Position numbers and translations under genes: made by a program
Part shown: in pieces, positions 1 to 64,000 of the stretch
How the letters are laid out: each line of letters starts with the position of its first letter
Numbering within the stretch: position 1 is the first letter of the stretch
From: Pristionchus mayeri
Taxonomy: Eukaryota; Nematoda; Chromadorea; Rhabditida; Neodiplogasteridae
Direction of reading: 5' to 3'
Length of the DNA: 64,000 nt
Assembly (NCBI GenBank): GCA_036245805.1
Contig: BTRK01000006.1
Location: 48,601,257 to 48,665,256, forward strand
Notes under the pieces: model-generated
Seen by the model: only the letters and a program-made list of their open reading frames with translations
Told to the model about the DNA's origin: nothing
The model's database searches: none

Positions 1-1425
1 TACAGCTTCACTGTTGAGTTCATCATTCCTAGTCTTCATCCTGGTGCGGGGCTGTCGGGTGGACCAAAAGTGACGTAACTTTGGAAATCGGAAAAAACTA
101 TCTGGGTTTTCATGCTTAAGTTGTAGTACATACACTTGACGCCAAAAATGAACGAAATCGGAATATAAACAAAAAAAAATGCTCTCACTTTTGTGCGGCG
201 ACCCCAAAATGAGTTCTGGACAAGAGTACTTCCGTATCTTCAATTGGTCTCATTTGGACTGAAAATCATTCAGAAACATCCAAAACAACATTATAAGTGT
301 CATCCCACCCTATTATAACACTTCCATTGGTCATGGTCATGGTCAGTTGACCGAAAATTTGAAAATCGGTATTTTGACCAATTTCGTCATGCTGGATGGG
401 CCCAAATGCACTAAATTGGTTTCAAATAATGTAAATACATTCCTTGAAACTAGACATAGAGATTCGGCATATGGATAGAAATGTAGAACCAAAATAGACA
501 TAGAGATTCGGCATATGGATAGAAATGTAGAACACGATGAGCTAAACATTTCATCTGTTGAAAGTGACTCTCTAACTTTTCGTTGAAGCGTGCTACAGAG
601 CCTGGAAGTTGGCCAGAAATAGGCTAGAATCCCCCGAGAGCGCGTGCTCTAACCGTCTGGCGCTCTCGCCCTCTGACCTCCCTCTCCCTCCCCTCTATTT
701 ATCGCTCCCCCGCGCACGGTTCTCGAGGTTTTTCGACAACTTCCAGGCTCTGTAGCACGCTTCAACGAAAAGATAGAGAGTCACTTTCAACAGATGAAAT
801 GTTTCGCTCATCGTGTTCTACATTTCTATCCATATGCCGAATCTCTATGTCTATTTTAACCACGGGCAAAGTTTTGCGGCTTTCCTTGGATTCTTCAAGC
901 GAAATATCCTCTTCTTAGGAAGCATTTTTCTTTGAGCTGTTTCGAGAAATGTATTTACATTATTTCAAACCCATTTAGTGCTTTTGGGCCCATCCAACAT
1001 GTCGAAATTTCTCAAAATACCGATTTTCAAATTTTCGGTCACCAGACTATGTATGGCCAATGGGAGTGTTATAATAGGGGGGGAAGACACTTATAATGTT
1101 GTTTTGGATGTTTTTGAATGATCTTCAGCCCAAATGATACCAATTGAAGATACGGAAGTACTCTTGTCCAGAACTCATTTTGGGGTTGCCCCACAAAAGT
1201 GAGAGAATTTTTTTTGTTTATATTCCGATTTCGTTCATTTTTGGTGTCGAGTGAGGCACATGTACGTACTACAACTTAAGCATGAAAACCTTTTTTTCCG
1301 ATTTCCAAAGTAGTTTTTCCGATTTCCAAAGTTACGTCACTTTTGGTCCACCCGATCGCCCCGCACCAGGATGAAGACTAGGAATGATGAACTCAACAGT
1401 GAAGTTGTAGAGCATGCTAGTAGCT
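1..1425. repeat. Foldback element FB-1, copy 1 (left end outside the window)
   Basis: The first ~612 bases are the reverse complement of about 739-1,425: the start matches the block around 1,370-1,410 (CACCAGGATGAAGACTAGGA and its complement). Between the arms is a unique spacer, 613-738. The arms hold short open frames that are only arm sequence. Related copies lie at 2,288-3,480 and 26,440-37,535, with a diverged tail at 5,275-5,630. No transposase was seen. Confidence 0.85.
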
Positions 1426-2250
1426 TGCTTTTGAAAAATGAACGACCCTCTATCTTCATTTTAAACGGATTTACGATCATTTAAGTGAGCGCTATTTGAT
1501 AGTTCAAAAGTGACTGTACCAACTTTGGCCTTCTGAATCTCGACGATGACGACCGATATCAAAATTCTGACGACGCAGTTTGAAAGAGCATCATTTGAAA
1601 TACTTGTAGCTAAATTCCTTTCCAGAAAGGACACATTTTTTTCCTACCGCCGCCCACCCCCCTCAAATGGTCGATTCTCTCGCGATTCACCTCATATATA
1701 ATGATCCTCATAATTTCTACCATAAACATGTAATGCGATGTGTTTTCGTATCCGTCCACAATGCGAAATGGAACAGAGAGATCGTCTACATTACGACTAA
1801 TCATTCCAAGATTTTTAATAAGAATGCCTTAGTGAAGTAGAGTGGCTGTCCTGTGGGGGACCGCATATCTCCTTCTGATAGTATTGACGTCATAGCCTTC
1901 TTGATTTTCTCGTCCTATAATACATTTTTCTATTTTTTTTAATTTTTGAAAGAGTACATAAAAATGAACGGTTGCCATTATGAACCTACTTATCTACATG
2001 TAATTTAGCGGTATTAGTATAGGACGATTTTCGGTCGGATGAGAACTATGACGTCATAGTTCTCATTCGCGCGAGTATCGTATAGGTCACCTTCATGTTC
2101 TCCACGGCATCTGTTATGCCTGATGCCTCCATCACCAGATCCAGCCTAAACTTCGATTTTTGTTTGAAAAACATGAAACTCAAATGGACTCTTATCATCT
2201 TTGCAAAGTTCGAAGCATATTTAAAAATATACTAAAATTGCACGTTCTTA
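225..2250. repeat. Tandem duplication, unit 1 (~2.03 kb)
   Basis: The block from TACTTCCGTATCTTCAATTG (about 225) to GCACGTT (about 2,250) recurs at 2,288-4,331 with only scattered changes. It covers most of a foldback plus ~830 bases of downstream DNA with no recognised gene. The junction filler 2,251-2,287 is not repeated. Confidence 0.85.
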
Positions 2251-2287
2251 GTCATTGCAGATACTAGAGTTGGAGAATCGATATCAC

Positions 2288-3480
2288 GCTACTTCCGTAT
2301 CTTCAATTGGTCTCATTTGGACTGAAAATCATTCAAAAACATCCAGAACAACATTATAAGTGTCATCCCCCCATATTATAACACTTCCATTGGTCATGGT
2401 CATGGTCAGTTGACCGAAAATTTGAAAATCGGTATTTTGACCAATTTCGACATGCTGGATGGGCCCAAATGCACTAAATTGGTTTCAAATAATGTAAATA
2501 CATTCCTTGAAACAGCTCAAAGAAAAAGGCTTCCTGAAAAGAGGATATTTCGCCTGAAGAATCCAAGGAAAGACGCAAAACTGTGCCCCTGGTCAAAATA
2601 AACATAGAGACTCGGCATATGGATAGAAATGTAGAACATGATGAGCGAAACATTTCATCTGTTGAAAGTAACTCTCTATCTTTTCGTTGAAGCGTGCTAC
2701 AGAGCCTGGAAGTTGTCGAAAAACCTCGAGAACCGTTCGCGGGGGAGCGATAAATAGAGGGGAGGGAGAGGGAGGTCAGAGGGCGAGAGCGCCAGACGGT
2801 TAGAGCACGCGCTCTCGGGGGATTCTAGCCTATTTCTGGCCAACTTCCAGGCTCTGTAGCACGCTTCAACGAAAAGTTAGAGAGTCACTTTCAACAGATG
2901 AAATGTTTAGCTCATCGTGTTCTACATTTCTATCCATATGCCGAATCTCTGTGTCTATTTTAACCAGGGGCAAAGTTTTGCGTCTTTCCTTGGATTCTTC
3001 AAGCGAAATATCCTCTTCTTAGGAAGCATTTTTCTTTGAGCTGTTTCGAGGAATGTATTTACATTATTTCAAACCCATTTAGTGCATTTGGGCCCATCCA
3101 ACATGTCGAAATTTCTCAAAATACCGATTTTCAAATTTTCGGTCACCAGACGTATGTATGGCCAATGGGAGTGTTATAATAGGGGGGGAAGACACTTATA
3201 ATGTTGTTTTGGATGTTTTTGAATGATCTTCAGCCCAAATGATACCAATTGAAGATACGGAAGTACTCTTGTCCAGAACTCATTTTGGGGTCGCCCCACA
3301 AAAGTGAGAGCATTTTTTTTTTGTTTATATTCCGATTTCGTTCATTTTTGGCGTCGAGTGAGGCACATGTATGTACTACTACTTAAGCATGAAAACCTTT
3401 TTTTCCGATTTCCAAAGTTACGTCACTTTTGGTCCACCCGACCGCCCCGCACCAGGATGAAGACTAGGAATGATGAACTC
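2288..3480. repeat. Foldback element FB-1, copy 2
   Basis: Inverted arms meet around the spacer at about 2,713-2,838. The left arm is shorter than in copy 1 because the duplication begins inside it. The spacer is the reverse complement of the copy 1 spacer while the flanking arms keep the same order. Confidence 0.8.
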
Positions 3481-4331
3481 AACAGTGAAGTTGTAGAGCA
3501 TGCTGGTAGCTTGCTTTTGAAAAAAAGAACGACTCTCTATCTTCATTTTAAACGGATTTATGATCATTTAAGTGAGCGCTATTTGATAGTTCAAAAGTGA
3601 CCGTACCAACTTTGGCCTTCTGAATATCGACGATGACGACCGATATCAAAATTCTGACGACGCAGTTTGAAAAAGCATCATTTGAAATATTTGTATTTAC
3701 ATTTCTTTCGAGAAAGGACACATTTTTTTCCTACCGCCGCCCACCCCCCTCAAATGGTCGATTCTCTCGCGATTCACCTCATATAATGATCCTCATAATT
3801 TCTACCATAAACATGTAATGCGATGTGTTTTCGTATCCGTCCACAATGCGAAATGGAACAGAGAGATCGTCTACATTACGACTAATCATTCCAAGATTTT
3901 TAATAAGAATGCCTTAGTGAAGTAGAGTGGCTGTCCTGTGGGGGACCGCATATCTCCTTCTGATAGTATTGACGTCATAGCCTTCTTGATTTTCTCGTCC
4001 TATAATACATTTTTCTATTTTTTTTAATTTTTGAAAGAGTACATAAAAATGAACGGTTGCCATTATGAACCTACTTATCTACATGTAATTTAGCGGTATT
4101 AGTATAGGACGATTTTCGGTCGGATGAGAACTATGACGTCATAGTTCTCATTCGCGCGAGTATCGTATAGGTCACCTTCATGTTCTCCACGGCATCTGTT
4201 ATGCCTGATGCCTCCATCACCAGATCCAGCCTAAACTTCGATTTTTGTTTGAAAAACATGAAACTCAAATGGACTCTTATCATCTTTGCAAAGTTCGAAG
4301 CATATTTAAAAATATACTAAAATTGCACGTT
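2288..4331. repeat. Tandem duplication, unit 2
   Basis: Near-identical copy of 225-2,250, offset by about 2,083 bases. Small differences include a missing 'TA' step near 3,780 and base changes near 3,500. High identity of non-coding sequence suggests a recent duplication. Confidence 0.85.
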
Positions 4332-4727
4332 ACACTATCTTGCCGATCGACCGGCCGAGATCGTGTGGAAAATGTATCGTTTCCCGAGCCAATTACCATG
4401 CCATATGATCCTTCGTCTTCGCCAGCCCCATTCCATTGACGAGACTCGTCGACCGTTCGATGCCCTTCCCCTCGTCGTGGAGGGAGAAAAGAGAAGGCGA
4501 CAGCAGATTCACCTTTGCAAGGATACGCAATCACTGAAATTCTCCATTTGAATTCACCTGATTTTCCTTCTCCTTTTCATCTTCAGCAATCACCGAGAGG
4601 AGACGGGGTGAGATCAGCTTGAGTGTCTTATCCCCGAAATTGCTCACATTTCTACCTGCAGCCATGAGACCCAACTTGACTGCTGAAAATATGTTTTTTT
4701 TTGTTTCCAGTGCTCTAAATGAGAGGA
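4332..4727. other. No recognised feature
   Basis: Unique sequence after the tandem duplication. Short frames exist on both strands, but none resembles a known domain or has supporting splice context. Confidence 0.4.
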
Positions 4728-4728
4728 G

Positions 4729-4842
4729 ATTAGTGATGCCAAATCGGCGCACGCTCTCCTCGTTTCATACGCTCTCTCATCGGTCAGGCAGAGCGAGAGA
4801 GCGTGTGAACCGAGGAGAGCGCGCGCCGTTTTGGCATCACTA
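4729..4842. repeat. Short hairpin element H1
   Basis: Arms of about 47 bases (GTGATGCCAAA...CGCTCTCTC and its complement, about 90% paired) around the loop ATCGGTCAGGCAGAGC. TA lies on each side, consistent with a TA-targeting MITE. The inner part resembles hairpins H2-H6, while the outer arms are unique. Confidence 0.7.
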
Positions 4843-5274
4843 GATGAGATGCAGTGGTCATCAGGGTTGAGGCTGCTCAATCGGCTGTCCTTTTCACCGT
4901 TCTCGCCTACGGGTTCGAAAGGAGTGAGGAAGGTAAAATAAGATTGCGCAAGAGGACATTGAAAGAGGAGCCGTTTTCAGCCCGCAATTCTATAATTGCA
5001 TTCACACAATTGTGTGAAGTGGCAAAATCGGAGACATAGCGTCGCGCCTACCGGCCAGAGACAAGAACAATTCATTTAAAAAACGCACCGTCTCGCATCA
5101 GTCTCAGTGGCTGCCTTAGCATCTTCTGATCTTCGGTGAGTAATGCCTCGATTTTACGGGCCGCATCGAGTATCTCGCGGCTTCATATCGTTCAGATCGT
5201 CAAGATTCTCAAGGCAAGACGTTTATTATCCCGCTATGGGCCCAGATTTTTCCCATTTCCAAATTTAAGCAATT

Positions 5275-5630
5275 TTTAGTGCCCCGACCGCCCGGCACTA
5301 GGGAGTAGACCAGAAATGATGGCCTCAACAGTGAAGTTGTAGAGCATGATGGTAGCTTTATTGTGAAAAAAAATACGCTCTATCTCAATTTTAAGCGGAT
5401 TTATGACCATTTAAGTGAGCCCGATTTCACTGTCGAAAAGTGATAGTCCAAACTTTGGCCTTCGAAATCTCAACGATGACGGCAGATATCAAAATTACGA
5501 CGACGCAGTTTGAAAGAGAATCATTTGATATACTTATAACCACAATTATAGCGGAATCGGACAAACTTGAATCCTACCGCTGCGGCGTGGTCGATTTTCT
5601 CGCGACTCGCTTCATATGAGCTTTTAGTTT
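5275..5630. repeat. Diverged copy of the FB-1 tail module
   Basis: Matches about 1,350-1,700 and its duplicate (CCTCAACAGTGAAGTTGTAG, then the TTTAAGTGAGC and GACGACGCAGTTTGAAAGAG blocks) at clearly lower identity. It lies within the possible 3' part of the minus-strand gene below. Confidence 0.7.
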
Positions 5631-5726
5631 ATGATCTACACCACCGGTCGATTAACCAAGATAGCACGATAAAAGAAGCAATGGTTCAGTATCCTACAAT
5701 GTTCCAAAAACATATTGGACAGCAAC

Positions 5727-8700
5727 CTTGAGTGCGAGTGAACTTCGATCGGGAACCACAGTTGTATTATCGTATCCTTCCAGCATCGACCGCATTTTCT
5801 TCACGAACATCGTTCGTATAGCCTTGCGCGCCTTAAATTGAACAAGATTTTTTGCTCAAATTAGTCAGCTCACCTTTAACTTTTTCGTCTCCTCCTTAAT
5901 CTCTTTGATCACGGTAATCCAGCTGAAAATTCGCATTTTTTCATTTTTTCTCTGAGATAAAGTGCTTACTCCTTGCTTTGGTCCGCGTGCTTGTGCTTGG
6001 CTTCGAGTACACTCTCCTTGATTGCCCTTGCGAGTTGGCCGAACGGAGTCTCTGCCCTAGAAGTGGAGTTCGAGAAACGATTAAACGCTCTCTTCATTCT
6101 ACACACTCTCTCGACCGGGGTCGACAGAGTGTTTCATTGAACCGTTTCTCGAACTCTACTTAGAAGTAATGCTCAAGATTCAGGTAACCGTCGCTTCTCC
6201 CTGCTCAAGATAGATTTCAGGGTGCGGGGAAATGTTCACTTATACAGTACTCTACCTGGCGTCCTTCAAAGCGTAGGTCGCCGCGTGGCGCACTTTCGCG
6301 ATGCTCTTCGACGATGCTGTCTTTCTCGTCTTGTGAGCTGTTCTTTTCTTCTTGTGCATGCCCTTCTTCTTCATCCCTTTAGGAGTTCTCACACGGAATG
6401 GCGCGAGATTGAGGGAGCGTTTGTCACGAACGCCAAAGGAGCCCACCCAGTCTACGCCAGAAGCTGCATTTTGTGCTTGCTTTATGTTGTATTCATAAAT
6501 CCGCTCACGCACCCCTCTTTTTATTGCGAATCGTGCGCTTTCTTTCCGGTTTCAGGTCTTCTCCATGCCACGGGGAAACTCTCGAGGAAGCAGATGCTGC
6601 TATCCTCTGTTTCCTCGAGATGATCGTCGGATGTTGTGGAGAGGGCACGATGGCTACAAGTCCATCTATCTATCATGCTGATCAAGCATCCCTCCGCTCA
6701 CCTTTCTTCGTATCGATCAACCGCACTGTGCACTTTGCATGCTCCTGAGTGTTATTTTGTTTATTAGGCAACCATCGAAATGAGAGCTAACATTACAAAA
6801 TGGGCAAATGCCTTAAGAAATGGGGCTGTTTGCGTATTCTCACTCACAATGACGTTGGCTGCATTCTTGGCGCACTGGGAGTGCTCTTCCCTGTCATTAT
6901 TGTGCACTTCGTCCAGCCTGCAAATGCATCTATCCCCCTAATTGTCTCCCACAAGAAGCCTTGACGAGTTTAACATTATGATTAAAGTTCATAATTCGGG
7001 TCACCGTCTTTTCATTTCCCACATCTCGCCGCTCGACCGGTCTAGAGAGTGTGGAAATGAAAAGACGGTGACCCGAATTACGACCTCTAATTATGAGGAC
7101 AACGATGGATTTTACAAAAATATTGGGGTGTCCGGAAAGTTCGTATAATTTTTTGTTTTTATTTTTTATTCAATGCTTTACAATTCTCAGTGACCAATGT
7201 ATGCCCCCTTCTTTCTCACTACCTCCCTCCAGCGATTGGGCAGGGTCTCGATTCCTCTCTTCCAGAATGCGGGTTTCTTCGAGACCGCCCAGTTCACGAA
7301 AGCCCTCACAACTTCATCTCGATTCTTGAACATCTTTCCTTTGCAGAAGTCAGAGAGAGAGCGGAAGCAGTGGTAGTCGCATGGGGAGAGATCCGGGGAA
7401 TACGGTGGATGGGGAATCCTCTCGATCTTCAGCTCGTCCATTTTCTTCTGGGTCATCTTCGCTCGATGTGGGCGAGCATTGTCCATCAGAAGAAGAATTT
7501 TGCCCAGGTTCAGGAGTCTGGGAGGGACTCTGATCGCGACATCTTCCAGTTGTTCAGAGAAGAGGTCGGCATTGATGCTGGTGCTAGGGGCGAGGATCTC
7601 CCAGTAGATGGGACCGAGCACTGAGAAGAAGAAGCAGAGGAGTTCCTTCTTTCCGTGCTCTTCCTTCTTCGGGACGGGCGTGGGCTTCTCATCTGCATCC
7701 ACCCATTGCAGTCTCCTCACAGGGTTATCGTACGTGATCCACTTCTCATCTGTAGCGATGATGGAATTGACCCATCGAAGATTGGATCTACGATGGAGTA
7801 ATTCCCGACAGACTTGAACACGATTTTTCAGCTGTTCGGGGGAGAGGTCATGGGGAATCACTTGTGGGAGTTTCGGCTTCTTCCCAGATCGAATGAGGAT
7901 ATCGGACACCGTTGATCTGGGAGTACCAGTATCCTTCTTCAACTCACGCACACTGGCCATGGGTTTGCGCTTCAGTGTGCGGAGAACGAGAGGCTGATCG
8001 AGGGAGGGAGGGCGTCCAGAGCGGGGTTGATCGTCGGGACCAAACTCCCCTTTCTTGAAGCGGGAGAACCACTTATAGCAGAAGGGTATGGAGGCGGGCG
8101 TCAGCTCCTTCTGACTGGGCCAGGGCAGAGTGGGCCTCCTTCACGGATCGGCCAAGACGGTAGTAATGAAGTAAAACTGCTCGGAGGTAGAGATGGGAGT
8201 CCATCACAAGAATCAATGTAGCAACTAGGAGACTGATTAAATCCTCTCACTACTTAACGTCAGAATGATGCAATACATTGTTGACAAACAGATTGCGCAA
8301 TCACTGCATTTGATCGCGAACTGACTTTTTTCCGAAGCATTATACGAACTTTCCGGACACCCCAATATATGACCCACGGAACTCAATCTGAACCAAGGAA
8401 CTGATTACGGTAGTTGATGGTGGTACTGTAGTATTGATTGTGTACGGTACTCCCAAGTTGCTAGGACGTCGATTGAACGAGTTATGTCAAGTTGCGCTTT
8501 TCTCGTTGCGCTTCTGTCATACCTCCGCCCAAGACGGCAGCGACCCTCATGACCACATATTCTTGGTTGCGATTCCCCTCGCTTTGAGGGGAGCAGCGAT
8601 GGTTGGAATTGGTGTTGGAACGACCAAAGGTATCATATCCCGCACCACCTACAGCAATATTTTTTTCATTTGTCGCCTACCGTAACCCTATAGTGGTCCG

Positions 8701-9464
8701 GCAGAAATTTTCAGCAATGTTTACCTTGAAATCCGAAGGTGGGGTTCGAATCCGGCCACATGTAAAAGGTTTTGCCAAGTTTCGGAGAAATACAAAACTT
8801 TGAGAGAGAAGTGCCGTAACCTCACCTACCGCCCCTCCCCGATTCGATGCGTCAACTTTAGTGCCCTGGGTCACATGCATATATTGATAATTCTAGAGTG
8901 CAAGGGTCTCATGCATAGTGCAGTGAGCCTTATCGTTAGTTTCAGGGATGAAAATAGACCGATACGATATAGGCTACTCACTTGACAGTAGCCAGTGCAC
9001 CCATTAGCCCGGTGAGTGCCTGGTCCGCCCAGTGCTGCAGCAGCTGCATGCTGTGCTCCTCGTTCAGGTTCAGCTGTAATTGCTTGTTCGTAATTTTTGA
9101 GTTCAGACTGAATTTGACAACAAAAAACAATTAGCACCGCACTCTGGTATGCAAACATTCTGGAAAAGTGCACTTGTTTGGTTCTAGAATAGAGCTCGAG
9201 CAACGCTACCACGCTCCCTTCATTCTCGACGCTCTCTCGCTGATCGTCGGACATACCGAATGAAGAGAGCTTGGTACGATTCTCGAACTCTATTCTAGAT
9301 CAACATATTATGAGCGTCTAAAATTAGCTCTTGAGCACACTTACTTGCGTATATTTTTCTGTGTGTGTCACTGTAGTGGCGCCGGACGTTTGCACGAATC
9401 GGAGGTGAGCGAGCAACAGCAGGACTGGGACTAGGGTTCTCTTATTGAAAAAAAATGAAGTCAT
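5727..9464 (-). CDS. Multi-exon secreted protein, family not recognised
   Basis: Assembled by eye from exons with matching phases: 9,464-9,345 (ATG; 40 codons; hydrophobic core VPVLLLLAHL, a likely signal peptide), 9,073-8,982, 6,917-6,848, 6,463-6,256, 6,056-5,970, 5,922-5,874 and 5,831-5,727. Donors are mostly GTGAGT/GTAAGT-like. Exon 2 ends in two bases completed by the G that opens exon 3, so the intron between them (about 2 kb) holds the mariner at 7,123-8,365. The product is predicted to be helical and Lys-rich (KKKGMHKKKR, then ARAIKESVLEAKHK). One or two exons between 6,848 and 6,463 (perhaps near 6,560-6,620) and the 3' end below 5,727 are unresolved; a frame ending near 5,150 is possible. 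I cannot name a function. The signal peptide and phase agreement make a real gene likely, though it may be damaged. Confidence 0.6.
6059..6163. repeat. Short hairpin element H2
   Basis: Arms share AGTTCGAGAAACG with complement CGTTTCTCGAACT. The core has GCTCTCTTCATTC and ACTCTCTCGACCGGGGTC. It sits in an intron of the minus-strand gene, and its left edge supplies the polypyrimidine tract and AG of that intron (CTCCACTTCTAG before exon 6,056-5,970). Outer arms resemble H4. Confidence 0.7.
6998..7086. repeat. Short hairpin element H3
   Basis: Near-perfect arms (TAATTCGGGTCACCGTCTTT and complement) around CTCGCCGCTCGACCGGTCTA. Located just upstream of the mariner insertion, inside a predicted intron. 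Confidence 0.7.
7123..8365 (-). mobile_element. mariner element, copy 1 (1,243 bp)
   Basis: Terminal inverted repeats of 27 bp begin TTGGGGTGTCCGGAAAGTTC, identical at both ends, with TA on each side (7,121-7,122; 8,366-8,367). The size is typical of mariner. Same family as 14,221-15,387. Confidence 0.95.
7187..8204 (-). pseudogene. mariner transposase, copy 1 (frameshifted)
   Basis: DD34D transposase that would cut and paste the element. ATG at 8,204 (MDSHLYLRAV). The N-terminal half has a paired helix-turn-helix with a GRPP linker. The second and third catalytic aspartates are in MDNARPH and SPDLSPCDYH, with 34 residues between them; the first is in ATDEKW. Compared with copy 2 there is a one-base insertion in the Ala-rich stretch after QSEGA, which shifts the frame and soon gives a stop. 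The catalytic half (7,187-7,960) is fully open to IGH and the stop. Non-autonomous as it stands. Confidence 0.92.
8560..8900 (+). repeat. tRNA-related SINE-like repeat, diverged copy
   Basis: Contains a B-box-like GGTTCGAATCC (near 8,745) followed by CAAGTTTCGGAG, CCGTAACCTCACCTACCG and GTGCCCTGGGTCACATGCAT. The same order of blocks follows the tRNA-like genes at 20,718 and 22,594. The 5' half of the tRNA part is degenerate. Confidence 0.5.
9184..9292. repeat. Short hairpin element H4
   Basis: Arms TCTAGAATAGAG...TCGAG and complement, with the inner block GCTCCCTTCATTC / GAATGAAGAGAGC and loop GCTGATCGTCGG. It lies in intron 1 of the minus-strand gene. Confidence 0.7.
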
Positions 9465-9499
9465 GCCGGGTATTTACTCATAGCCTCTCATAATTTACG

Positions 9500-9800
9500 C
9501 ATCGCAGTACCGTATGTTATGCCTCGTTCTTTCTCAACATGTTTCATCCGTTCCCTAACGCTCTGGAACTCCCTTCCTAACCCAGTAGTAACCATGTCCC
9601 TTGTCCCTTTTCCCTCTTAAAAACGACTTCTTCTTTTGTCCTCCAGTCATCCACCGTAAAAAATGTAACACAGAACTGCCACATTTCCCCACCCTCCCAC
9701 AAGCTCGCCCGAGCCAAAATACCACCTTATCTCCTCATAACGTCACTCCCGAAACCTACATGTGTTGGTGAACAAAGAATAAGAATAAGAGTAAGAATAA
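9500..9800 (+). mobile_element. LINE 3' remnant
   Basis: The frame RSFSTCFIRSLTLWNSLP (about 9,517-9,590) resembles the C-terminal end typical of CR1/L2-like reverse transcriptase ORFs (…WNSLP…). It is followed by a short 3' region and an (AAGAAT)n-type tail at about 9,770-9,800. Family assignment is from motif shape only. Confidence 0.5.
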
Positions 9801-11150
9801 TTTTTCAGCGGCTCTGTATAATATAATAAGCATTTCTTCAAGTAGCTCGCGTGAAATTTCTACGAATATTCAACAAAAATTTTCCAATAAGATATCCGGG
9901 GACACGTCCAGTGGTCTAAGCTCCGCCCTTTTCTACCCTGATCACGACTACGGTACTCCTATCGTATCCTATTGATAAACCAAGTACAGTAATCTCTTCC
10001 AAAATCGTCCAGGGACCAATTACAAGGACTTTTCTAAGCCCCGCCCGTTTCCCTGATCAAGACTACAGTAGCGAGCATAATTCTATCACATTGGTGTTTT
10101 TGGACATAACATCCTTCAACCTAATTCGATCCCCACATTTTTTCGGGTGCACTAATATTTTATTATTCCCAATCGAACCAACTATCCGATGAGATCAAAA
10201 AGGCAGTGTACGGTAGGTCACTGAGAAATCGATATTTCGCTCAAAATCGTGCAAAATCGCTCAAAATCGTGCAAAATATATGCCAAAAATTGAGAAATGT
10301 TTGTATCCAAATATAAATCAACAGGTTCGAAAGCGCATATTTGGGGCTTTCGAATGCCCCTTTTGAATTTCTTGAGAATCGATTTCTGAGCTGAGGTAGA
10401 TCAATTCAAACTAAAGTACTTTTTAATACATTTCTGGTTATAACTTTAATTGTAAAGAAGCAATCGAGCTCAAAGTTGTAGGACATCATATGTAGGGTTT
10501 ACCCATAGTTATGTTCAAGTTTGGAGTTGTCTGGCTTCGAAATCTCCGAAATCCTCATTTTCGAAATGCTTTCGGTTGACGAGCTGTAAGTCCTGGTTTG
10601 ATTTTTTCGGCACACAACAAGTGAGTTGGATATTCTACAATTCCATGCAAAACAGATCTGTGGAAATTGGTATCAATTGGTCACATTTCCGAATAGATAT
10701 GATACTTAGAATATTGTAAAATTCGTCAAAAATCGGTCATTTCCGTGCATTTTCGTCCAAAACCTTAAAAAAAGATGGAAAAACTTCCAGAACTTCCAGA
10801 ACTTCAAAGATATTCTAAAAACGAAAACAAATAGATCTTTCAAGGATATTCCAACAAAAGAAGAAACACCAGGGAATTCTCAGAATCTTAGAATCTTGAA
10901 TAGAAAATCCTCGTTTAAAAGAAGGGCCCCCGCCTTTGGCATTTGGCTGGTAAATATACAATGCAACTGACCAGTTGGAGCGATTCTGCCCGCACGATGG
11001 ATCATCTTAGTAACGCAGGCGGCGCGCGTTTTCCTGATCTCCTGATCAAGTAACGGGAAGATAATCGCACCACTCTTAAACGACAGTGGTTTTATATCAT
11101 GAATCCGCTGTCAACTACTCGCTCGAATAAGCATTACGAATTAGGCATGT
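9801..11150. other. No gene seen
   Basis: AT-rich sequence with no convincing coding frame. About 10,200-10,800 has foldback-style wording (AAATCGTGCAAAATCG repeated) but no arm partner was found. Confidence 0.4.
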
Positions 11151-11156
11151 TTTGAG

Positions 11157-11256
11157 CAATCGTCCCGACTCTCAACAGTTTGTACGCTCTCTCGCCGGTC
11201 AGGTAAAGACGAGAGAGCGTGCAAACTGAAGAGAGTCAGACGATAGCTCAGGCAGT
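11157..11256. repeat. Short hairpin element H5
   Basis: Arms GAGCAATCGTC...ACGCTCTCTC pair with GAGAGAGCGTGCAAACTG...GACGATAGCTC around GCCGGTCAGGTAAAGAC. Same inner core as H1 with different outer arms. Confidence 0.7.
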
Positions 11257-11682
11257 AATTTCGTGCGAAACCGTTCACACAGTGAATGGGAGCGTGACTA
11301 ATTGATAATCCGGGAATGGCCCAATCGTCAAATCAAAACGCGCATCCCTTTCTGCTGATCATCGAACCGTAAATGAAGGGAAAGGAAAAGAAATTGACGC
11401 ACATAGATAAATAGCAAACGGTTGCTATTGGTTAAGGCAAAAGTTTTTGTCTATCCTGATTTGAGCACGAGTCTGAGAAGCAGGGGCAATTATATCTCTC
11501 TATCTCTCGATAAAATCAGGAACAAAGTACCCTTGCATGTAGTCACATGCGCCCTGCTTGCTAAAACTAACAATACATGACGGAGTGATTCGCGATATGG
11601 GCCTTCTTTAGTTGTTTGGGCAGTATATTTGTTCGCATCTTTACGAATAGGGTGAATAGGGAAAATGATGTTTTGTATTGTA

Positions 11683-12772
11683 CAGGGTGGCTGATAAATA
11701 TTGTACTCTCATTTCTAATTGTATTTCGCGAAATAGCTATAGCCAAATGTTCATGTTCCATATAAACATATGTCAGTATATTACATTTAAATTATTAGCG
11801 GTAGGCTTCAAACTAATGGCTGGTCTGGTAGAATGGAGGCAAAAATGAATGCACAATTTTATTGTCTGCGCCGTTAACAATTTTCGGTATAAACGTTTTC
11901 TTTTAAAAGTTTCCCAATGCAGTTCACATTGTGTATACGATTAAAATGTAGAGCAGCTCTTCCTCTAATTAATCAACTTGGCTAATACTGTTTAGGATCT
12001 CTGGCAACAGAGAACTATGCCTTTGACTACCACTACTCATTTTGATCTTCAAAAATAGCATTTTGTGATTTTTCATTCAAATTGTTGGAATCGCCCTATA
12101 ACTTTGCACGAGTTTTAATTGAAGCAAACTATGATTTTTTGAAGCATTAAATCGAATGGAAACGATTATTTAATGACAAAATTAGGCGCATGGAAATATC
12201 ACTCAAAGGGTCACTTTACATCCTGTTGTAAGTTATTGTGATTCCGAATCAATATTCCTGAACTAATTGCACACATTTTCGAAATATCTAATGGTGGAGT
12301 ATCAGAAAGTGGAAATATTTCGATAGCTGTCATGTTTGAGGAAGGCAGCTTCTAAATCATAAAAAAAAATTTAAAAAATTAAAAATTAAAATTATCGAGC
12401 GTCGTTCGCATTCAATTTTTTAAAAAAATATTTCTGAAAAAGTGCCGAGCCTGATCATGCAATTTCATACACATTTGAACATGCACATAGTCCAGCTTCT
12501 TAGGAAAAAAATGATGATCCCTGTATTTAGTTCCTCATTGAAACACGTGATAAAATAACACAATGGTTTACGTGCCACAAAATCACCTAAATCGCAAATA
12601 AAATGTATCATACGCTACAACTCTGAATATAATTGAATTCTGTAGCTCATATTTATGGACTAACCACTTATGTCGCTTAGCTATATAGTAGCAAAATTTG
12701 AAGCAATTAAGCCTGTGGAGAGTGAAGATATTTAAAAAAAGAAAAATGGTACAATATTTATCAGCCACCCTG
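11683..12772. mobile_element. maT/Tc1-like non-autonomous element (1,090 bp)
   Basis: Terminal repeats CAGGGTGGCTGATAAATATT at both ends, flanked by TA. The first seven bases match the maT elements at 18,179 and 32,985. No transposase was recognised inside; frames are short and AT-rich. Confidence 0.85.
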
Positions 12773-13297
12773 TAATTCAAAATTGCATTTCAAGTTGTTT
12801 TTATTTCGTAGTATTGAAATAAATCGTATAATCGCCATATTTGTTAGTAGGAAAAGTTGCTACATATACAATAAACTGAAAGGGTTTTTGCTTTGCTTTT
12901 TCGTTTCGAGCTTGAATCCCGAACATATATTTTGAGTTTATCAACTTTCTTTCGTTCTCTACGTAGAAAGACACAACATAAAAGTTGTTCTACTCGACAA
13001 GCAGATCAATTTTTTTGAACGACTCGTTTACTCAACTTTAAAAAAATGTTGTGTTTTTTTCGAATTTTCCAAATTTCAAGAGCCGGCTTTTAGGCAGTTT
13101 TGAGAAATCGCGGAATTCGTCTGAAAAAAGTGCAGGACCTTAGGCACACTTACCCTTATAATTTCGATGAGATCGGAGCACGTTTTGTCAAAGGAGTGTC
13201 TCGATCTCATGCATTTTCTCAGAAGACGTGCGTTATATTAGGTAGCTGTAGGACATCATTTCCTCCTCTTCCAAGAAGCAAAAAAATACAAAATATT

Positions 13298-13840
13298 AGG
13301 TTGAACAGAAAGTCTTTATAAACTGTTTTGCTCGATCACTGCTCAGTGCACGAGACCTTTGGTGTTCCCTCGCCTCTAGTGAATAACACATGACAAAGGG
13401 ACTATGTGGTCAACAACTCCCCATTCCACGCCTTTCATTCTTCCACTAGTAAGACCACGATGTTTGTTCCCACGGCCTTGCACATCCGCAACGTTCTGTT
13501 ATTCGTATTCCTCTCTCACACTACAATGAAGGAATAGGAACGTCAGTTGGCTGAAGTGTGCGATTCATATGCCACTCACTACCAGACCATGCGCAATTGG
13601 TACCAACTCTTCGAGAAGGGGGACTTTTCCATGGATGATCATGACCGGTCTGGGAGGCCACCCGAGCTGGATTTGGATGCGCTACGGATCGTAGTGGAAT
13701 TGGATCCTTCCCAAATACCCGCGACATGGCAGCCACACTTGGGGTATCACAAAGCAATTTAAGGACGACTCTTAGGAGAACTGGGTCACCCCTCAAAGCA
13801 TGTCCATTCAGATTTCGCAGGTATGCCGAATTTAAGAGAC
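13298..13840 (+). pseudogene. mariner transposase N-terminal remnant
   Basis: A TTAGGTTGAACAGAAAGTC end (about 13,298) is followed by frames encoding a helix-turn-helix part: MRNWYQLFEKGDFSMDDHDR, SGRPPELD, then in another frame MAATLGVSQSNLRTTLRRTG. This matches the DNA-binding half of mariner transposases. Frames are shifted and the catalytic half is absent. The adjoining 13,840-14,010 resembles 61,490-61,650, so the remnant or its neighbour is repeated. Confidence 0.75.
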
Positions 13841-14220
13841 CCTCCACGAGAGAACAAGAGGGGAGGTTTTCACGGAGTTCTGAGAGGAGTTCACGGACGG
13901 CATTTTCGCAACCCCTCTCAATGTTTCTGCGGGGAAGTTCTCATACCAAGTGCTGATATTTGGCCCAGTTAGAGCGCTCCTTGTGTACTTTCCAAAAAAT
14001 GCCAGACCGACCCCAAAAAAAGTCGAAATTGTCATCCCTCGAAAAAGTAAGTTCTTTAGTGTTTCCCTGGCGTATTTTGCCATAAAAATTCGAAAAAAGT
14101 AGTTTAAGAAGCGAACCGACAACGTTAAAGGGTCGAAAATCGAAATTTTTATAGTTTTTTGGGCACCGTGAAAAAAAGTTTGTTCGGCCGTCAAAAAGTT
14201 ATTGCCATTTTCGAAATCTA

Positions 14221-15387
14221 TTGGGGTGTCCGGAAAGTTCGTATAATGCTCCGGAAAAAAGTCAGTTCGCGATCAAATGCAGTGATTGCGCAATCTGTTT
14301 GTCAACAATGTATTGCATCATTCTGACGTTGAGTAGTGAGAGGATTTAATCAGTCTCCTAGTTGCTACATTGATTCTTGTGATGGACTCCCATCTCTACC
14401 TCCGAGCAGTTTTACTTCATTACTACCGTCTTGGCCGATCCGTGAAGGAGTCCCACTCTGCCCTGGCCCAGTCGGAAGGAGCTAACGCCCCCTCCATTCC
14501 CTTCTGCTATAAGTGGTTCTCCCGCTTCAAGAAAGGGGAGTTTGGTCTCGATGATCAACCCCGCTCTGGACGCCCTCCCTCCCTCGATCAGCCTCTCGTT
14601 CTCCGCACACTGAAGCGCAAGCCCATGGCCAGTGTGCGTGAGTTGAAGAAGGATACTGGTACTCCCAGATCAACGGTGTCCGATATCCTCCATCGATCTG
14701 GGAAGAAGCCGAAACTCCCACAAGTGATTCCCCATGACCTCTCCCCCGAACAGCTGAAAAATCGTGTTCAAGTCTGTCGGGAATTACTCCATCGTAGATC
14801 CAATCTTCGATGGGTCAATTCCATCATCGCTACAGATGAGAAGTGGATCACGTACGATAACCCTGTGAGGAGACTGCAATGGGTGGATGCAGATGAGAAG
14901 CCCACGCCCGTCCCGAAGAGCACGGAAAGAAGGAACTCCTCTGCTTCTTCTTCTCAGTGCTCGGTCCCATCTAATGGGAGATCCTCGCCCCTGGCACCAG
15001 CATCAATGCCGACCTCTTCTCTGAACAACTGGAAGATGTCGCGATCAGAGTCCTTCCCAGACTCCTGAACCAGTGCAAAATTCTTCTTCTGACGGACAAT
15101 GCTCGCCCACATCGAGCGAAGATGACCCAGAAGAAAATGGACGAGCTGAAGATCGAGAGGATTCCCCATCCACCGTATTCCCCGGATCTCTCCCCATGCG
15201 ACTACCACTGCTTCCGCTCTCTCTCTGATTTCTGCAAAGGAAAGAAGTTCAAGAATCGAGATGACCCTGCCCAATCGCTGGAGGGAGGTAGTGAGAAAGA
15301 AGGGGGCATACATTGGTCACTGAGAATTGTAAAGCATTGAATAAAAAATAAAAACAAAAAATTATACGAACTTTCCGGACACCCCAA
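14221..15387 (+). mobile_element. mariner element, copy 2 (1,167 bp)
   Basis: Same 27-bp terminal repeats as copy 1, TA on both sides (14,219-14,220; 15,388-15,389). Opposite orientation to copy 1 and shorter because of internal deletions. Confidence 0.95.
14382..15335 (+). pseudogene. mariner transposase, copy 2 (two deletions)
   Basis: ATG at 14,382. The N-terminal helix-turn-helix region that is frameshifted in copy 1 is open here through ATDEKW and PTPVPK. A 7-base deletion near 14,920 then shifts the frame. The catalytic segment DNARPH to SPDLSPCDYHCF survives in another frame (15,098-15,240). A deletion of about 80 bases near 15,265 removes most of the C-terminus. Non-functional alone. 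Confidence 0.92.
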
Positions 15388-17600
15388 TACGTGAAAAACT
15401 ACGCCTAGGACTTTAATAGATCCGGGGCCGTCGGACTATATACTTCCGAACAAAAAGAACAATGTGATCCCTTGTCAGGAGGTATCGCCCGATATCGTGA
15501 TTGAGCTATTATAGACCCGCTTTAAGGGCTAAAATTATATCGACAGTGTTCTTACACACAAATAAGCCCAAGAACAAGCAGTCTAGATAGTTAATTCGCA
15601 GAATCTTGTTCCCGGGTAGATAGATTCTGTGGAACTGCAGTTCTGATGGATTACTATAAAATTCCAATGTTTTTATGCACGTTTATATATCTTCACTGTT
15701 ATTAATTGCATTCCATCGCCATTGGATATATTATGTGATTACATGGTATCGAAAACCCAGAATAAAAGTATTTTATAGGATTTTATCAATTTTGTGGCTT
15801 GGTAAAATTGACAATAGTGAACATATATAGGCATATGTGAGTGAAATTTAATCAACACGTATAAGATGAACTTTCTGAGAGGATCGAACAATTTCACCCA
15901 TGACCCGTACAGCAAAAAAATAGATTTCCAGTTTTAATACATTTCTAGGATCAGTTTTTCACGTAGAGAAATAAAATCGACCTTAAAGAGCCGTATCTCT
16001 GGCTCCTCGTTCTCTATATTGCGCCGAATTGGGCGGCCGGTTTTTCAAATTTTTTTTGGAGCTTCCAAACTCCATAAACAGATAGTGACTCTGAAATATC
16101 TCGACGAGGTAAGCATTTTTCCTGTTGGAAGTGAAGGGCTAGCTTATCTGTGAAAAAAATTATGGTCATTTGAATTTTTAAGGTGGCCCTCCTGAAAAAT
16201 TTTATTCCATAGAGGGGATTTTAGATATGTCCATTAAATTCCCCGTGAAAAAATACCCTTTGTATTCAAATTGCAGCGAAAAATAGTTTTCTGGACGGGG
16301 GTCAATTTTTTGCGGAAATCTTTTTTAGATCGACTTCTCGAGAAATGTGATGTAGAAATTCGAATTCTACGAGTGAAAACACGCCAGAAAATCTATATCT
16401 CGTGAATTTCTGTGAAATCAAATTTGTCGACCCTAAATGGCTGGAATTTTAGGGAAACAATTTCACACCTTTGAGGTCGAGAAAGTCGAAAAATTTGATA
16501 TCTCAGAATTTTACGACAAATATAGTTTCTGGCGTGTTTTCACTCATAGAATTCGAATTTCCACATCACATTTCACGAGAAGTCGATCTAAAAAAGATTT
16601 CCGCAAAAAATTGATTTTTTCGTTCGAAATCGTTCAAGTCCGAGGTGTTCGGTCTACCATTAGACCCCCGTCCAGAAAACTATTTTTCGCTGCAATTTGA
16701 ATACAAGGGGTAGTTTTTCACGAGGAATTTAATGAACATATCTAAAATCCCCTCTATGGAATAAAATTTTTCAGGACGGCCACCTTAAAATTTCAAATGA
16801 CCATAACTTTTTTCACATATAAGCTATTCATTCACTTCCAACAGGAAAAATGCTTATCTCGTCGAGATATTTCAGAGTCACTATCTATTTATGGAGTTTG
16901 GAAGCTCCAAAAAAATTTTGAAAAACCGCCCGCCCAATTCGGCGCAATATAGAGAACGAGGGGTTAGATATACGGCTTTCTAAGGTCGATTTTCTTTATC
17001 TACGTGAAAAAGTTACCCTAGGGACTTATTTTCAAGGAATTTCATTTTTTTGCTGTACGGGTGTATGTGAATCCGCTCAGATAGTCTCTCTTCACAATTT
17101 CTGAAGTTTCTGGTAAAATATGCGAAAAAAATTGTTTTCGAAAAATTCTTGATGAGAATTCTCAGGCATCGAAAAAATGAGTTTTCAAAGAGATATGCCT
17201 CCATGAATCTCAGAAAAGATATAGTAGTATTTACTATTTTAAGCCGATTAAAATGCCATTAGGATGGCAACTTGTTTTTTACAGATTCCCGAAAATCCCA
17301 ACATTTCGATAAAATCATGTTTTATCGGGGTTTTATTGCTATATCTCTGCAGCCCATCCTTAAAACATACATAATGCAGTCGTAGTGAATGTTAAACATG
17401 CGTGAACTTTAATTCGCTTTAGCCTGACTGCAGGTCTATCGGAAAATACCGTCAAAAATCGGTCAGAACTGCATTCCCACATAATGTGTCTACACGGGAG
17501 CAATATTCTGAGAACTAACTATCTAGACTGCTTGTTCACCCTTTAACGCCGTCGGTTCGCTTCTTAAACTACTTTTTTCGAATTTTTATGGCAAAATGGC

Positions 17601-18178
17601 CTTATGCACAAAAACAAGTCGACTATGCACTGATATAGAAGCGATTTTCAACTCGTGCCTTCCCTACCACTACATAAAATTAACCACGTTTTTAAACCAG
17701 CGGATGGTTCATATGGGTATTATGCATGAATTTTGCAAATACAGCATTTTCATTGAGTAAGGAACGATTTCCCGAGTCATCCTTCATGCAGGATTGACCG
17801 CCCTCCCCCTCCCTTCAATGAAGAATGACACCGCGCAGCTCGCCCGTTGAAGGGAGAAAGAACGGTTCATTCTCCCTCCTTCATTCGCCATCCCTACTCT
17901 CAACGCCGTCTTAGTTAATTAGATTGTATCCTCATACGCATACATGGACGCTACCACTTCTCGCCTCTCGGGAATAGGCAACTGGGAATACACAACAAGT
18001 ACTATATAGGAGCTGAAGCTGGAAGATTTGATGGAGCGACTGGGAATTTGGATCATGAGTATGCGAGTCGGGTGTTCAGGACCTCCTTACATGTGGATTT
18101 GATTAAATACAAGAGTTGATTTACAAAATCGGAGATTTTTTGGATGTTGCAGTATGTCAGGATGAGGAGGTGCAGTAC
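17601..18178. other. No gene seen
   Basis: Contains a weak hairpin at about 17,800-17,890 (CCTCCCTTCAATGAAG / TTGAAGGGAG) with words similar to the H1-H6 cores. Otherwise unrecognised. Confidence 0.35.
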
Positions 18179-18317
18179 AGGGTGCGGAGAATGCACTTTG
18201 ACAAAGTTTGAACTCGAATATTTCATCAGTCCTATCAACCTGTTAATGCATGTTATAACACTTTTTAGTATACCACTCGAGGTGTTCAATGCGCACTTCA
18301 AATAGTATCCCCTAGTA

Positions 18318-19675
18318 ATGACTCGACCCCACCAGTACCGGAAATCCATTATTGACCTTTGGACCCTCGGCAGACCTCACACTGCTGTCACTCGGAAGAA
18401 CAAGAAAATCGTGCAGATGCGAGTTGCACGTGATCCCATCCGATCTATGAGAAAGATGGCCCGTGATCTCGGAATCGACGAGCATTCGGTGCGCAAGATA
18501 TTAGGTTGATGCAAAAGTCTTGCGGTTTTTTTGATATTTTGTCTTCCATCTTCCTTTCAGTTTAACCGATGACCTTCCGTATATTAATTACTAATGAGGC
18601 CTTGCATACTCTTTCATATGCGCACCCTATCAGCATTGCCCAATCGGAGAGGGGAGAGCAGGGCAAAGTTAAAATTGCGAACATTTATAAATCGAAAACG
18701 ACACATTTTTCAATATTCTGTTTCCTCTGAAGCATGAGTGATCAATTCCTGGTGGTTATATGAAGCTCCCATCTTTACCCTATACATACTTTTTCTCATG
18801 GATTGCGTTGATTGCGATATCGGATTGATTGAAATGCGTGAATGTAAAGTACAAACATACCTCTAAACATTGCTATGTTTATTAGTCATCGTGATTTGGG
18901 ACGAGAGAATTATGATAGTTCAAAGCAAGGACACAAAAAACCGCAAGACTTTTGCATCAACCTAATAGTTCACTCTGGTCTCACGTCCCACCCTTACAAG
19001 ATGCGTGAGGGCCATGGTCTGACTGGCATTCACAAGGAGAAGAGGCTCAAGAGATGCAAGAAGCTCCTAGGGAGGATCGCACATGGCGAACATCTCACGA
19101 CTTCACGGTGTAGCAGGTCTTCAACAGCCAGAACACGAGGATCATTGCCAAGTCAAGTCAGCAAGCCAATGCCCGAGGAAGAACTGTCTCACGTGCTTCC
19201 CACGCAATCGGTGATGGTTTGGGCAGGGGTCTGTGCGACTGGCAAGACCCCCTCGTCTTCGTCAAGCCCGGTGTGAAGGTGGACAAGAACTACTACATCA
19301 AGGAGATTCTGGAGAAGAACCTCCTCTTTGGTCTCTTTCCCACTTCAAAGGACGTCATTAGATCTTCCAGCAGGATTCTGCCCCCGCTCATTCCGCAAAA
19401 CTGACGCAGAACTGGTGCACTACCCATTTGCCCGACTTCATTCCATCAGATGAATGGCCCTCGAACAGTCCGGATCTCTCTCCCCTTGACTTCAGTGTGT
19501 GGTCGGTACTGGAGAAGAATGCTTGCTCTGTTCGCCACCAGAGTTTGGTAGCCTCAAGAAGTCCCTCTAGAATGCATGGGAAAAAATCGATACCCACTAC
19601 CTGCGATCCGTCATCGAGTCAGTTCCTTCTCGTCTCAGGGCTGTCGTCAAGACCAATGGAGGTCAAATTGAGTAA
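18318..19675 (+). pseudogene. maT-type DD37D transposase, broken
   Basis: Starts MTRPHQYRKSIIDLWTLG as in the intact copy at 33,126. About 40 residues of the first helix-turn-helix are missing after GRPH, the frame changes repeatedly from about 19,100, and the 465-bp element splits the second helix-turn-helix. Frames resembling the C-terminal catalytic part (SNSPDLSPLDFSVWSVLE) remain at about 19,455-19,520. Confidence 0.88.
18501..18965. mobile_element. mariner-type MITE (465 bp)
   Basis: Perfect terminal repeats TTAGGTTGATGCAAAAGTCT, TA on both sides, inserted in the maT transposase. Removing it with one TA rejoins RKI to VHSGLTSHPYKM, which matches the intact homologue. Internal frame with HTLSYA wording is shared with 51,530-51,580. 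Confidence 0.92.
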
Positions 19676-19796
19676 TATCATGTTGTTATCTTCCTACTGT
19701 CTCTGATAAATAATGTGTAGTTTCAAAAAAAAATTCGATGCCATTGAAGGAAGATACATGGTTAAATCCATGTCAAAGTACTTTCTCCGCACCTTG

Positions 19797-20300
19797 TATA
19801 CTCCACAGAGACGTATTCTTGACGAAACTTTATCCGTAGCTGCGTCTTGAATGTGTATCTTGTCAACATCAATTCTAGAGTTCGCAATTCGGGACGGGTC
19901 ATTCGGTGTCGCACCGCTGTCCGCGATCGGTGAGCGAAGAAGGAAAAGCCCGAAACCGACGGGCAATTATTGAGAGAGGCCCGAAACCGGAGAGAGAACA
20001 ATGTGTTTAAATCGGAATAAGATTGTGACAAAACGAAATATTTATCTGGGAAACAAGTAACATTGTGCTAGGGATGCTCGTAAATTAGACTTGAGGGGAT
20101 AGTCTGCAGTAATCGGGTTTTCCAGCGTCTCTTCATTCATTTCCGCGTATTCAGACATATCAGTGGGTTGCTAATCCATTGGTTCAAACTGATATTAAAC
20201 AAACAATTCGAAACAAATCAAATAAAATTCAAACAAGTCGCAAATGTTCTACAAATTGGTGGAACAAAATAAACAATCAAATGTATGCAGAGATTGGGAT
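19797..20300. other. No gene seen
   Basis: No domain or repeat recognised; frames are short. Confidence 0.35.
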
Positions 20301-20717
20301 CATAGTTGCCCAGCACTGGCGGCGGCTTGTCAGGCAGTGCTCATCCATAAACCCTTCTTCATGCCATTTTGTCAGGCGGTGCTCAACGACGTATAGGGAG
20401 GGTCATGGTCGAAAATAGTGGTGGGGGTTGATGTTCGAGTGACCGTTGGTACCATGCCGAACATCATCTACAGTAACTCCATTGTCATTTGTCGGCTACC
20501 GTAACCCGATCTACACTATCCCAGATACGGTAAGCACGCCACATGGTATCAAACGAGCCGATACTTGGCCGCACAGGCATGGATGACCTTAGGCCGGAAT
20601 ACCGTAATCCACCAACAGTATACTTAATACCGTAACCCAAAATATGCGCTAAAATCCGCTCTTTGTTGTTTTACGTACAATTCTTCGAGCACATTTTTTA
20701 AAGAAGAATTTCATCTT

Positions 20718-20790
20718 GTTGTCATAGCCGAGTGGTTAAAGCATTTGTCTAGCAAACATGATGTCGTGGGTTCGAGTCCGGTCTGCGGCA
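20718..20790 (+). tRNA. tRNA-like gene or pseudogene, left-arm copy
   Basis: 73 bases with A-box-like TAGCCGAGTGGTTAA and B-box GGTTCGAGTCC. By normal spacing the anticodon is AGC in a loop CTAGCAA, but the anticodon stem pairs poorly. Acceptor pairing relies on G-T pairs and has mismatches. Probably a tRNA pseudogene or SINE head. Its 3' flank is shared with the right-arm copy. Confidence 0.55.
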
Positions 20791-20924
20791 AACATATTTA
20801 CCAAGCTTTGGAAGTTTGGAAAAGTGAAGTGGGGCTACCGTAATCCTATTCCAGTACCCGGTTCGGTAGGTAGGTCAATTTCAGTGCGCTGGGTCACATA
20901 CATGATTTGATAATGCAATAGATT

Positions 20925-21460
20925 CATGATCGTACTGGAAGCACCGTGGATCATTCCTTATATCAGATTCTTCATTTCATTGGTGATTCTTCATACAGTT
21001 GCATTATACTATAAGCACACTAGTAATCTGTTAAAAAATTTATATGCACATGATATATGCTTTAAAATACGTGCAATGTCGGAGAATGCACACTGCGATA
21101 TATAAACAATTGTTTGAAATTATTTAAAATTCTTGCATTGTGTCACCATTGAATGAAAACAACACAACGATATTAAAACCTAAGCATTCGAAAATGTTTT
21201 CGAAATTTGTATTTTTAGGTCATGATGAATGAAATGGTGACACAAAGCAAGAATTTTAATGAATTTCAAACAATTTTTTATATATCGCAGGGTGCATTCT
21301 CCTACATTGCACGTATTTTAAACATACATCAGGTGTATATTAATATTTTAACAGTTCACTAGTGTGCTTATAGTTTAATGCAACTGTATGAAGAATCACC
21401 AATGAAATGAAGAATCTGACATAATGAATGATCCACGGTGCTACCAGTATGATCACATAT
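20925..21460. repeat. Nested palindrome (~535 bp) in the FB-4 left arm
   Basis: Halves about 20,930-21,170 and 21,210-21,455 are inverted copies (CACCGTGGATCATTC / GAATGATCCACGGTG; TTGTGTCACCATTGAATGAA and complement). It is missing at the equivalent point of the right arm, so it inserted after the arms formed. Confidence 0.8.
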
Positions 21461-21463
21461 TTA

Positions 21464-22467
21464 TCACGAGTATTCTGAGAGATTGCAGGACTGCGCGGCA
21501 CTAGGAGCCGAAAGTTCGAGCAATATTCTCGAGATATTTATGCTAGAGTATATCGGGGATGTGAAAACTTTTGGTGTTGGCCTTTTTTTCTGGAACCGGC
21601 TTTTAGGCATTTTCCGGTTTTGGTTCCGGCTCTGCCATAAATCAGCTCCCAGATGTTGAATTTTTTGTTGAATTTCGAAGCATGGAAAATCGATCATTTC
21701 GGGATCGAAAGGGACATATTTGATGTTTTTCGACATTATCTGCTCAAGAAATTAAATTATTAGACAATTGAGCAAATTCTGAGAAAAAAATTGAAATCAT
21801 GTTTTTCAGATTGTCGGATCAAAAAGGCGATTTTTCGTCGAAAAATAAAATCTCTTCAATTGAGGTCAGAACTCCAGAAATGGAAGTACGAACAATTATG
21901 AAGCATTTGCAGCCCGCAATGCGTAGTTTCGACCCCCAAGTGATCGATTTTCCATGCTTCGAAATTCAACAAATCTAAAAAATATGGCTATTAAAAAATA
22001 ATATGGCTATATTTGGCCTCTTAGAAGCATAATCCCACCCCTACCGACCTAGGGTGATTTTTTTCTCTGACTAACGAGACTCCGTAGAATCCGAATCTGT
22101 GTTCAAAATGTTCTAAATAGGGGGGTCCCGCTAGGATTTATTTTTTGGTTGCTGAATCACTTTTTTCGATTTTTACAACATGAAGACAAAGTCTATCATC
22201 TTCCATTGCAACATAAAAGTTGCGGGAAATAATTTTCCGCATATTTTCAGCCCAACGCCATCCTCGTATCTGCGAGCTGATTTATGGCAGAGCCGGATCC
22301 AAAACCGGAAATGCCTAAAAGCCGGTTCCAAAAAAACGGCCAACACCAAAAGTTTTCTCGTCCCCGATATACTCTAGCATAAATATCTCGAGAATATTGC
22401 TCTAACTTTCGGCTACTAGTGCCGCAGAGGGGCCGTATTCATGCAATCTCTCAGAAGACTCGTGTTA
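21464..22467. repeat. FB-2-type foldback, copy inside FB-4
   Basis: Ends read CACGAGTATTCTGAGAGATT and complement. Arms share GTTCGAGCAATATTCTCGAG and CCGATATACTCTAGCATAAA. Related copies at 43,381-45,318 and 48,664-50,803. Confidence 0.8.
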
Positions 22468-22593
22468 TTGCATTATCAAATCATGAATGTGACCCAGCGC
22501 ATTGAAGTTGACCTACCGAACCCGGGTACTGTAGCAGGATTACGGTAACCTCACTTCACTTTTCCAAACTTCCCAAAGCTTGGCAAATGTGTT

Positions 22594-22666
22594 TGCCGCA
22601 AACCGGACTCGAACCCACGACATCACGTTTGCTAGACAAACGCTTTAACCACTCGGCTATGACAAC
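22594..22666 (-). tRNA. tRNA-like gene or pseudogene, right-arm copy
   Basis: Inverted counterpart of 20,718-20,790 with a few changes. Here GTTTG / CAAAC pairs perfectly around TCTAG. Standard numbering gives loop CTAGCAA and anticodon AGC; the alternative 5-bp stem CGTTT/AAACG gives loop GTCTAGC and a CTA triplet. Six of seven acceptor pairs are possible, counting G-T. A and B boxes are intact. Better folded than the left copy. Confidence 0.55.
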
Positions 22667-22876
22667 AAGATGAAATTTTTCTTTAAAAAATTTGCTCGAA
22701 GATTTGTACGTAAAACAACAAAGAACGTATTTTTAGCGCATATTTTGGAAATCAAGTCAGTTCATGGTTCGTAGTTCGTAGTGAGCCGGGGTTACGGTAT
22801 TAAGTATACTGTAGGTGGATTACGGTATTCCGGCCTAAGGTCATCCACGCCTGAGCATGCCTGCTCGTTTGCTACA

Positions 22877-22912
22877 GTGTATAGAATAGAATAGAATAGA
22901 TAGAATAGATTT
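22877..22912. repeat. AGAAT microsatellite
   Basis: Short run of AGAAT/AGAATAG units in the FB-4 right arm. Confidence 0.85.
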
Positions 22913-23263
22913 ATACATGCCTTCTTTTTGTATGTGGATTTGTTACAATGAATTCAGTAGGAAAGGTGGGGGGAGGAGAATCGTGTAAATATCTTCATTT
23001 CTATCCATCAAGGAAAGTAGTCTGCATACCGTATCTGGGACACTGTAGATCGGGTTACGGTAGCCGACAAATGACAATGGAGTTACTGTAGATGATGTTC
23101 GGCATGGTACCAACGGTCGCTCGAACATCATCCCCCACCACTATTTTGGACCATGACCCTCCCTATACGTCATTGAGCACTGCCTGACAAAAAGGCTGTC
23201 AGGCAGTGCTCCCCCATGAATAGGGGAGGGTCATGGGGGTCGCCGGCGGCGTGGGCAACTATG

Positions 23264-24080
23264 GTCATAACCATTTATTGGGTAGCAACAATAGGAAGGG
23301 GACGAATCTAATTGTAAGAGAATCTAGGGTGAGCCGCAGCTCTCTGAGAGGGGAACGAGCGCGACTGAAGAGATATAAGAGAGGAATCGCGAAAGAATCG
23401 ACCACTTTTTCCTAAAAGAGAAAATTTTTAATTCCTAAAAGCCGGCTCTGGGACCAATGACCCATATTTTTCGAATTTATATGTTTATATATTCTACCAC
23501 TCTAATTAGAGTCAAATCTGGTAAAACTTTTTTGAAAATGTTCCCGCACACCTCCACTGGGTCGTGAAACACGTGTATTATTTAAACGAAAATAATTATT
23601 TATTCGAAAATTATAATATATTCGAATACTATAAAGCGAAAAGAGAAGAGAAGACAGTGACTACAAGTACACTCGCGTTGGCTTTTATACCCAGAAAAGG
23701 ATGATACAGAGAGAAAAAGAGTGAAAGGGCCGGAAACCGCTTCTGGTCACTAGGAACAAAGAATTTCAAGAGAACAGGGGACAATTGAGAGAGTGCGAGA
23801 GGAAAGAGACGCTAACTTGCGTTCCCGTCGGTTCATGATCGGGTGCAGTTGACAAGTATAGGAAGGGACAGGTGAGTAAGGGTGAACCTCTTCGCTTAGC
23901 CAGAAGTTTGATAGCGTAAAGTATATTGTTACACTTTACTGCAGTAGATTGTTGTTGCATCTTCTAGGACACGAGCGATCTTTACACGCTCCGGATCAGA
24001 AATTGGAGAAAACTTTGAATTTTTCTCATCAAAATATTCTTCAAAAAGCAAGATATTCGTCAAACATCTTTTGGTCACCT
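23264..24080. other. No gene seen
   Basis: No recognised domain. Short frames only. Confidence 0.35.
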
Positions 24081-24086
24081 TGAGGC

Positions 24087-25090
24087 ATGCCTGACAGTCA
24101 TTTCAATTTCGAAAAGCCCAAGATAGTGAATATACTGAAGGAAATCTATAGCAGAGGACGAGGATATGTGAGGATGGGAAATGAAAAGGTCAAGATCGAT
24201 GTAGAAAGAGGAGTCAGGCAAGGTGATCCTTTGTCCCCACACATATTCAATGCTGTCTTGGAAGAATGCATGAATAAGTTGGATTGGGAGAGATATGGAG
24301 TCAACATTGATGGAAAGAAATTGCATCATTTACGATATGCAGATGATGTAGTTCTGATCTCACATGACCCAATCGAATTGAAAAACATGGTCGACGACTT
24401 ATGCCGAGAAAGTAAAAAAGCTGGTCTCATTGTGAATAAGAAAAAGACAGTCGGGATGACAAACAGAACTCAAAGTGCGCTGCTGATTGATGGTGAACCT
24501 CTGATTTATGTGAACTACTTCATCTACCTCGGCATCCGAGTTTCCTTTGATCAAAATCTCATGTTAGAAGTGAACCGACGAATTGGAAGTGCCTGGAAAG
24601 GATTTAATCGATTCTTTGCCTTCCTGACAAATCGACGAATTGAGATGGGATTCAAAGCGAGAGTATACAAGATGTGCGTTGAACCCGCTTTCCTATATGG
24701 GAGCGAGCTATGGAATACAACAAAGAAGATAAGGAACCGTCTAATTGTTGCTCAGAGATCAATGATGAGGAAAATGGCCGGAGTTACTAGATTTGACAGG
24801 AGAACGAACCAATGGCTATCACAGAAAGTGCCTATCCCGGATGTCAGAGTACAGTCAACGTACAGGAAATGGAATCTAGCTAGACGTCTTTCGTTACTAA
24901 ATGATGATAGATGGACGAAGAGAGTTATGGAGTGGACGCCCCTTGATCGTGTAAGACCTACAGGGAGACCTAAGACAAGATGGCGCGATGACATGACTCG
25001 TCAATGTGGAGCTGGCTGGAGCAGCATGTGCAGAAGAGACCCCGACCTATGGAACACGAGCATCATTCAACAGGCCCAGACCCCTATGTA
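24087..25090 (+). pseudogene. 5'-truncated RTE-type reverse transcriptase
   Basis: One open frame (370 residues to 25,199) beginning inside the reverse transcriptase domain. Fingers/palm motif RGVRQGDPLSP (about residues 49-59), catalytic RYADDVVLIS (about 88-97), then the thumb and the C-terminal GRPKTRWRDDM with a Trp-rich tail typical of RTE/BovB-like LINEs. The endonuclease and first RT motifs are absent, as expected of a 5'-truncated insertion. Sequence after about 25,090 (FAILYEAV...) reads into the next repeat and is not LINE. Confidence 0.9.
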
Positions 25091-25204
25091 TATGTGCTTG
25101 GGCTCATACTATTTTTTTGCAATTTTATATGAGGCCGTTCGCCTAAGTTTCGACCAAAGGTCGGGACAGCAAAAAAAACTCGATTTCACGAAGCAATGAG
25201 TTTT

Positions 25205-25995
25205 GGGGTAATTGAAGGTGATGAAAACGATGGACACATTCATTTTGTCGCCAGAGTCGCCGTTGGCTTCAGACGACATCACGTGGAAAACAGGTTGTTT
25301 GCGTATATCGTCCCTCTGAAAAGTGCTAAAATTACGTGAATAAGGTTTCCGGGGTAGAATTTCATGCTGATTCCTATCCAATTCATGTTTCACGAATTAT
25401 TAAAATAATTTTTAAAAATTCAACTTTTCGTATGCTCAATATCGAGCCAAATGAGTTACATGGTTGGAACCGGAATGACGAGTAGATTCAGAATCTAAAA
25501 TTTCATCGATTTTCTCCATAGGCTTTTCGAAATTGAAATGAAAATGTGAGTAGAAATCGAGCGAAATCGGCGCGCCTCTTTTCTCCTTCCGCTCGTTCCC
25601 TCTGTGCTCTCTCGCACCACCACGCTCTCTCGCCTCTTCCTCGCTAGGGAAGAGGGGGATAGAGGAGTGCCGAATCGTTTACCTCCGTTCTCTATTCACA
25701 TTTTCATTTCAATTTCGAAAAGCCTATTGAGAAAATCGATGAAATTTGAGATTCTGAATCTACTCGTCACGCCGGTTTCAACCATGTAACTAATTTGGCT
25801 CGTAACTCATTATTTTTAAAAAAATTAAGTGGATAGGCGTAATCAGCATGAAATTCTACCCAGGAAACCTTATTCACGTAATTTTGGCACTTTCCGGAGG
25901 GGCGATATACTAAAAAAACTGGTTTCGACGTGACGATGGAGCCAATGGCGACCCTGTGAGCAAAATGGATGTGTCCACCGTTTTAGTACCTTCAA
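25205..25995. repeat. Foldback element (~790 bp)
   Basis: Arms 25,205-25,560 and 25,680-25,995 pair (GTAGAATTTCATGCTGATT and complement; AAGGTTTCCGGGG / CCAGGAAACCTT). Loop 25,565-25,670 is rich in CTCTC words. Confidence 0.8.
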
Positions 25996-26439
25996 CACGG
26001 CCCCTGGAGCATCGACATAGGACTTTCGAAAACGTCCGTGCGCTGCAAAATAATTTCACACTAAACGCAGTAGCGGAGATTTGTAAACCGGTTTTTTCAT
26101 TGCCAGAGTAAAGAGAATTAAAAGAAAAACCCTATTAAAAGTAAGCCACATAATATAGAGAAATAGTGAAACATTTATCAACGTGATGAACATAGAAAAA
26201 TAAAAAAGAACTGTCGAATCGCAAAGTGATCGCCTGAAAATTAAGTGATTTTCAGGATTTTTCACGCACAATCAGGCAATCTCACTGTACTGTTTTAAAC
26301 GCGCGCGCGTTTTGATTGATGCCTGCGGACGTTTTCATTTTCCTTATTTCGATCCTCCGGGGCCTTCAATTACCACAAAACTCATTGTTACCGAAAATCG
26401 AGTTTTGTACAGTCCCGGAACCTTCCGGATCTGCTCGAT
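25996..26439. other. No gene seen
   Basis: AT-rich; only short frames, none recognised. Confidence 0.3.
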
Positions 26440-26832
26440 TCTTGGGCAAACGGCCTCATATGAGGCGAATCGCGAGAGAATCGACCATTTGAAGGGGGTC
26501 AGCGGCGGTAGGATTCAAGTTTGCTCGATTCCCCTATAATTTTGGTGTTAAGTACTTTGAATGATGCTCTTTAAAACTGCGTCGAGATTCAGAAGGCTAA
26601 ACTTGGTACTATCACTTTCCGACTGTCAAATCGCGCTCACATAAATGATCATAACATCGTTAAAAATATAGCTAGAAGTCCGTTCTTTTTTTTAAAGAAA
26701 GCTACCACCATACTCTACAACTTTATCTAGACGACATCATTCCTGGTCCTCATCCTGGTGCGGCGCGGTCGGGTGACCCAAAAGTGACGTAACTTTTCAA
26801 ATCGGAAATACCTTTTGGGTTATCATGCTTAA
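26440..26832. repeat. FB-1 copy 3, left part, cut by Kolobok-1
   Basis: Reverse complement of the 1,300-1,700 module (CGCGAGAGAATCGACCATTT, then CATCCTGGTGCGG) up to CATGCTTAA. The rest of the element resumes at 36,423 with TTAAGTTGTAGTACATA. Copy 1 has the uninterrupted junction CATGCTTAAGTTGTAGTAC near 112. Confidence 0.9.
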
Positions 26833-27290
26833 AGGGATCCGGACATCAAAAATCAAGTGTGCCTTAAATTGCGTTTCATCCACCCCTTAGTTAAATGCAA
26901 TAAACTAAAAAAATTGAAAAAATTATTTAAGCAATAAAAATAAATAATTAAATATATAGTGTATTACTGTGGTAGCGTGTAAATTCGACGTTTCAAAAAA
27001 TTCAAAAAATATATATTAAAATTACTGTATTGGAAGCATCTTGATTATCGGTTTTCAGATCGGCTGGCCGGCCGTCTTCTTCGGCAGTTTCTTTGCTTTC
27101 TTTTTCTTTTTTTCAGTTATTTATGTTGTATTTCACTGTTTTGTGGCCTGAATTGTATTAGAAAAGAGGTCGGTCATGTATAATGCGGTTAGTGAAGTAA
27201 TCCGCCCCTACTGAATAGCGAACGAGCGTTTTCTGATCGCTTCATATTCATTCTAATTGCACGATTCTTGCTTACATTTGCTATCAGTGC

Positions 27291-30200
27291 ATGGCTACGG
27301 TTAACTGCTCCGCCTGCCCTCGTTGTTCCCACCAATGCCGCAAGATTCCCGACATTGCTGGGATGGGAAGGGAATGGCTGCTCCGCCTGAACCTCATCGA
27401 GGATGAGTTCGAGCTGCTGCAAGAGAAGGTTGCTAGGATTCAAGCAGAGGGGAGGCGAGCGTGGCTCTGCCCGAACCACTTCAAAGGAAGAAACCACCTG
27501 GACCGCGAAGGCCCTGAAGACGTGAGTCATAATGTATTTCACCTATTGGACATACTGTCACCGTTATCAGGGCCTCTCGGTTGTATAATCCAATGCTGAA
27601 TCGATAAAAAGCTCTTTCTTGTTTTGTAATTGATCATCGAATTTGCCGTTTGCTTCACTACGCGTTTTTTTTAGCATCGTCAGAAGGGAGAAGAGCCTCC
27701 GAGGCTCAATGAGGAGAGCGATGTACAGGTACAGGGCACAATTATTTACTTCCGAAAGACATTCGAATACTCTTATGCCCTGGGGAGGCCGAATAATATA
27801 CAATCCCTGAGGAGGCAATAAAACACACATACATGCACAAGACTATGTGACATTCCAGCCCGGAGTCTTTCAGCTAGAGCCAGCTCCTACCGTAGAGGCC
27901 ATGGTCGATGCCATGTCTGACCTACTTTTCCCATCGCCTCAACGCACCCAGTCTGGAGTATCTGGAGCATCTGGAGTACGTGCAACAATACCATTTGAAA
28001 TATTTATTCAATTATGAAAGCTAGAAATTGAACGAATAGAGAAAGATCAAACAACAGAACAGTGAAACGTTGATCATTGATTAGATTTCAAACAAATATT
28101 ACCCCTTTTCACGAACTGACACGTGCCCTGATCACTAGTAGACGCACTAGAGTGTACAAAAGTGAGAGAGCGCCACCTGGCAGATTCTTGACTAGTGGTT
28201 GTTTTGTTCACGAATTGGCTCCCTTCATTACTTGTGCTCTCTAACAGTAATAGTCGGTGAGAGAAAACGCAAACGAACTGAAGAGAGCATGCGAAGTCAT
28301 TTCCCCCGTGGCACGAAAATTGAATTTCTGCCGAACTAGGCCACGCTCTATCACATTGTAATATGGTGGAATAGTACATGAAACCAGAACACAAAACAAC
28401 AATTTTAGAACGGTAAAACTTATAATTCCCTATTACAATATAGCGAGTATTATTTACATCATTTCAGTCCTACATCCGATCTCAAGAAACGACCAACACC
28501 GAAGTGACCTCTGAGACGGGTGTTCAATGTGGTCCCCCTACCCCACCCAGTCACGACTACTTCCTAGTGAAGAAAGAATGCCTTCTTTCCCTCTTCACTC
28601 GTTGCCACCAGTGTGGGAAGAAGGAGATCGAGGAGGGCACATTCAAGTGCCGCACCGTAGGCTCGGCACTGGTCCTGCAATGGGAGTGTTTAGTGTGCGA
28701 GAGAGAAGTCGAGTGGCATTCTCAGCCTATGGTCGAAAGATACTTCGAGGGAAACCTCAAGTTGACTTCGGCCGTCCACACTACTTCTGTATCCCGCCCG
28801 GTTAGTCCATATAACTATGTTGAAAAAACAGAACAACCTAGTCCCAATGGCCGTAAAGTACAGTAGCCCGGAAACTGAATTCAGAGATTCCTGGACATGG
28901 GCAAGCTAATCGGTCTCGCACTTCCCTCTGAGCGGACAATGCGATGACAGCTCAAACGGATTGTGGTTCCCGCTGTGGATAAGGTCTTCATCAGACACAT
29001 GAAACAAGCTGAGGCCACCGTGCGAACGTCCAACATAGTTAGTGAATACTCCTTGCATTACTGCTGTTATGCCCTCCCTACATCCCTTCGACAGCCCTCC
29101 CCCCCCCCTCTCACCTGATCTCCTTCTTCTTCATCTCCCCGGCGAGGCAGCCTTCGCTGCCCACCCTCAATTGTTTCAATGAGGGGATCTACCCACTACC
29201 CCTGATTTCCCCCACCTTTGGTAGTGATCCACCATACTTCTCGCGTTCGAAAGTAGCCGAGCTCCAGACCCTGTAAAGCATAAATGTGTTAGGTATACTG
29301 TAGCATCTGAAATGACCGAGGGATACGGTAGGTATAGTAGTGATTTACAGTACGACACAATCGCAATCATTTCAAATTTCGAATTTCAGGCAGGCATTGG
29401 CATCGCAGTCGATGGGCGGTATTCCCATGTGGGCCGAACGGCACCCAATTGCACCGTTCCCTTCGTGGACATCGAGAGTAATCTCATCGTCCACGTCAAG
29501 AATATGCATAAGGATATGCCGGGGATAGGTAGTGTTAGTTGGAGTGAGTAATGATTATGTCCTTCTATTCCAGATGGGGTGAGTGGTCGTATGGTCAAGG
29601 AGGGAGTGAGGATGGGGCTGAGGGAACTGCAGGCGAAGCAACTCGTGGTTAGTCATCAACAAACACTGACCCATAATATACAAACTAGGAATGGTTTTTC
29701 AATGAATGGTTTATTTCATTCTCCTCCGATCGGATCGGTGAGAGATCATTGAGAAGTAAGAGTCATTTGGTGATAAACCATTCCTAATTGAAACGGGAAC
29801 CATGCTGGTTTGCTTTAGATCACATCGCTCGTATCTGACAATGATGCCAAGATATCCAAAATGATGCGTGATCTCTTTCCTGGAATTCAGCATCACTTGG
29901 ACTTCTGGCACATTGTCAAGAATCTGAACAAGGCGCTTCGCGAGGTACTCAAAATAACTTAGTTGACACAACAATATACTCAGAATATAGTATAGCACAA
30001 ATAGCAATATTTGCATTCAGCTAACAAAGCGCAAAGACTGCCCCCGCATCGAGCACTGGCGACGCGAGCTGATCGACCACTGCTACTTCGTCCATGGAAA
30101 GTTCGAGAAGGACAGGACGAAGGGAGTAGAATACATGAAAAGTTCGCTCGCTCACGTCGCTGGGTAGCATAAGAATTTTGAGAAGGTTAGCATGAATGTT

Positions 30201-31490
30201 GGAATGATTAATGAGCAGTATTAGTACACATTAGTACCCATGCACGTTAATAAATATGTACTTCAGGTCCCCTTCTTGAAAGGTATCAGCGAATGCCTCC
30301 ACGATGCTCTCCCCGATGCTTCAGATCACGAGATCGATCCGAAAAGCGCTGAGTTCGCTCATCTGAAGGAGGTCATCCTCAAGCCTTCCTTCATCCTCGC
30401 CCTGGAACGAGCCTCCCCCAAGAAGAACACGTCACCATGCGAATGGTTTAACAGCTTGCTGAACATCTACGCGCCCAAGCGGATAGCCAGGTTAGTAATC
30501 AATACCGTCATTACCTCCACTAATTGAAACGTCTAATATCCAGTTATTAACTCATCTATTTAGTTCGGCTGTGGCTTACGAGGATAAGGTGAGGATAAGA
30601 AGATGGGGGTGTTGCACCACAACACCATTGCGATGGCAGGCGTGCTCGGAGTGAGAAAGGAGAAGTCCTCCTACCAGACAAGAGCAAAGGGTAGAGAGGC
30701 AAAGTGTGTGAAGAGGAAGATGGAATCAGTGGACCAGTACTGGAGGAGAGAAGTTAGTATATTCAAACTAAATTAGTTCATCGAGCTATGCCGAAATTGT
30801 TAACAAAAAAAATATGTCTAACTAATATCTTGTCAGGTCTGGGATGAGGTGGAAGGAGTGGTCCGTGAGATGAAGGATGCTTCATTCCTCAAGAGGAAGG
30901 GAATCCCCGACTCCAATCGCTACATGGCTGCTCTCTATGCCGATGAGGAGGAGTCGGAAGGCGATTCGAAGGGAGATGAGAGCGATGTCTCCATTGAGTA
31001 CGGAGCGGCATACGGAGAGGATGTCGATTCAGACTCCAATCCAATCGCCCCCTCCGAGGACGATTCGGAGCACGAGGAAGGAGATGATACAGGCGAGTCC
31101 CGAGTAGAAGAAGTGCCAGTGGGAGAGGAGGGAGCTGAGGTAGTGGATGCCTCCTCTGGACCAGACTGGGATGAGGGAGAAGATGAGAAGAAGGTCGCCG
31201 GTGTTGGGAGTGGACGAGGAAGAGGAAGTGGAAGAGGGCGAGGGAGAGGACCTCGGCGAGGCCGCGGCAGGGGAAGAGGAGCATCCAGTGGGAAGGGAAG
31301 AGAGAAAGCTGATCGAGAGACGGAAGGAGAAGACGAGGAAGAGCCATCTACGAAGCAGGGAAGGAAGAGGAAAGCGAAGAGAGGGCAGGAAGATGGAGAA
31401 GATGGAGAAGATGAGGGATCCGACGGCGACTCGACGTACGAGCCACCCAAGAGAGGGCGAGGAAGAGGGCGAGGGAAGAAGCAAGCATAG
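27291..31490 (+). pseudogene. Kolobok-type THAP-DDE transposase, 12 exons, disabled
   Basis: Exons by splice sites and phase: 27,291-27,521; 27,675-27,728; 27,859-27,975; 28,468-28,800; 28,885-29,037; 29,390-29,528; 29,574-29,647; 29,819-29,944; 30,021-30,185; 30,267-30,490; 30,564-30,752; 30,837-31,490. Exon 1 is THAP-like (CSAC … W29 … C60 and H63 in LCPNHF). Exon 4 has paired CxxC motifs (CHQC, CLVC). Catalytic signatures: VDGRYS (exon 6), SDND and HHLDFWH (exon 8), CEWFNSLLNIYAPKR (exon 10). The exon layout matches the 57,216-60,207 homologue; exon 5 here and exon 6 there are both 153 bases. Damage: TGA at 28,945-28,947, TAG at 30,165-30,167, and an 11-base tandem duplication (30,580-30,590) that shifts exon 11; without it the frame continues KMGVLHHN as in the homologue. 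The last exon adds a long acidic and Arg/Gly-rich tail. Confidence 0.85.
28205..28300. repeat. Possible hairpin H6 in transposase intron 3
   Basis: GGCTCCCTTCATTACTTGTG...CTCTCTA pairs loosely with GAGAGAAAACGCAAACGAAC...GAAGAGAGC around AGTCGGT. It shares the inner words of H1-H5; outer pairing is weak. Confidence 0.4.
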
Positions 31491-31816
31491 GTGGGGGTAG
31501 AGGGTAGGGATCATGCAGGGTTCGTGCGTTATTGTTAGGATAGACATACAGTGAAACACTTGTTTAATCTCCATTTTCATACTTACTTGACGTGTGGTGT
31601 TGTTGATGTTGTTGTTGTTGCATTGTCCCATCGTCGTCTGGATGGCGCGTCTTTGATCTGCAAAAAATGGAATCGTTGTGAGAATTTATTAAATTGATTA
31701 TGGATGAGACACATTTCAAACATCTTTAGACTCTTCTGTGCTCTATACTAAATACGTAGCAGAGACTAACCAACAGACTGAGGGACACAACCATAGATGT
31801 GCGGGACTTGTATCGG

Positions 31817-32200
31817 GGGGGGGGGGGGGGGGGGGTGCCCATCCGGATGGGTATCCCCCCCTCGACGTATAGGGGTCATGGTCAAAAATCGATCGGTAGG
31901 TCAAGACTAAGTACCGTAACCAATCGATAGTACAGTACACCCTGATACCGTATATGGATACCGTAACCCGCGAATATCGGAAACTAACTTTATTTTTAAA
32001 AACTCCTGGTACCGTGCCCAATCGATTGTACAGTACCCATGTCACTACCGTAACCCAGTTACATGGGTCAGATCCAGTTCCAGGGTGTACTGTACAATCG
32101 ATTGGTTACGGTACTTAGTCTTGACCTACCGACCGATTTTTTTACCATGACCCCCTATACGTCGAAGGGGGGTGCCCTCCCCCCCCCCCCCCCGATTACG
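31817..32200. repeat. Short foldback with GGGTCATGGTC arms and poly-G/C ends
   Basis: Arms 31,860-31,945 and 32,085-32,170 pair (CGACGTATAGGGGTCATGGT and complement; GTACCGTAACCAATCGAT). A run of about 21 G (31,817-31,837) on the left and about 16 C near 32,180 on the right. Terminal words match the FB-4 arms at 20,380-20,410. Confidence 0.75.
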
Positions 32201-32984
32201 GTATCCCCATACCGTAAGCAAAGTACGGTACTTAGGGAACGGTGCAGTCATGAGCTACTCCTACTCTACACTTGTGAGTATACATTAAATCAAATTCAAG
32301 ATTCTGCAAACATAAAAATAAAAAAAGTAAAGCACCAAGGTATTCGGGATAATCTTACTGAGGGGACTCAGCCATCTCCTGATTGAAGCATGCAGAGAAG
32401 GGGTGTGCCTGGTAGAAGCGCACCAGTTCGTAATCGATGTTCATGTTTCTGGAAAGAAGACGTAATGAAACATTTGCCAAGACGTGATAAGCTATGCGGT
32501 TGACTGGCGATCGTAGGATTCAGGGTTGTTTTCGTACTCCCTCATTCCAGTGTTATTGCTCATGTGCAAGTATTGTATCAAAGGCTAGTCCCATGATCGC
32601 CGTCAGGAGTAAACGAACTTTAGCAACCAGATCTCACCTGAACTTCCTGAGCATGTCGATCATCTCCGCCTGCTTCATCTCTTCATATTGCTGATTAGCT
32701 TGGTTCGCACTTCCCCAGAATCGAGCATCGGCTCAGCACGAGCGGTCTAAAACAAAAGAGATTGTGGGAAAATGAAGAAATAACAAATTAGGAAAACGAA
32801 CAACGAAAACATTGAAACGATCTTACTGGAGAGCAGCTGGTAATCTCGAGACGATCATCCTCGACAGCGACGAGACCAGTGAGTAGTCCCTGGCAAGCCT
32901 CACCAGCAACCTTAACAACAAGAATAAATGGAGAAATTCAGGCTCGACATACTTCACTCATGCCAGCGCACAGTTCTCTGTCTA

Positions 32985-34275
32985 CAGGGTGTCCAAAAAG
33001 TATTGTTACACTTTTGAAACGCGAATTTTTTTAACATGTAGGTCGAGTTGTCAAAACCTGTAATAACACGTTTGAGCCCACCCTTCGGTGCGTTGAGGGA
33101 ACCTACTAATTAGTTTCCCATAGTCATGGTTCGTCCAAATCGCTATCGTCAAACTATTATCAACCTTTGGACCCTCGGCGACCCCCCAGATTCCATCAGG
33201 AGGAAGCTTCGTATTTCCCGAATGACAGTCTATCGCACCATCTCCCGTTTCAAGCAGTTGGGCACTGCGAAGGACCGTCCAAGATCAGGAAGACCCAAGA
33301 CCGCTCTCACTCAGAAGAACAGGAGAATCGTGGAGAAGAGAGTGAATCGCAATGCCAAACGATCCATCAGGAAGATGGCTAAGGATCTCAAGATCTCCAA
33401 AGGATCCGTGTGTGCCATCGTTCATTCTCTTCTCAAGTCCTACCCCTACAAGATGAGAAAGGGCCATGACCTCACTGATGTCCACAAGCAGAAGCGCCTG
33501 GAGAGATGCAAGCTGCTCCTTCAGCGGGCCGATCGTGGGGAGCACTTGACTACCGTTTACTCTGACGAGAAGCTGTTCTCAGTCGAGGAGGTCTACAACA
33601 GTCAGAACACCAGGATCATCGCCAAGTCTCCTCAGCAAGCTGACGCCAGAGGTAGAACCATCTCTCGCATTGCCCACCCCCAGGCACTGATGGTTTGGGC
33701 TGGTGTGTGCTCGACGGGCAAGACTCCTCTCGTGTTCGTGGATCCCGGGGTCAAGATCAACAAGGAGTACTACACCAGGGCAATTCTCCAGAAGGCTCTT
33801 CTCCCCTGGTCCCGCTCCCACTTCAAAGGGGCTCGCTGGACCTTCCAACAGGATTCAGCGCCTGCTCACTCGGCAAAAGTGACGCAGGCATGGTGTCGCG
33901 CCCATCTGCCCGACTTTATCTCGAGTGAGGAATGGCCCTCGAACTCCCCCGATCTCAACCCTCTGGACTTCAGCATTTGGTCAGTGTTGGAGAAGGAGGC
34001 CTGCTCTACTCGCCACAAGAACCGCGATTCCCTCAAGGCAGCCCTTCTCAAGGCATGGGAGAAGATCGACGTCCCTTACCTGCGGGCCGTCATCGACTCG
34101 GTCCCTCGTCGTCTCAGAGAGGTCATCGCGGCCAATGGAGGCCAGATCGAGTGATCGTGCATTGTTATGTTCATATGGTCACTGATAAATACTGTGCCCC
34201 GTTTGAGTTGTCTATGTTGCTTTTAAAGAAAGATACATGGTTTTATCCGTGTAACAATACTTTTTGGACACCCTG
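32985..34275 (+). mobile_element. maT element, copy 1 (1,291 bp, apparently intact)
   Basis: Perfect 27-bp terminal repeats beginning CAGGGTGTCCAAAAAGTATT, TA at 32,983-32,984 and 34,276-34,277. Inserted in the first exon of the captured eIF3h fragment, in the opposite orientation. Full-length transposase. Confidence 0.95.
33126..34154 (+). CDS. maT-family DD37D transposase
   Basis: 342 residues, uninterrupted, and the likely active cut-and-paste transposase of its element. Two N-terminal helix-turn-helix units (about residues 8-45 and 65-105) are linked by a GRPK motif at 55-58. Catalytic aspartates: D147 (VYSDEK), D243 (FQQDSAPAH) and D281 (NPLDFSIW). There are 37 residues between the last two, the maT spacing, and the last residue is Asp where Tc1 has Glu. 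Start chosen at the first ATG after the left terminus; MVRPNRYRQTI matches MTRPHQYRKSI in the broken copy at 18,318. Codon use is GC-richer than the surroundings. No damage seen. Confidence 0.93.
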   Translation: MVRPNRYRQTIINLWTLGDPPDSIRRKLRISRMTVYRTISRFKQLGTAKDRPRSGRPKTALTQKNRRIVEKRVNRNAKRSIRKMAKDLKISKGSVCAIVHSLLKSYPYKMRKGHDLTDVHKQKRLERCKLLLQRADRGEHLTTVYSDEKLFSVEEVYNSQNTRIIAKSPQQADARGRTISRIAHPQALMVWAGVCSTGKTPLVFVDPGVKINKEYYTRAILQKALLPWSRSHFKGARWTFQQDSAPAHSAKVTQAWCRAHLPDFISSEEWPSNSPDLNPLDFSIWSVLEKEACSTRHKNRDSLKAALLKAWEKIDVPYLRAVIDSVPRRLREVIAANGGQIE

Positions 34276-34627
34276 TACATGCTTGACGATCTTCATTAAG
34301 ACCAGAGAATCAATTTGAACTTAGTTCACGTTCGGGGCGGAGATTTGCGCCATCATGGTGGACCTGTAAATATAGACTGTGAGCAGTTCAAAGATAGAAA
34401 AGATCTCGCAACCAAACGGAAACATGATGATTTAACTATAATAAATATCAAATTCGCGATTTCATATTAGCGTGCCTTGCCAACACTAGCGTAAAAAGAT
34501 GCTAATAAGGAGAAGCTAATATATATCAGTGTATGCAACGCAAAACATGCAAGCATTTCTGATTGCCCAATGCAAGGAACAACTCAGTTTTCATACTACT
34601 CATTTCAATGGGCGTAGCCCAACAAAC

Positions 34628-35632
34628 CTAGAGGGAGGGGGGCGTCTCCTGCTTGACATCGGTCGCCGCCAGGAACTCCTTGCCGTTGGCGACGCCGATG
34701 TGGGCGCCCTCCCGCTTCACCAGTTCCTCTTTCGAGAGGATGTGCGCCTGTATTTTAAATAATTACATATAATTTTAAATGTTGACCAATAATGAAACGA
34801 CAAGCAAGTTGAATAATACACGTGCAAGTATAGTGTGGCTCGTGAGAGTACTCCCGAAGCAGCACTCTAGTAACGCAGTCTAGTTTCTTCAAATTCTCAC
34901 TCACTTTCTCGGTCGTTCCTCGGTCGGGCAGGTGGATGGTCTCGACCTTGACGAAGAAGTTGTACTTCATGTAGTCGGGATTCGTCAGCACCGCTCAGCA
35001 GTAGTGGTAGGAGTTCCAGGCCTCCTCGTGGATCGCCAGCGGTCCCTTGGGCGCGATCTTGAGGGTCAGCGTCGGGACCTAAACAATATAAAAATATTGA
35101 TTTATCGATTAAATATGCACTAATTAACGGATAATTAGCACTCACCTTCGACTGGAGGTGGTGGATCTTGTGCGTGTACTGGCCGCGGTCGTACGAGCCG
35201 TTGAAGAGCGCGTGGATAACTCATTTTTGAGCACCTACAAAACGGGATCGATAAGTAGAGGGAGCAGCTCATGACTGGTGGGGTGAGAAACGGAAACATG
35301 GAAGGCAGACGCGTAATTACATGGCGTGAGCGCGAGAATTGCGTCTATGGTAAACGCGGCAGAATTATTAGGTTTGGAACTCGGGAAAAGCGAGCGAGTT
35401 TCTGTATTTTTGTAAGCGGTCGGCAACATAAAATCTGGCCACATTTTTTCATTTGGCCCTAACAGACGAAGTGGAAAACACACCTTCCCCGCCGCCAGTT
35501 TCGGCCTTGCTCGCTTCTCCTCTACGGTCACTCCTCTACGGTCAGCGGAAGGACGGCATGGCTGAAACGGTTAAATAAAAAATATTAATAAAAAACAACA
35601 AAACAATCGTGGAAAACGCACTATTCCTTGAC
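34628..35632 (-). pseudogene. Phosphatidylinositol transfer protein gene fragment inside Kolobok-1
   Basis: Class I PITP-like N-terminal half, a cytosolic lipid exchanger in intact form. Exons: about 35,640-35,632 (end of VIVKEY), 35,561-35,484 (HAVLPLTVEE, a small tandem duplication and deletion, then EASKAETGGG), 35,234-35,146 (VLKNEL, then YDRGQYTHKIHHLQSK after a shift), 35,078-34,905 (VPTLTLKIAPKGPLAIHEEA, WNSYHYC, TGA at 34,995-34,997, AVLTNPDYMKYNFFVKVETI), 34,747-34,628 (AHILSKEELVKREGAHIGVA, ending in TAG). Splice sites and phases are mostly kept. The YTHKIxHLQSK and IHExAWN blocks are diagnostic. The last exon and the C-terminal half are missing or altered. Same orientation as eIF3h. 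Confidence 0.85.
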
Positions 35633-35640
35633 GATTACTC

Positions 35641-36422
35641 TCCGTGTTGCACGTTCTCCTCCGCCGACGACGGATGGACCGGCAGCGAACCGCTGAAACG
35701 GAGCGAATGAATGGTGAGGCTCGACAATAAAAGACAACACAAAGGAGGCAAAACTATTATGTAGTATCGACATTATCGAAGAAAAGTATTACAATCGCGA
35801 GGATGGTGGGAAAAGTCGGGAACAACTAGTCAACACGCCTTCCTACACGGTAGAGCGAACGAACACCGCATATAAGAACTGAAGTCGGCATTTCCACGCT
35901 CATATCAAGCCAAGCCGAATTAGATAAACACGCGATTAGTGAATGAGAAGCGGGTTGAGTCAGCAATATTTATATTACAAGTTGCTCGCAAGTCTAGCGA
36001 AACAATAGCAACTCGAAAAAAAACAGCTAGCAAATTTGGTACCATAAGCTAAAAAAAGGTGTATTCCTGCCTAAATTCATGGTGAGCAAAGTGAATTGGG
36101 CCATTCTGAAACGGAATATAACCAGTTTTGAAAAGAAACAACGTAAAAACAAGTGGAAAACGCCGATAAATGCGGAGCCCTGTCGCGGTCGCTAGGGGAA
36201 CCGGTAAATTCAAAGCCGGTAAATTGCAAAAATGGTGGGAAACTTCACCAAGGCTCACGCTACCGTTCAAATTGTTGAATTATTTTCATTGCGAATTTTC
36301 TCCACTCATATATTTTTTAAATTTTTATTTTATTTTTCGAAATAATATGTTTTCAATAGTTGATTTCAATAGAAAGAAACCAAATAATTTAAAAATATAA
36401 ACTTTGGGGCTCCCGGATCCCT
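35641..36422. other. Right subterminal region of Kolobok-1
   Basis: AT-rich, no coding exon recognised. It may hold the upstream region of the captured PITP fragment, since the PITP start lies next to it. Ends in CCGGATCCCT at 36,422. Confidence 0.5.
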
Positions 36423-37535
36423 TTAAGTTGTAGTACATATATGTGTCTCACTCCTCGCCAAAAATCATCAAAATCGGGAAGTGGAAAAAAATGGGGGCGC
36501 ACTTTCGTGTAGAGACCCCAAAATGAGTTCCGGAATCGAGTTCTTCCGAACCTTCAACTCCAAAAAAAACTTCCAAAACAACATATAAAGTTGTTTCCAC
36601 GCATATCATAACACTTCCATTGGTCATACACGATCATATGACCCAAAATTTGAAAATCGATATTTTGACCCATTTCAACTTGGGAGAGGGCGCTAATACA
36701 CACAATGGGTTTCTAATAATGTAGAAATGTCCCTCTAAACTAGTTAAAGAGAGGGGGCATCTATAAATGTGAGTTTTCAACTGGGGAGTTCCTGAGAAGG
36801 CGCAAAACTGTACTATAGGCAAAAGTAGTCACATATATCCGGCTTATGGCTCAAAATGTAGAGCACGATGAGCTGAACATTTCATCTGTTGAAAGTGAGT
36901 CTCTATCTTCTCGTTGAATAGTGCTACAGAGCTTAGAAGATGGCAGAAAACGACGAAAGAGGCGAGCGAGGGAGCGCTAAATAGAGGGGAGGGAGAAGGA
37001 GGTCAGAGGGCGAGAGCGCCAGACGGTTAGAGCACGTGCTCTCGGGAGATTCTAGCCTATTCCTGGCCAAATTACAGGCTCTGTAGCACGCTTCAACGAG
37101 AAGATAGAGACTCACTTTCAACAGATGAAATGTTAAGCTCCTCGTGCTCTACATTTCTAGCCATAAGCCGGATCTCTGTGACTACTTTTGCCTATAGTAC
37201 AGTTTTGCGTTTTGCCTTCTCTGGAATTCCTCAGTTGATAACTCTCATTTATAGATGCCTCCTCTTTCTGACTAGTTTAGAGGGAAATTTCTACATTATT
37301 TGAAACCCATTGTGTGCATTAAGGCCCTCCCCCAAGTTGAAATGGGTCAAAATATCGATTTTCAAATTTTGGGTCATATGATCGTGTATGACCAATGGAA
37401 GTGTTATGATATGCGTGGAAACAATTTAATATGTTGTTTTGGATGTTTTTTGTTGATTTTGAGCACAAATAATGACAGTTGAAGGTTCGGAAGAACTCGA
37501 TTCCGGAACTCATTTTGGGGTCTCTACACGAATTC
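36423..37535. repeat. FB-1 copy 3, right part
   Basis: Resumes with TTAAGTTGTAGTACATA. Arms 36,518-36,940 and 37,085-37,531 pair (AAAATGAGTTCCGGA / CCGGAACTCATTTTGG). The spacer at about 36,945-37,070 contains AAATAGAGGGGAGGGAGAAG in the same orientation as copy 2. It lacks the far right tail found in copies 1 and 2. Confidence 0.85.
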
Positions 37536-40340
37536 ACCGCAGACCGCGCATATATTACGAGAATGAGGCAATGATGGCACCACATGATCCATTCACTGCA
37601 AAAGCCTGAGTGGTTGTGAAGGTGCCACAATGCTACGAAGTGAAAGTGAATATGCGAATGGCGCTCTCATCCTAGCGAATGGCGAAAATCCTTGTGAGGG
37701 GCGGTGGAGAGGAAGAGACGAGATATGCAATGGCTCATACATTATCTGCTCGGGAAACACGCTTTCTAATTCGCAAGGTTGCGGAACCAGGTGGATCTCA
37801 CTATTTCCGAAACATCCCATGTTCACTAATGTTGTACTTGCGCGGTAAGACAGAGAAAAGGTTAGTAATCACCTTCTGAACTTCCAATCAGTTATTGTTG
37901 AGCGTGATAAAGACCGGCGTTCCTGTGTGACAAACTCGAAAATTTACAGGGCGAAGCGTACTTTATTACGTGCTAAACGAGATATACTATTCTCACATTG
38001 GTGTGAGGCGAATGAAATGTGTTTCGGCATCTTTCTCATTGCGCATGATTTATGCTTTACGATTTACGCAAACAATTACGAACAAACAAAATCAATTACG
38101 AAATTCAGCCACAAGGGAAATTCAAAAGACATTACAGTGGGTGCAATTATCGCAGATTCCTGAAATTCTTGGTAATCGGGTTGCAGGTACCGGTACAGCC
38201 GATAGCATTCCCGTGGGCTCACCCTCTCCCACTCACAACCCCTCCAATTAGCGCATGCGAGGTCAGTGTGTCAGCGGGGGCGAAAATACCGTCCTTGTAT
38301 ACGACTTTTCCCTTTCACATCTCACCTTTTCCAATGGCTCTTTTTGCATGAGAAGATGCATATCGTTTTAAAATTAGAATAACTGCCCTGTTACATGGTT
38401 GAAAGCGGAAAGCACAAGCAGAAATGGTGTTAGTTTTTATCGGGCCTTTCCCTGTAAAAAGGCACGATATTTGGATTTCCGCAAGATGCATAAAACACAT
38501 TGATGCATAAAACACGATTTCCGCATGATTTCAGAAATTCAAAATATTCTTCGGAATGACCGGCAAAATAAGAGCCTTTCTCTTATGCAGTACCCTTCCA
38601 GTGAAAATAATCGGGTTCAGTAGCGGATTTTCAAAAGAAATACAGCAGTCTATAGAAATAATTACTAAAATACCTCTTACCGATTCGGAGTTAGGTTGCT
38701 GCATTCCCCCTTGACGAATTCTACGATTTTCTACGATAGTTCTAGTTCAAATTAGTTCAGTGTGTACTAAGATGTGTATAGACAAAAGACAAAAACGGGT
38801 ATAGACAAAAACGGAAATATAATGTGGCTGTTCTATAAAATGTGTAGGGGAGGGGGACATGCATGCATGTTGGAAGTCAAAGCGAAAATATCGAATTTCG
38901 GTGTCTGATGGGATACATGCAATTCAAGTTAAAATTCTTAAAATTTGTCAAGGAAAGTAGAGCCACATTCAAAGAATATATTGGAATGAATACGTGATAT
39001 GTCTTGAGTTTTGTCACTAATGCTTTTCATTGCGGACAGCCAAAAATTCCATTGTTGGCTTCACGCGTCTTAATTAGAGATTAGAGATTGAGGTCCTGCA
39101 CGATGCGCAGACAACATGACGTCGGTTGTGCACCAGGAAGAGGCACTCTCTTCACACGAATTGCGATTCTCCCAGGATTCGATTGAAGACAATGCGGAAA
39201 TGCGATTCTCTCGGGAGGCGCGCGATTCAGTGTATATATTGTGAGGTTTTTCAAATAATTGAGTTCGTGTATCCTCCTTAGTTCTCTACATATATCTGCA
39301 AGATATCGTATGCATCATCAGATTAGATCGCTTACTTGAACGTGTTTTTACATTTTGAAGTGAGACGCAAATCGTGTTCTTCATTATAATCCGTGCCCAC
39401 ACATGCCTTCCGTTGCACATCACTCACACGCTTGCTTTCCATATCTTCTCTCGATGAAAATTGTTTGCGAAAAACAATAATACATCTGGACGTTCAACAC
39501 TACCTTACACTGCCCTATTGTTTTACAAAGTGTGTTATGAGCCCGATTCTGTAAAAGTTGAACAATCTCCAACAGGGTCTTTCATAACATTTTTTCCAAA
39601 AATGCGAAAAAGAGGTTCTCGAGTGTGCTTTGAATATATTTAAAGATAACAGTTCTGCGTTCTCAGATGTAAGGCCGAAACTGCAACCACGAACTACATA
39701 GGCAGTTGCGCCTTGTTCTGGCGATCATTTTTCATACATATCGTATGCATTTTAAATCCCGATTCGTAACGATACACAATTTTATTTTCAATTAATAAAA
39801 TTGACTTTTATTAATGTGGATCTCTCTCTCACACATTCAGCTTACACTATGAGAAGATACTACAAATTTAGATCTTATTAACTGTCAACTGGCACATGTA
39901 GACTGGATTTCTATTATGAATTCGGTAGATAATATGTACGATATGCTAGTTAAGGTTAAAAAAAGGTAAAGTATATCTAGGAATTTTCATCCTGCGGTGA
40001 GCCGCTGCTAAGCCAGCAGTCGATTACAAATAACTATCGGACAGTACGCGTATTTATTGGAATACGGCTTCCGCCGTTTATCTCTGCTATCCGCAAAAGA
40101 CTTTCAATGAAGGGGGAACGAACACCCGGTCCCGTGACATAAGGCCAATGAGCTTCAGCACTATACCATGCGGACATGTACTAGAGTCGTTCCTCTGACG
40201 ATAGTTGATTACTAGGCATCGAAATAGGCTCCGCCCACATGCACCTTTCGACGATCACCCGTTGAACTACTCGAGAACACTTTTCGAGCCATAGCAGAAG
40301 TTAGAGCTAAGATATTGACAAACGGTCAAATGTATCATCT
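37536..40340. other. Mostly unrecognised; possible exons at 37,679-38,250
   Basis: A plus-strand frame (MAKILVRGG...YLRGKTEKR) ends at a GTTAGT donor near 37,875. TTTACAG near 37,947 precedes another frame that runs to a stop at about 38,250. The two could be exons of a small gene, but I recognise no family and phase agreement is not proven. 38,260-40,340 shows nothing convincing. Confidence 0.3.
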
Positions 40341-41846
40341 TATTAGGTTCCTCACGGACATGTTGCGCAATGTTTGCCGTTAACTACGACAATTCGGCAA
40401 TCCACGTTGTGGTCCCTAAGTGCGTTTAGTTCATTTCTTCTGAACGTAAATTTGTTATCACGCTACATAGAAGGGTAATTTTCTTGAAAACGAATGGAAT
40501 GGTTCAGATAAAATTTTATGAAAGCATGCATCTGAACGAGATCTGTCGAATGAGGTGCTGGCGCCGAAAATGCGGAAACTTGGGTGAAATTTCGCAATGT
40601 AAACTTTACAGGAACGTTTGAACTTTATTTTCAACAGTCACTTGTCACACAGCTCTCTTCTGTGCGCGCGGCCAAGAATGCTCGTCCTTCATTCGAACTG
40701 TTTGTGGAAAAGAAAGTTCAAACGATGCTGCAAAGTTTACATATCGAAAGTTTCCAAATGTCCGTATTTTCGGCGCCAGTGCCTAGTTGGACAGCTCTCG
40801 ATCAGATGCATGCACTCTTAAAATTTTAGCTGCACCTTTCCATTCGTTTTCGAGAAAATACGGATATTACAATACAACATTTGAATCTAGTCTGCTGCAA
40901 AAGGATTGCTAGAAAATGAACTCATTTTTTAACGTGACCCTACCAGAACATCAACAGAAATACTTATTTTTACCGCGTATCCGACACAATAGATGTATCG
41001 ATCTCAAATGTAGCAAAACGAAAAGCGCTTCCCACGTTTAACTTAAAATTGTGTTTATATGAAGATACAATACTTCTACCAATACATGCTACCTTCATCA
41101 ACCTGAAATCAAAATTTGAACATCGAAATGCGAATATTTCAGAACTTCCTGTTTCCAGCATTGATGAAAAGCCCTAACTTTTGTGGTTCATTGTTAAAGC
41201 AACTCTTTATCTATCCGTTGTGGGCAGGGCTAAGTCAGGTGATAGCTCCCATTTGAGGAAATTTATTCATTCACCGAACACCAAAAGTCGAAATTGTGAC
41301 TATGTTGGCATTTATTCAACAATATTGAAAATCTACGTTTCCTAAAAGTAGAAAAGGCGTGAGTTTAAATGCTTCTCTGAGATATGTGGCACCATAGTAT
41401 ATCATGAAAGCGCACTTGTCTAGAAACCAGTCCGACTGAATCTCGAAGAAGAAAACGTTATCGCTTGAAGCGTCGTTCCTCGGCAAGAGTTGAATCCAAT
41501 GGTTTTTTACTCGTGCTGTGTTGAGGCAGGAACGACCTCGGCCCTATTTTTGGAGAGAACTACCTACGGGCTTCTTAGTCCGCTATGTGAGATTTTACGG
41601 CTATGTTTCCCCTCAAAATATAAGAAGCAGAAAAATATTTTGAGAAAAATATGAAAATATCACTTTTGATAAAACTTGGATTTTACGGATAACCTAAGGG
41701 CATGATGCCATCCGAACATATGCATATATTGCCCAAGTAAACCCTACTACATGCTACCGAGGCAGCTTGAAATCTTTAACGAAAAGGATTTTACGCGAAC
41801 TCAAACCTCACGTGTCAAATGGAGCGTTACTTTCTGGACAGCCTAA
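40340..41846 (-). repeat. Mariner-sized repeat R, copy 1 (inverted)
   Basis: Reverse-orientation relative of 45,324-46,585 and about 46,900-48,204, sharing the block EFRCSNF...AFRFTTFEMDTS in its 40,970-41,161 form. The end at about 41,846 reads TTAGGCTGTCCAGAAAGTAA when reversed. A 370-bp foldback interrupts it. The left boundary is uncertain. Confidence 0.55.
40488..40858. repeat. Foldback (~370 bp)
   Basis: Arms start GAAAACGAATGGAA at both ends and share CTGGCGCCGAAAAT and GTTTGAACTTT. Centre near 40,670 has CTCTCTTCTGTGCGCGCG. It appears inserted in repeat R copy 1. Confidence 0.8.
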
Positions 41847-43380
41847 TACATACGCACAACGAGCACAAGGAGAGACACAATAATTATTTTTTCCCGATTT
41901 TGGAGGATTCGATGCAGAATTCATCGGGCTACATTTTGAGCATAATGAGAAGCGTCGGTCTCTCAATATTTGTAGTAATTTCCTAAAAATTCGAAATTAT
42001 TGATCTCGCCTTAGGTATCTAGGTCGAGTGGAATTCGATCGGGATGGTTCATTTTTAGTTATTGAACATGCCTGCTCCAACGCAAATTTTCGACTTTATC
42101 TTCTCATGTTCATAAAATACGAGATCTCGATTTTTCGACTTTGTGAGCTTCTATTTGCCCATTGATAAGTGGAACTGAGAAAACGCCAATACTTTTCGCA
42201 GCATGGGACCAAGGGGTGTCCATGTACAAAGTGAGGTTGTCCGATCCTCATTCCGGGGGGTCGTGACATTCCGGGGGGCCGTGACCGGGGGGTGGTCGAT
42301 AATTACCGATCCTGCCTCTTTAAAATGTGTTTTAGAGAAAATGGTTTGTATATCGATAGAGCTTAAGAATTAAGTTGGGTTTACTCAGAGGTCAATTTTG
42401 CTCTATCTTACACCGTATCCAAAAAACCGCTCTCAAATTGGGTGATGCCGATATCCGACCCTACGTAGAGAGCTCCAAAATGAAGTGTGCACAAAAAGAT
42501 TTCGGGGATCACTCATACATGACTCAGGGTGCCCGAAACGGGGTAGAACTCATTTTGCCATTCCCTTGATCAGCTCGATTATCTCATGAGGGGCGTGATA
42601 TACTTTTTTTTGCTCCCCATTTCGCAAGTTTGCAATCAATTGCATTCAATTTCCAATGATTGCTGAGCAATCACGGAAAATAGGGCGATTCGCCTATTTT
42701 TTTAATGGGAACTGAAAATTCTAATCAATGGTGTGAATGAAATTCGGAAAAAAAATTTGTCCGAGCCCTGGTGACTAGTGCAGAAAGCGAGCTCAGGATT
42801 CTATTACAGGCGCACGAATGGCATGATACTGCTCGTTTGCCGATCCTGTACGGACAATTGCCCGAGTGATGCAAACTGCAAAAAGTGTCGACTGCAGCGC
42901 ATTGAGAAGATCTTAGCGACGCGCACTCAAGAAGGTAAGAGTTGATCTTTAGGTCGTGAGCTAGCAATGAGAACCTGAAGCCCATATTCGCGTGGTATGA
43001 GTGTCTCAGTACCGAATTACATACAACATCACGTTTTTTTCCGTAAATCAGGCAAAACATTGCAATGAAGGCAATCTCACGAGGCAACGATTCATATCAC
43101 TGTTTTATAATTAACCCGCCACTGGCCCATGCAAAATTTTGATAAGGTATTATTAACTTTATGTGTTGCTTGGCTAGACCTGTTGTATGACACAATGAAA
43201 ACTTCCCATTTTCATACAGTTCGCAAAAGTTTATTTTCGAATCCACTATATTGGCCATTTTCGTCGACCTTAAAACCGTTAATAGCAGCGCCAAGCAATC
43301 CACAATTACATCGAACACGTTTGATGCAACTCACTCAATACGCTTCCGGGAATGAAAAGAAGTTGAATTTTAAACATTTA
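41847..43380. other. No gene seen
   Basis: AT-rich with a G-rich patch (CCGGGGGGTCGTGACATTCC) near 42,255. No domain found. Confidence 0.35.
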
Positions 43381-45318
43381 TCACGAGTCTTCTGAGAGAA
43401 CGCATGACCATGAGGAACAAGGAGCCGAAAGTTTGAGCAATATCCATGAGATATTTATGTTAGAGTATATTGGGGACGAGAAAACTTGTGACGTTGGCAG
43501 TTTTCCCAGAACCGACTTTTGGTTCCGGCTCTAACATATAACAGCTCCCAGATGAGCTAGGAGGATGGCTTTGGGCTCACAATGTGCGCAAAATTATTCT
43601 AAGCAACTTTTATGTTGGCGATGAAAATGCATGACTTCATCTTCATCGTGAAAAAATGAAAATTTATTTTGTGTAGAGAAATATCTTCGCTACTTTCAAT
43701 TCATTCAATTATAATCAATAATCAATAAAAATATAAATTAAATCAGTCATTAATCAATTTCTATTCGCTTACATTCCACCGTATCACTACTCAAACTTAG
43801 TGCCGCAAAGAGAATGTCCTGTTTGGAAATTCAGGCTCACCTACAGTACGCCACTGGGTGCCTATATTTCCGGGCCTCGATTCTTTTTTAGCGTTGAAGA
43901 AGTTTCTCCACGTTCACATCGCTTTTTCTTCCACTTTTCTTCATTCATTTCATCCCATTACTAGGCCCACTTGTCTGGTATGCACTCATTTAGACGAGCA
44001 CACCGTTTATTCTCATCGCATTTTCGTTCACCTTTCTTCGCTTTCCAAAAAATGACCAAAATTAGTTTTTTTCGATTTTTCAACTTTTGAATATATCCAT
44101 ATTTTGAACTCCCGATGACATTTTCTCTTACATTTTTTTTTCCTATCTCAGAATGTCGTTTTTCACTTCAACAAAGCGAAATCCACAAATTTACCCAGAC
44201 CCGTTCCCTCATTTTGGGATCGAAAAATCGAATTTCTCAAAATTATTTATAATACAGTTTTTATGGTGTATTTTGTGGCGTGGAAGCCGAATTTCACTAA
44301 TAGAACGCGTGAAAATTCGAAATAAAGGAGTTAGTAACGGAAAACCGACAATTTCGACCGAAGAAAACCAAAAATAATATTTTAAAAAAATTATTGAATG
44401 ATTGAATTTTCCGAATCCGAAAGTTGTAACACATACACTAACTTAAGTATTTCTAACTATTTGATGAGTTAAAAAAAATAATCTAAGAGCTTATGGATGC
44501 TTCACTATCACGAAATGCCGCAATTTCGACCAAAATTCTCGCATTTTTTGAATTGAGATGTTGGCTCTTGTAGGATCGAAATTTCGTTACTCCTTTATTT
44601 CGAATTTTCATGTGTTCTAATAGTGAAATTCGGCTTCTACGCGACAAAATACACCATAAAACTGTATTATAAATAATTTTGAGAAATTCGATTTTTCGAC
44701 CCCAAAATGAGGGGACGGGTCTGGGTAAATTTGTGGATTTCGCTTTGTTGAAGTGAAAAAACGACACTTCAACAAAGATATTCTGGGATAGGAAATGGCA
44801 AAATGCAAGAGAAAATATCATCGGGACTTCAAAATATGGATATTTGTTGAAAAATGGAAAAAATCTAATTTTGATCATTTTTTGATATTTCCAGACTCGA
44901 ATCTCACGGGTTTAGCCGCTAGTTCTATTTTTTCCTACAGTAAGTAGAAGTCGTAGAATAATAATCTGTGGTCAAAAAGTGGCAAAGAGGGGGTCCCCGA
45001 GCCGGTAGAATTTGTTATCTGGTTTCAAATATGAATTTCCAATTTTTTCACGATAAAGATAAAGTCGTACATTTTCATCGCCAACGTAAAAGTTGCTTAG
45101 AATAAATTTTCGCCCATTTTGAGCCCAAAGCCAGAATTTCCTAAAGCCGGAACCAAAACCGGGAAATTCCTAAAAGACGGTTATTGGAAAAACTGCCAAC
45201 GTCAAAAGTTTTCTCGTCCCCAATATACCCTAACATAAATATCTTATGGATATTGCTCAAGCTTTCGGCTCCTTGTTCCGCGAGGGGTCCGTTTTCATGC
45301 TCTCTCAGAAGACGCGTG
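43381..45318. repeat. FB-2 foldback, copy 2
   Basis: Ends TCACGAGTCTTCTGAGAGA and complement. Arms share GAGCAATATCCATGAGATAT and TTTCTCGTCCCCAATATA. Inner arms 44,190-44,330 and 44,590-44,790 pair (AATACAGTTTTATGGTGTAT; AATTCGAAATAAAGGAGT). Arm-internal frames such as the 131-residue one are not genes. Confidence 0.8.
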
Positions 45319-45323
45319 TTATA

Positions 45324-46585
45324 TTAGGTTGTGAAAAAAGTAATTGTAGATTTGGACCATGATGTTTGAGCACACCTAAAATTCTTTTCGTTTATGATCG
45401 CAAGATAGCTCAATCGCATATGGTAGGGGTATACTTGGTCAATATATTTACGCATTCCAATCGCTTCATGCTTTTAGGATACCCGGCAAATCCAAGTTTT
45501 GACAAATGTGATATTTTCACTCTTTTCTAAAAATATTTTCCGTCTCTCGTATTTTGTGGGAGTAAAGGGCTGTACATATTCATATAGTGTAGTGAGAAGC
45601 ACATCTGCAGTTATTTCGAAAAATAGGTCTAACGCCGCTCCTGCCTCAACATTGTACGATTTACACATCACTGAATTAATACCTCAGCTAATAAACACTT
45701 ATCAATCGATAACGTTTCCGGCTTCGAGGTTCAATCAGAATGGTTTCTAAATAAGTGCGCTTCCATGATACACTATGGTGCTACAAACCACATAGAAACA
45801 TTTGAACTCATCCCTTCTCTACTTGTAGAAAACCTAGATTTTCAGTATTGATGAATACAGGCCAATATTGTTTTTCGACTTTCGGTATACGGTGAATGAA
45901 TAAATTTCCTCAAAAGGGACCTATCCCCTGACTTTGCCCAGTCGTATACTGATACATAAAGAGTAGCTTTAACAGTTAACTACAAAATTTAGGGCTTTTT
46001 ACCAACCCTGGAAAATGGAAGACTTGTAATATACGAATTCCGATGTTCAAATTTCATAGTTGGGATGATGAATGTTACATGTTTTGCTCGGGGTATTGTA
46101 TGCCCACCTAAATACAATTTTAAGTTATCCATGGAGAGTGCTTTTCGCTTCACTACATTTGAGATGGATACGTCAATAGTTACGGATGCACGGTAAAAAT
46201 AATTATTTCTGTTGATGTGCAGTTAGGGTCAAGGTAAAAAATGAATGTATTTTCTGACAGGCCATTCGGAGTGGACCAGGTTCACATGTTGTATTGTGAT
46301 ATCCGTATGTCATAGTTTTCGCACGTGACGTAATATTTGCCCTATCCTAGCTTTCCATGGATTGCTGGACCGAAATGTACTCAGTAAAACATTTTGTCGA
46401 TGTAACTTTGTCTTCATACGGTGGCCTCAATACCAATTGGATAGGTTCGAACCTACGCGCGATCGAAAGGGTGTCCAAGCACTCAACGAGCTCAAGTAAC
46501 AATATGATATTCAGGCGGCAACCAATGACGGGGTATTGCAGAATCGAAAATTTAAAAATCTACAATTACTTTTTTCACAACCTGA
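45324..46585 (+). mobile_element. Mariner-type element R, copy 2 (1,262 bp)
   Basis: Terminal repeats TTAGGTTGTGAAAAAAGTAA / TCAGGTTGTGAAAAAAGTAA, TA outside each. Size fits a full mariner but no transposase motif is readable. Contains the conserved block at about 46,020-46,195 (LVIYEFRCSNFIVGMMNV, AFRFTTFEMDTSIVTDAR, stop), open on both strands. Confidence 0.75.
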
Positions 46586-46899
46586 TATTTAAAAATAATT
46601 CATACAGATCTGCTTGATTCTTAGGCAAGCGCCCTCATATATTTTAAAGAAAAATTAAACCCATATAACTTCCCGAAATCAAGGAGTAAGGGTGATCTTA
46701 TTAAATCAGCTCGGTATATATGCTATATTTTGAGGATACCCGTTCAGGTAGCACAACTCGTTAAGGCAGACCATCAACTCACGCAACGCGCGGCCCCCAT
46801 CTTGTCTATTCCTGCACTGATCGTCTAGCCCGCCAATGTATGCGAGCGCATGCTCCGTTAGCCAAACGAGTAATAGTGTGTATTTCATTGACGCAATTC

Positions 46900-48204
46900 A
46901 GACGTTTATAAAAATCTCTCAAAATAAAATAAATGTTGGTGGTTCGAATAAAACAAGAACTAGAAACATGCATGCGTTGCGTCGCGTGACTTTTCATGCA
47001 AGTGCAAAACAAGTATAGAACAAGTATATGCACAAGTTGTAAACAAACACCCCTCTCCCTTCGCTAAATAGAGTTTGCCAGTTGTAAACAAGTAATACAA
47101 TTTACAAATTGTAAACAAGTAATAAGTTGACAAGTTGTAAACAAGCAAAAATGTCTACTTCTCGTATTTTTCGGGGAAACATAGTCGTAACTTTACATAT
47201 AGTGGACTGAGTAGCCCATTGGGAGTGCTTTCTAATAATACGTTTGAAATCATGTCTGGTTCACTAAAGCCCGATTTACTCAACATTGAATACGAACCTT
47301 TCCGATGTAACCCTTCTCAAGCGATGATGTTTCCTGCTTCTAGGATCGTGCAGACTGGCTATAAAATGAGTGTGTTGTCATTGTATACCAAGGCACCACA
47401 TACATCAGAGACACATTTGAACTCAAGCGTTTCATACTTTTAGAAAACATATATTTTCAGTAGTGTTGACTAAAGGTCAACATGGCCAAAATTTTGATTT
47501 TGGGTGTCCGGTGAAAGGTTGAATTTCCCCGAGATGGAGCTATCCCCTGACTTAGCCTATACTAGTGGTGATAGGTAAGGAGTAGCATCAACAGCTAACC
47601 ACTAAAGTGAGGACTTTTCACCAATGCTGGTTGCAGGGAGTTTTCCAATATTCGAATTCCGATGTTCAAATTTCATTGTCAGGGTGATGAATGCTGCATA
47701 TTTTGGAGGGAGTAATGTATACTCACATAAATACAAATTTAAATTAACAATAGAGAATGCTTTTCGTTTTAGTACATTTGAGATGTATATGTCTAGTGTT
47801 ACGGATACACGGTAAAGACAAGTATTTATGTGGAAGGTCAGCATGGGTCAAGTTCAGAATTGAGTGCATTTTCTGACGGGCCTTTCGCAGCGGACCAGAT
47901 TCAAATGTTGCATTGTGATATACGTATGGCGTACTATTCTGTTGTGACGTAATATTTACTCTATCATAGCTCTCCATGGAATGCTGGGCCGAAACGTAAT
48001 CAGTTCAACTCTTTGTTTATGTACTGCTGTCTTCATCATGTGATCTCAATAGTAACTGGATAGGTTTGAACCAATGTGCGATGGAAAGTGTAACCAAGCA
48101 CTTAACGAATATATATAACAATATGATAATCAGACGGCAACTAAAGGCGGGGTAACTCAGAATTTAAAATTTGAAAATCGAGCATTACTTTCTCACCAAC
48201 CTGA
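46900..48204 (+). mobile_element. Mariner-type element R, copy 3
   Basis: Right terminus TCAGGTTGGTGAGAAAGTAA (reversed) ends at 48,204 before TA. The left end was not identified. The 47,624-47,815 block (GSFPIFEFRCSNFIVRVMNA, TFEMYMSSVTDTR, stop) matches copies 1 and 2. Confidence 0.6.
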
Positions 48205-48420
48205 TATTTCCATCCGGTCACAAACCAACACCTTTTACCCCTAACAATTATTGTCACATTGCTTGATCTTTGATCCCTTCCCATCTGTTACCCTTGCTGC
48301 CTAACATCACTCAGCCGATTCGATCCATTCGACCGACATTCGTTTCTTGTAAACCTTCTTGTTATTACTGCAATCTCAACTAACGGAATAAAGTTATGAA
48401 TGAATGAATTGCCCCAACGT
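48205..48420 (+). mobile_element. Possible LINE 3' end
   Basis: Non-coding text ending AACGGAATAAAGTTATGAAT followed by a short (GAAT)n run, the look of a LINE 3' tail. No coding part seen. A (GA)n microsatellite follows at about 48,530-48,550. Confidence 0.35.
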
Positions 48421-48663
48421 GAATAGTGAAAAGGTTGCATTTTAACAAAAGTAGCTGGTTCAACTCGAGCAGGTCGATCATTCACTCTCGCACTCGTACA
48501 ACAACGGACAGGAATGCAAAATACAAATAAAGAGAGAGAGAGAGAGAGCGTAATATTTGGATGACAAATATCCCACCACGATTCCTCTGCCGATGCAATG
48601 TGTATACTGTATCTTTCCAGGCTTTCTATTGATAACAAAGAGTCATGCTTGATACCAATAAAA

Positions 48664-50803
48664 CACGCGTCTTCTGAGAGATTGCATGACCATGAGGAAC
48701 CAGGTGCAAAAGTTTGAGCAATCTGGCAAAGAAAATTATGACAGAGTCTGGTGGCAGTGAGAAAACTTTTGCACCAGTGATTTTCCATGGAACCAGCTTT
48801 TAGCCGTTTTCCGGATGTGGTTCCGGCTCTGGCGTAAATATGTTAATTTTTGAGCTACAATGACCGAAATGGTGCTCAAAATGTGCGGAAAATTATTTTG
48901 AGAAACATTTATGTTTTCATGGAAGCTCTAGTACCACGATATCATAGTGAAAATATCGAAAAACTGAGTCGAGATTCATAAAATAATTCATATCTCGCTC
49001 AGGACCCACATTGCACTGTGTTTTCTTTGTAGATTCTGAATCTACGTACTCACATTAGTCTAGGAAAACTCAGTTGGAGAGTCGGCAGGTGTTAGAACAG
49101 GTCTCACTAAGCCAAAATTTGAGACCAATTCGCAAAGTCGAAAATTAATAATTCTCAATTTTACGTCTAAATTGCACAGATCTATCTATTCCATCATGTT
49201 TCTGCGCTTACTGGTCTAGATGTACCAATTTCCATAGTAAAATCCGAAGATTTACATACTTTAAAAATGTCATGTTTTTCACATCATAATTTCAGAAATT
49301 TGACGATGTCTAGTTCAACATTTCGGGATTGTACCAAGTGCTCACTATTTACGTTTTAAATTATGCCTAACAAGGGAGATCGCGGATTCTAAATGGACTC
49401 TCGGAACGACATATAGATGGTTCGAAAGCTCATAAAATTCTAAGAACTTTAGCATCTTTGAAAAGTGCTGACGAGCCTCAGGGCAAGAAAAAAATCGATA
49501 ATTTCGCTCGCTAATTTTTCCTCGACACATGAATGCTTTCGCGCAAGACACATGAGTGCTTTCGCGCTGCTTTCATTTTACTTTGCTCAATTTTCGGAAA
49601 CTTTTTGAAGTCCTGACTGTCTTTTGAACTACAGCCTACACATGATTTTGATCTTCGGATGCATACAGTGAATAACACTATTGCGATCAGAAATAGATCA
49701 GCGTATGCATGTTTATATCATCGCTCTTGTATTGCAGTTATTCAATGTGTACATCGGAAGATCAAAATAATGAGTAGGCTGTAGTTCAAAAGATTGTCAG
49801 GACTTCAACAAGTTTCCGAAAAGTGAGCAAAGCAAATGAACATAACCGGATTCGAACCCTCAACCCCACGCTCGTCGTTCTAATCCATTCACCACTACAC
49901 CACAGCTGCTTGCTGGGAAGGTTGCGCGAAAGCACTCATGTGTCGAGGAAAAATTAGCGAGCGAAATTATCGATTTTTTTCTTCCCCTGAGGCTCGTCAG
50001 CACTTTTCAAAGATGCTAAAGTTCTTAGAATTTTATGAGCTTTCGAACCATCTATATCTCGTTCCGAGAGTCCATTTAGAATCCGCGATCTCCCTTGTTA
50101 GGCATAATTTAAAACGTAAATAGTGAGCACTTGGTACAATCCCGAAATGTTGAACTAGACATCGTCAAATTTCTGAAATTATGATGTGAAAAACATGACA
50201 TTTTGAAAGTATGAAAATCTTCGGATTTTACTATGGAAATTGGTACATCTAGACCAGTAAACGCAGAAATATGAAAGAATAGATAGATCTGAACAATTTC
50301 GACGTAAAATTGAGAATTATTAATTTTCGACTTTGCGAATTGGTCTCAAATTGTGGCTTAGTGAGACCTGTTCTAACACCTGCCGATTCTCCAACTGATT
50401 TTTCCTAGACTAATGTGAGTACGTAGATTCAGAATCTGCAAAGAACACACAGTGCAAGGTGGGTCCCGAGCGAGATATGAATTATTTTATGAATCTCGAC
50501 TCAGTTTTTCGATATTTTAACCATGATCTCGTGGTAATAGAGCTTCGGTGAAAACATAAAAGTTTCTTAAAATAATTTTCCGCACATTTTGAGCACCATA
50601 CAGTCATTGTAGCTCAAAAATGAACAAACGTACGTCAGAGCCGGAACCACATCCGGAAAACGCCTAAAAGCTGGTTCCAGGGAAAATCACTGGTAAAAAG
50701 GAAAATCACTGGTAAAAAGGTAATTTCCTTTGCCAGATTGCTCAAACTTTTTCGCCTGGCTCCTCAGGGGGTTCGTTTTGATGCAATCTCTCAGAAGACA
50801 CGT
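48664..50803. repeat. FB-2 foldback, copy 3
   Basis: Ends CACGCGTCTTCTGAGAGATT / AATCTCTCAGAAGACACGTG. Arms include AAAATTAGCGAGCGAAATTA and its complement (the two ~65-residue frames are the same arm read twice). Centre near 49,720. Confidence 0.85.
49841..49908 (-). tRNA. tRNA-like pseudogene in one arm of FB-2 copy 3
   Basis: Reversed text has TGGTGTAGTGGTGAATGG (A-box-like) and GGTTCGAATCC (B box). The acceptor ends do not pair, so it is probably a pseudogene. The matching place in the left arm (about 49,550-49,600) lacks it. Confidence 0.45.
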
Positions 50804-50981
50804 GATAGGATATCAAATTAGCGATAACCCTTGAATCAGTCGAACATGAAACAGATATTGATGTAAAAATCTTCAATTCAATACCTTTGAATAGTCTGCA
50901 TACGACCAACACTTACAAAAATTGCGCTCTAACTTCGATCCCCTTTCCCTCTCCTAATCTTCTTTCCAAGCAACCATCACA

Positions 50982-51137
50982 AGATTAGACTTTCAAAAAC
51001 AACTTTCCAAATAGTTGTTTAAGATGCAAATCATCCCTCCCACTCCTCATTTCATTCGCTCACTCACCAACAGAGCGGATCATTTACATCTTAAACAAAT
51101 ATATGGATAGTTGTTTTTTGAAAGTCTACACACGATT
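50982..51137. repeat. Short hairpin element
   Basis: AGACTTTCAAAAACAACT... and ...AGTTGTTTTTTGAAAGTCT, with TTGTTTAAGATG / CATCTTAAACAA inside. Confidence 0.75.
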
Positions 51138-51432
51138 CGATACTATCAATCTATTTCTTGCACAAACTCATGATATATTTGCACTTGCGGTGTCATAAGT
51201 ATTACACCTGCCAAGAATGCGCGCGTTCTGAGTGGACGGTACACGTTCACTATTGAATGTGCGTTCCAATCGGTGGGCCAATCAATCATTCCTGCTTTCC
51301 AAATTAGTAGAGAAAAGAGTTCTTCGCATACTCTCTCTCTTGCACGTTTACTTTCGAGAGCACTTTGGACTTCCCACTGGTTTGAGGACGCGAATAAGAA
51401 CTAAAGTAAACATAACTCATAGCGTTCATCTA

Positions 51433-52698
51433 TCAGGTTGTAACATAAGTTTTGTCGCGTCCAATCTCTTATGCATTTTAACCTCAGAAATTCTTCGAAT
51501 TAATTTAATCTCGATTTCGTTATTCATCATCAGTGAGGGCCTTCGTACTCTTTCTTACGCGCTTTACTTCAGTCCTGTCAAGGCAGTTGAGGAGGCACAT
51601 TAGTCAGACAAAGTTGTACTGATATAAGGATTACAAATCATTTTCACGCATCAGCTCTTCTTGAAAAGGATAAATTATGCCGATTTTGTGTGATTTGCGT
51701 AAAGTACTACATATGTGCATAATTTTGAACCACTCACAGATAATGACAAACGAAAATCGTTCTAGAAATGTAGACGAGTTTGTATAATGTGGATGGTTGG
51801 TGACGGTCGCGAAAACTTTCGTAAGCCGAATTTTCTTCTCAATAGATATCCAGATCCAAATAGAGGTGGAATATAGTTCACCCAAAGTGGTCAGTATGCA
51901 GACAAAGTTTGGGGTAGATTGGGTTCTGTTGAGATAAGTGGCTCCATTCAGAACGATGGTATGTAAATTAAACTAATGAAATCGGCACTTTGTTCATATT
52001 CCTACCTCGCACACATGTTCAATATCTGATTTGTTATGTCCATCATAACCATAAACCCTTCCCTTACTAGTATCTACTTGGGATAAGTTTGGAAATAAAT
52101 AGCTTTTGAATGACAATCTTTAATTCGAAACACCTAAACTTGCATATTTTGGTAAAATTGTGCGCGAATTGAATTAATAAAAATTCAAATTTCCCACAAG
52201 TGGAGTGTTCTTTCTCTCACTTGTTTAATGATAAATTATACCTCCATGAGTGGTAATTGGAACGCACTTATGTTAGTCACTGTTGTTGCAATTCTGGATT
52301 CAGAAGAGTTGGTCAAGTTGGCTACGAATCAGCGGCTAACCTTACACTCAGTGAAGTATATCTTTGATTCCGCTCAACATAGCACCATATCTGGCGTATA
52401 TTTTGAAAGAGCATTGACGGGGTATATCACCAAGCTGTAGAAGTTTGGTTCATTATTCATCTCTGCGAACTAGCACCTGATCAAACGAATTAAAAAAATC
52501 TGCACCAAATTTAAATCAGTTCATATTAATATTTTTCGCATAGCCAGCGTGCGCAGTTCAGCTCTACCCTATGGTTTGAATGTGCATGAACACCCCAAAC
52601 ATATACTAGGAGGTCAGGCATTGATAATGTTTGAGAAGTATCCTTCATGGAAATATTGTGAACCTCCGAAATGCGACAAAACTTATGTTACAACCTAA
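51433..52698 (+). mobile_element. Mariner-type element (1,266 bp), transposase unreadable
   Basis: Terminal repeats TCAGGTTGTAACATAAGTTT / TTAGGTTGTAACATAAGTTT, both extending to TTGTCGC, TA outside each. The frame with RTLSYALYFSPVK near 51,540 resembles the inside of the 465-bp MITE at 18,501. Confidence 0.8.
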
Positions 52699-55074
52699 TA
52701 TAAAATGTGGAATGCGAACCACACTATGCTCCACTTTCGCTTCTCCCAGAGATGTAGGGAACAACTTTGGTGATATTGCTATGGTGAGCTCTTCCTTTCA
52801 TTCGTTTCGCGGTTGGAAATAGAACTATTTCAACAAAAAAAACAATGGATGGTAATTCATTGATGCATTCGATTCGGAAATATTTTTTTATCCAAACGAT
52901 TCACTTACTTTCTTCCGATACTTTTACAATACTGACTAGAATTGTTTAATTACAATGTAAAATTGAGAAGATCTACCTGCTCAACATAGCTCTTCCAGCG
53001 CATTGTTTCCGGTCGCAATCCGCGGAGCGAATGTTGGACGTCTAAGTCAGTATCCGGGAGGAGATGGAGGAGCTAGAGGAGGGAATGCGGGGATTGGCAC
53101 CGGCGCAGCAGGAGGTAGAGCAGGAGTCGGACCTTCTGTTGGTGGAGGTGGTGGTGGTGGAGGAGCTGCTGCTGCTGCAAGAGGAGGAGGAGTGGACGCA
53201 GCTGCACCCGGTCGGTGACGCTCTAGTCTCGTTTTTGCTGACAACTTTTATGACTTTTGACTTTTGTGAGCATATGCTTTCGAAAATTTGTGCGTGAGAA
53301 AGGATTTTGTACGGTGTGAAAAGTTGATGATGAGTGATATTTCAGCTGCATCAGCTGCTTCTTCAGGTCCTGCACTGGAGGTGGAGGATGTAAGTGTTGG
53401 TTTTTTGCGTGCCCTAGTTGAATTACATAGAACACAGCATGTACACGACGTTATTATACGTATGATTTTCCAATATCACTGTTTTCCTATAAACAAGCAG
53501 GATCGAAGCGAGAAAAAAATTGTGTGACCACAAAATTTTTTCTCGCAAAGGCGTCTAGTTTTCCTGCATTTTTATCCATTTGAATTGCATTTTTTCGTGA
53601 TATATCCATTTGAATCACAACTCATATCTTGCAGCGGACGCTGTTTCCGGGAAATACCCTGGTGGAAGCAGTGCAAGTGGAGGCGGCAAACCTGCACCCG
53701 CTACAGCACCCCTATCGGCCCCCGCACCATCCCCGGCTCCAGCTCCAGCCACGGCCCCAGCACCCGCTCCAGCCTCCATGCCGTCCCCTGCACCAGCCTC
53801 GGCTCCTGAACCAGCTCAAGCTCCTGCCCCCGCCGCTCCCTCAATGGCTTCGGCACCTTCCGGAGAGTACGCTCGAGGAAGCAGTTCAAGTGCAAGTATC
53901 ACAAGTGGAGGCGGAAGCGCCGTACTTACATCTGCCCCTGCTCCATCCCCAGTACCCTCTACTGCTTTCGCTCCAGAGCCAGCGCCGGCCCCAGCACCAG
54001 CTCCTTCCCCCGCGCCGGAACCAGCTCTGGCACAAGCACCCGCTCCTTCCTCCGCCTCGGAACCAGCTGCGGCCCCTGCACCCGCTCCTTCCCCCGCCAC
54101 GGAACCAACTCCGGCACCAGCACCCGCTTCTTCCCCCACCTCGGAACCATCATCGGCCCCAGCACCAGCTCCTTCCCCCGCCTCGGAACCAGCTTCGGCT
54201 CCTGCGCCCGCTCCGGCTCCAGCACCAACCCCCATTGATGCACCAGCACCATCGCAAGCTTCCGAAGCATACGTTAAAGGGACCTGGAAACGTAAAACCA
54301 TATTATCCCTGTGCGCGTAGAATGATCCAAAAACATCACTAAAAATAATAAAAAAAATTTCAAAAAATAATTAAATTTAATTCGTGATTTTAAAAATACG
54401 GTTCGAATTAATTGTTCCGCGTGTTCGCCCCGATTACGATAAACATAGTTATGCTCGGATCAGTTGGCTGCTTGGATCCGGCCATGCTGACCCGCTGATC
54501 GGCAGTCAGGGTTGGGAGGACGCGACTGTGCCCTCGACTCTGCGTCAAGTTTGCCCATATTTGGCTGATGTTTTCCTGTTTTTCACTCGTATTTCGTGCA
54601 TTATTTCCGTTCTTCTTTTACCGAGACCGGTAAACACCTTAATTAACGGCATACATACTGTTTTGGCTTCAATTAATGCCCGTGTTGTATAGGGATCATG
54701 CTAATATCGATTTACCCTTATTCCGGTACACAGACACTCACATGTCGCATGTTTACTCATTCCCCCAGTTGTTTACGCTCCATTTGCAAGTTGTTGACTA
54801 GAATGCACGTGCGCCCGCTCGTTCTCTCGCACTCTCATTCTCCCGCGCGTTCTCGCGAAGTGCATCCTTCTCTCCCCTCGTCAATTGCTATTTTAGCTCT
54901 CGAGCAATCTAGTCGCCCGGTCTTTCCATGTCTATTTTTCGTCTCTGTATAAACTAGTCACTTATACGCTGCGGCCCCTCTCTGTACCACACTAGGGAAT
55001 ACACAACATCCCTCTGACGCCAATGTTTTATTCAGTTTTCGCTCTTTTACGTGAGAATTCGCTTTAACTCGAGC

Positions 55075-55082
55075 CATTTCAG
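55075..55082 (+). promoter_or_regulatory. Predicted 3' splice or trans-splice acceptor before rps-18 ATG
   Basis: CATTTCAG lies 16 bases upstream of the rps-18 ATG with no visible upstream exon. In nematodes this is the usual form of a spliced-leader acceptor; that use here is inference. The preceding ~800 bases, including CT-rich blocks near 54,820-54,900, may be the captured promoter. Confidence 0.45.
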
Positions 55083-55098
55083 TTAAGGCACGACAGCC

Positions 55099-55655
55099 AT
55101 GTCGTCCCTCATCATGCCCGAGAAGTTCCAGCACATTCATCGCGTGATGAACAGCTATTGGTCCGGTTATTGGTTATTGGTCCCTGAACTTCACATTTCG
55201 GTTATTGGTCCCTGAACTTCACATTAGACTCTGTTTGTTCGAGTACTTATTTACATGATTAGAATGCTTAGAGTCAGGGTCAGGCTAATCAAGTTCGTGA
55301 TAACGCTGGTTGCTATGTACTGCTGTTTTTCAGGGACTTGACCGGACGAGCTGAAGAGCTCTCCGATGAGGAGATCGAGAAGATCACCACCGCCATGCTG
55401 AACCCTACCCAGTACAAGATCCCCGACTGGTTCCTCAACATAAAGAAAGACTACAAGGGCGGAAAGACTGCCCAGGTGTGTAATATTCTTAGAACCATAT
55501 TTCATTTGTTTATATCTTCACATTTGGCGATTGCAAAACATGTTGTTCCTGTAGAGGTTACCATGGATATGCTTTAGGTTCTCTCCACCGGAATGGACAA
55601 CAAGTGGCGTGAGGAACTCGAGCGTCTCAAGAAGATCTGCTTCAACAAAGGCTAG
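55099..55655 (+). pseudogene. rps-18: Ribosomal protein S18 gene fragment inside Kolobok-2
   Basis: Small-subunit ribosomal protein S18 pieces. Exon A 55,099-55,157: MSSLIMPEKFQHIHRVMNS. Exon B 55,334-55,475: [35 protein letters not shown]. Exon C 55,578-55,655: VLSTGMDNKWREELERLKKI, then CFNKG and stop. Introns with GTGTGT.../TTTAG and TTTTTCAG are kept. About 30 residues between A and B and the whole C-terminal third (the GLRHYWGLRVRGQ region) are missing, so the product could not be a working S18. Plus strand, convergent with the transposase. Confidence 0.92.
55172..55225. repeat. Two direct repeats of 26 bp
   Basis: GGTTATTGGTCCCTGAACTT followed by CACATT occurs twice with a 28-base period, exactly where the missing part of rps-18 would be. 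Confidence 0.9.
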
Positions 55656-56400
55656 TTTACGTTTATTTATTAAAATTACGTTCCATATTCTAATTTATAA
55701 GTATACCATAGCATGTATTGCCCCCGAATCTTGCATAAGTTATTTAGTTTGGTAGAGATTGAGGATAAGCGGGCTCCATTTTATTCTTTGACGGGAATAT
55801 ATCTTCGGATGTCAATCGCAGCGTAGTGCATTCATGTGTATTCATTTTACACCTTGCAAAGTTGCGTTCATAGCTCACTAATAGGTTATTTATTACCTTT
55901 ACTATGCAATTAATATTTATATTTATTTATAGAATTTAAATTTTCAAGTTAAAAAATGTTACAGCTCGAAAACATTTTTCCGATTATCGTTTTTTTTGGA
56001 TTCAGCGTCCTTATGGTTTTCGACTTTACTAAAATGTTCTCCGTATTTTTGCGGTTCGAAAACGGTGCTGTGCGTAACATAGCATGAAAAATATCGAAAT
56101 TGACACCTACCTACTTGATTTGAAGAAAAAATACCACATGATTTTTCATGTTTTTTCTATGTTTCATTTTCGTTCTAAAACTTGCTAAGGTGGCGTAAAC
56201 ATAAAATCGATAGGATAATACGCTTTGACTTTATACTGACAACATGTTTGATTATATCGTGGAATTGAGTTTGGCTTTTTAGGAGAGAAAAATGGCCTCA
56301 TAGGGAAAGGCTAGGCTTAGACACACTTCCCCGCACCAATGTGCTTGCGAGTAAAAAAACTTTTTTATGTGAGCATTACCAGTTTCTACAACACTTCAGG
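55656..56400. other. Spacer between the captured ribosomal gene pieces
   Basis: AT-rich and without recognised exons. Ends with CACTTCAG, the acceptor before the rps-2 piece. Confidence 0.4.
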
Positions 56401-57088
56401 AGTTCGAGCTCATCGACTATCTCTGCTACAACCTGAAGGATGAGGTCCTCAAGATCATCCCCGTCCACAAGCAGACCAGGTTTGTGATATTGCTGATCGG
56501 TGAAAACTTTCCTCACCTGGGCCGACAAATCGTTGACATAGGAAGTATGTGTACAAGGTCGTTTGTTGTACTTGTTTACTTCGAGCATTGCCGACATAGT
56601 CTACTTTTATGTAAATATGTTCATTACAGAGCCGGACAGCGAACCCGCTTCAAGGCCTCCGCCGCTATCGGAGACTACAACGGTCACGTCGGACTGGGGC
56701 CACCGCCATCCGTGAGTGGGGACTCGGCTTCATGTCTCTAGCATATCAGTCCTTGATAAGTATCATGTGTGACCAAGTCGGTACCAGGTCCGTATCTCAC
56801 GGTACCATTTCGGAACCCGACCGCCCCGGGACGGTACCACGAGGTACTGGGAACATATCTCGTGGTACCAGGAATCAATCACATGATGCCGGGACCGTAC
56901 CACGTGGTACCCGATCACGTAAATATTGTTTATCTCAATGTGCCATGTAAAAAATATTCTTATTCATTTTGCAGCTGTGGATGCAGAGGAAAGGAAAGAG
57001 ACAAGGAACGGATGCCCGCGAGCAAGCTCGGACGTCTCGTCAAGGACAGAAAGACCACCACCCTCGAGGAGATCTACCCCGAGAGTGG
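56401..57088 (+). pseudogene. rps-2: Ribosomal protein S2 fragments, scrambled, inside Kolobok-2
   Basis: Three exon-like pieces of RPS2 (uS5). First, 56,401-56,479: EFELIDYLCYNLKDEVLKII then PVHKQT. Second, 56,630-56,711: RAGQRTRFKASAAIGDYNGH then VGLG; the intron between them has intact GT and AG and rejoins codon AGA. After GLG about seven codons are deleted and GCCACCGCCATCCG (ATAIR in the parent) follows in another frame. Third, 56,975-57,088: DKERMPASKLGRLVKDRKTT then TLEEIY, which in RPS2 comes before the first piece. The rest of the protein is missing. Confidence 0.9.
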
Positions 57089-57215
57089 GTTACTTTCGCT
57101 TATATGAAAACACGTATCCTTTCCTCTCAATATCCCTTGACAATTTCTAAAATTAGGTGTCCGATGGATGATTGCTTTGTATTTTTTATCAACATATAAG
57201 CGAGAATCACAAGTA

Positions 57216-60207
57216 CTAGAATTCTTGGGATTTGTCCTCTCCCGCATTCTCCTGAGGTCCCATCTCTTCCTCACTAGAGTCCCCGAAATCGAAACCCTCT
57301 TTCTCATAATCCTCATAACCCGACTCCAGCTGAGCCTTCTCCTTCTCCTCCCACCAACTAATGAGCTCATCGTAGACATCATCTCGGGGAACACCCATTC
57401 TTCGCATCACCCGTTGCTCGCTCAACTCGTCTCTCACGCGTAGACTTTCTTCCATAATCTGTAATTGCTCATACATATAATTCCGAAAACAGTCTTTCTT
57501 ACCTCATCCCTCCAACAATGGGTGCCTTTTCCTCTCTTTCTCTTAATCGCTGCTACTAATCTTCCCTTCCTAGAAACGAGCGCATTTCCAATCTCTCCTC
57601 TCGTCCCTAATATGTCATCAAAAGCGAGACTATTATAGTGAAGAATGGACACTTTGGTCTTCAACGAGTAATAGTGGGGAGCGCTGCAATCGAATATTAT
57701 TTCCTTTCGATCATTCACTGACCAAGCGAATCTTTTCGGCGAATACATAAGACTGAGCGAGTGAAAAGATTCATTGATTGAAGTGTCGATGAGCGAGGCA
57801 GCAGAGAGGAAAGCCTTTACAAACTTGGGGGCGAACAGCATCTCTCTAACCGTTTCTAATTCTTTGCTGCCAGCCTACAATTAGTGACACTCTCGAAATA
57901 GTTTAGCTTTCCCCTATTCAAACCTTCAATGTCAATCGCTTTTCTCCCCTTTTCATCCTCTTCAGTTTCCCATGTTCGCACTTCGTGATCAATTTGAACT
58001 CATCACTCTATAAACATAACCTACCGATGACACTCTACTGCATTAGTATCACCTTAGCCCACTTGTGTTTGCCCAGGATATGCATAACAAACGACTGAAC
58101 AACTTCGAGGGCGCGAGGGCGATCTTCTTTCTTGGGATATGTCTTGTGCACATGGAACAGGTGGTTGAAAAACATTCGGTAGAAGGGTGCGAGGGCGGGA
58201 TTTGCTTTCACCATCTTGAATGGTGTATGATTACGAAATTTATTAGATTTTCGTGTACACCCGACCTGCCACCATTCCTTTCTCAGGGACTTCTGAACGT
58301 GCCACCAGTCTAGCGTCATCTCTATATTCGCTGTCTTTGGATCCTCGCGCAATATCTTGTTAACCATCATATTCTGATCACCTACTCTCCGTCTAGAATA
58401 CGTGGAGGAATAGCTTTATTATTTATAAACGTCATCACCTTATTTCTATGCCGTTATCGATTAATTCGACAAGCGCTTGGTGGGTGCCCACTGATTCCAT
58501 ACGACAGGAAACTCCGTCTGAGATTGCAGATTATTCGTTTTAGTGCGGCAATTGTACCTATTCCTGGTAATCCCTTGTGTAATACGGCCGACGCGATTGC
58601 AAGTTTCGTATGGCAATCGATGACCGTGTTTTTATTGTTAGTTGCCGTGTGGCCGGGAGCATCAAACTGTCCATCGATAGATACTTCTAGTCCATTACCC
58701 TATTATAGAAATATCATAGATTTTCAAAAATACATGAGGATACCAAAGATGCATCAACCGCGATTTCTCTTGCCATTTCTTGCCAGGAATCGTATACTCG
58801 TTCGATAGATACGCTCCCAATTTCACGAACTGTCTTGCGCATAATGCGGTCAGATGGCAAATCGAGTTTGAGAAGAAATCCAAGGTCACACAACCTCTGT
58901 AAAACAGGAAACCTCCTAGCCACAGATACTGCTTCTTACCGGAGTAGGGGTTCCAGTTTTAAATGCAGCAATGGCGAGAGAATGATTGAACGAGAATACT
59001 TGTCCTCTCCCTTTTCCCACTTTCTGTTGGGTCTCAATGGTCACAACGGCATTGCATTTGTGGTTCAGACAGTGATAGGTGACAACCCATGCACTTCCCT
59101 CTCTCCTCATATCGATCAGACTCTGGTCGAGTACCGGTACTCCGAGTGCTACAACTAGTAACTGGCAAAATTACCCCGAAATGACTCACCTGTGACTGGA
59201 TAGTAGCCATTGTTGCAGTAGAGCGATCACTTTTGAACCTCTTTGGTATGACCTCATCCATTTGATTCCAGGAACCGACGTCGTCTGGATCGTCGTCGGA
59301 GTCGGGAGGGGGGAGGCGCCATCGAGGAACCTTTTGTTTTTTTTAGATTTCATCAATTGTTTCGTGTCATTATTGCATGCTTAGTTGTCCCGATATTTAT
59401 TGTTCAAAATTTTCATGATTACATTTATGTAAAGTTTATTGTTCAAAATTTTCATGATGACATTTATGTAAAATCATTGATTATGTATTCTTTGAGTTCT
59501 GAATAATATACTTTCCACTTACATCTGTATGCGAAGCGATTGGAGAAAGTGATCGGGAGCGACGAACCGAACCTGGTCCTGCCTGGAACGGGCATGTGCT
59601 CCATGATCAGTCGATTTAGTATGTCTAATTGAGGATTGTAGGTCGATGATTCTATTGTGTCAAGATCGATCAATAGTTTGATGTTGTGTGCCTTATAGTT
59701 TTACTGCAGTTTATCGTAGATATAAATCTCCCATTGATGTTCATTCAGATATCGTTAGGCTGCAGCTGAACTCACTTGTCTTCGTGGGGGTTGATGGTAA
59801 ACTGGTTGTGTGGCAGCGAATTGGGATGGCGGAACGAGATCCGCTGGTCTAGTCGTGCGTAGGGGGACAGTAGGGATGCAAACAGGGCGGACAACGACAC
59901 TTCGGCGCTGAAGCAATGGGCAGGTGTATTCGTCACGCGGGCAGAAGAGGTTCATTTTAGTAAAACAGTTTATAGAACTCACGTCCTTGGGTAGTTCATC
60001 GGAGGGGGAGTCGAAGTGGCGCAAACACCATCTAGGCTCTTTCACCGAAGAGTGTCTATCCCTTAGACGAGCTGTTCCCTGTTCATCTAGCCCCTGTCTG
60101 AGCAGCCACTCCCTTTGAAGCAGAGGTCTCGACCGATGAGGGAAGTTCCTTGTACTCTCCGCCTCCTCCCCACAGAGGAAGCAACGTCTCTTCCTAACGC
60201 TAGCCAT
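57216..60207 (-). CDS. Kolobok-type THAP-DDE transposase, 12 exons, apparently intact
   Basis: Predicted exons: 60,207-59,983; 59,907-59,776; 59,691-59,523; 59,284-59,190; 59,161-58,940; 58,896-58,744; 58,699-58,558; 58,517-58,439; 58,392-58,053; 58,007-57,924; 57,874-57,503; 57,458-57,216. They total 2,256 bases (751 residues plus stop) with matching phases. Exon 1 is a THAP-type C2CH module: C9, C12, W34, C61, H64. Catalytic core: SIDGQFDAPGHTA (D341), GDQN (D411) and MTLDWWH (D434), NESFHSLSLMYSPKRF (E582). Compared with Kolobok-1 it lacks the acidic/RG tail and one CxxC pair. The exon 4 acceptor (59,284) was chosen for phase and is the least certain. ATG at 60,207 follows the right terminus by about 310 bases. 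It likely mobilises Kolobok-2 and perhaps related elements. Confidence 0.82.
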
Positions 60208-60333
60208 GCTGAATTGGGTCTCGGCGAGCATAATCAAACAAAAATGGAAATAAGTAAAATTACAAAAAAATATAAAAGATCTATAAGACAAAAAGCACAG
60301 TAAGCCGAGACTCTTAGCCCGTGAAAATAAAAC

Positions 60334-60398
60334 TTCAAGACCGGAGCCGGAATTAATACCTTTTCAACCCGAGTATTAATTCCGGCTCCGGTCTTGAA
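60334..60398. promoter_or_regulatory. Perfect 26-bp inverted repeat upstream of the transposase
   Basis: TTCAAGACCGGAGCCGGAAT... and its exact complement, separated by about 13 bases, lie between the transposase start and the right terminus. Could be a subterminal binding site or a hairpin; function is inferred from position only. Confidence 0.7.
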
Positions 60399-61392
60399 CT
60401 TTGATATTCATTCTTAGCTTAATTATTGATTTTTATTTTTTTATTTTTTGACAAAGATGAACGGAAAGGTGATACATTTCATATGGGCGGCAATGTTCTA
60501 AGAGTGCCAGGTCCCTTTAAGGGAAGTAGTTCAAGTGGAGGTGGAAGGTCCGGTACGGCCCATTCCTCAGCATCAGCCGAGCTCCCTCCCCAGCTCCGGC
60601 CCCGGTACACGTTCCAGCCCCTGTCCCGGCCCCTGCGCCATCCCCAGCAGCGGAACCAGTTCCGGCCGCCGCCCCGGCTGCTGGGCCTGCCTCTGCCCCC
60701 GCCCCCCGCCCCAGCTGCTCCTTCCGCAAGCTACTCTGGAGGAAGCGGTGCCAGTGGAGGCGGAAGCTCTGCGACAGCTCCGGCCTCAGCATCATCGGCT
60801 GCTTCCGGAGGTGATGCTGGAGGCGGATCGGCAGGGGCCTCCGCTGGATGTGAGCTATTCTTTCCTTTAATTATCAATCATCTTTCATCTCTCCAGTGCG
60901 CGGCTTTGGCTAGCACCATTCAATTACCGGGAGGGACAATTAGGTGTATGAAGAATGAAGGTGCCTGACGCCGAGGTGTGAAAAAAACATGCCCACCGAC
61001 GACAGAGAAAGCGTTTATTAACGTGTGTCATCTCCTCTCGGTATCAGGTGTATTTCTCAACTTTCGCGGGTGGTAATCGGGCGTTGCTAGTTCCTTGTTC
61101 TCGAGGTCGCGTTGTATCTGACCGTCTCGAACCCTGATTACTAGGGTTGTCAAACGATCAACCCTACAAATTAACAAATTGCAACCGCAGCCGCTGCATC
61201 TGCTGGTGGGGATGCATCGGGAGCAGCCGCAGCCAAATATGGCCGTCACCGTGTCGTCGGCCCGTTGAGCAGGCTGCTGCAGCAGCCGCAAGGCGCGCAT
61301 CCCACAGTGACGACCACGAAGCTGCAGTTGCGGTCGCACGTGAGATGCGTGTGGCAGGCGGAAGATTTGTGAGCAGGGAGGCCATTGCGTAG

Positions 61393-63830
61393 AATAAAGA
61401 TTTGTTCGCTATACGTGAATTGATTTTGGATTAATGCAATACTAGCAAGCAGATTTTCACAACAGTGTCTTCACCTAAGATTCCCACCACGAGAGAATCA
61501 TCTGGGAGGAATTGACGGGCGGACACTTTTGCAATCCTATCAATGTTCTGAGTTTTAAATCCTCATATGTAGACACCACAAGCTCCGCCCACTCGGCTCG
61601 GACAGTTCTCCTCTCTAAAGCGAGATTTGAGGAGCACATGCGTAATTTGCGATCAAAACGGTCGACCAAAAAAGAATTCGATAGCTTTCCCCGAGACAAA
61701 TCGAGTGGTTGGTCGACGAACTAGGTCTGACTCCTCTAAGTAGGTCAAAATTGAAAAAAATAAGGTTAAAATGCCGTTTATACGAAAAATTATAAGTTCG
61801 TCGGGCAATATTCATATTTAATGGTCTCATATCAGTCCAAAACGCGAAAGCAAACGAAGATTTATACTTTCGTTTAATTGTGCTCCTCATTTGAATTTTT
61901 TTGAAGCTCCGGGAGAAATTACGTTAATTCCTAAGGAAGTTGCGCTATTATACCGTCGAGGAGGCATTGAACAGATACTGTCGGAACGATATATTCGGCT
62001 GCCTGTTTTATCGATTTATAGATTTTTATCGCGTTTTCATCGATTATTTTATGTATTTTCTTGCTTGTTCCTAGTCTACGTGAACTGGTCTATCATAGTT
62101 CCCGTTTTGGTGCGGTTTCGATGCGTTCAACACTTATAATTGGTAGGATTAGCCGGCCTGATCCGTTTTTCGCTCCATCTCTAACGCGTAAGTAAGTATT
62201 GCTGTGATTATTGATTACTCTTCTTAGCTAACCTTTATGTTTTGCTATCAGTTACCTCTGTGCATGCACTCTAACGAATTGTATACATCCGTGATGCTTT
62301 GGTTCGTCCAATTCGTTAGATTTTTCGCCGCTTTTAGTTATTTTCCTAGTCGTATTTCTTATTTGTACGATTAAATTGGTAGGTATTTATATGGAGATAG
62401 TGGTTTCCATGTGCGCATTGTTTCTAAATTGTAAAATCTACTTTTTCAGAGCCAGAGCATCGATTGGAAGAAGACGTGAGAGAGGATGGAGTCGTCTCTT
62501 CGATCTTCACGAGAGGTGAGACCAGTTTGGTCACCTCCATTTCCCCTAATTTCCTTCGACCACCCCCCCCCTTTCCCAGTTAGAGTCCTCCCTAAATGAT
62601 TATTGTTCGACTTGCTCGAAAATCTTCTCTGATCCACTTGCCCACCAATTTAAACTTTCTTTGTCAGCCTGCATAGTCATTGCATTTCTTATTGTAGATC
62701 GATCTTTTATATCATATTATTCTGAGTATATCAGATATTTTTATTCCAAAGTATTCAATAGATTTATTTATGACTAATTATTGTAAATTTGTTTCTTATT
62801 CTCAGAAATTTTATATTCTGTCGATCTTTGTTCTTGTGCTCAGCACGAATGTTTCCCTCGTAGGTGCTTGCCATTTCGTCTGGTTGTTTTCCGTCTGTAT
62901 TTTCTCCTCCCCTACCCTCTTCTATCTTTTTATCTATCTCGGCCTTCTCTGACCACTTACAGTATCCACCTACCGTATCCATACCCTGTACCCTAGTTTC
63001 CATGTCTTTCTGAGAATTAAATGGTCTGCTGGCACCATTCACTCGCTTTCTTATTTTATTGTGCTAATTTCTGTTGTTTTGCGCGTGAATTGTGGCCCTA
63101 ATCGATAAATGTGATGTTTTTTACTTGAATGCTCCTACAATACACACAAAAGCATCGGGGGATATCTTAAGCGAAGATTAGAACGGTATTTCACTTATTT
63201 GTATAGCGAAATCGGCGGAATAATGGAGGGGGGTGCGACAAAGGGGAGAGTAGAAGAGAGGAGAGATTGACTCCGCCCACTTTTCCTCTCGTCTCGCCTT
63301 TCCCCCCTCTCCCGTTGTGCTCGTCGCGCGTGCTTCTCGAGCTGTATCTCGCTTTAGAGATGAGATATCGATCTAATTCCAAAAGGAGGATGTTATTGAG
63401 ACCCTATGGGACTGTTTTAACCAACTTTTGTCCAGATTCCGAAACATCGGCTATCCACGTTGTGGACCCTACTCATATGGAGTGGTTATACCAAAATTTC
63501 ATGGAAATGCCAGAAAAGATGTGAAAAAGTCGAAAATATATCCCCTCCTATTTAGGCATTATTAGAAATGCACAAGAGTCATTTAGGGTGTACACTTTCA
63601 GCACAGCTGAGCCAGATGGCTAATCTCCAACATTCAAATGTGGAGAAAAACGGTCTACCTCTGATGTGATAAGAATGTGTATGATTTAATAGCTTAGAGA
63701 AAGTGAAGCCTTTCAGAATTGCATCGAGGGATACAAGAAAGAGATATATATTTCATTGCAATCTCAGGCGGGAAGAGGGACATGAGTGGACACTTGCAGA
63801 AGGCCGGACCATGTTGATGCCGTGGAAAAA
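61393..63830. other. No gene recognised
   Basis: About 61,490-61,650 resembles 13,840-14,010 (mariner-remnant neighbourhood). A small inverted repeat AATTCGTTAG / CTAACGAATTG lies at 62,270-62,330. Short frames only; none has a known domain. Confidence 0.4.
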
Positions 63831-63831
63831 G

Positions 63832-64000
63832 TCGAGGAGAAGAGGTAAAATTTGAATTCCCGCAATTTCATATCTCGGCTCCCAGTAGAGATAGCGACTT
63901 GAAAATTGGAATATAGGGTGGAAAATACATTCAAGTCGCTATCTCTACTGGGAGCCGAGATATAAAATTGCGGGAATTAAAATATTTCCTGTTCTCCTCG
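63832..64000. repeat. Palindrome at the window end
   Basis: AATTCCCGCAATTTCATATC, then TCGGCTCCCAGTAGAGATAG, and the complement from 63,932 on, around a ~30-base loop. The outer GAGGAGAA / TTCTCCTC also pair. The element may continue beyond the window. Confidence 0.85.

Follow-up and report, generated by a model that had tools for sequence, protein, structure and literature searches.

We find that Kolobok-type transposon lineages in the nematode Pristionchus mayeri, which are probably autonomous, carry amplified passengers from what we take to be housekeeping genes of the host. We consider this reading likely, with a probability of about 0.82. Two such elements, E1 and E2, lie in the window, the 64,000-nucleotide stretch of contig BTRK01000006.1 (assembly GCA_036245805.1) analysed here. 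E1 carries pieces of eIF3h and PITP, and E2 carries pieces of RPS18 and RPS2.

Element boundaries and superfamily placement

E1 spans window positions 26,833-36,422 and E2 spans 54,278-60,516. Both are bounded by the perfect 10-bp inverted repeats and TTAA duplications that an earlier note on this DNA had described, as read from the window sequence. In E1, TTAA (26829-26832) precedes the left terminal repeat AGGGATCCGG (26833-26842, + strand), and the right terminal repeat, where the element ends in CCGGATCCCT (36413-36422, - strand), is followed by TTAA (36423-36426). The corresponding features of E2 are TTAA (54274-54277), AGGGACCTGG (54278-54287, + strand), CCAGGTCCCT (60507-60516, - strand), and TTAA (60517-60520). 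By inspection, no duplication of the flanks extends beyond TTAA, whereas MULEs have 8-9-bp target-site duplications. When the E2 flanks are joined with a single TTAA, a 374-aa open frame results.

The terminal 14-mers are more abundant than expected by chance. They occur 179 (E1) and 222 (E2) times in the 290.8-Mb P. mayeri genome, compared with 0 and 5 occurrences when read backwards. Many +/- pairs, spaced ~8.2 kb (E1) or ~6.3 kb (E2), are present among the matches listed (first 100). The genome-wide search that the earlier note had proposed thus recovers paired termini, and because these recur at constant length at unrelated sites, we reject the possibility that the termini belong to separate solo elements. 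TTAA is also found at both ends of 25 further loci, which were picked with a pattern that includes TTAA and among which L020 and L041 are palindromic. An assembly chimera is likewise rejected, as passenger copies are found on all six large contigs (C1-C6).

The 4-bp TTAA target-site duplication and the 5'-RR ... YY-3' termini (AG...CT in both elements) are Kolobok traits. The transposase genes, each of several exons with ends taken from open reading frames, occupy 27291-31490 (+ strand) in E1 and 57216-60207 (- strand) in E2. Motifs were assigned by eye as DGR/DGQ, DND/GDQ, LDFWH/LDWWH, and CEWFNS/NESFHS (E1/E2). They fall within IAVDGRY (29402), SLVSDNDAK (29825), LDFWH (DxxH, 29897), and SPCEWFNS (30432) in E1, and within VSIDGQFD (58661-58684), RVGDQNMM (58365-58388), MTLDWWHV (58296-58319), and SINESFHS (57758-57781) in E2. 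Between DxxH and E, no clear zinc-finger motif is visible by eye in either transposase; passages of PMC9587614 describe such a finger in most Kolobok members and one lineage without it. Both proteins begin with a THAP-like C2CH pattern (C-x2-C ... C-x2-H, by eye), and that of E1 ends in a GRG-rich tail. Thus, of the THAP-DDE transposase previously proposed for each element, the transposase is confirmed, while the label “THAP” draws on this pattern and on one database name (UniRef “THAP-type domain-containin” for P. mayeri protein P0125, which matches the E1 query), with no Pfam THAP match at E 1 for single transposase exons.

Homologue searches with the E1 and E2 transposases returned 11 and 15 proteins, respectively, all from Pristionchus and either PF20700-labelled or unlabelled, with no Kolobok-labelled homologue among them. 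Of the scanned relatives of the E1 transposase, 5 of 7 carry PF20700 (“Mutator-like transposase”), as do, by precomputed assignment, 11 of the 15 for E2. These assignments speak for Mutator-like elements, and TTAA is likewise used by piggyBac, according to parts of PMC9587614. However, nothing beyond TTAA is duplicated, and the 5'-AG...CT-3' termini fit the RR/YY form that, in the same parts of PMC9587614, separates Kolobok from piggyBac. We therefore consider a Mutator-like or piggyBac identity, in place of Kolobok, very unlikely.

Host-gene pieces and their genomic origin

Protein and profile matches, together with DNA alignment, bear out the earlier assignment of eIF3h and PITP pieces to E1 and of RPS18 and RPS2 pieces to E2. 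The eIF3h piece of E1 (- strand) comprises an upstream part (34276-34384; 93% to positions 1619-1730 of host stretch L056), exons with an intron (32614-32986; 86% to 1727-2099), and an exon with NMNIDYELV (32363-32461; 98% to 2189-2287). It is interrupted by a Tc1/mariner-like insertion (32987-34275, + strand; ORF 33126-34154, 342 aa), beyond which it resumes; this insertion is absent from the other 20 E1-type loci fetched. A poly-G-flanked inverted-repeat insert, also within E1 (31812-32196), varies among copies. The PITP piece (- strand) comprises part of exon d (34629-34752; 87% to host PITP) and a segment with upstream DNA, exons a-c, and introns (34899-35921; 77% to host) that includes the junction. 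Its exon c contains an in-frame TGA. The eIF3h identity has E 5.4e-7 with the concatenated E1 exons as query. For PITP, two single ORFs (E 2.5e-4 and 6.1e-3) match Pfam IP_trans without reaching the Pfam cut-off, and the window PITP copy (C6:48636152) scores 57.2 bits in the genome profile search, above that cut-off.

In E2 (+ strand), RPS18 is represented by its start-codon exon (55085-55153; 97% to host L055 713-781) and by an exon, an intron, and the start of the next exon (55335-55651; 78% to L055 1213-1550), with a PDB match at E 1.9e-14. RPS2 (match at E 1.7e-14) is represented by piece B (IDYLCYNLKDEVLK, an intron, and AGQRTRFKA; 56363-56698; 80% to host L050 1580-1949) and piece A (LGRLVKDRK; 56955-57078; 89% to L050 2092-2211). 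Their order is swapped: piece A is upstream in the gene and downstream in E2.

All four host pieces align at the DNA level to host loci, introns included, and candidate donor genes are located on other contigs of the same assembly. The retained introns reject an origin as retrocopies and confirm the previously proposed capture from genomic DNA. A pattern search of the 9.4-kb host PITP stretch did not find the first PITP exon. Termini of the TTAAAGGG type are absent from the host stretches of PITP (9.4 kb), RPS18 (2.8 kb), and eIF3h (4.0 kb). As in Pack-TIRs, host DNA thus lies inside a unit of terminal inverted repeats and target-site duplication, with a parent elsewhere that is not TE-linked in the PITP, RPS18, and eIF3h stretches scanned.

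Multicopy families and selection

The passengers do not represent two captures local to this stretch: E1 and E2 are members of multicopy families, and their pieces are inherited. With 40 of 45 candidates scored, the eIF3h segment has at least 48 matches, of which at least 30 are full-length with 98-100% identity; with 40 of 70 scored, the RPS18 segment has at least 44, and at least 32 of these reach 98-100% across 349-351 of its 351 bases. Both counts include the window copy and refer to passenger segments, not whole elements. A Pfam search of the genome for RPS2 yields 46 matches, with profile positions 16-65 covered by the top match only. Furthermore, the host PITP stretch (L043) is matched by all 20 E1-type loci fetched, which were picked by eye as +/- pairs less than 10 kb apart among the matches listed (first 100 of 179). 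The multicopy families and a common PITP junction region reject independent capture in the window copies. Since this region, with a short AATT at the junction, is shared by 8 aligned copies, a single capture of PITP that predates the split of the related subfamilies is most likely.

The genome contains at least 162 PITP-domain matches. On contigs C1-C3, 54 of 69 grouped PITP-like loci have an exact terminus within 5 kb, compared with 0.75% of 2000 random points; the other 15, host gene included, have none within that distance. That many PITP-domain matches in P. mayeri adjoin transposon termini is a warning for annotation. We rejected two classes of unrelated repeat families as carriers of the PITP exons, because related ends, with the terminus AGGAATCYTG, are found at the four loci fetched. 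In X10, a diverged 10.1-kb relative, PITP adjoins eIF3h beside the same transposase as in E1, and the host pieces differ between E1 and X10.

Transposase comparisons give an omega of 0.18 between E1 and X10 (461 codons; no frameshift or stop in the exons compared) and of 0.11 between E2 and L037 (456 codons; one frameshift gap). These values indicate that the transposases are under purifying selection between subfamilies, and both E1 and E2 are probably autonomous. Within families, too few changes lie behind either value (E1-L030, 3.78; E2-L039, 0.57). PITP is broken by frameshifts and stops in all 13 element copies examined, which rejects a functional transposon-borne PITP gene; the RPS18 exons of E2 and the eIF3h exons of E1 that were compared contain neither. 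Because omega is below 1 between host and element for PITP and eIF3h (0.17-0.64) and between elements for PITP (0.36-0.83), there may have been early constraint on passengers, although we draw little from these values, which are biased by local alignments and the omission of broken codons.

A recurring layout and comparison with known systems

In E1 and E2, the host pieces lie beyond the 3' end of the transposase gene, before the far terminus, and are oriented convergently with the transposase, as the earlier note had stated. Pieces of adenylate kinase take up the same position in another lineage of Kolobok-like elements. Among 40 kinase loci, 30 have this lineage's transposase motif within 8 kb, and every one of these 30 lies downstream of it in a single orientation; the other 10 have no such motif within 8 kb. 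Conversely, the 47 motif sites include 15 that lack a kinase match within this distance. Direct terminus patterns were not found at the kinase locus; the homology boundary came from comparing two copies and falls at TTAA in both. The layout thus recurs in three lineages: E1, E2, and the adenylate kinase lineage.

We infer that each lineage took up genomic host segments (exons and introns; for PITP also upstream DNA), which would have entered the stretch that follows the transposase stop and precedes the 3' subterminal region, and would then have been carried as passengers. They could have entered through template switching, either while a gap was being repaired or at a stalled fork, in keeping with the short AATT at the PITP junction. 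Transposition driven by the transposase would then have spread the pieces, which probably make no functional protein. Their common position would reflect an interval that tolerates inserts.

The alternatives concern how the passengers arrived and why they persist. Non-autonomous Pack elements might have captured the genes first, with recombination later moving them into transposase-bearing copies. Some PITP carriers do share both ends with E1 without a DNA match to its transposase middle. However, transposase, PITP, and eIF3h are already together in the diverged X10, and the 94% identity of subfamily B (L032) to X10 over PITP makes B look like a deletion derivative. This order of events is thus possible but doubtful. 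Less probable still is a true hotspot, in which transposition or repair itself steers foreign DNA into the post-transposase interval in convergent orientation. Three lineages with different genes do agree in place and orientation, including the 30 kinase loci with a nearby motif. Yet only about five genes in three lineages are involved, and coin-toss orientations would all be alike in ~6% of cases. Moreover, inserts elsewhere would wreck the transposase or the ends. The shared layout that the earlier note reported holds, but it does not demonstrate the preferred place of capture that the note derived from it, since the only non-essential internal interval is where inserts that survive would be expected; a site that tolerates inserts is favoured.

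Selection on the element could also have kept the passengers, if sequence of essential germline-expressed genes, lying antisense to the transposase transcript, shields it from small-RNA silencing or alters its expression. All five captured genes (eIF3h, PITP, RPS18, RPS2, and adenylate kinase) are presumably housekeeping genes, the pieces persist across subfamilies with different termini, and their orientation is convergent wherever read. Against this, the pieces are eroding and unlike between E1 and X10, and capture may simply favour highly expressed, open genes. We regard such selection as improbable, and equally so its stronger form, adaptive camouflage by autonomous transposons, whereby antisense self sequence, repeatedly taken up at a fixed site, would mark the RNA or DNA of the element as host-like and so weaken its silencing by small RNAs.

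Pristionchus pacificus, a laboratory model, also has annotated relatives of the E2 transposase. Given these relatives, at least three lineages, carriers with conserved transposases, and candidate donors in the same assembly, the origin of captured DNA, site choice, and the consequences that fragments of essential genes have for small-RNA silencing become testable. The earlier view that capture by Kolobok is undescribed agrees with the open-licence literature searched, in which we found no paper describing Kolobok elements with host genes. Pack-MULEs and other Pack-TYPE elements, and gene-bearing Helitrons, which also capture and amplify gene fragments, are typically non-autonomous; unlike E1 and E2, all of these have other transposase families and other target-site duplications. 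Plant Pack-MULEs and other Pack-TYPE elements, as portrayed in parts of PMC8616336, resemble E1 and E2 in having captured and amplified gene fragments. Turmoil-1 of Caenorhabditis elegans (PMC2572040) is likewise a nematode transposon with two host-gene sequences, but it is a different element, with the host sequences in its inverted terminal repeats. KolobokP, in sections of PMC9587614, belongs to the Kolobok superfamily and has an additional coding region, which encodes a homing endonuclease rather than a decaying host-gene fragment.

The closest parallel is with the Pack-TIRs of animals, which also hold host DNA between TIR transposon ends and have in some cases spread by transposition (Tan et al. 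2021, PMC8277862). According to passages of that paper, 100 genomes yielded 370 Pack-TIRs, of which 323 belong to hAT or TcMariner; multicopy Pack-TIRs amount to four cases in frogs and alligators plus one family in a fly, and the word “Kolobok” does not occur in the main text. By analogy with Pack-MULEs, a Pack-TIR carrier would be expected to be non-autonomous, whereas the carriers described here retain a transposase, with neither stop nor frameshift in the E1-X10 exons compared. Multicopy gene-carrying cut-and-paste transposons thus appear, from these passages of PMC8277862, to be rare in animals, whereas this one nematode genome holds at least three Kolobok-type lineages, with tens of passenger copies and a conserved transposase alongside.

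Termini and copies of the two element families

E1 (26,833-36,422) and E2 (54,278-60,516) are each bounded by perfect 10-bp inverted terminal repeats with TTAA on either side, and the window sequence thus confirms what the earlier note had described. That note had also proposed a genome-wide search for the termini. In the assembly of the nematode Pristionchus mayeri (290.8 Mb, 73 contigs; window at C6:48,601,257-48,665,256), where all search counts are lower bounds, the 14-mer of TTAA plus repeat occurs at at least 179 sites for E1 (control, 0) and 222 for E2 (control, 5). TTAA is present at both ends in 27 of the 27 units compared (E1, E2, and 25 fetched pairs). The fetched pairs were picked with a pattern already containing TTAA, so the independent cases are the two window elements and the third, adenylate kinase-bearing lineage treated below. 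At two of the 25 fetched pairs (L020 and L041), the flanks are mutually reverse-complementary; these palindromic loci between E1- or E2-type termini are no simple insertions and may be either inverted duplications or assembly artefacts.

Fusing the E2 flanks (53601-54277 and 60521-60968) with one TTAA yields a 374-aa open frame across the junction, encoding an Ala/Pro- and Gly/Ser-rich, repetitive sequence. Because the fused flanks stay open over this length, E2 probably inserted within a coding exon of such a protein. A second open frame of 337 aa is also found there, as expected for low-complexity sequence. The fused E1 flanks have no long frame (69 codons at most).

Among 20 fetched E1-type pairs, 10 closely resemble E1 (97-100% in each alignment), including the internally deleted L026, and two are rearranged (L027 and L020). 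The other eight are diverged subfamilies (L019, L022, L025, L028, and L031-L034) that share both ends with E1 at roughly 75-96% and carry PITP; they show no DNA match to the central part of the E1 transposase region. Every one of the 20 has a match to the host PITP stretch. Of five fetched E2-type loci, three (L038-L040) are 97-100% identical to E2; L037 has diverged from it (70-86%), and L041 has a terminus and one 65% stretch in common with it.

The host-gene pieces are not two local captures: in the genome search, those of eIF3h and RPS18 recur in tens of near-identical copies. The eIF3h query gave at least 48 matches, at least 30 of them full length at 98-100%, and RPS18 at least 44, with at least 32 near-complete at 98-100%. 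PITP has at least 162 matches (150 of 346 candidates scored). Ninety of the PITP matches listed, on contigs C1-C3, group into 69 loci, and 54 of these have an exact AGGGATCCGG or AGGAATCYTG terminus no more than 5 kb away, compared with 0.75% of random points. The remaining 15, with no exact terminus within 5 kb, include the host gene. Captured segments have thus been amplified together with the transposon.

Queries with the E1 transposase recovered 11 proteins at E < 0.001 (Pristionchus fissidentatus, 5; P. mayeri, 3; P. entomophagus, 3), and 15 passed for E2 (P. mayeri, 5; P. pacificus, 5; P. entomophagus, 3; P. fissidentatus, 2). Where a Pfam domain is assigned to these relatives, it is PF20700 “Mutator-like transposase”, except for one weak DDE_Tnp_ISL3 match. 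Assignment of E1 and E2 to Kolobok is putative, resting on TTAA, the termini, and motifs assigned by eye.

Passenger layout and candidate host donors

In E1 the transposase (27,291-31,490, + strand) comes first; beyond it lie an inverted-repeat insert (31,812-32,196), the eIF3h and PITP segments (both − strand), and ~0.5 kb of terminal DNA. The insert comprises nested inverted repeats with poly-G on their flanks and differs from copy to copy. The window copy is further interrupted by a Tc1/mariner-like element (32,987-34,275; 342-aa ORF), which was not seen in the 20 fetched E1-type loci (alignments of at least 80 bases). In X10 (C2:41,432,122-41,442,247), a diverged E1 relative, PITP directly adjoins eIF3h, and five more eIF3h-match loci have a PITP match within about 0.5 kb.

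In E2, the transposase is on the − strand (60,207-57,216), and pieces of RPS18 (55,085-55,153 and 55,335-55,651) and RPS2 (56,363-56,698 and 56,955-57,078) are on the + strand. In E2, L038, L039, L040, L051, and L052, the two RPS2 pieces (56363-57078 in E2) have swapped places compared with the gene. One simple copying event does not explain this order, which suggests two captures, a circular intermediate, or duplication with loss.

Intron-bearing segments align to host loci, so the captured segments are of genomic origin, as previously proposed. The eIF3h segment of the E1-type copy L035 aligns to positions 1602-2099 and 2172-2287 of the host stretch (L056; C5:49.935 Mb). RPS18 (C4:29.045 Mb) is 78% identical to E2, and its alignment begins at host position 713, 14 bases ahead of the host ATG (727). 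The RPS2 locus (C4:28.631 Mb) is the sole one among the 46 profile matches listed to span profile positions 16-65. Host PITP exons (C3:45.602-45.606 Mb), in a splicing of our own that departs from the P. mayeri gene model, match a P. mayeri protein at 92% across the entire query; a 271-aa protein on a 1,051-base contig matches higher, at 98%. Host and element identities are roughly 77-87% over longer exon-plus-intron stretches, with exons up to 98%. The TTAAAGGG-type terminus was not found in the PITP, RPS18, and eIF3h host stretches. These loci are candidate donors; the DNA could instead have come from an allele or from a gene of a close relative. PITP-family matches at C3:22589491-22592371 (Pfam positions 1-26 and 167-206), with no known Kolobok terminus nearby, are possibly a second host PITP gene.

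A third lineage with adenylate kinase

P. mayeri protein P0123 shares 42% identity with the E1 query, and a pattern for its catalytic region has 47 genome sites, most falling into two sequence types. Downstream of one site, at L061, exons of an adenylate kinase could be read from the other strand; concatenated, their top PDB match is adenylate kinase isoenzyme 1 (E 1.4e-29). Searched against the genome, 601 bases of this stretch matched at least 58 times, and the matches fall at 40 loci. The transposase motif lies within 8 kb in 30 of these, and in every one of the 30 the kinase is downstream of the motif and has the same orientation relative to it; 10 have no motif within that distance. Seen from the transposase side, kinase sequence lies no more than 8 kb away at 32 of the 47 motif sites. 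Homology between two copies ends on the 3' side at TTAA, past the kinase pieces.

Passenger place and orientation are thus common to three lineages: the shared layout claimed by the earlier note is real. Its further proposal of a preferred capture place goes beyond what about five genes allow, as so small a number cannot tell a hotspot apart from tolerance combined with chance.

Decay and proposed mode of capture

The transposase is under selection while PITP visibly decays. Transposase exons of E1 and X10 (461 codons; dN 0.035, dS 0.196, omega 0.18) contain no frameshift or stop, and those of E2 and L037 (456 codons; omega 0.11) contain one frameshift gap. In contrast, the PITP exons of all 13 element copies examined carry one or more frameshift gaps or stops. 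Among the codons compared, RPS18 in E2 and eIF3h in E1, both incomplete genes, are free of stops; RPS18 of L037 and that of L051 each carry one stop and one frameshift gap. Passenger omega (0.17-1.38) neither proves nor excludes early constraint, because host and element branches are mixed and broken codons omitted.

Element and host PITP sequences join at the same place in eight copies. The join falls at host AATTCGG in E1, L019, L025, and L033; in L032, L022, X10, and L045, a 12-base alignment gap straight after AATT makes the exact join less certain. This common join makes a single PITP capture, predating the subfamily split, the simplest reading, and AATT at the junction would fit microhomology.

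In the open-licence literature searched, largely as titles and abstract openings, we found no Kolobok element carrying host genes. Host DNA may have been taken up via template switching during repair or replication, the captured pieces then hitchhiking with the transposon; template switching has been proposed for Pack-TIRs (PMC8277862).
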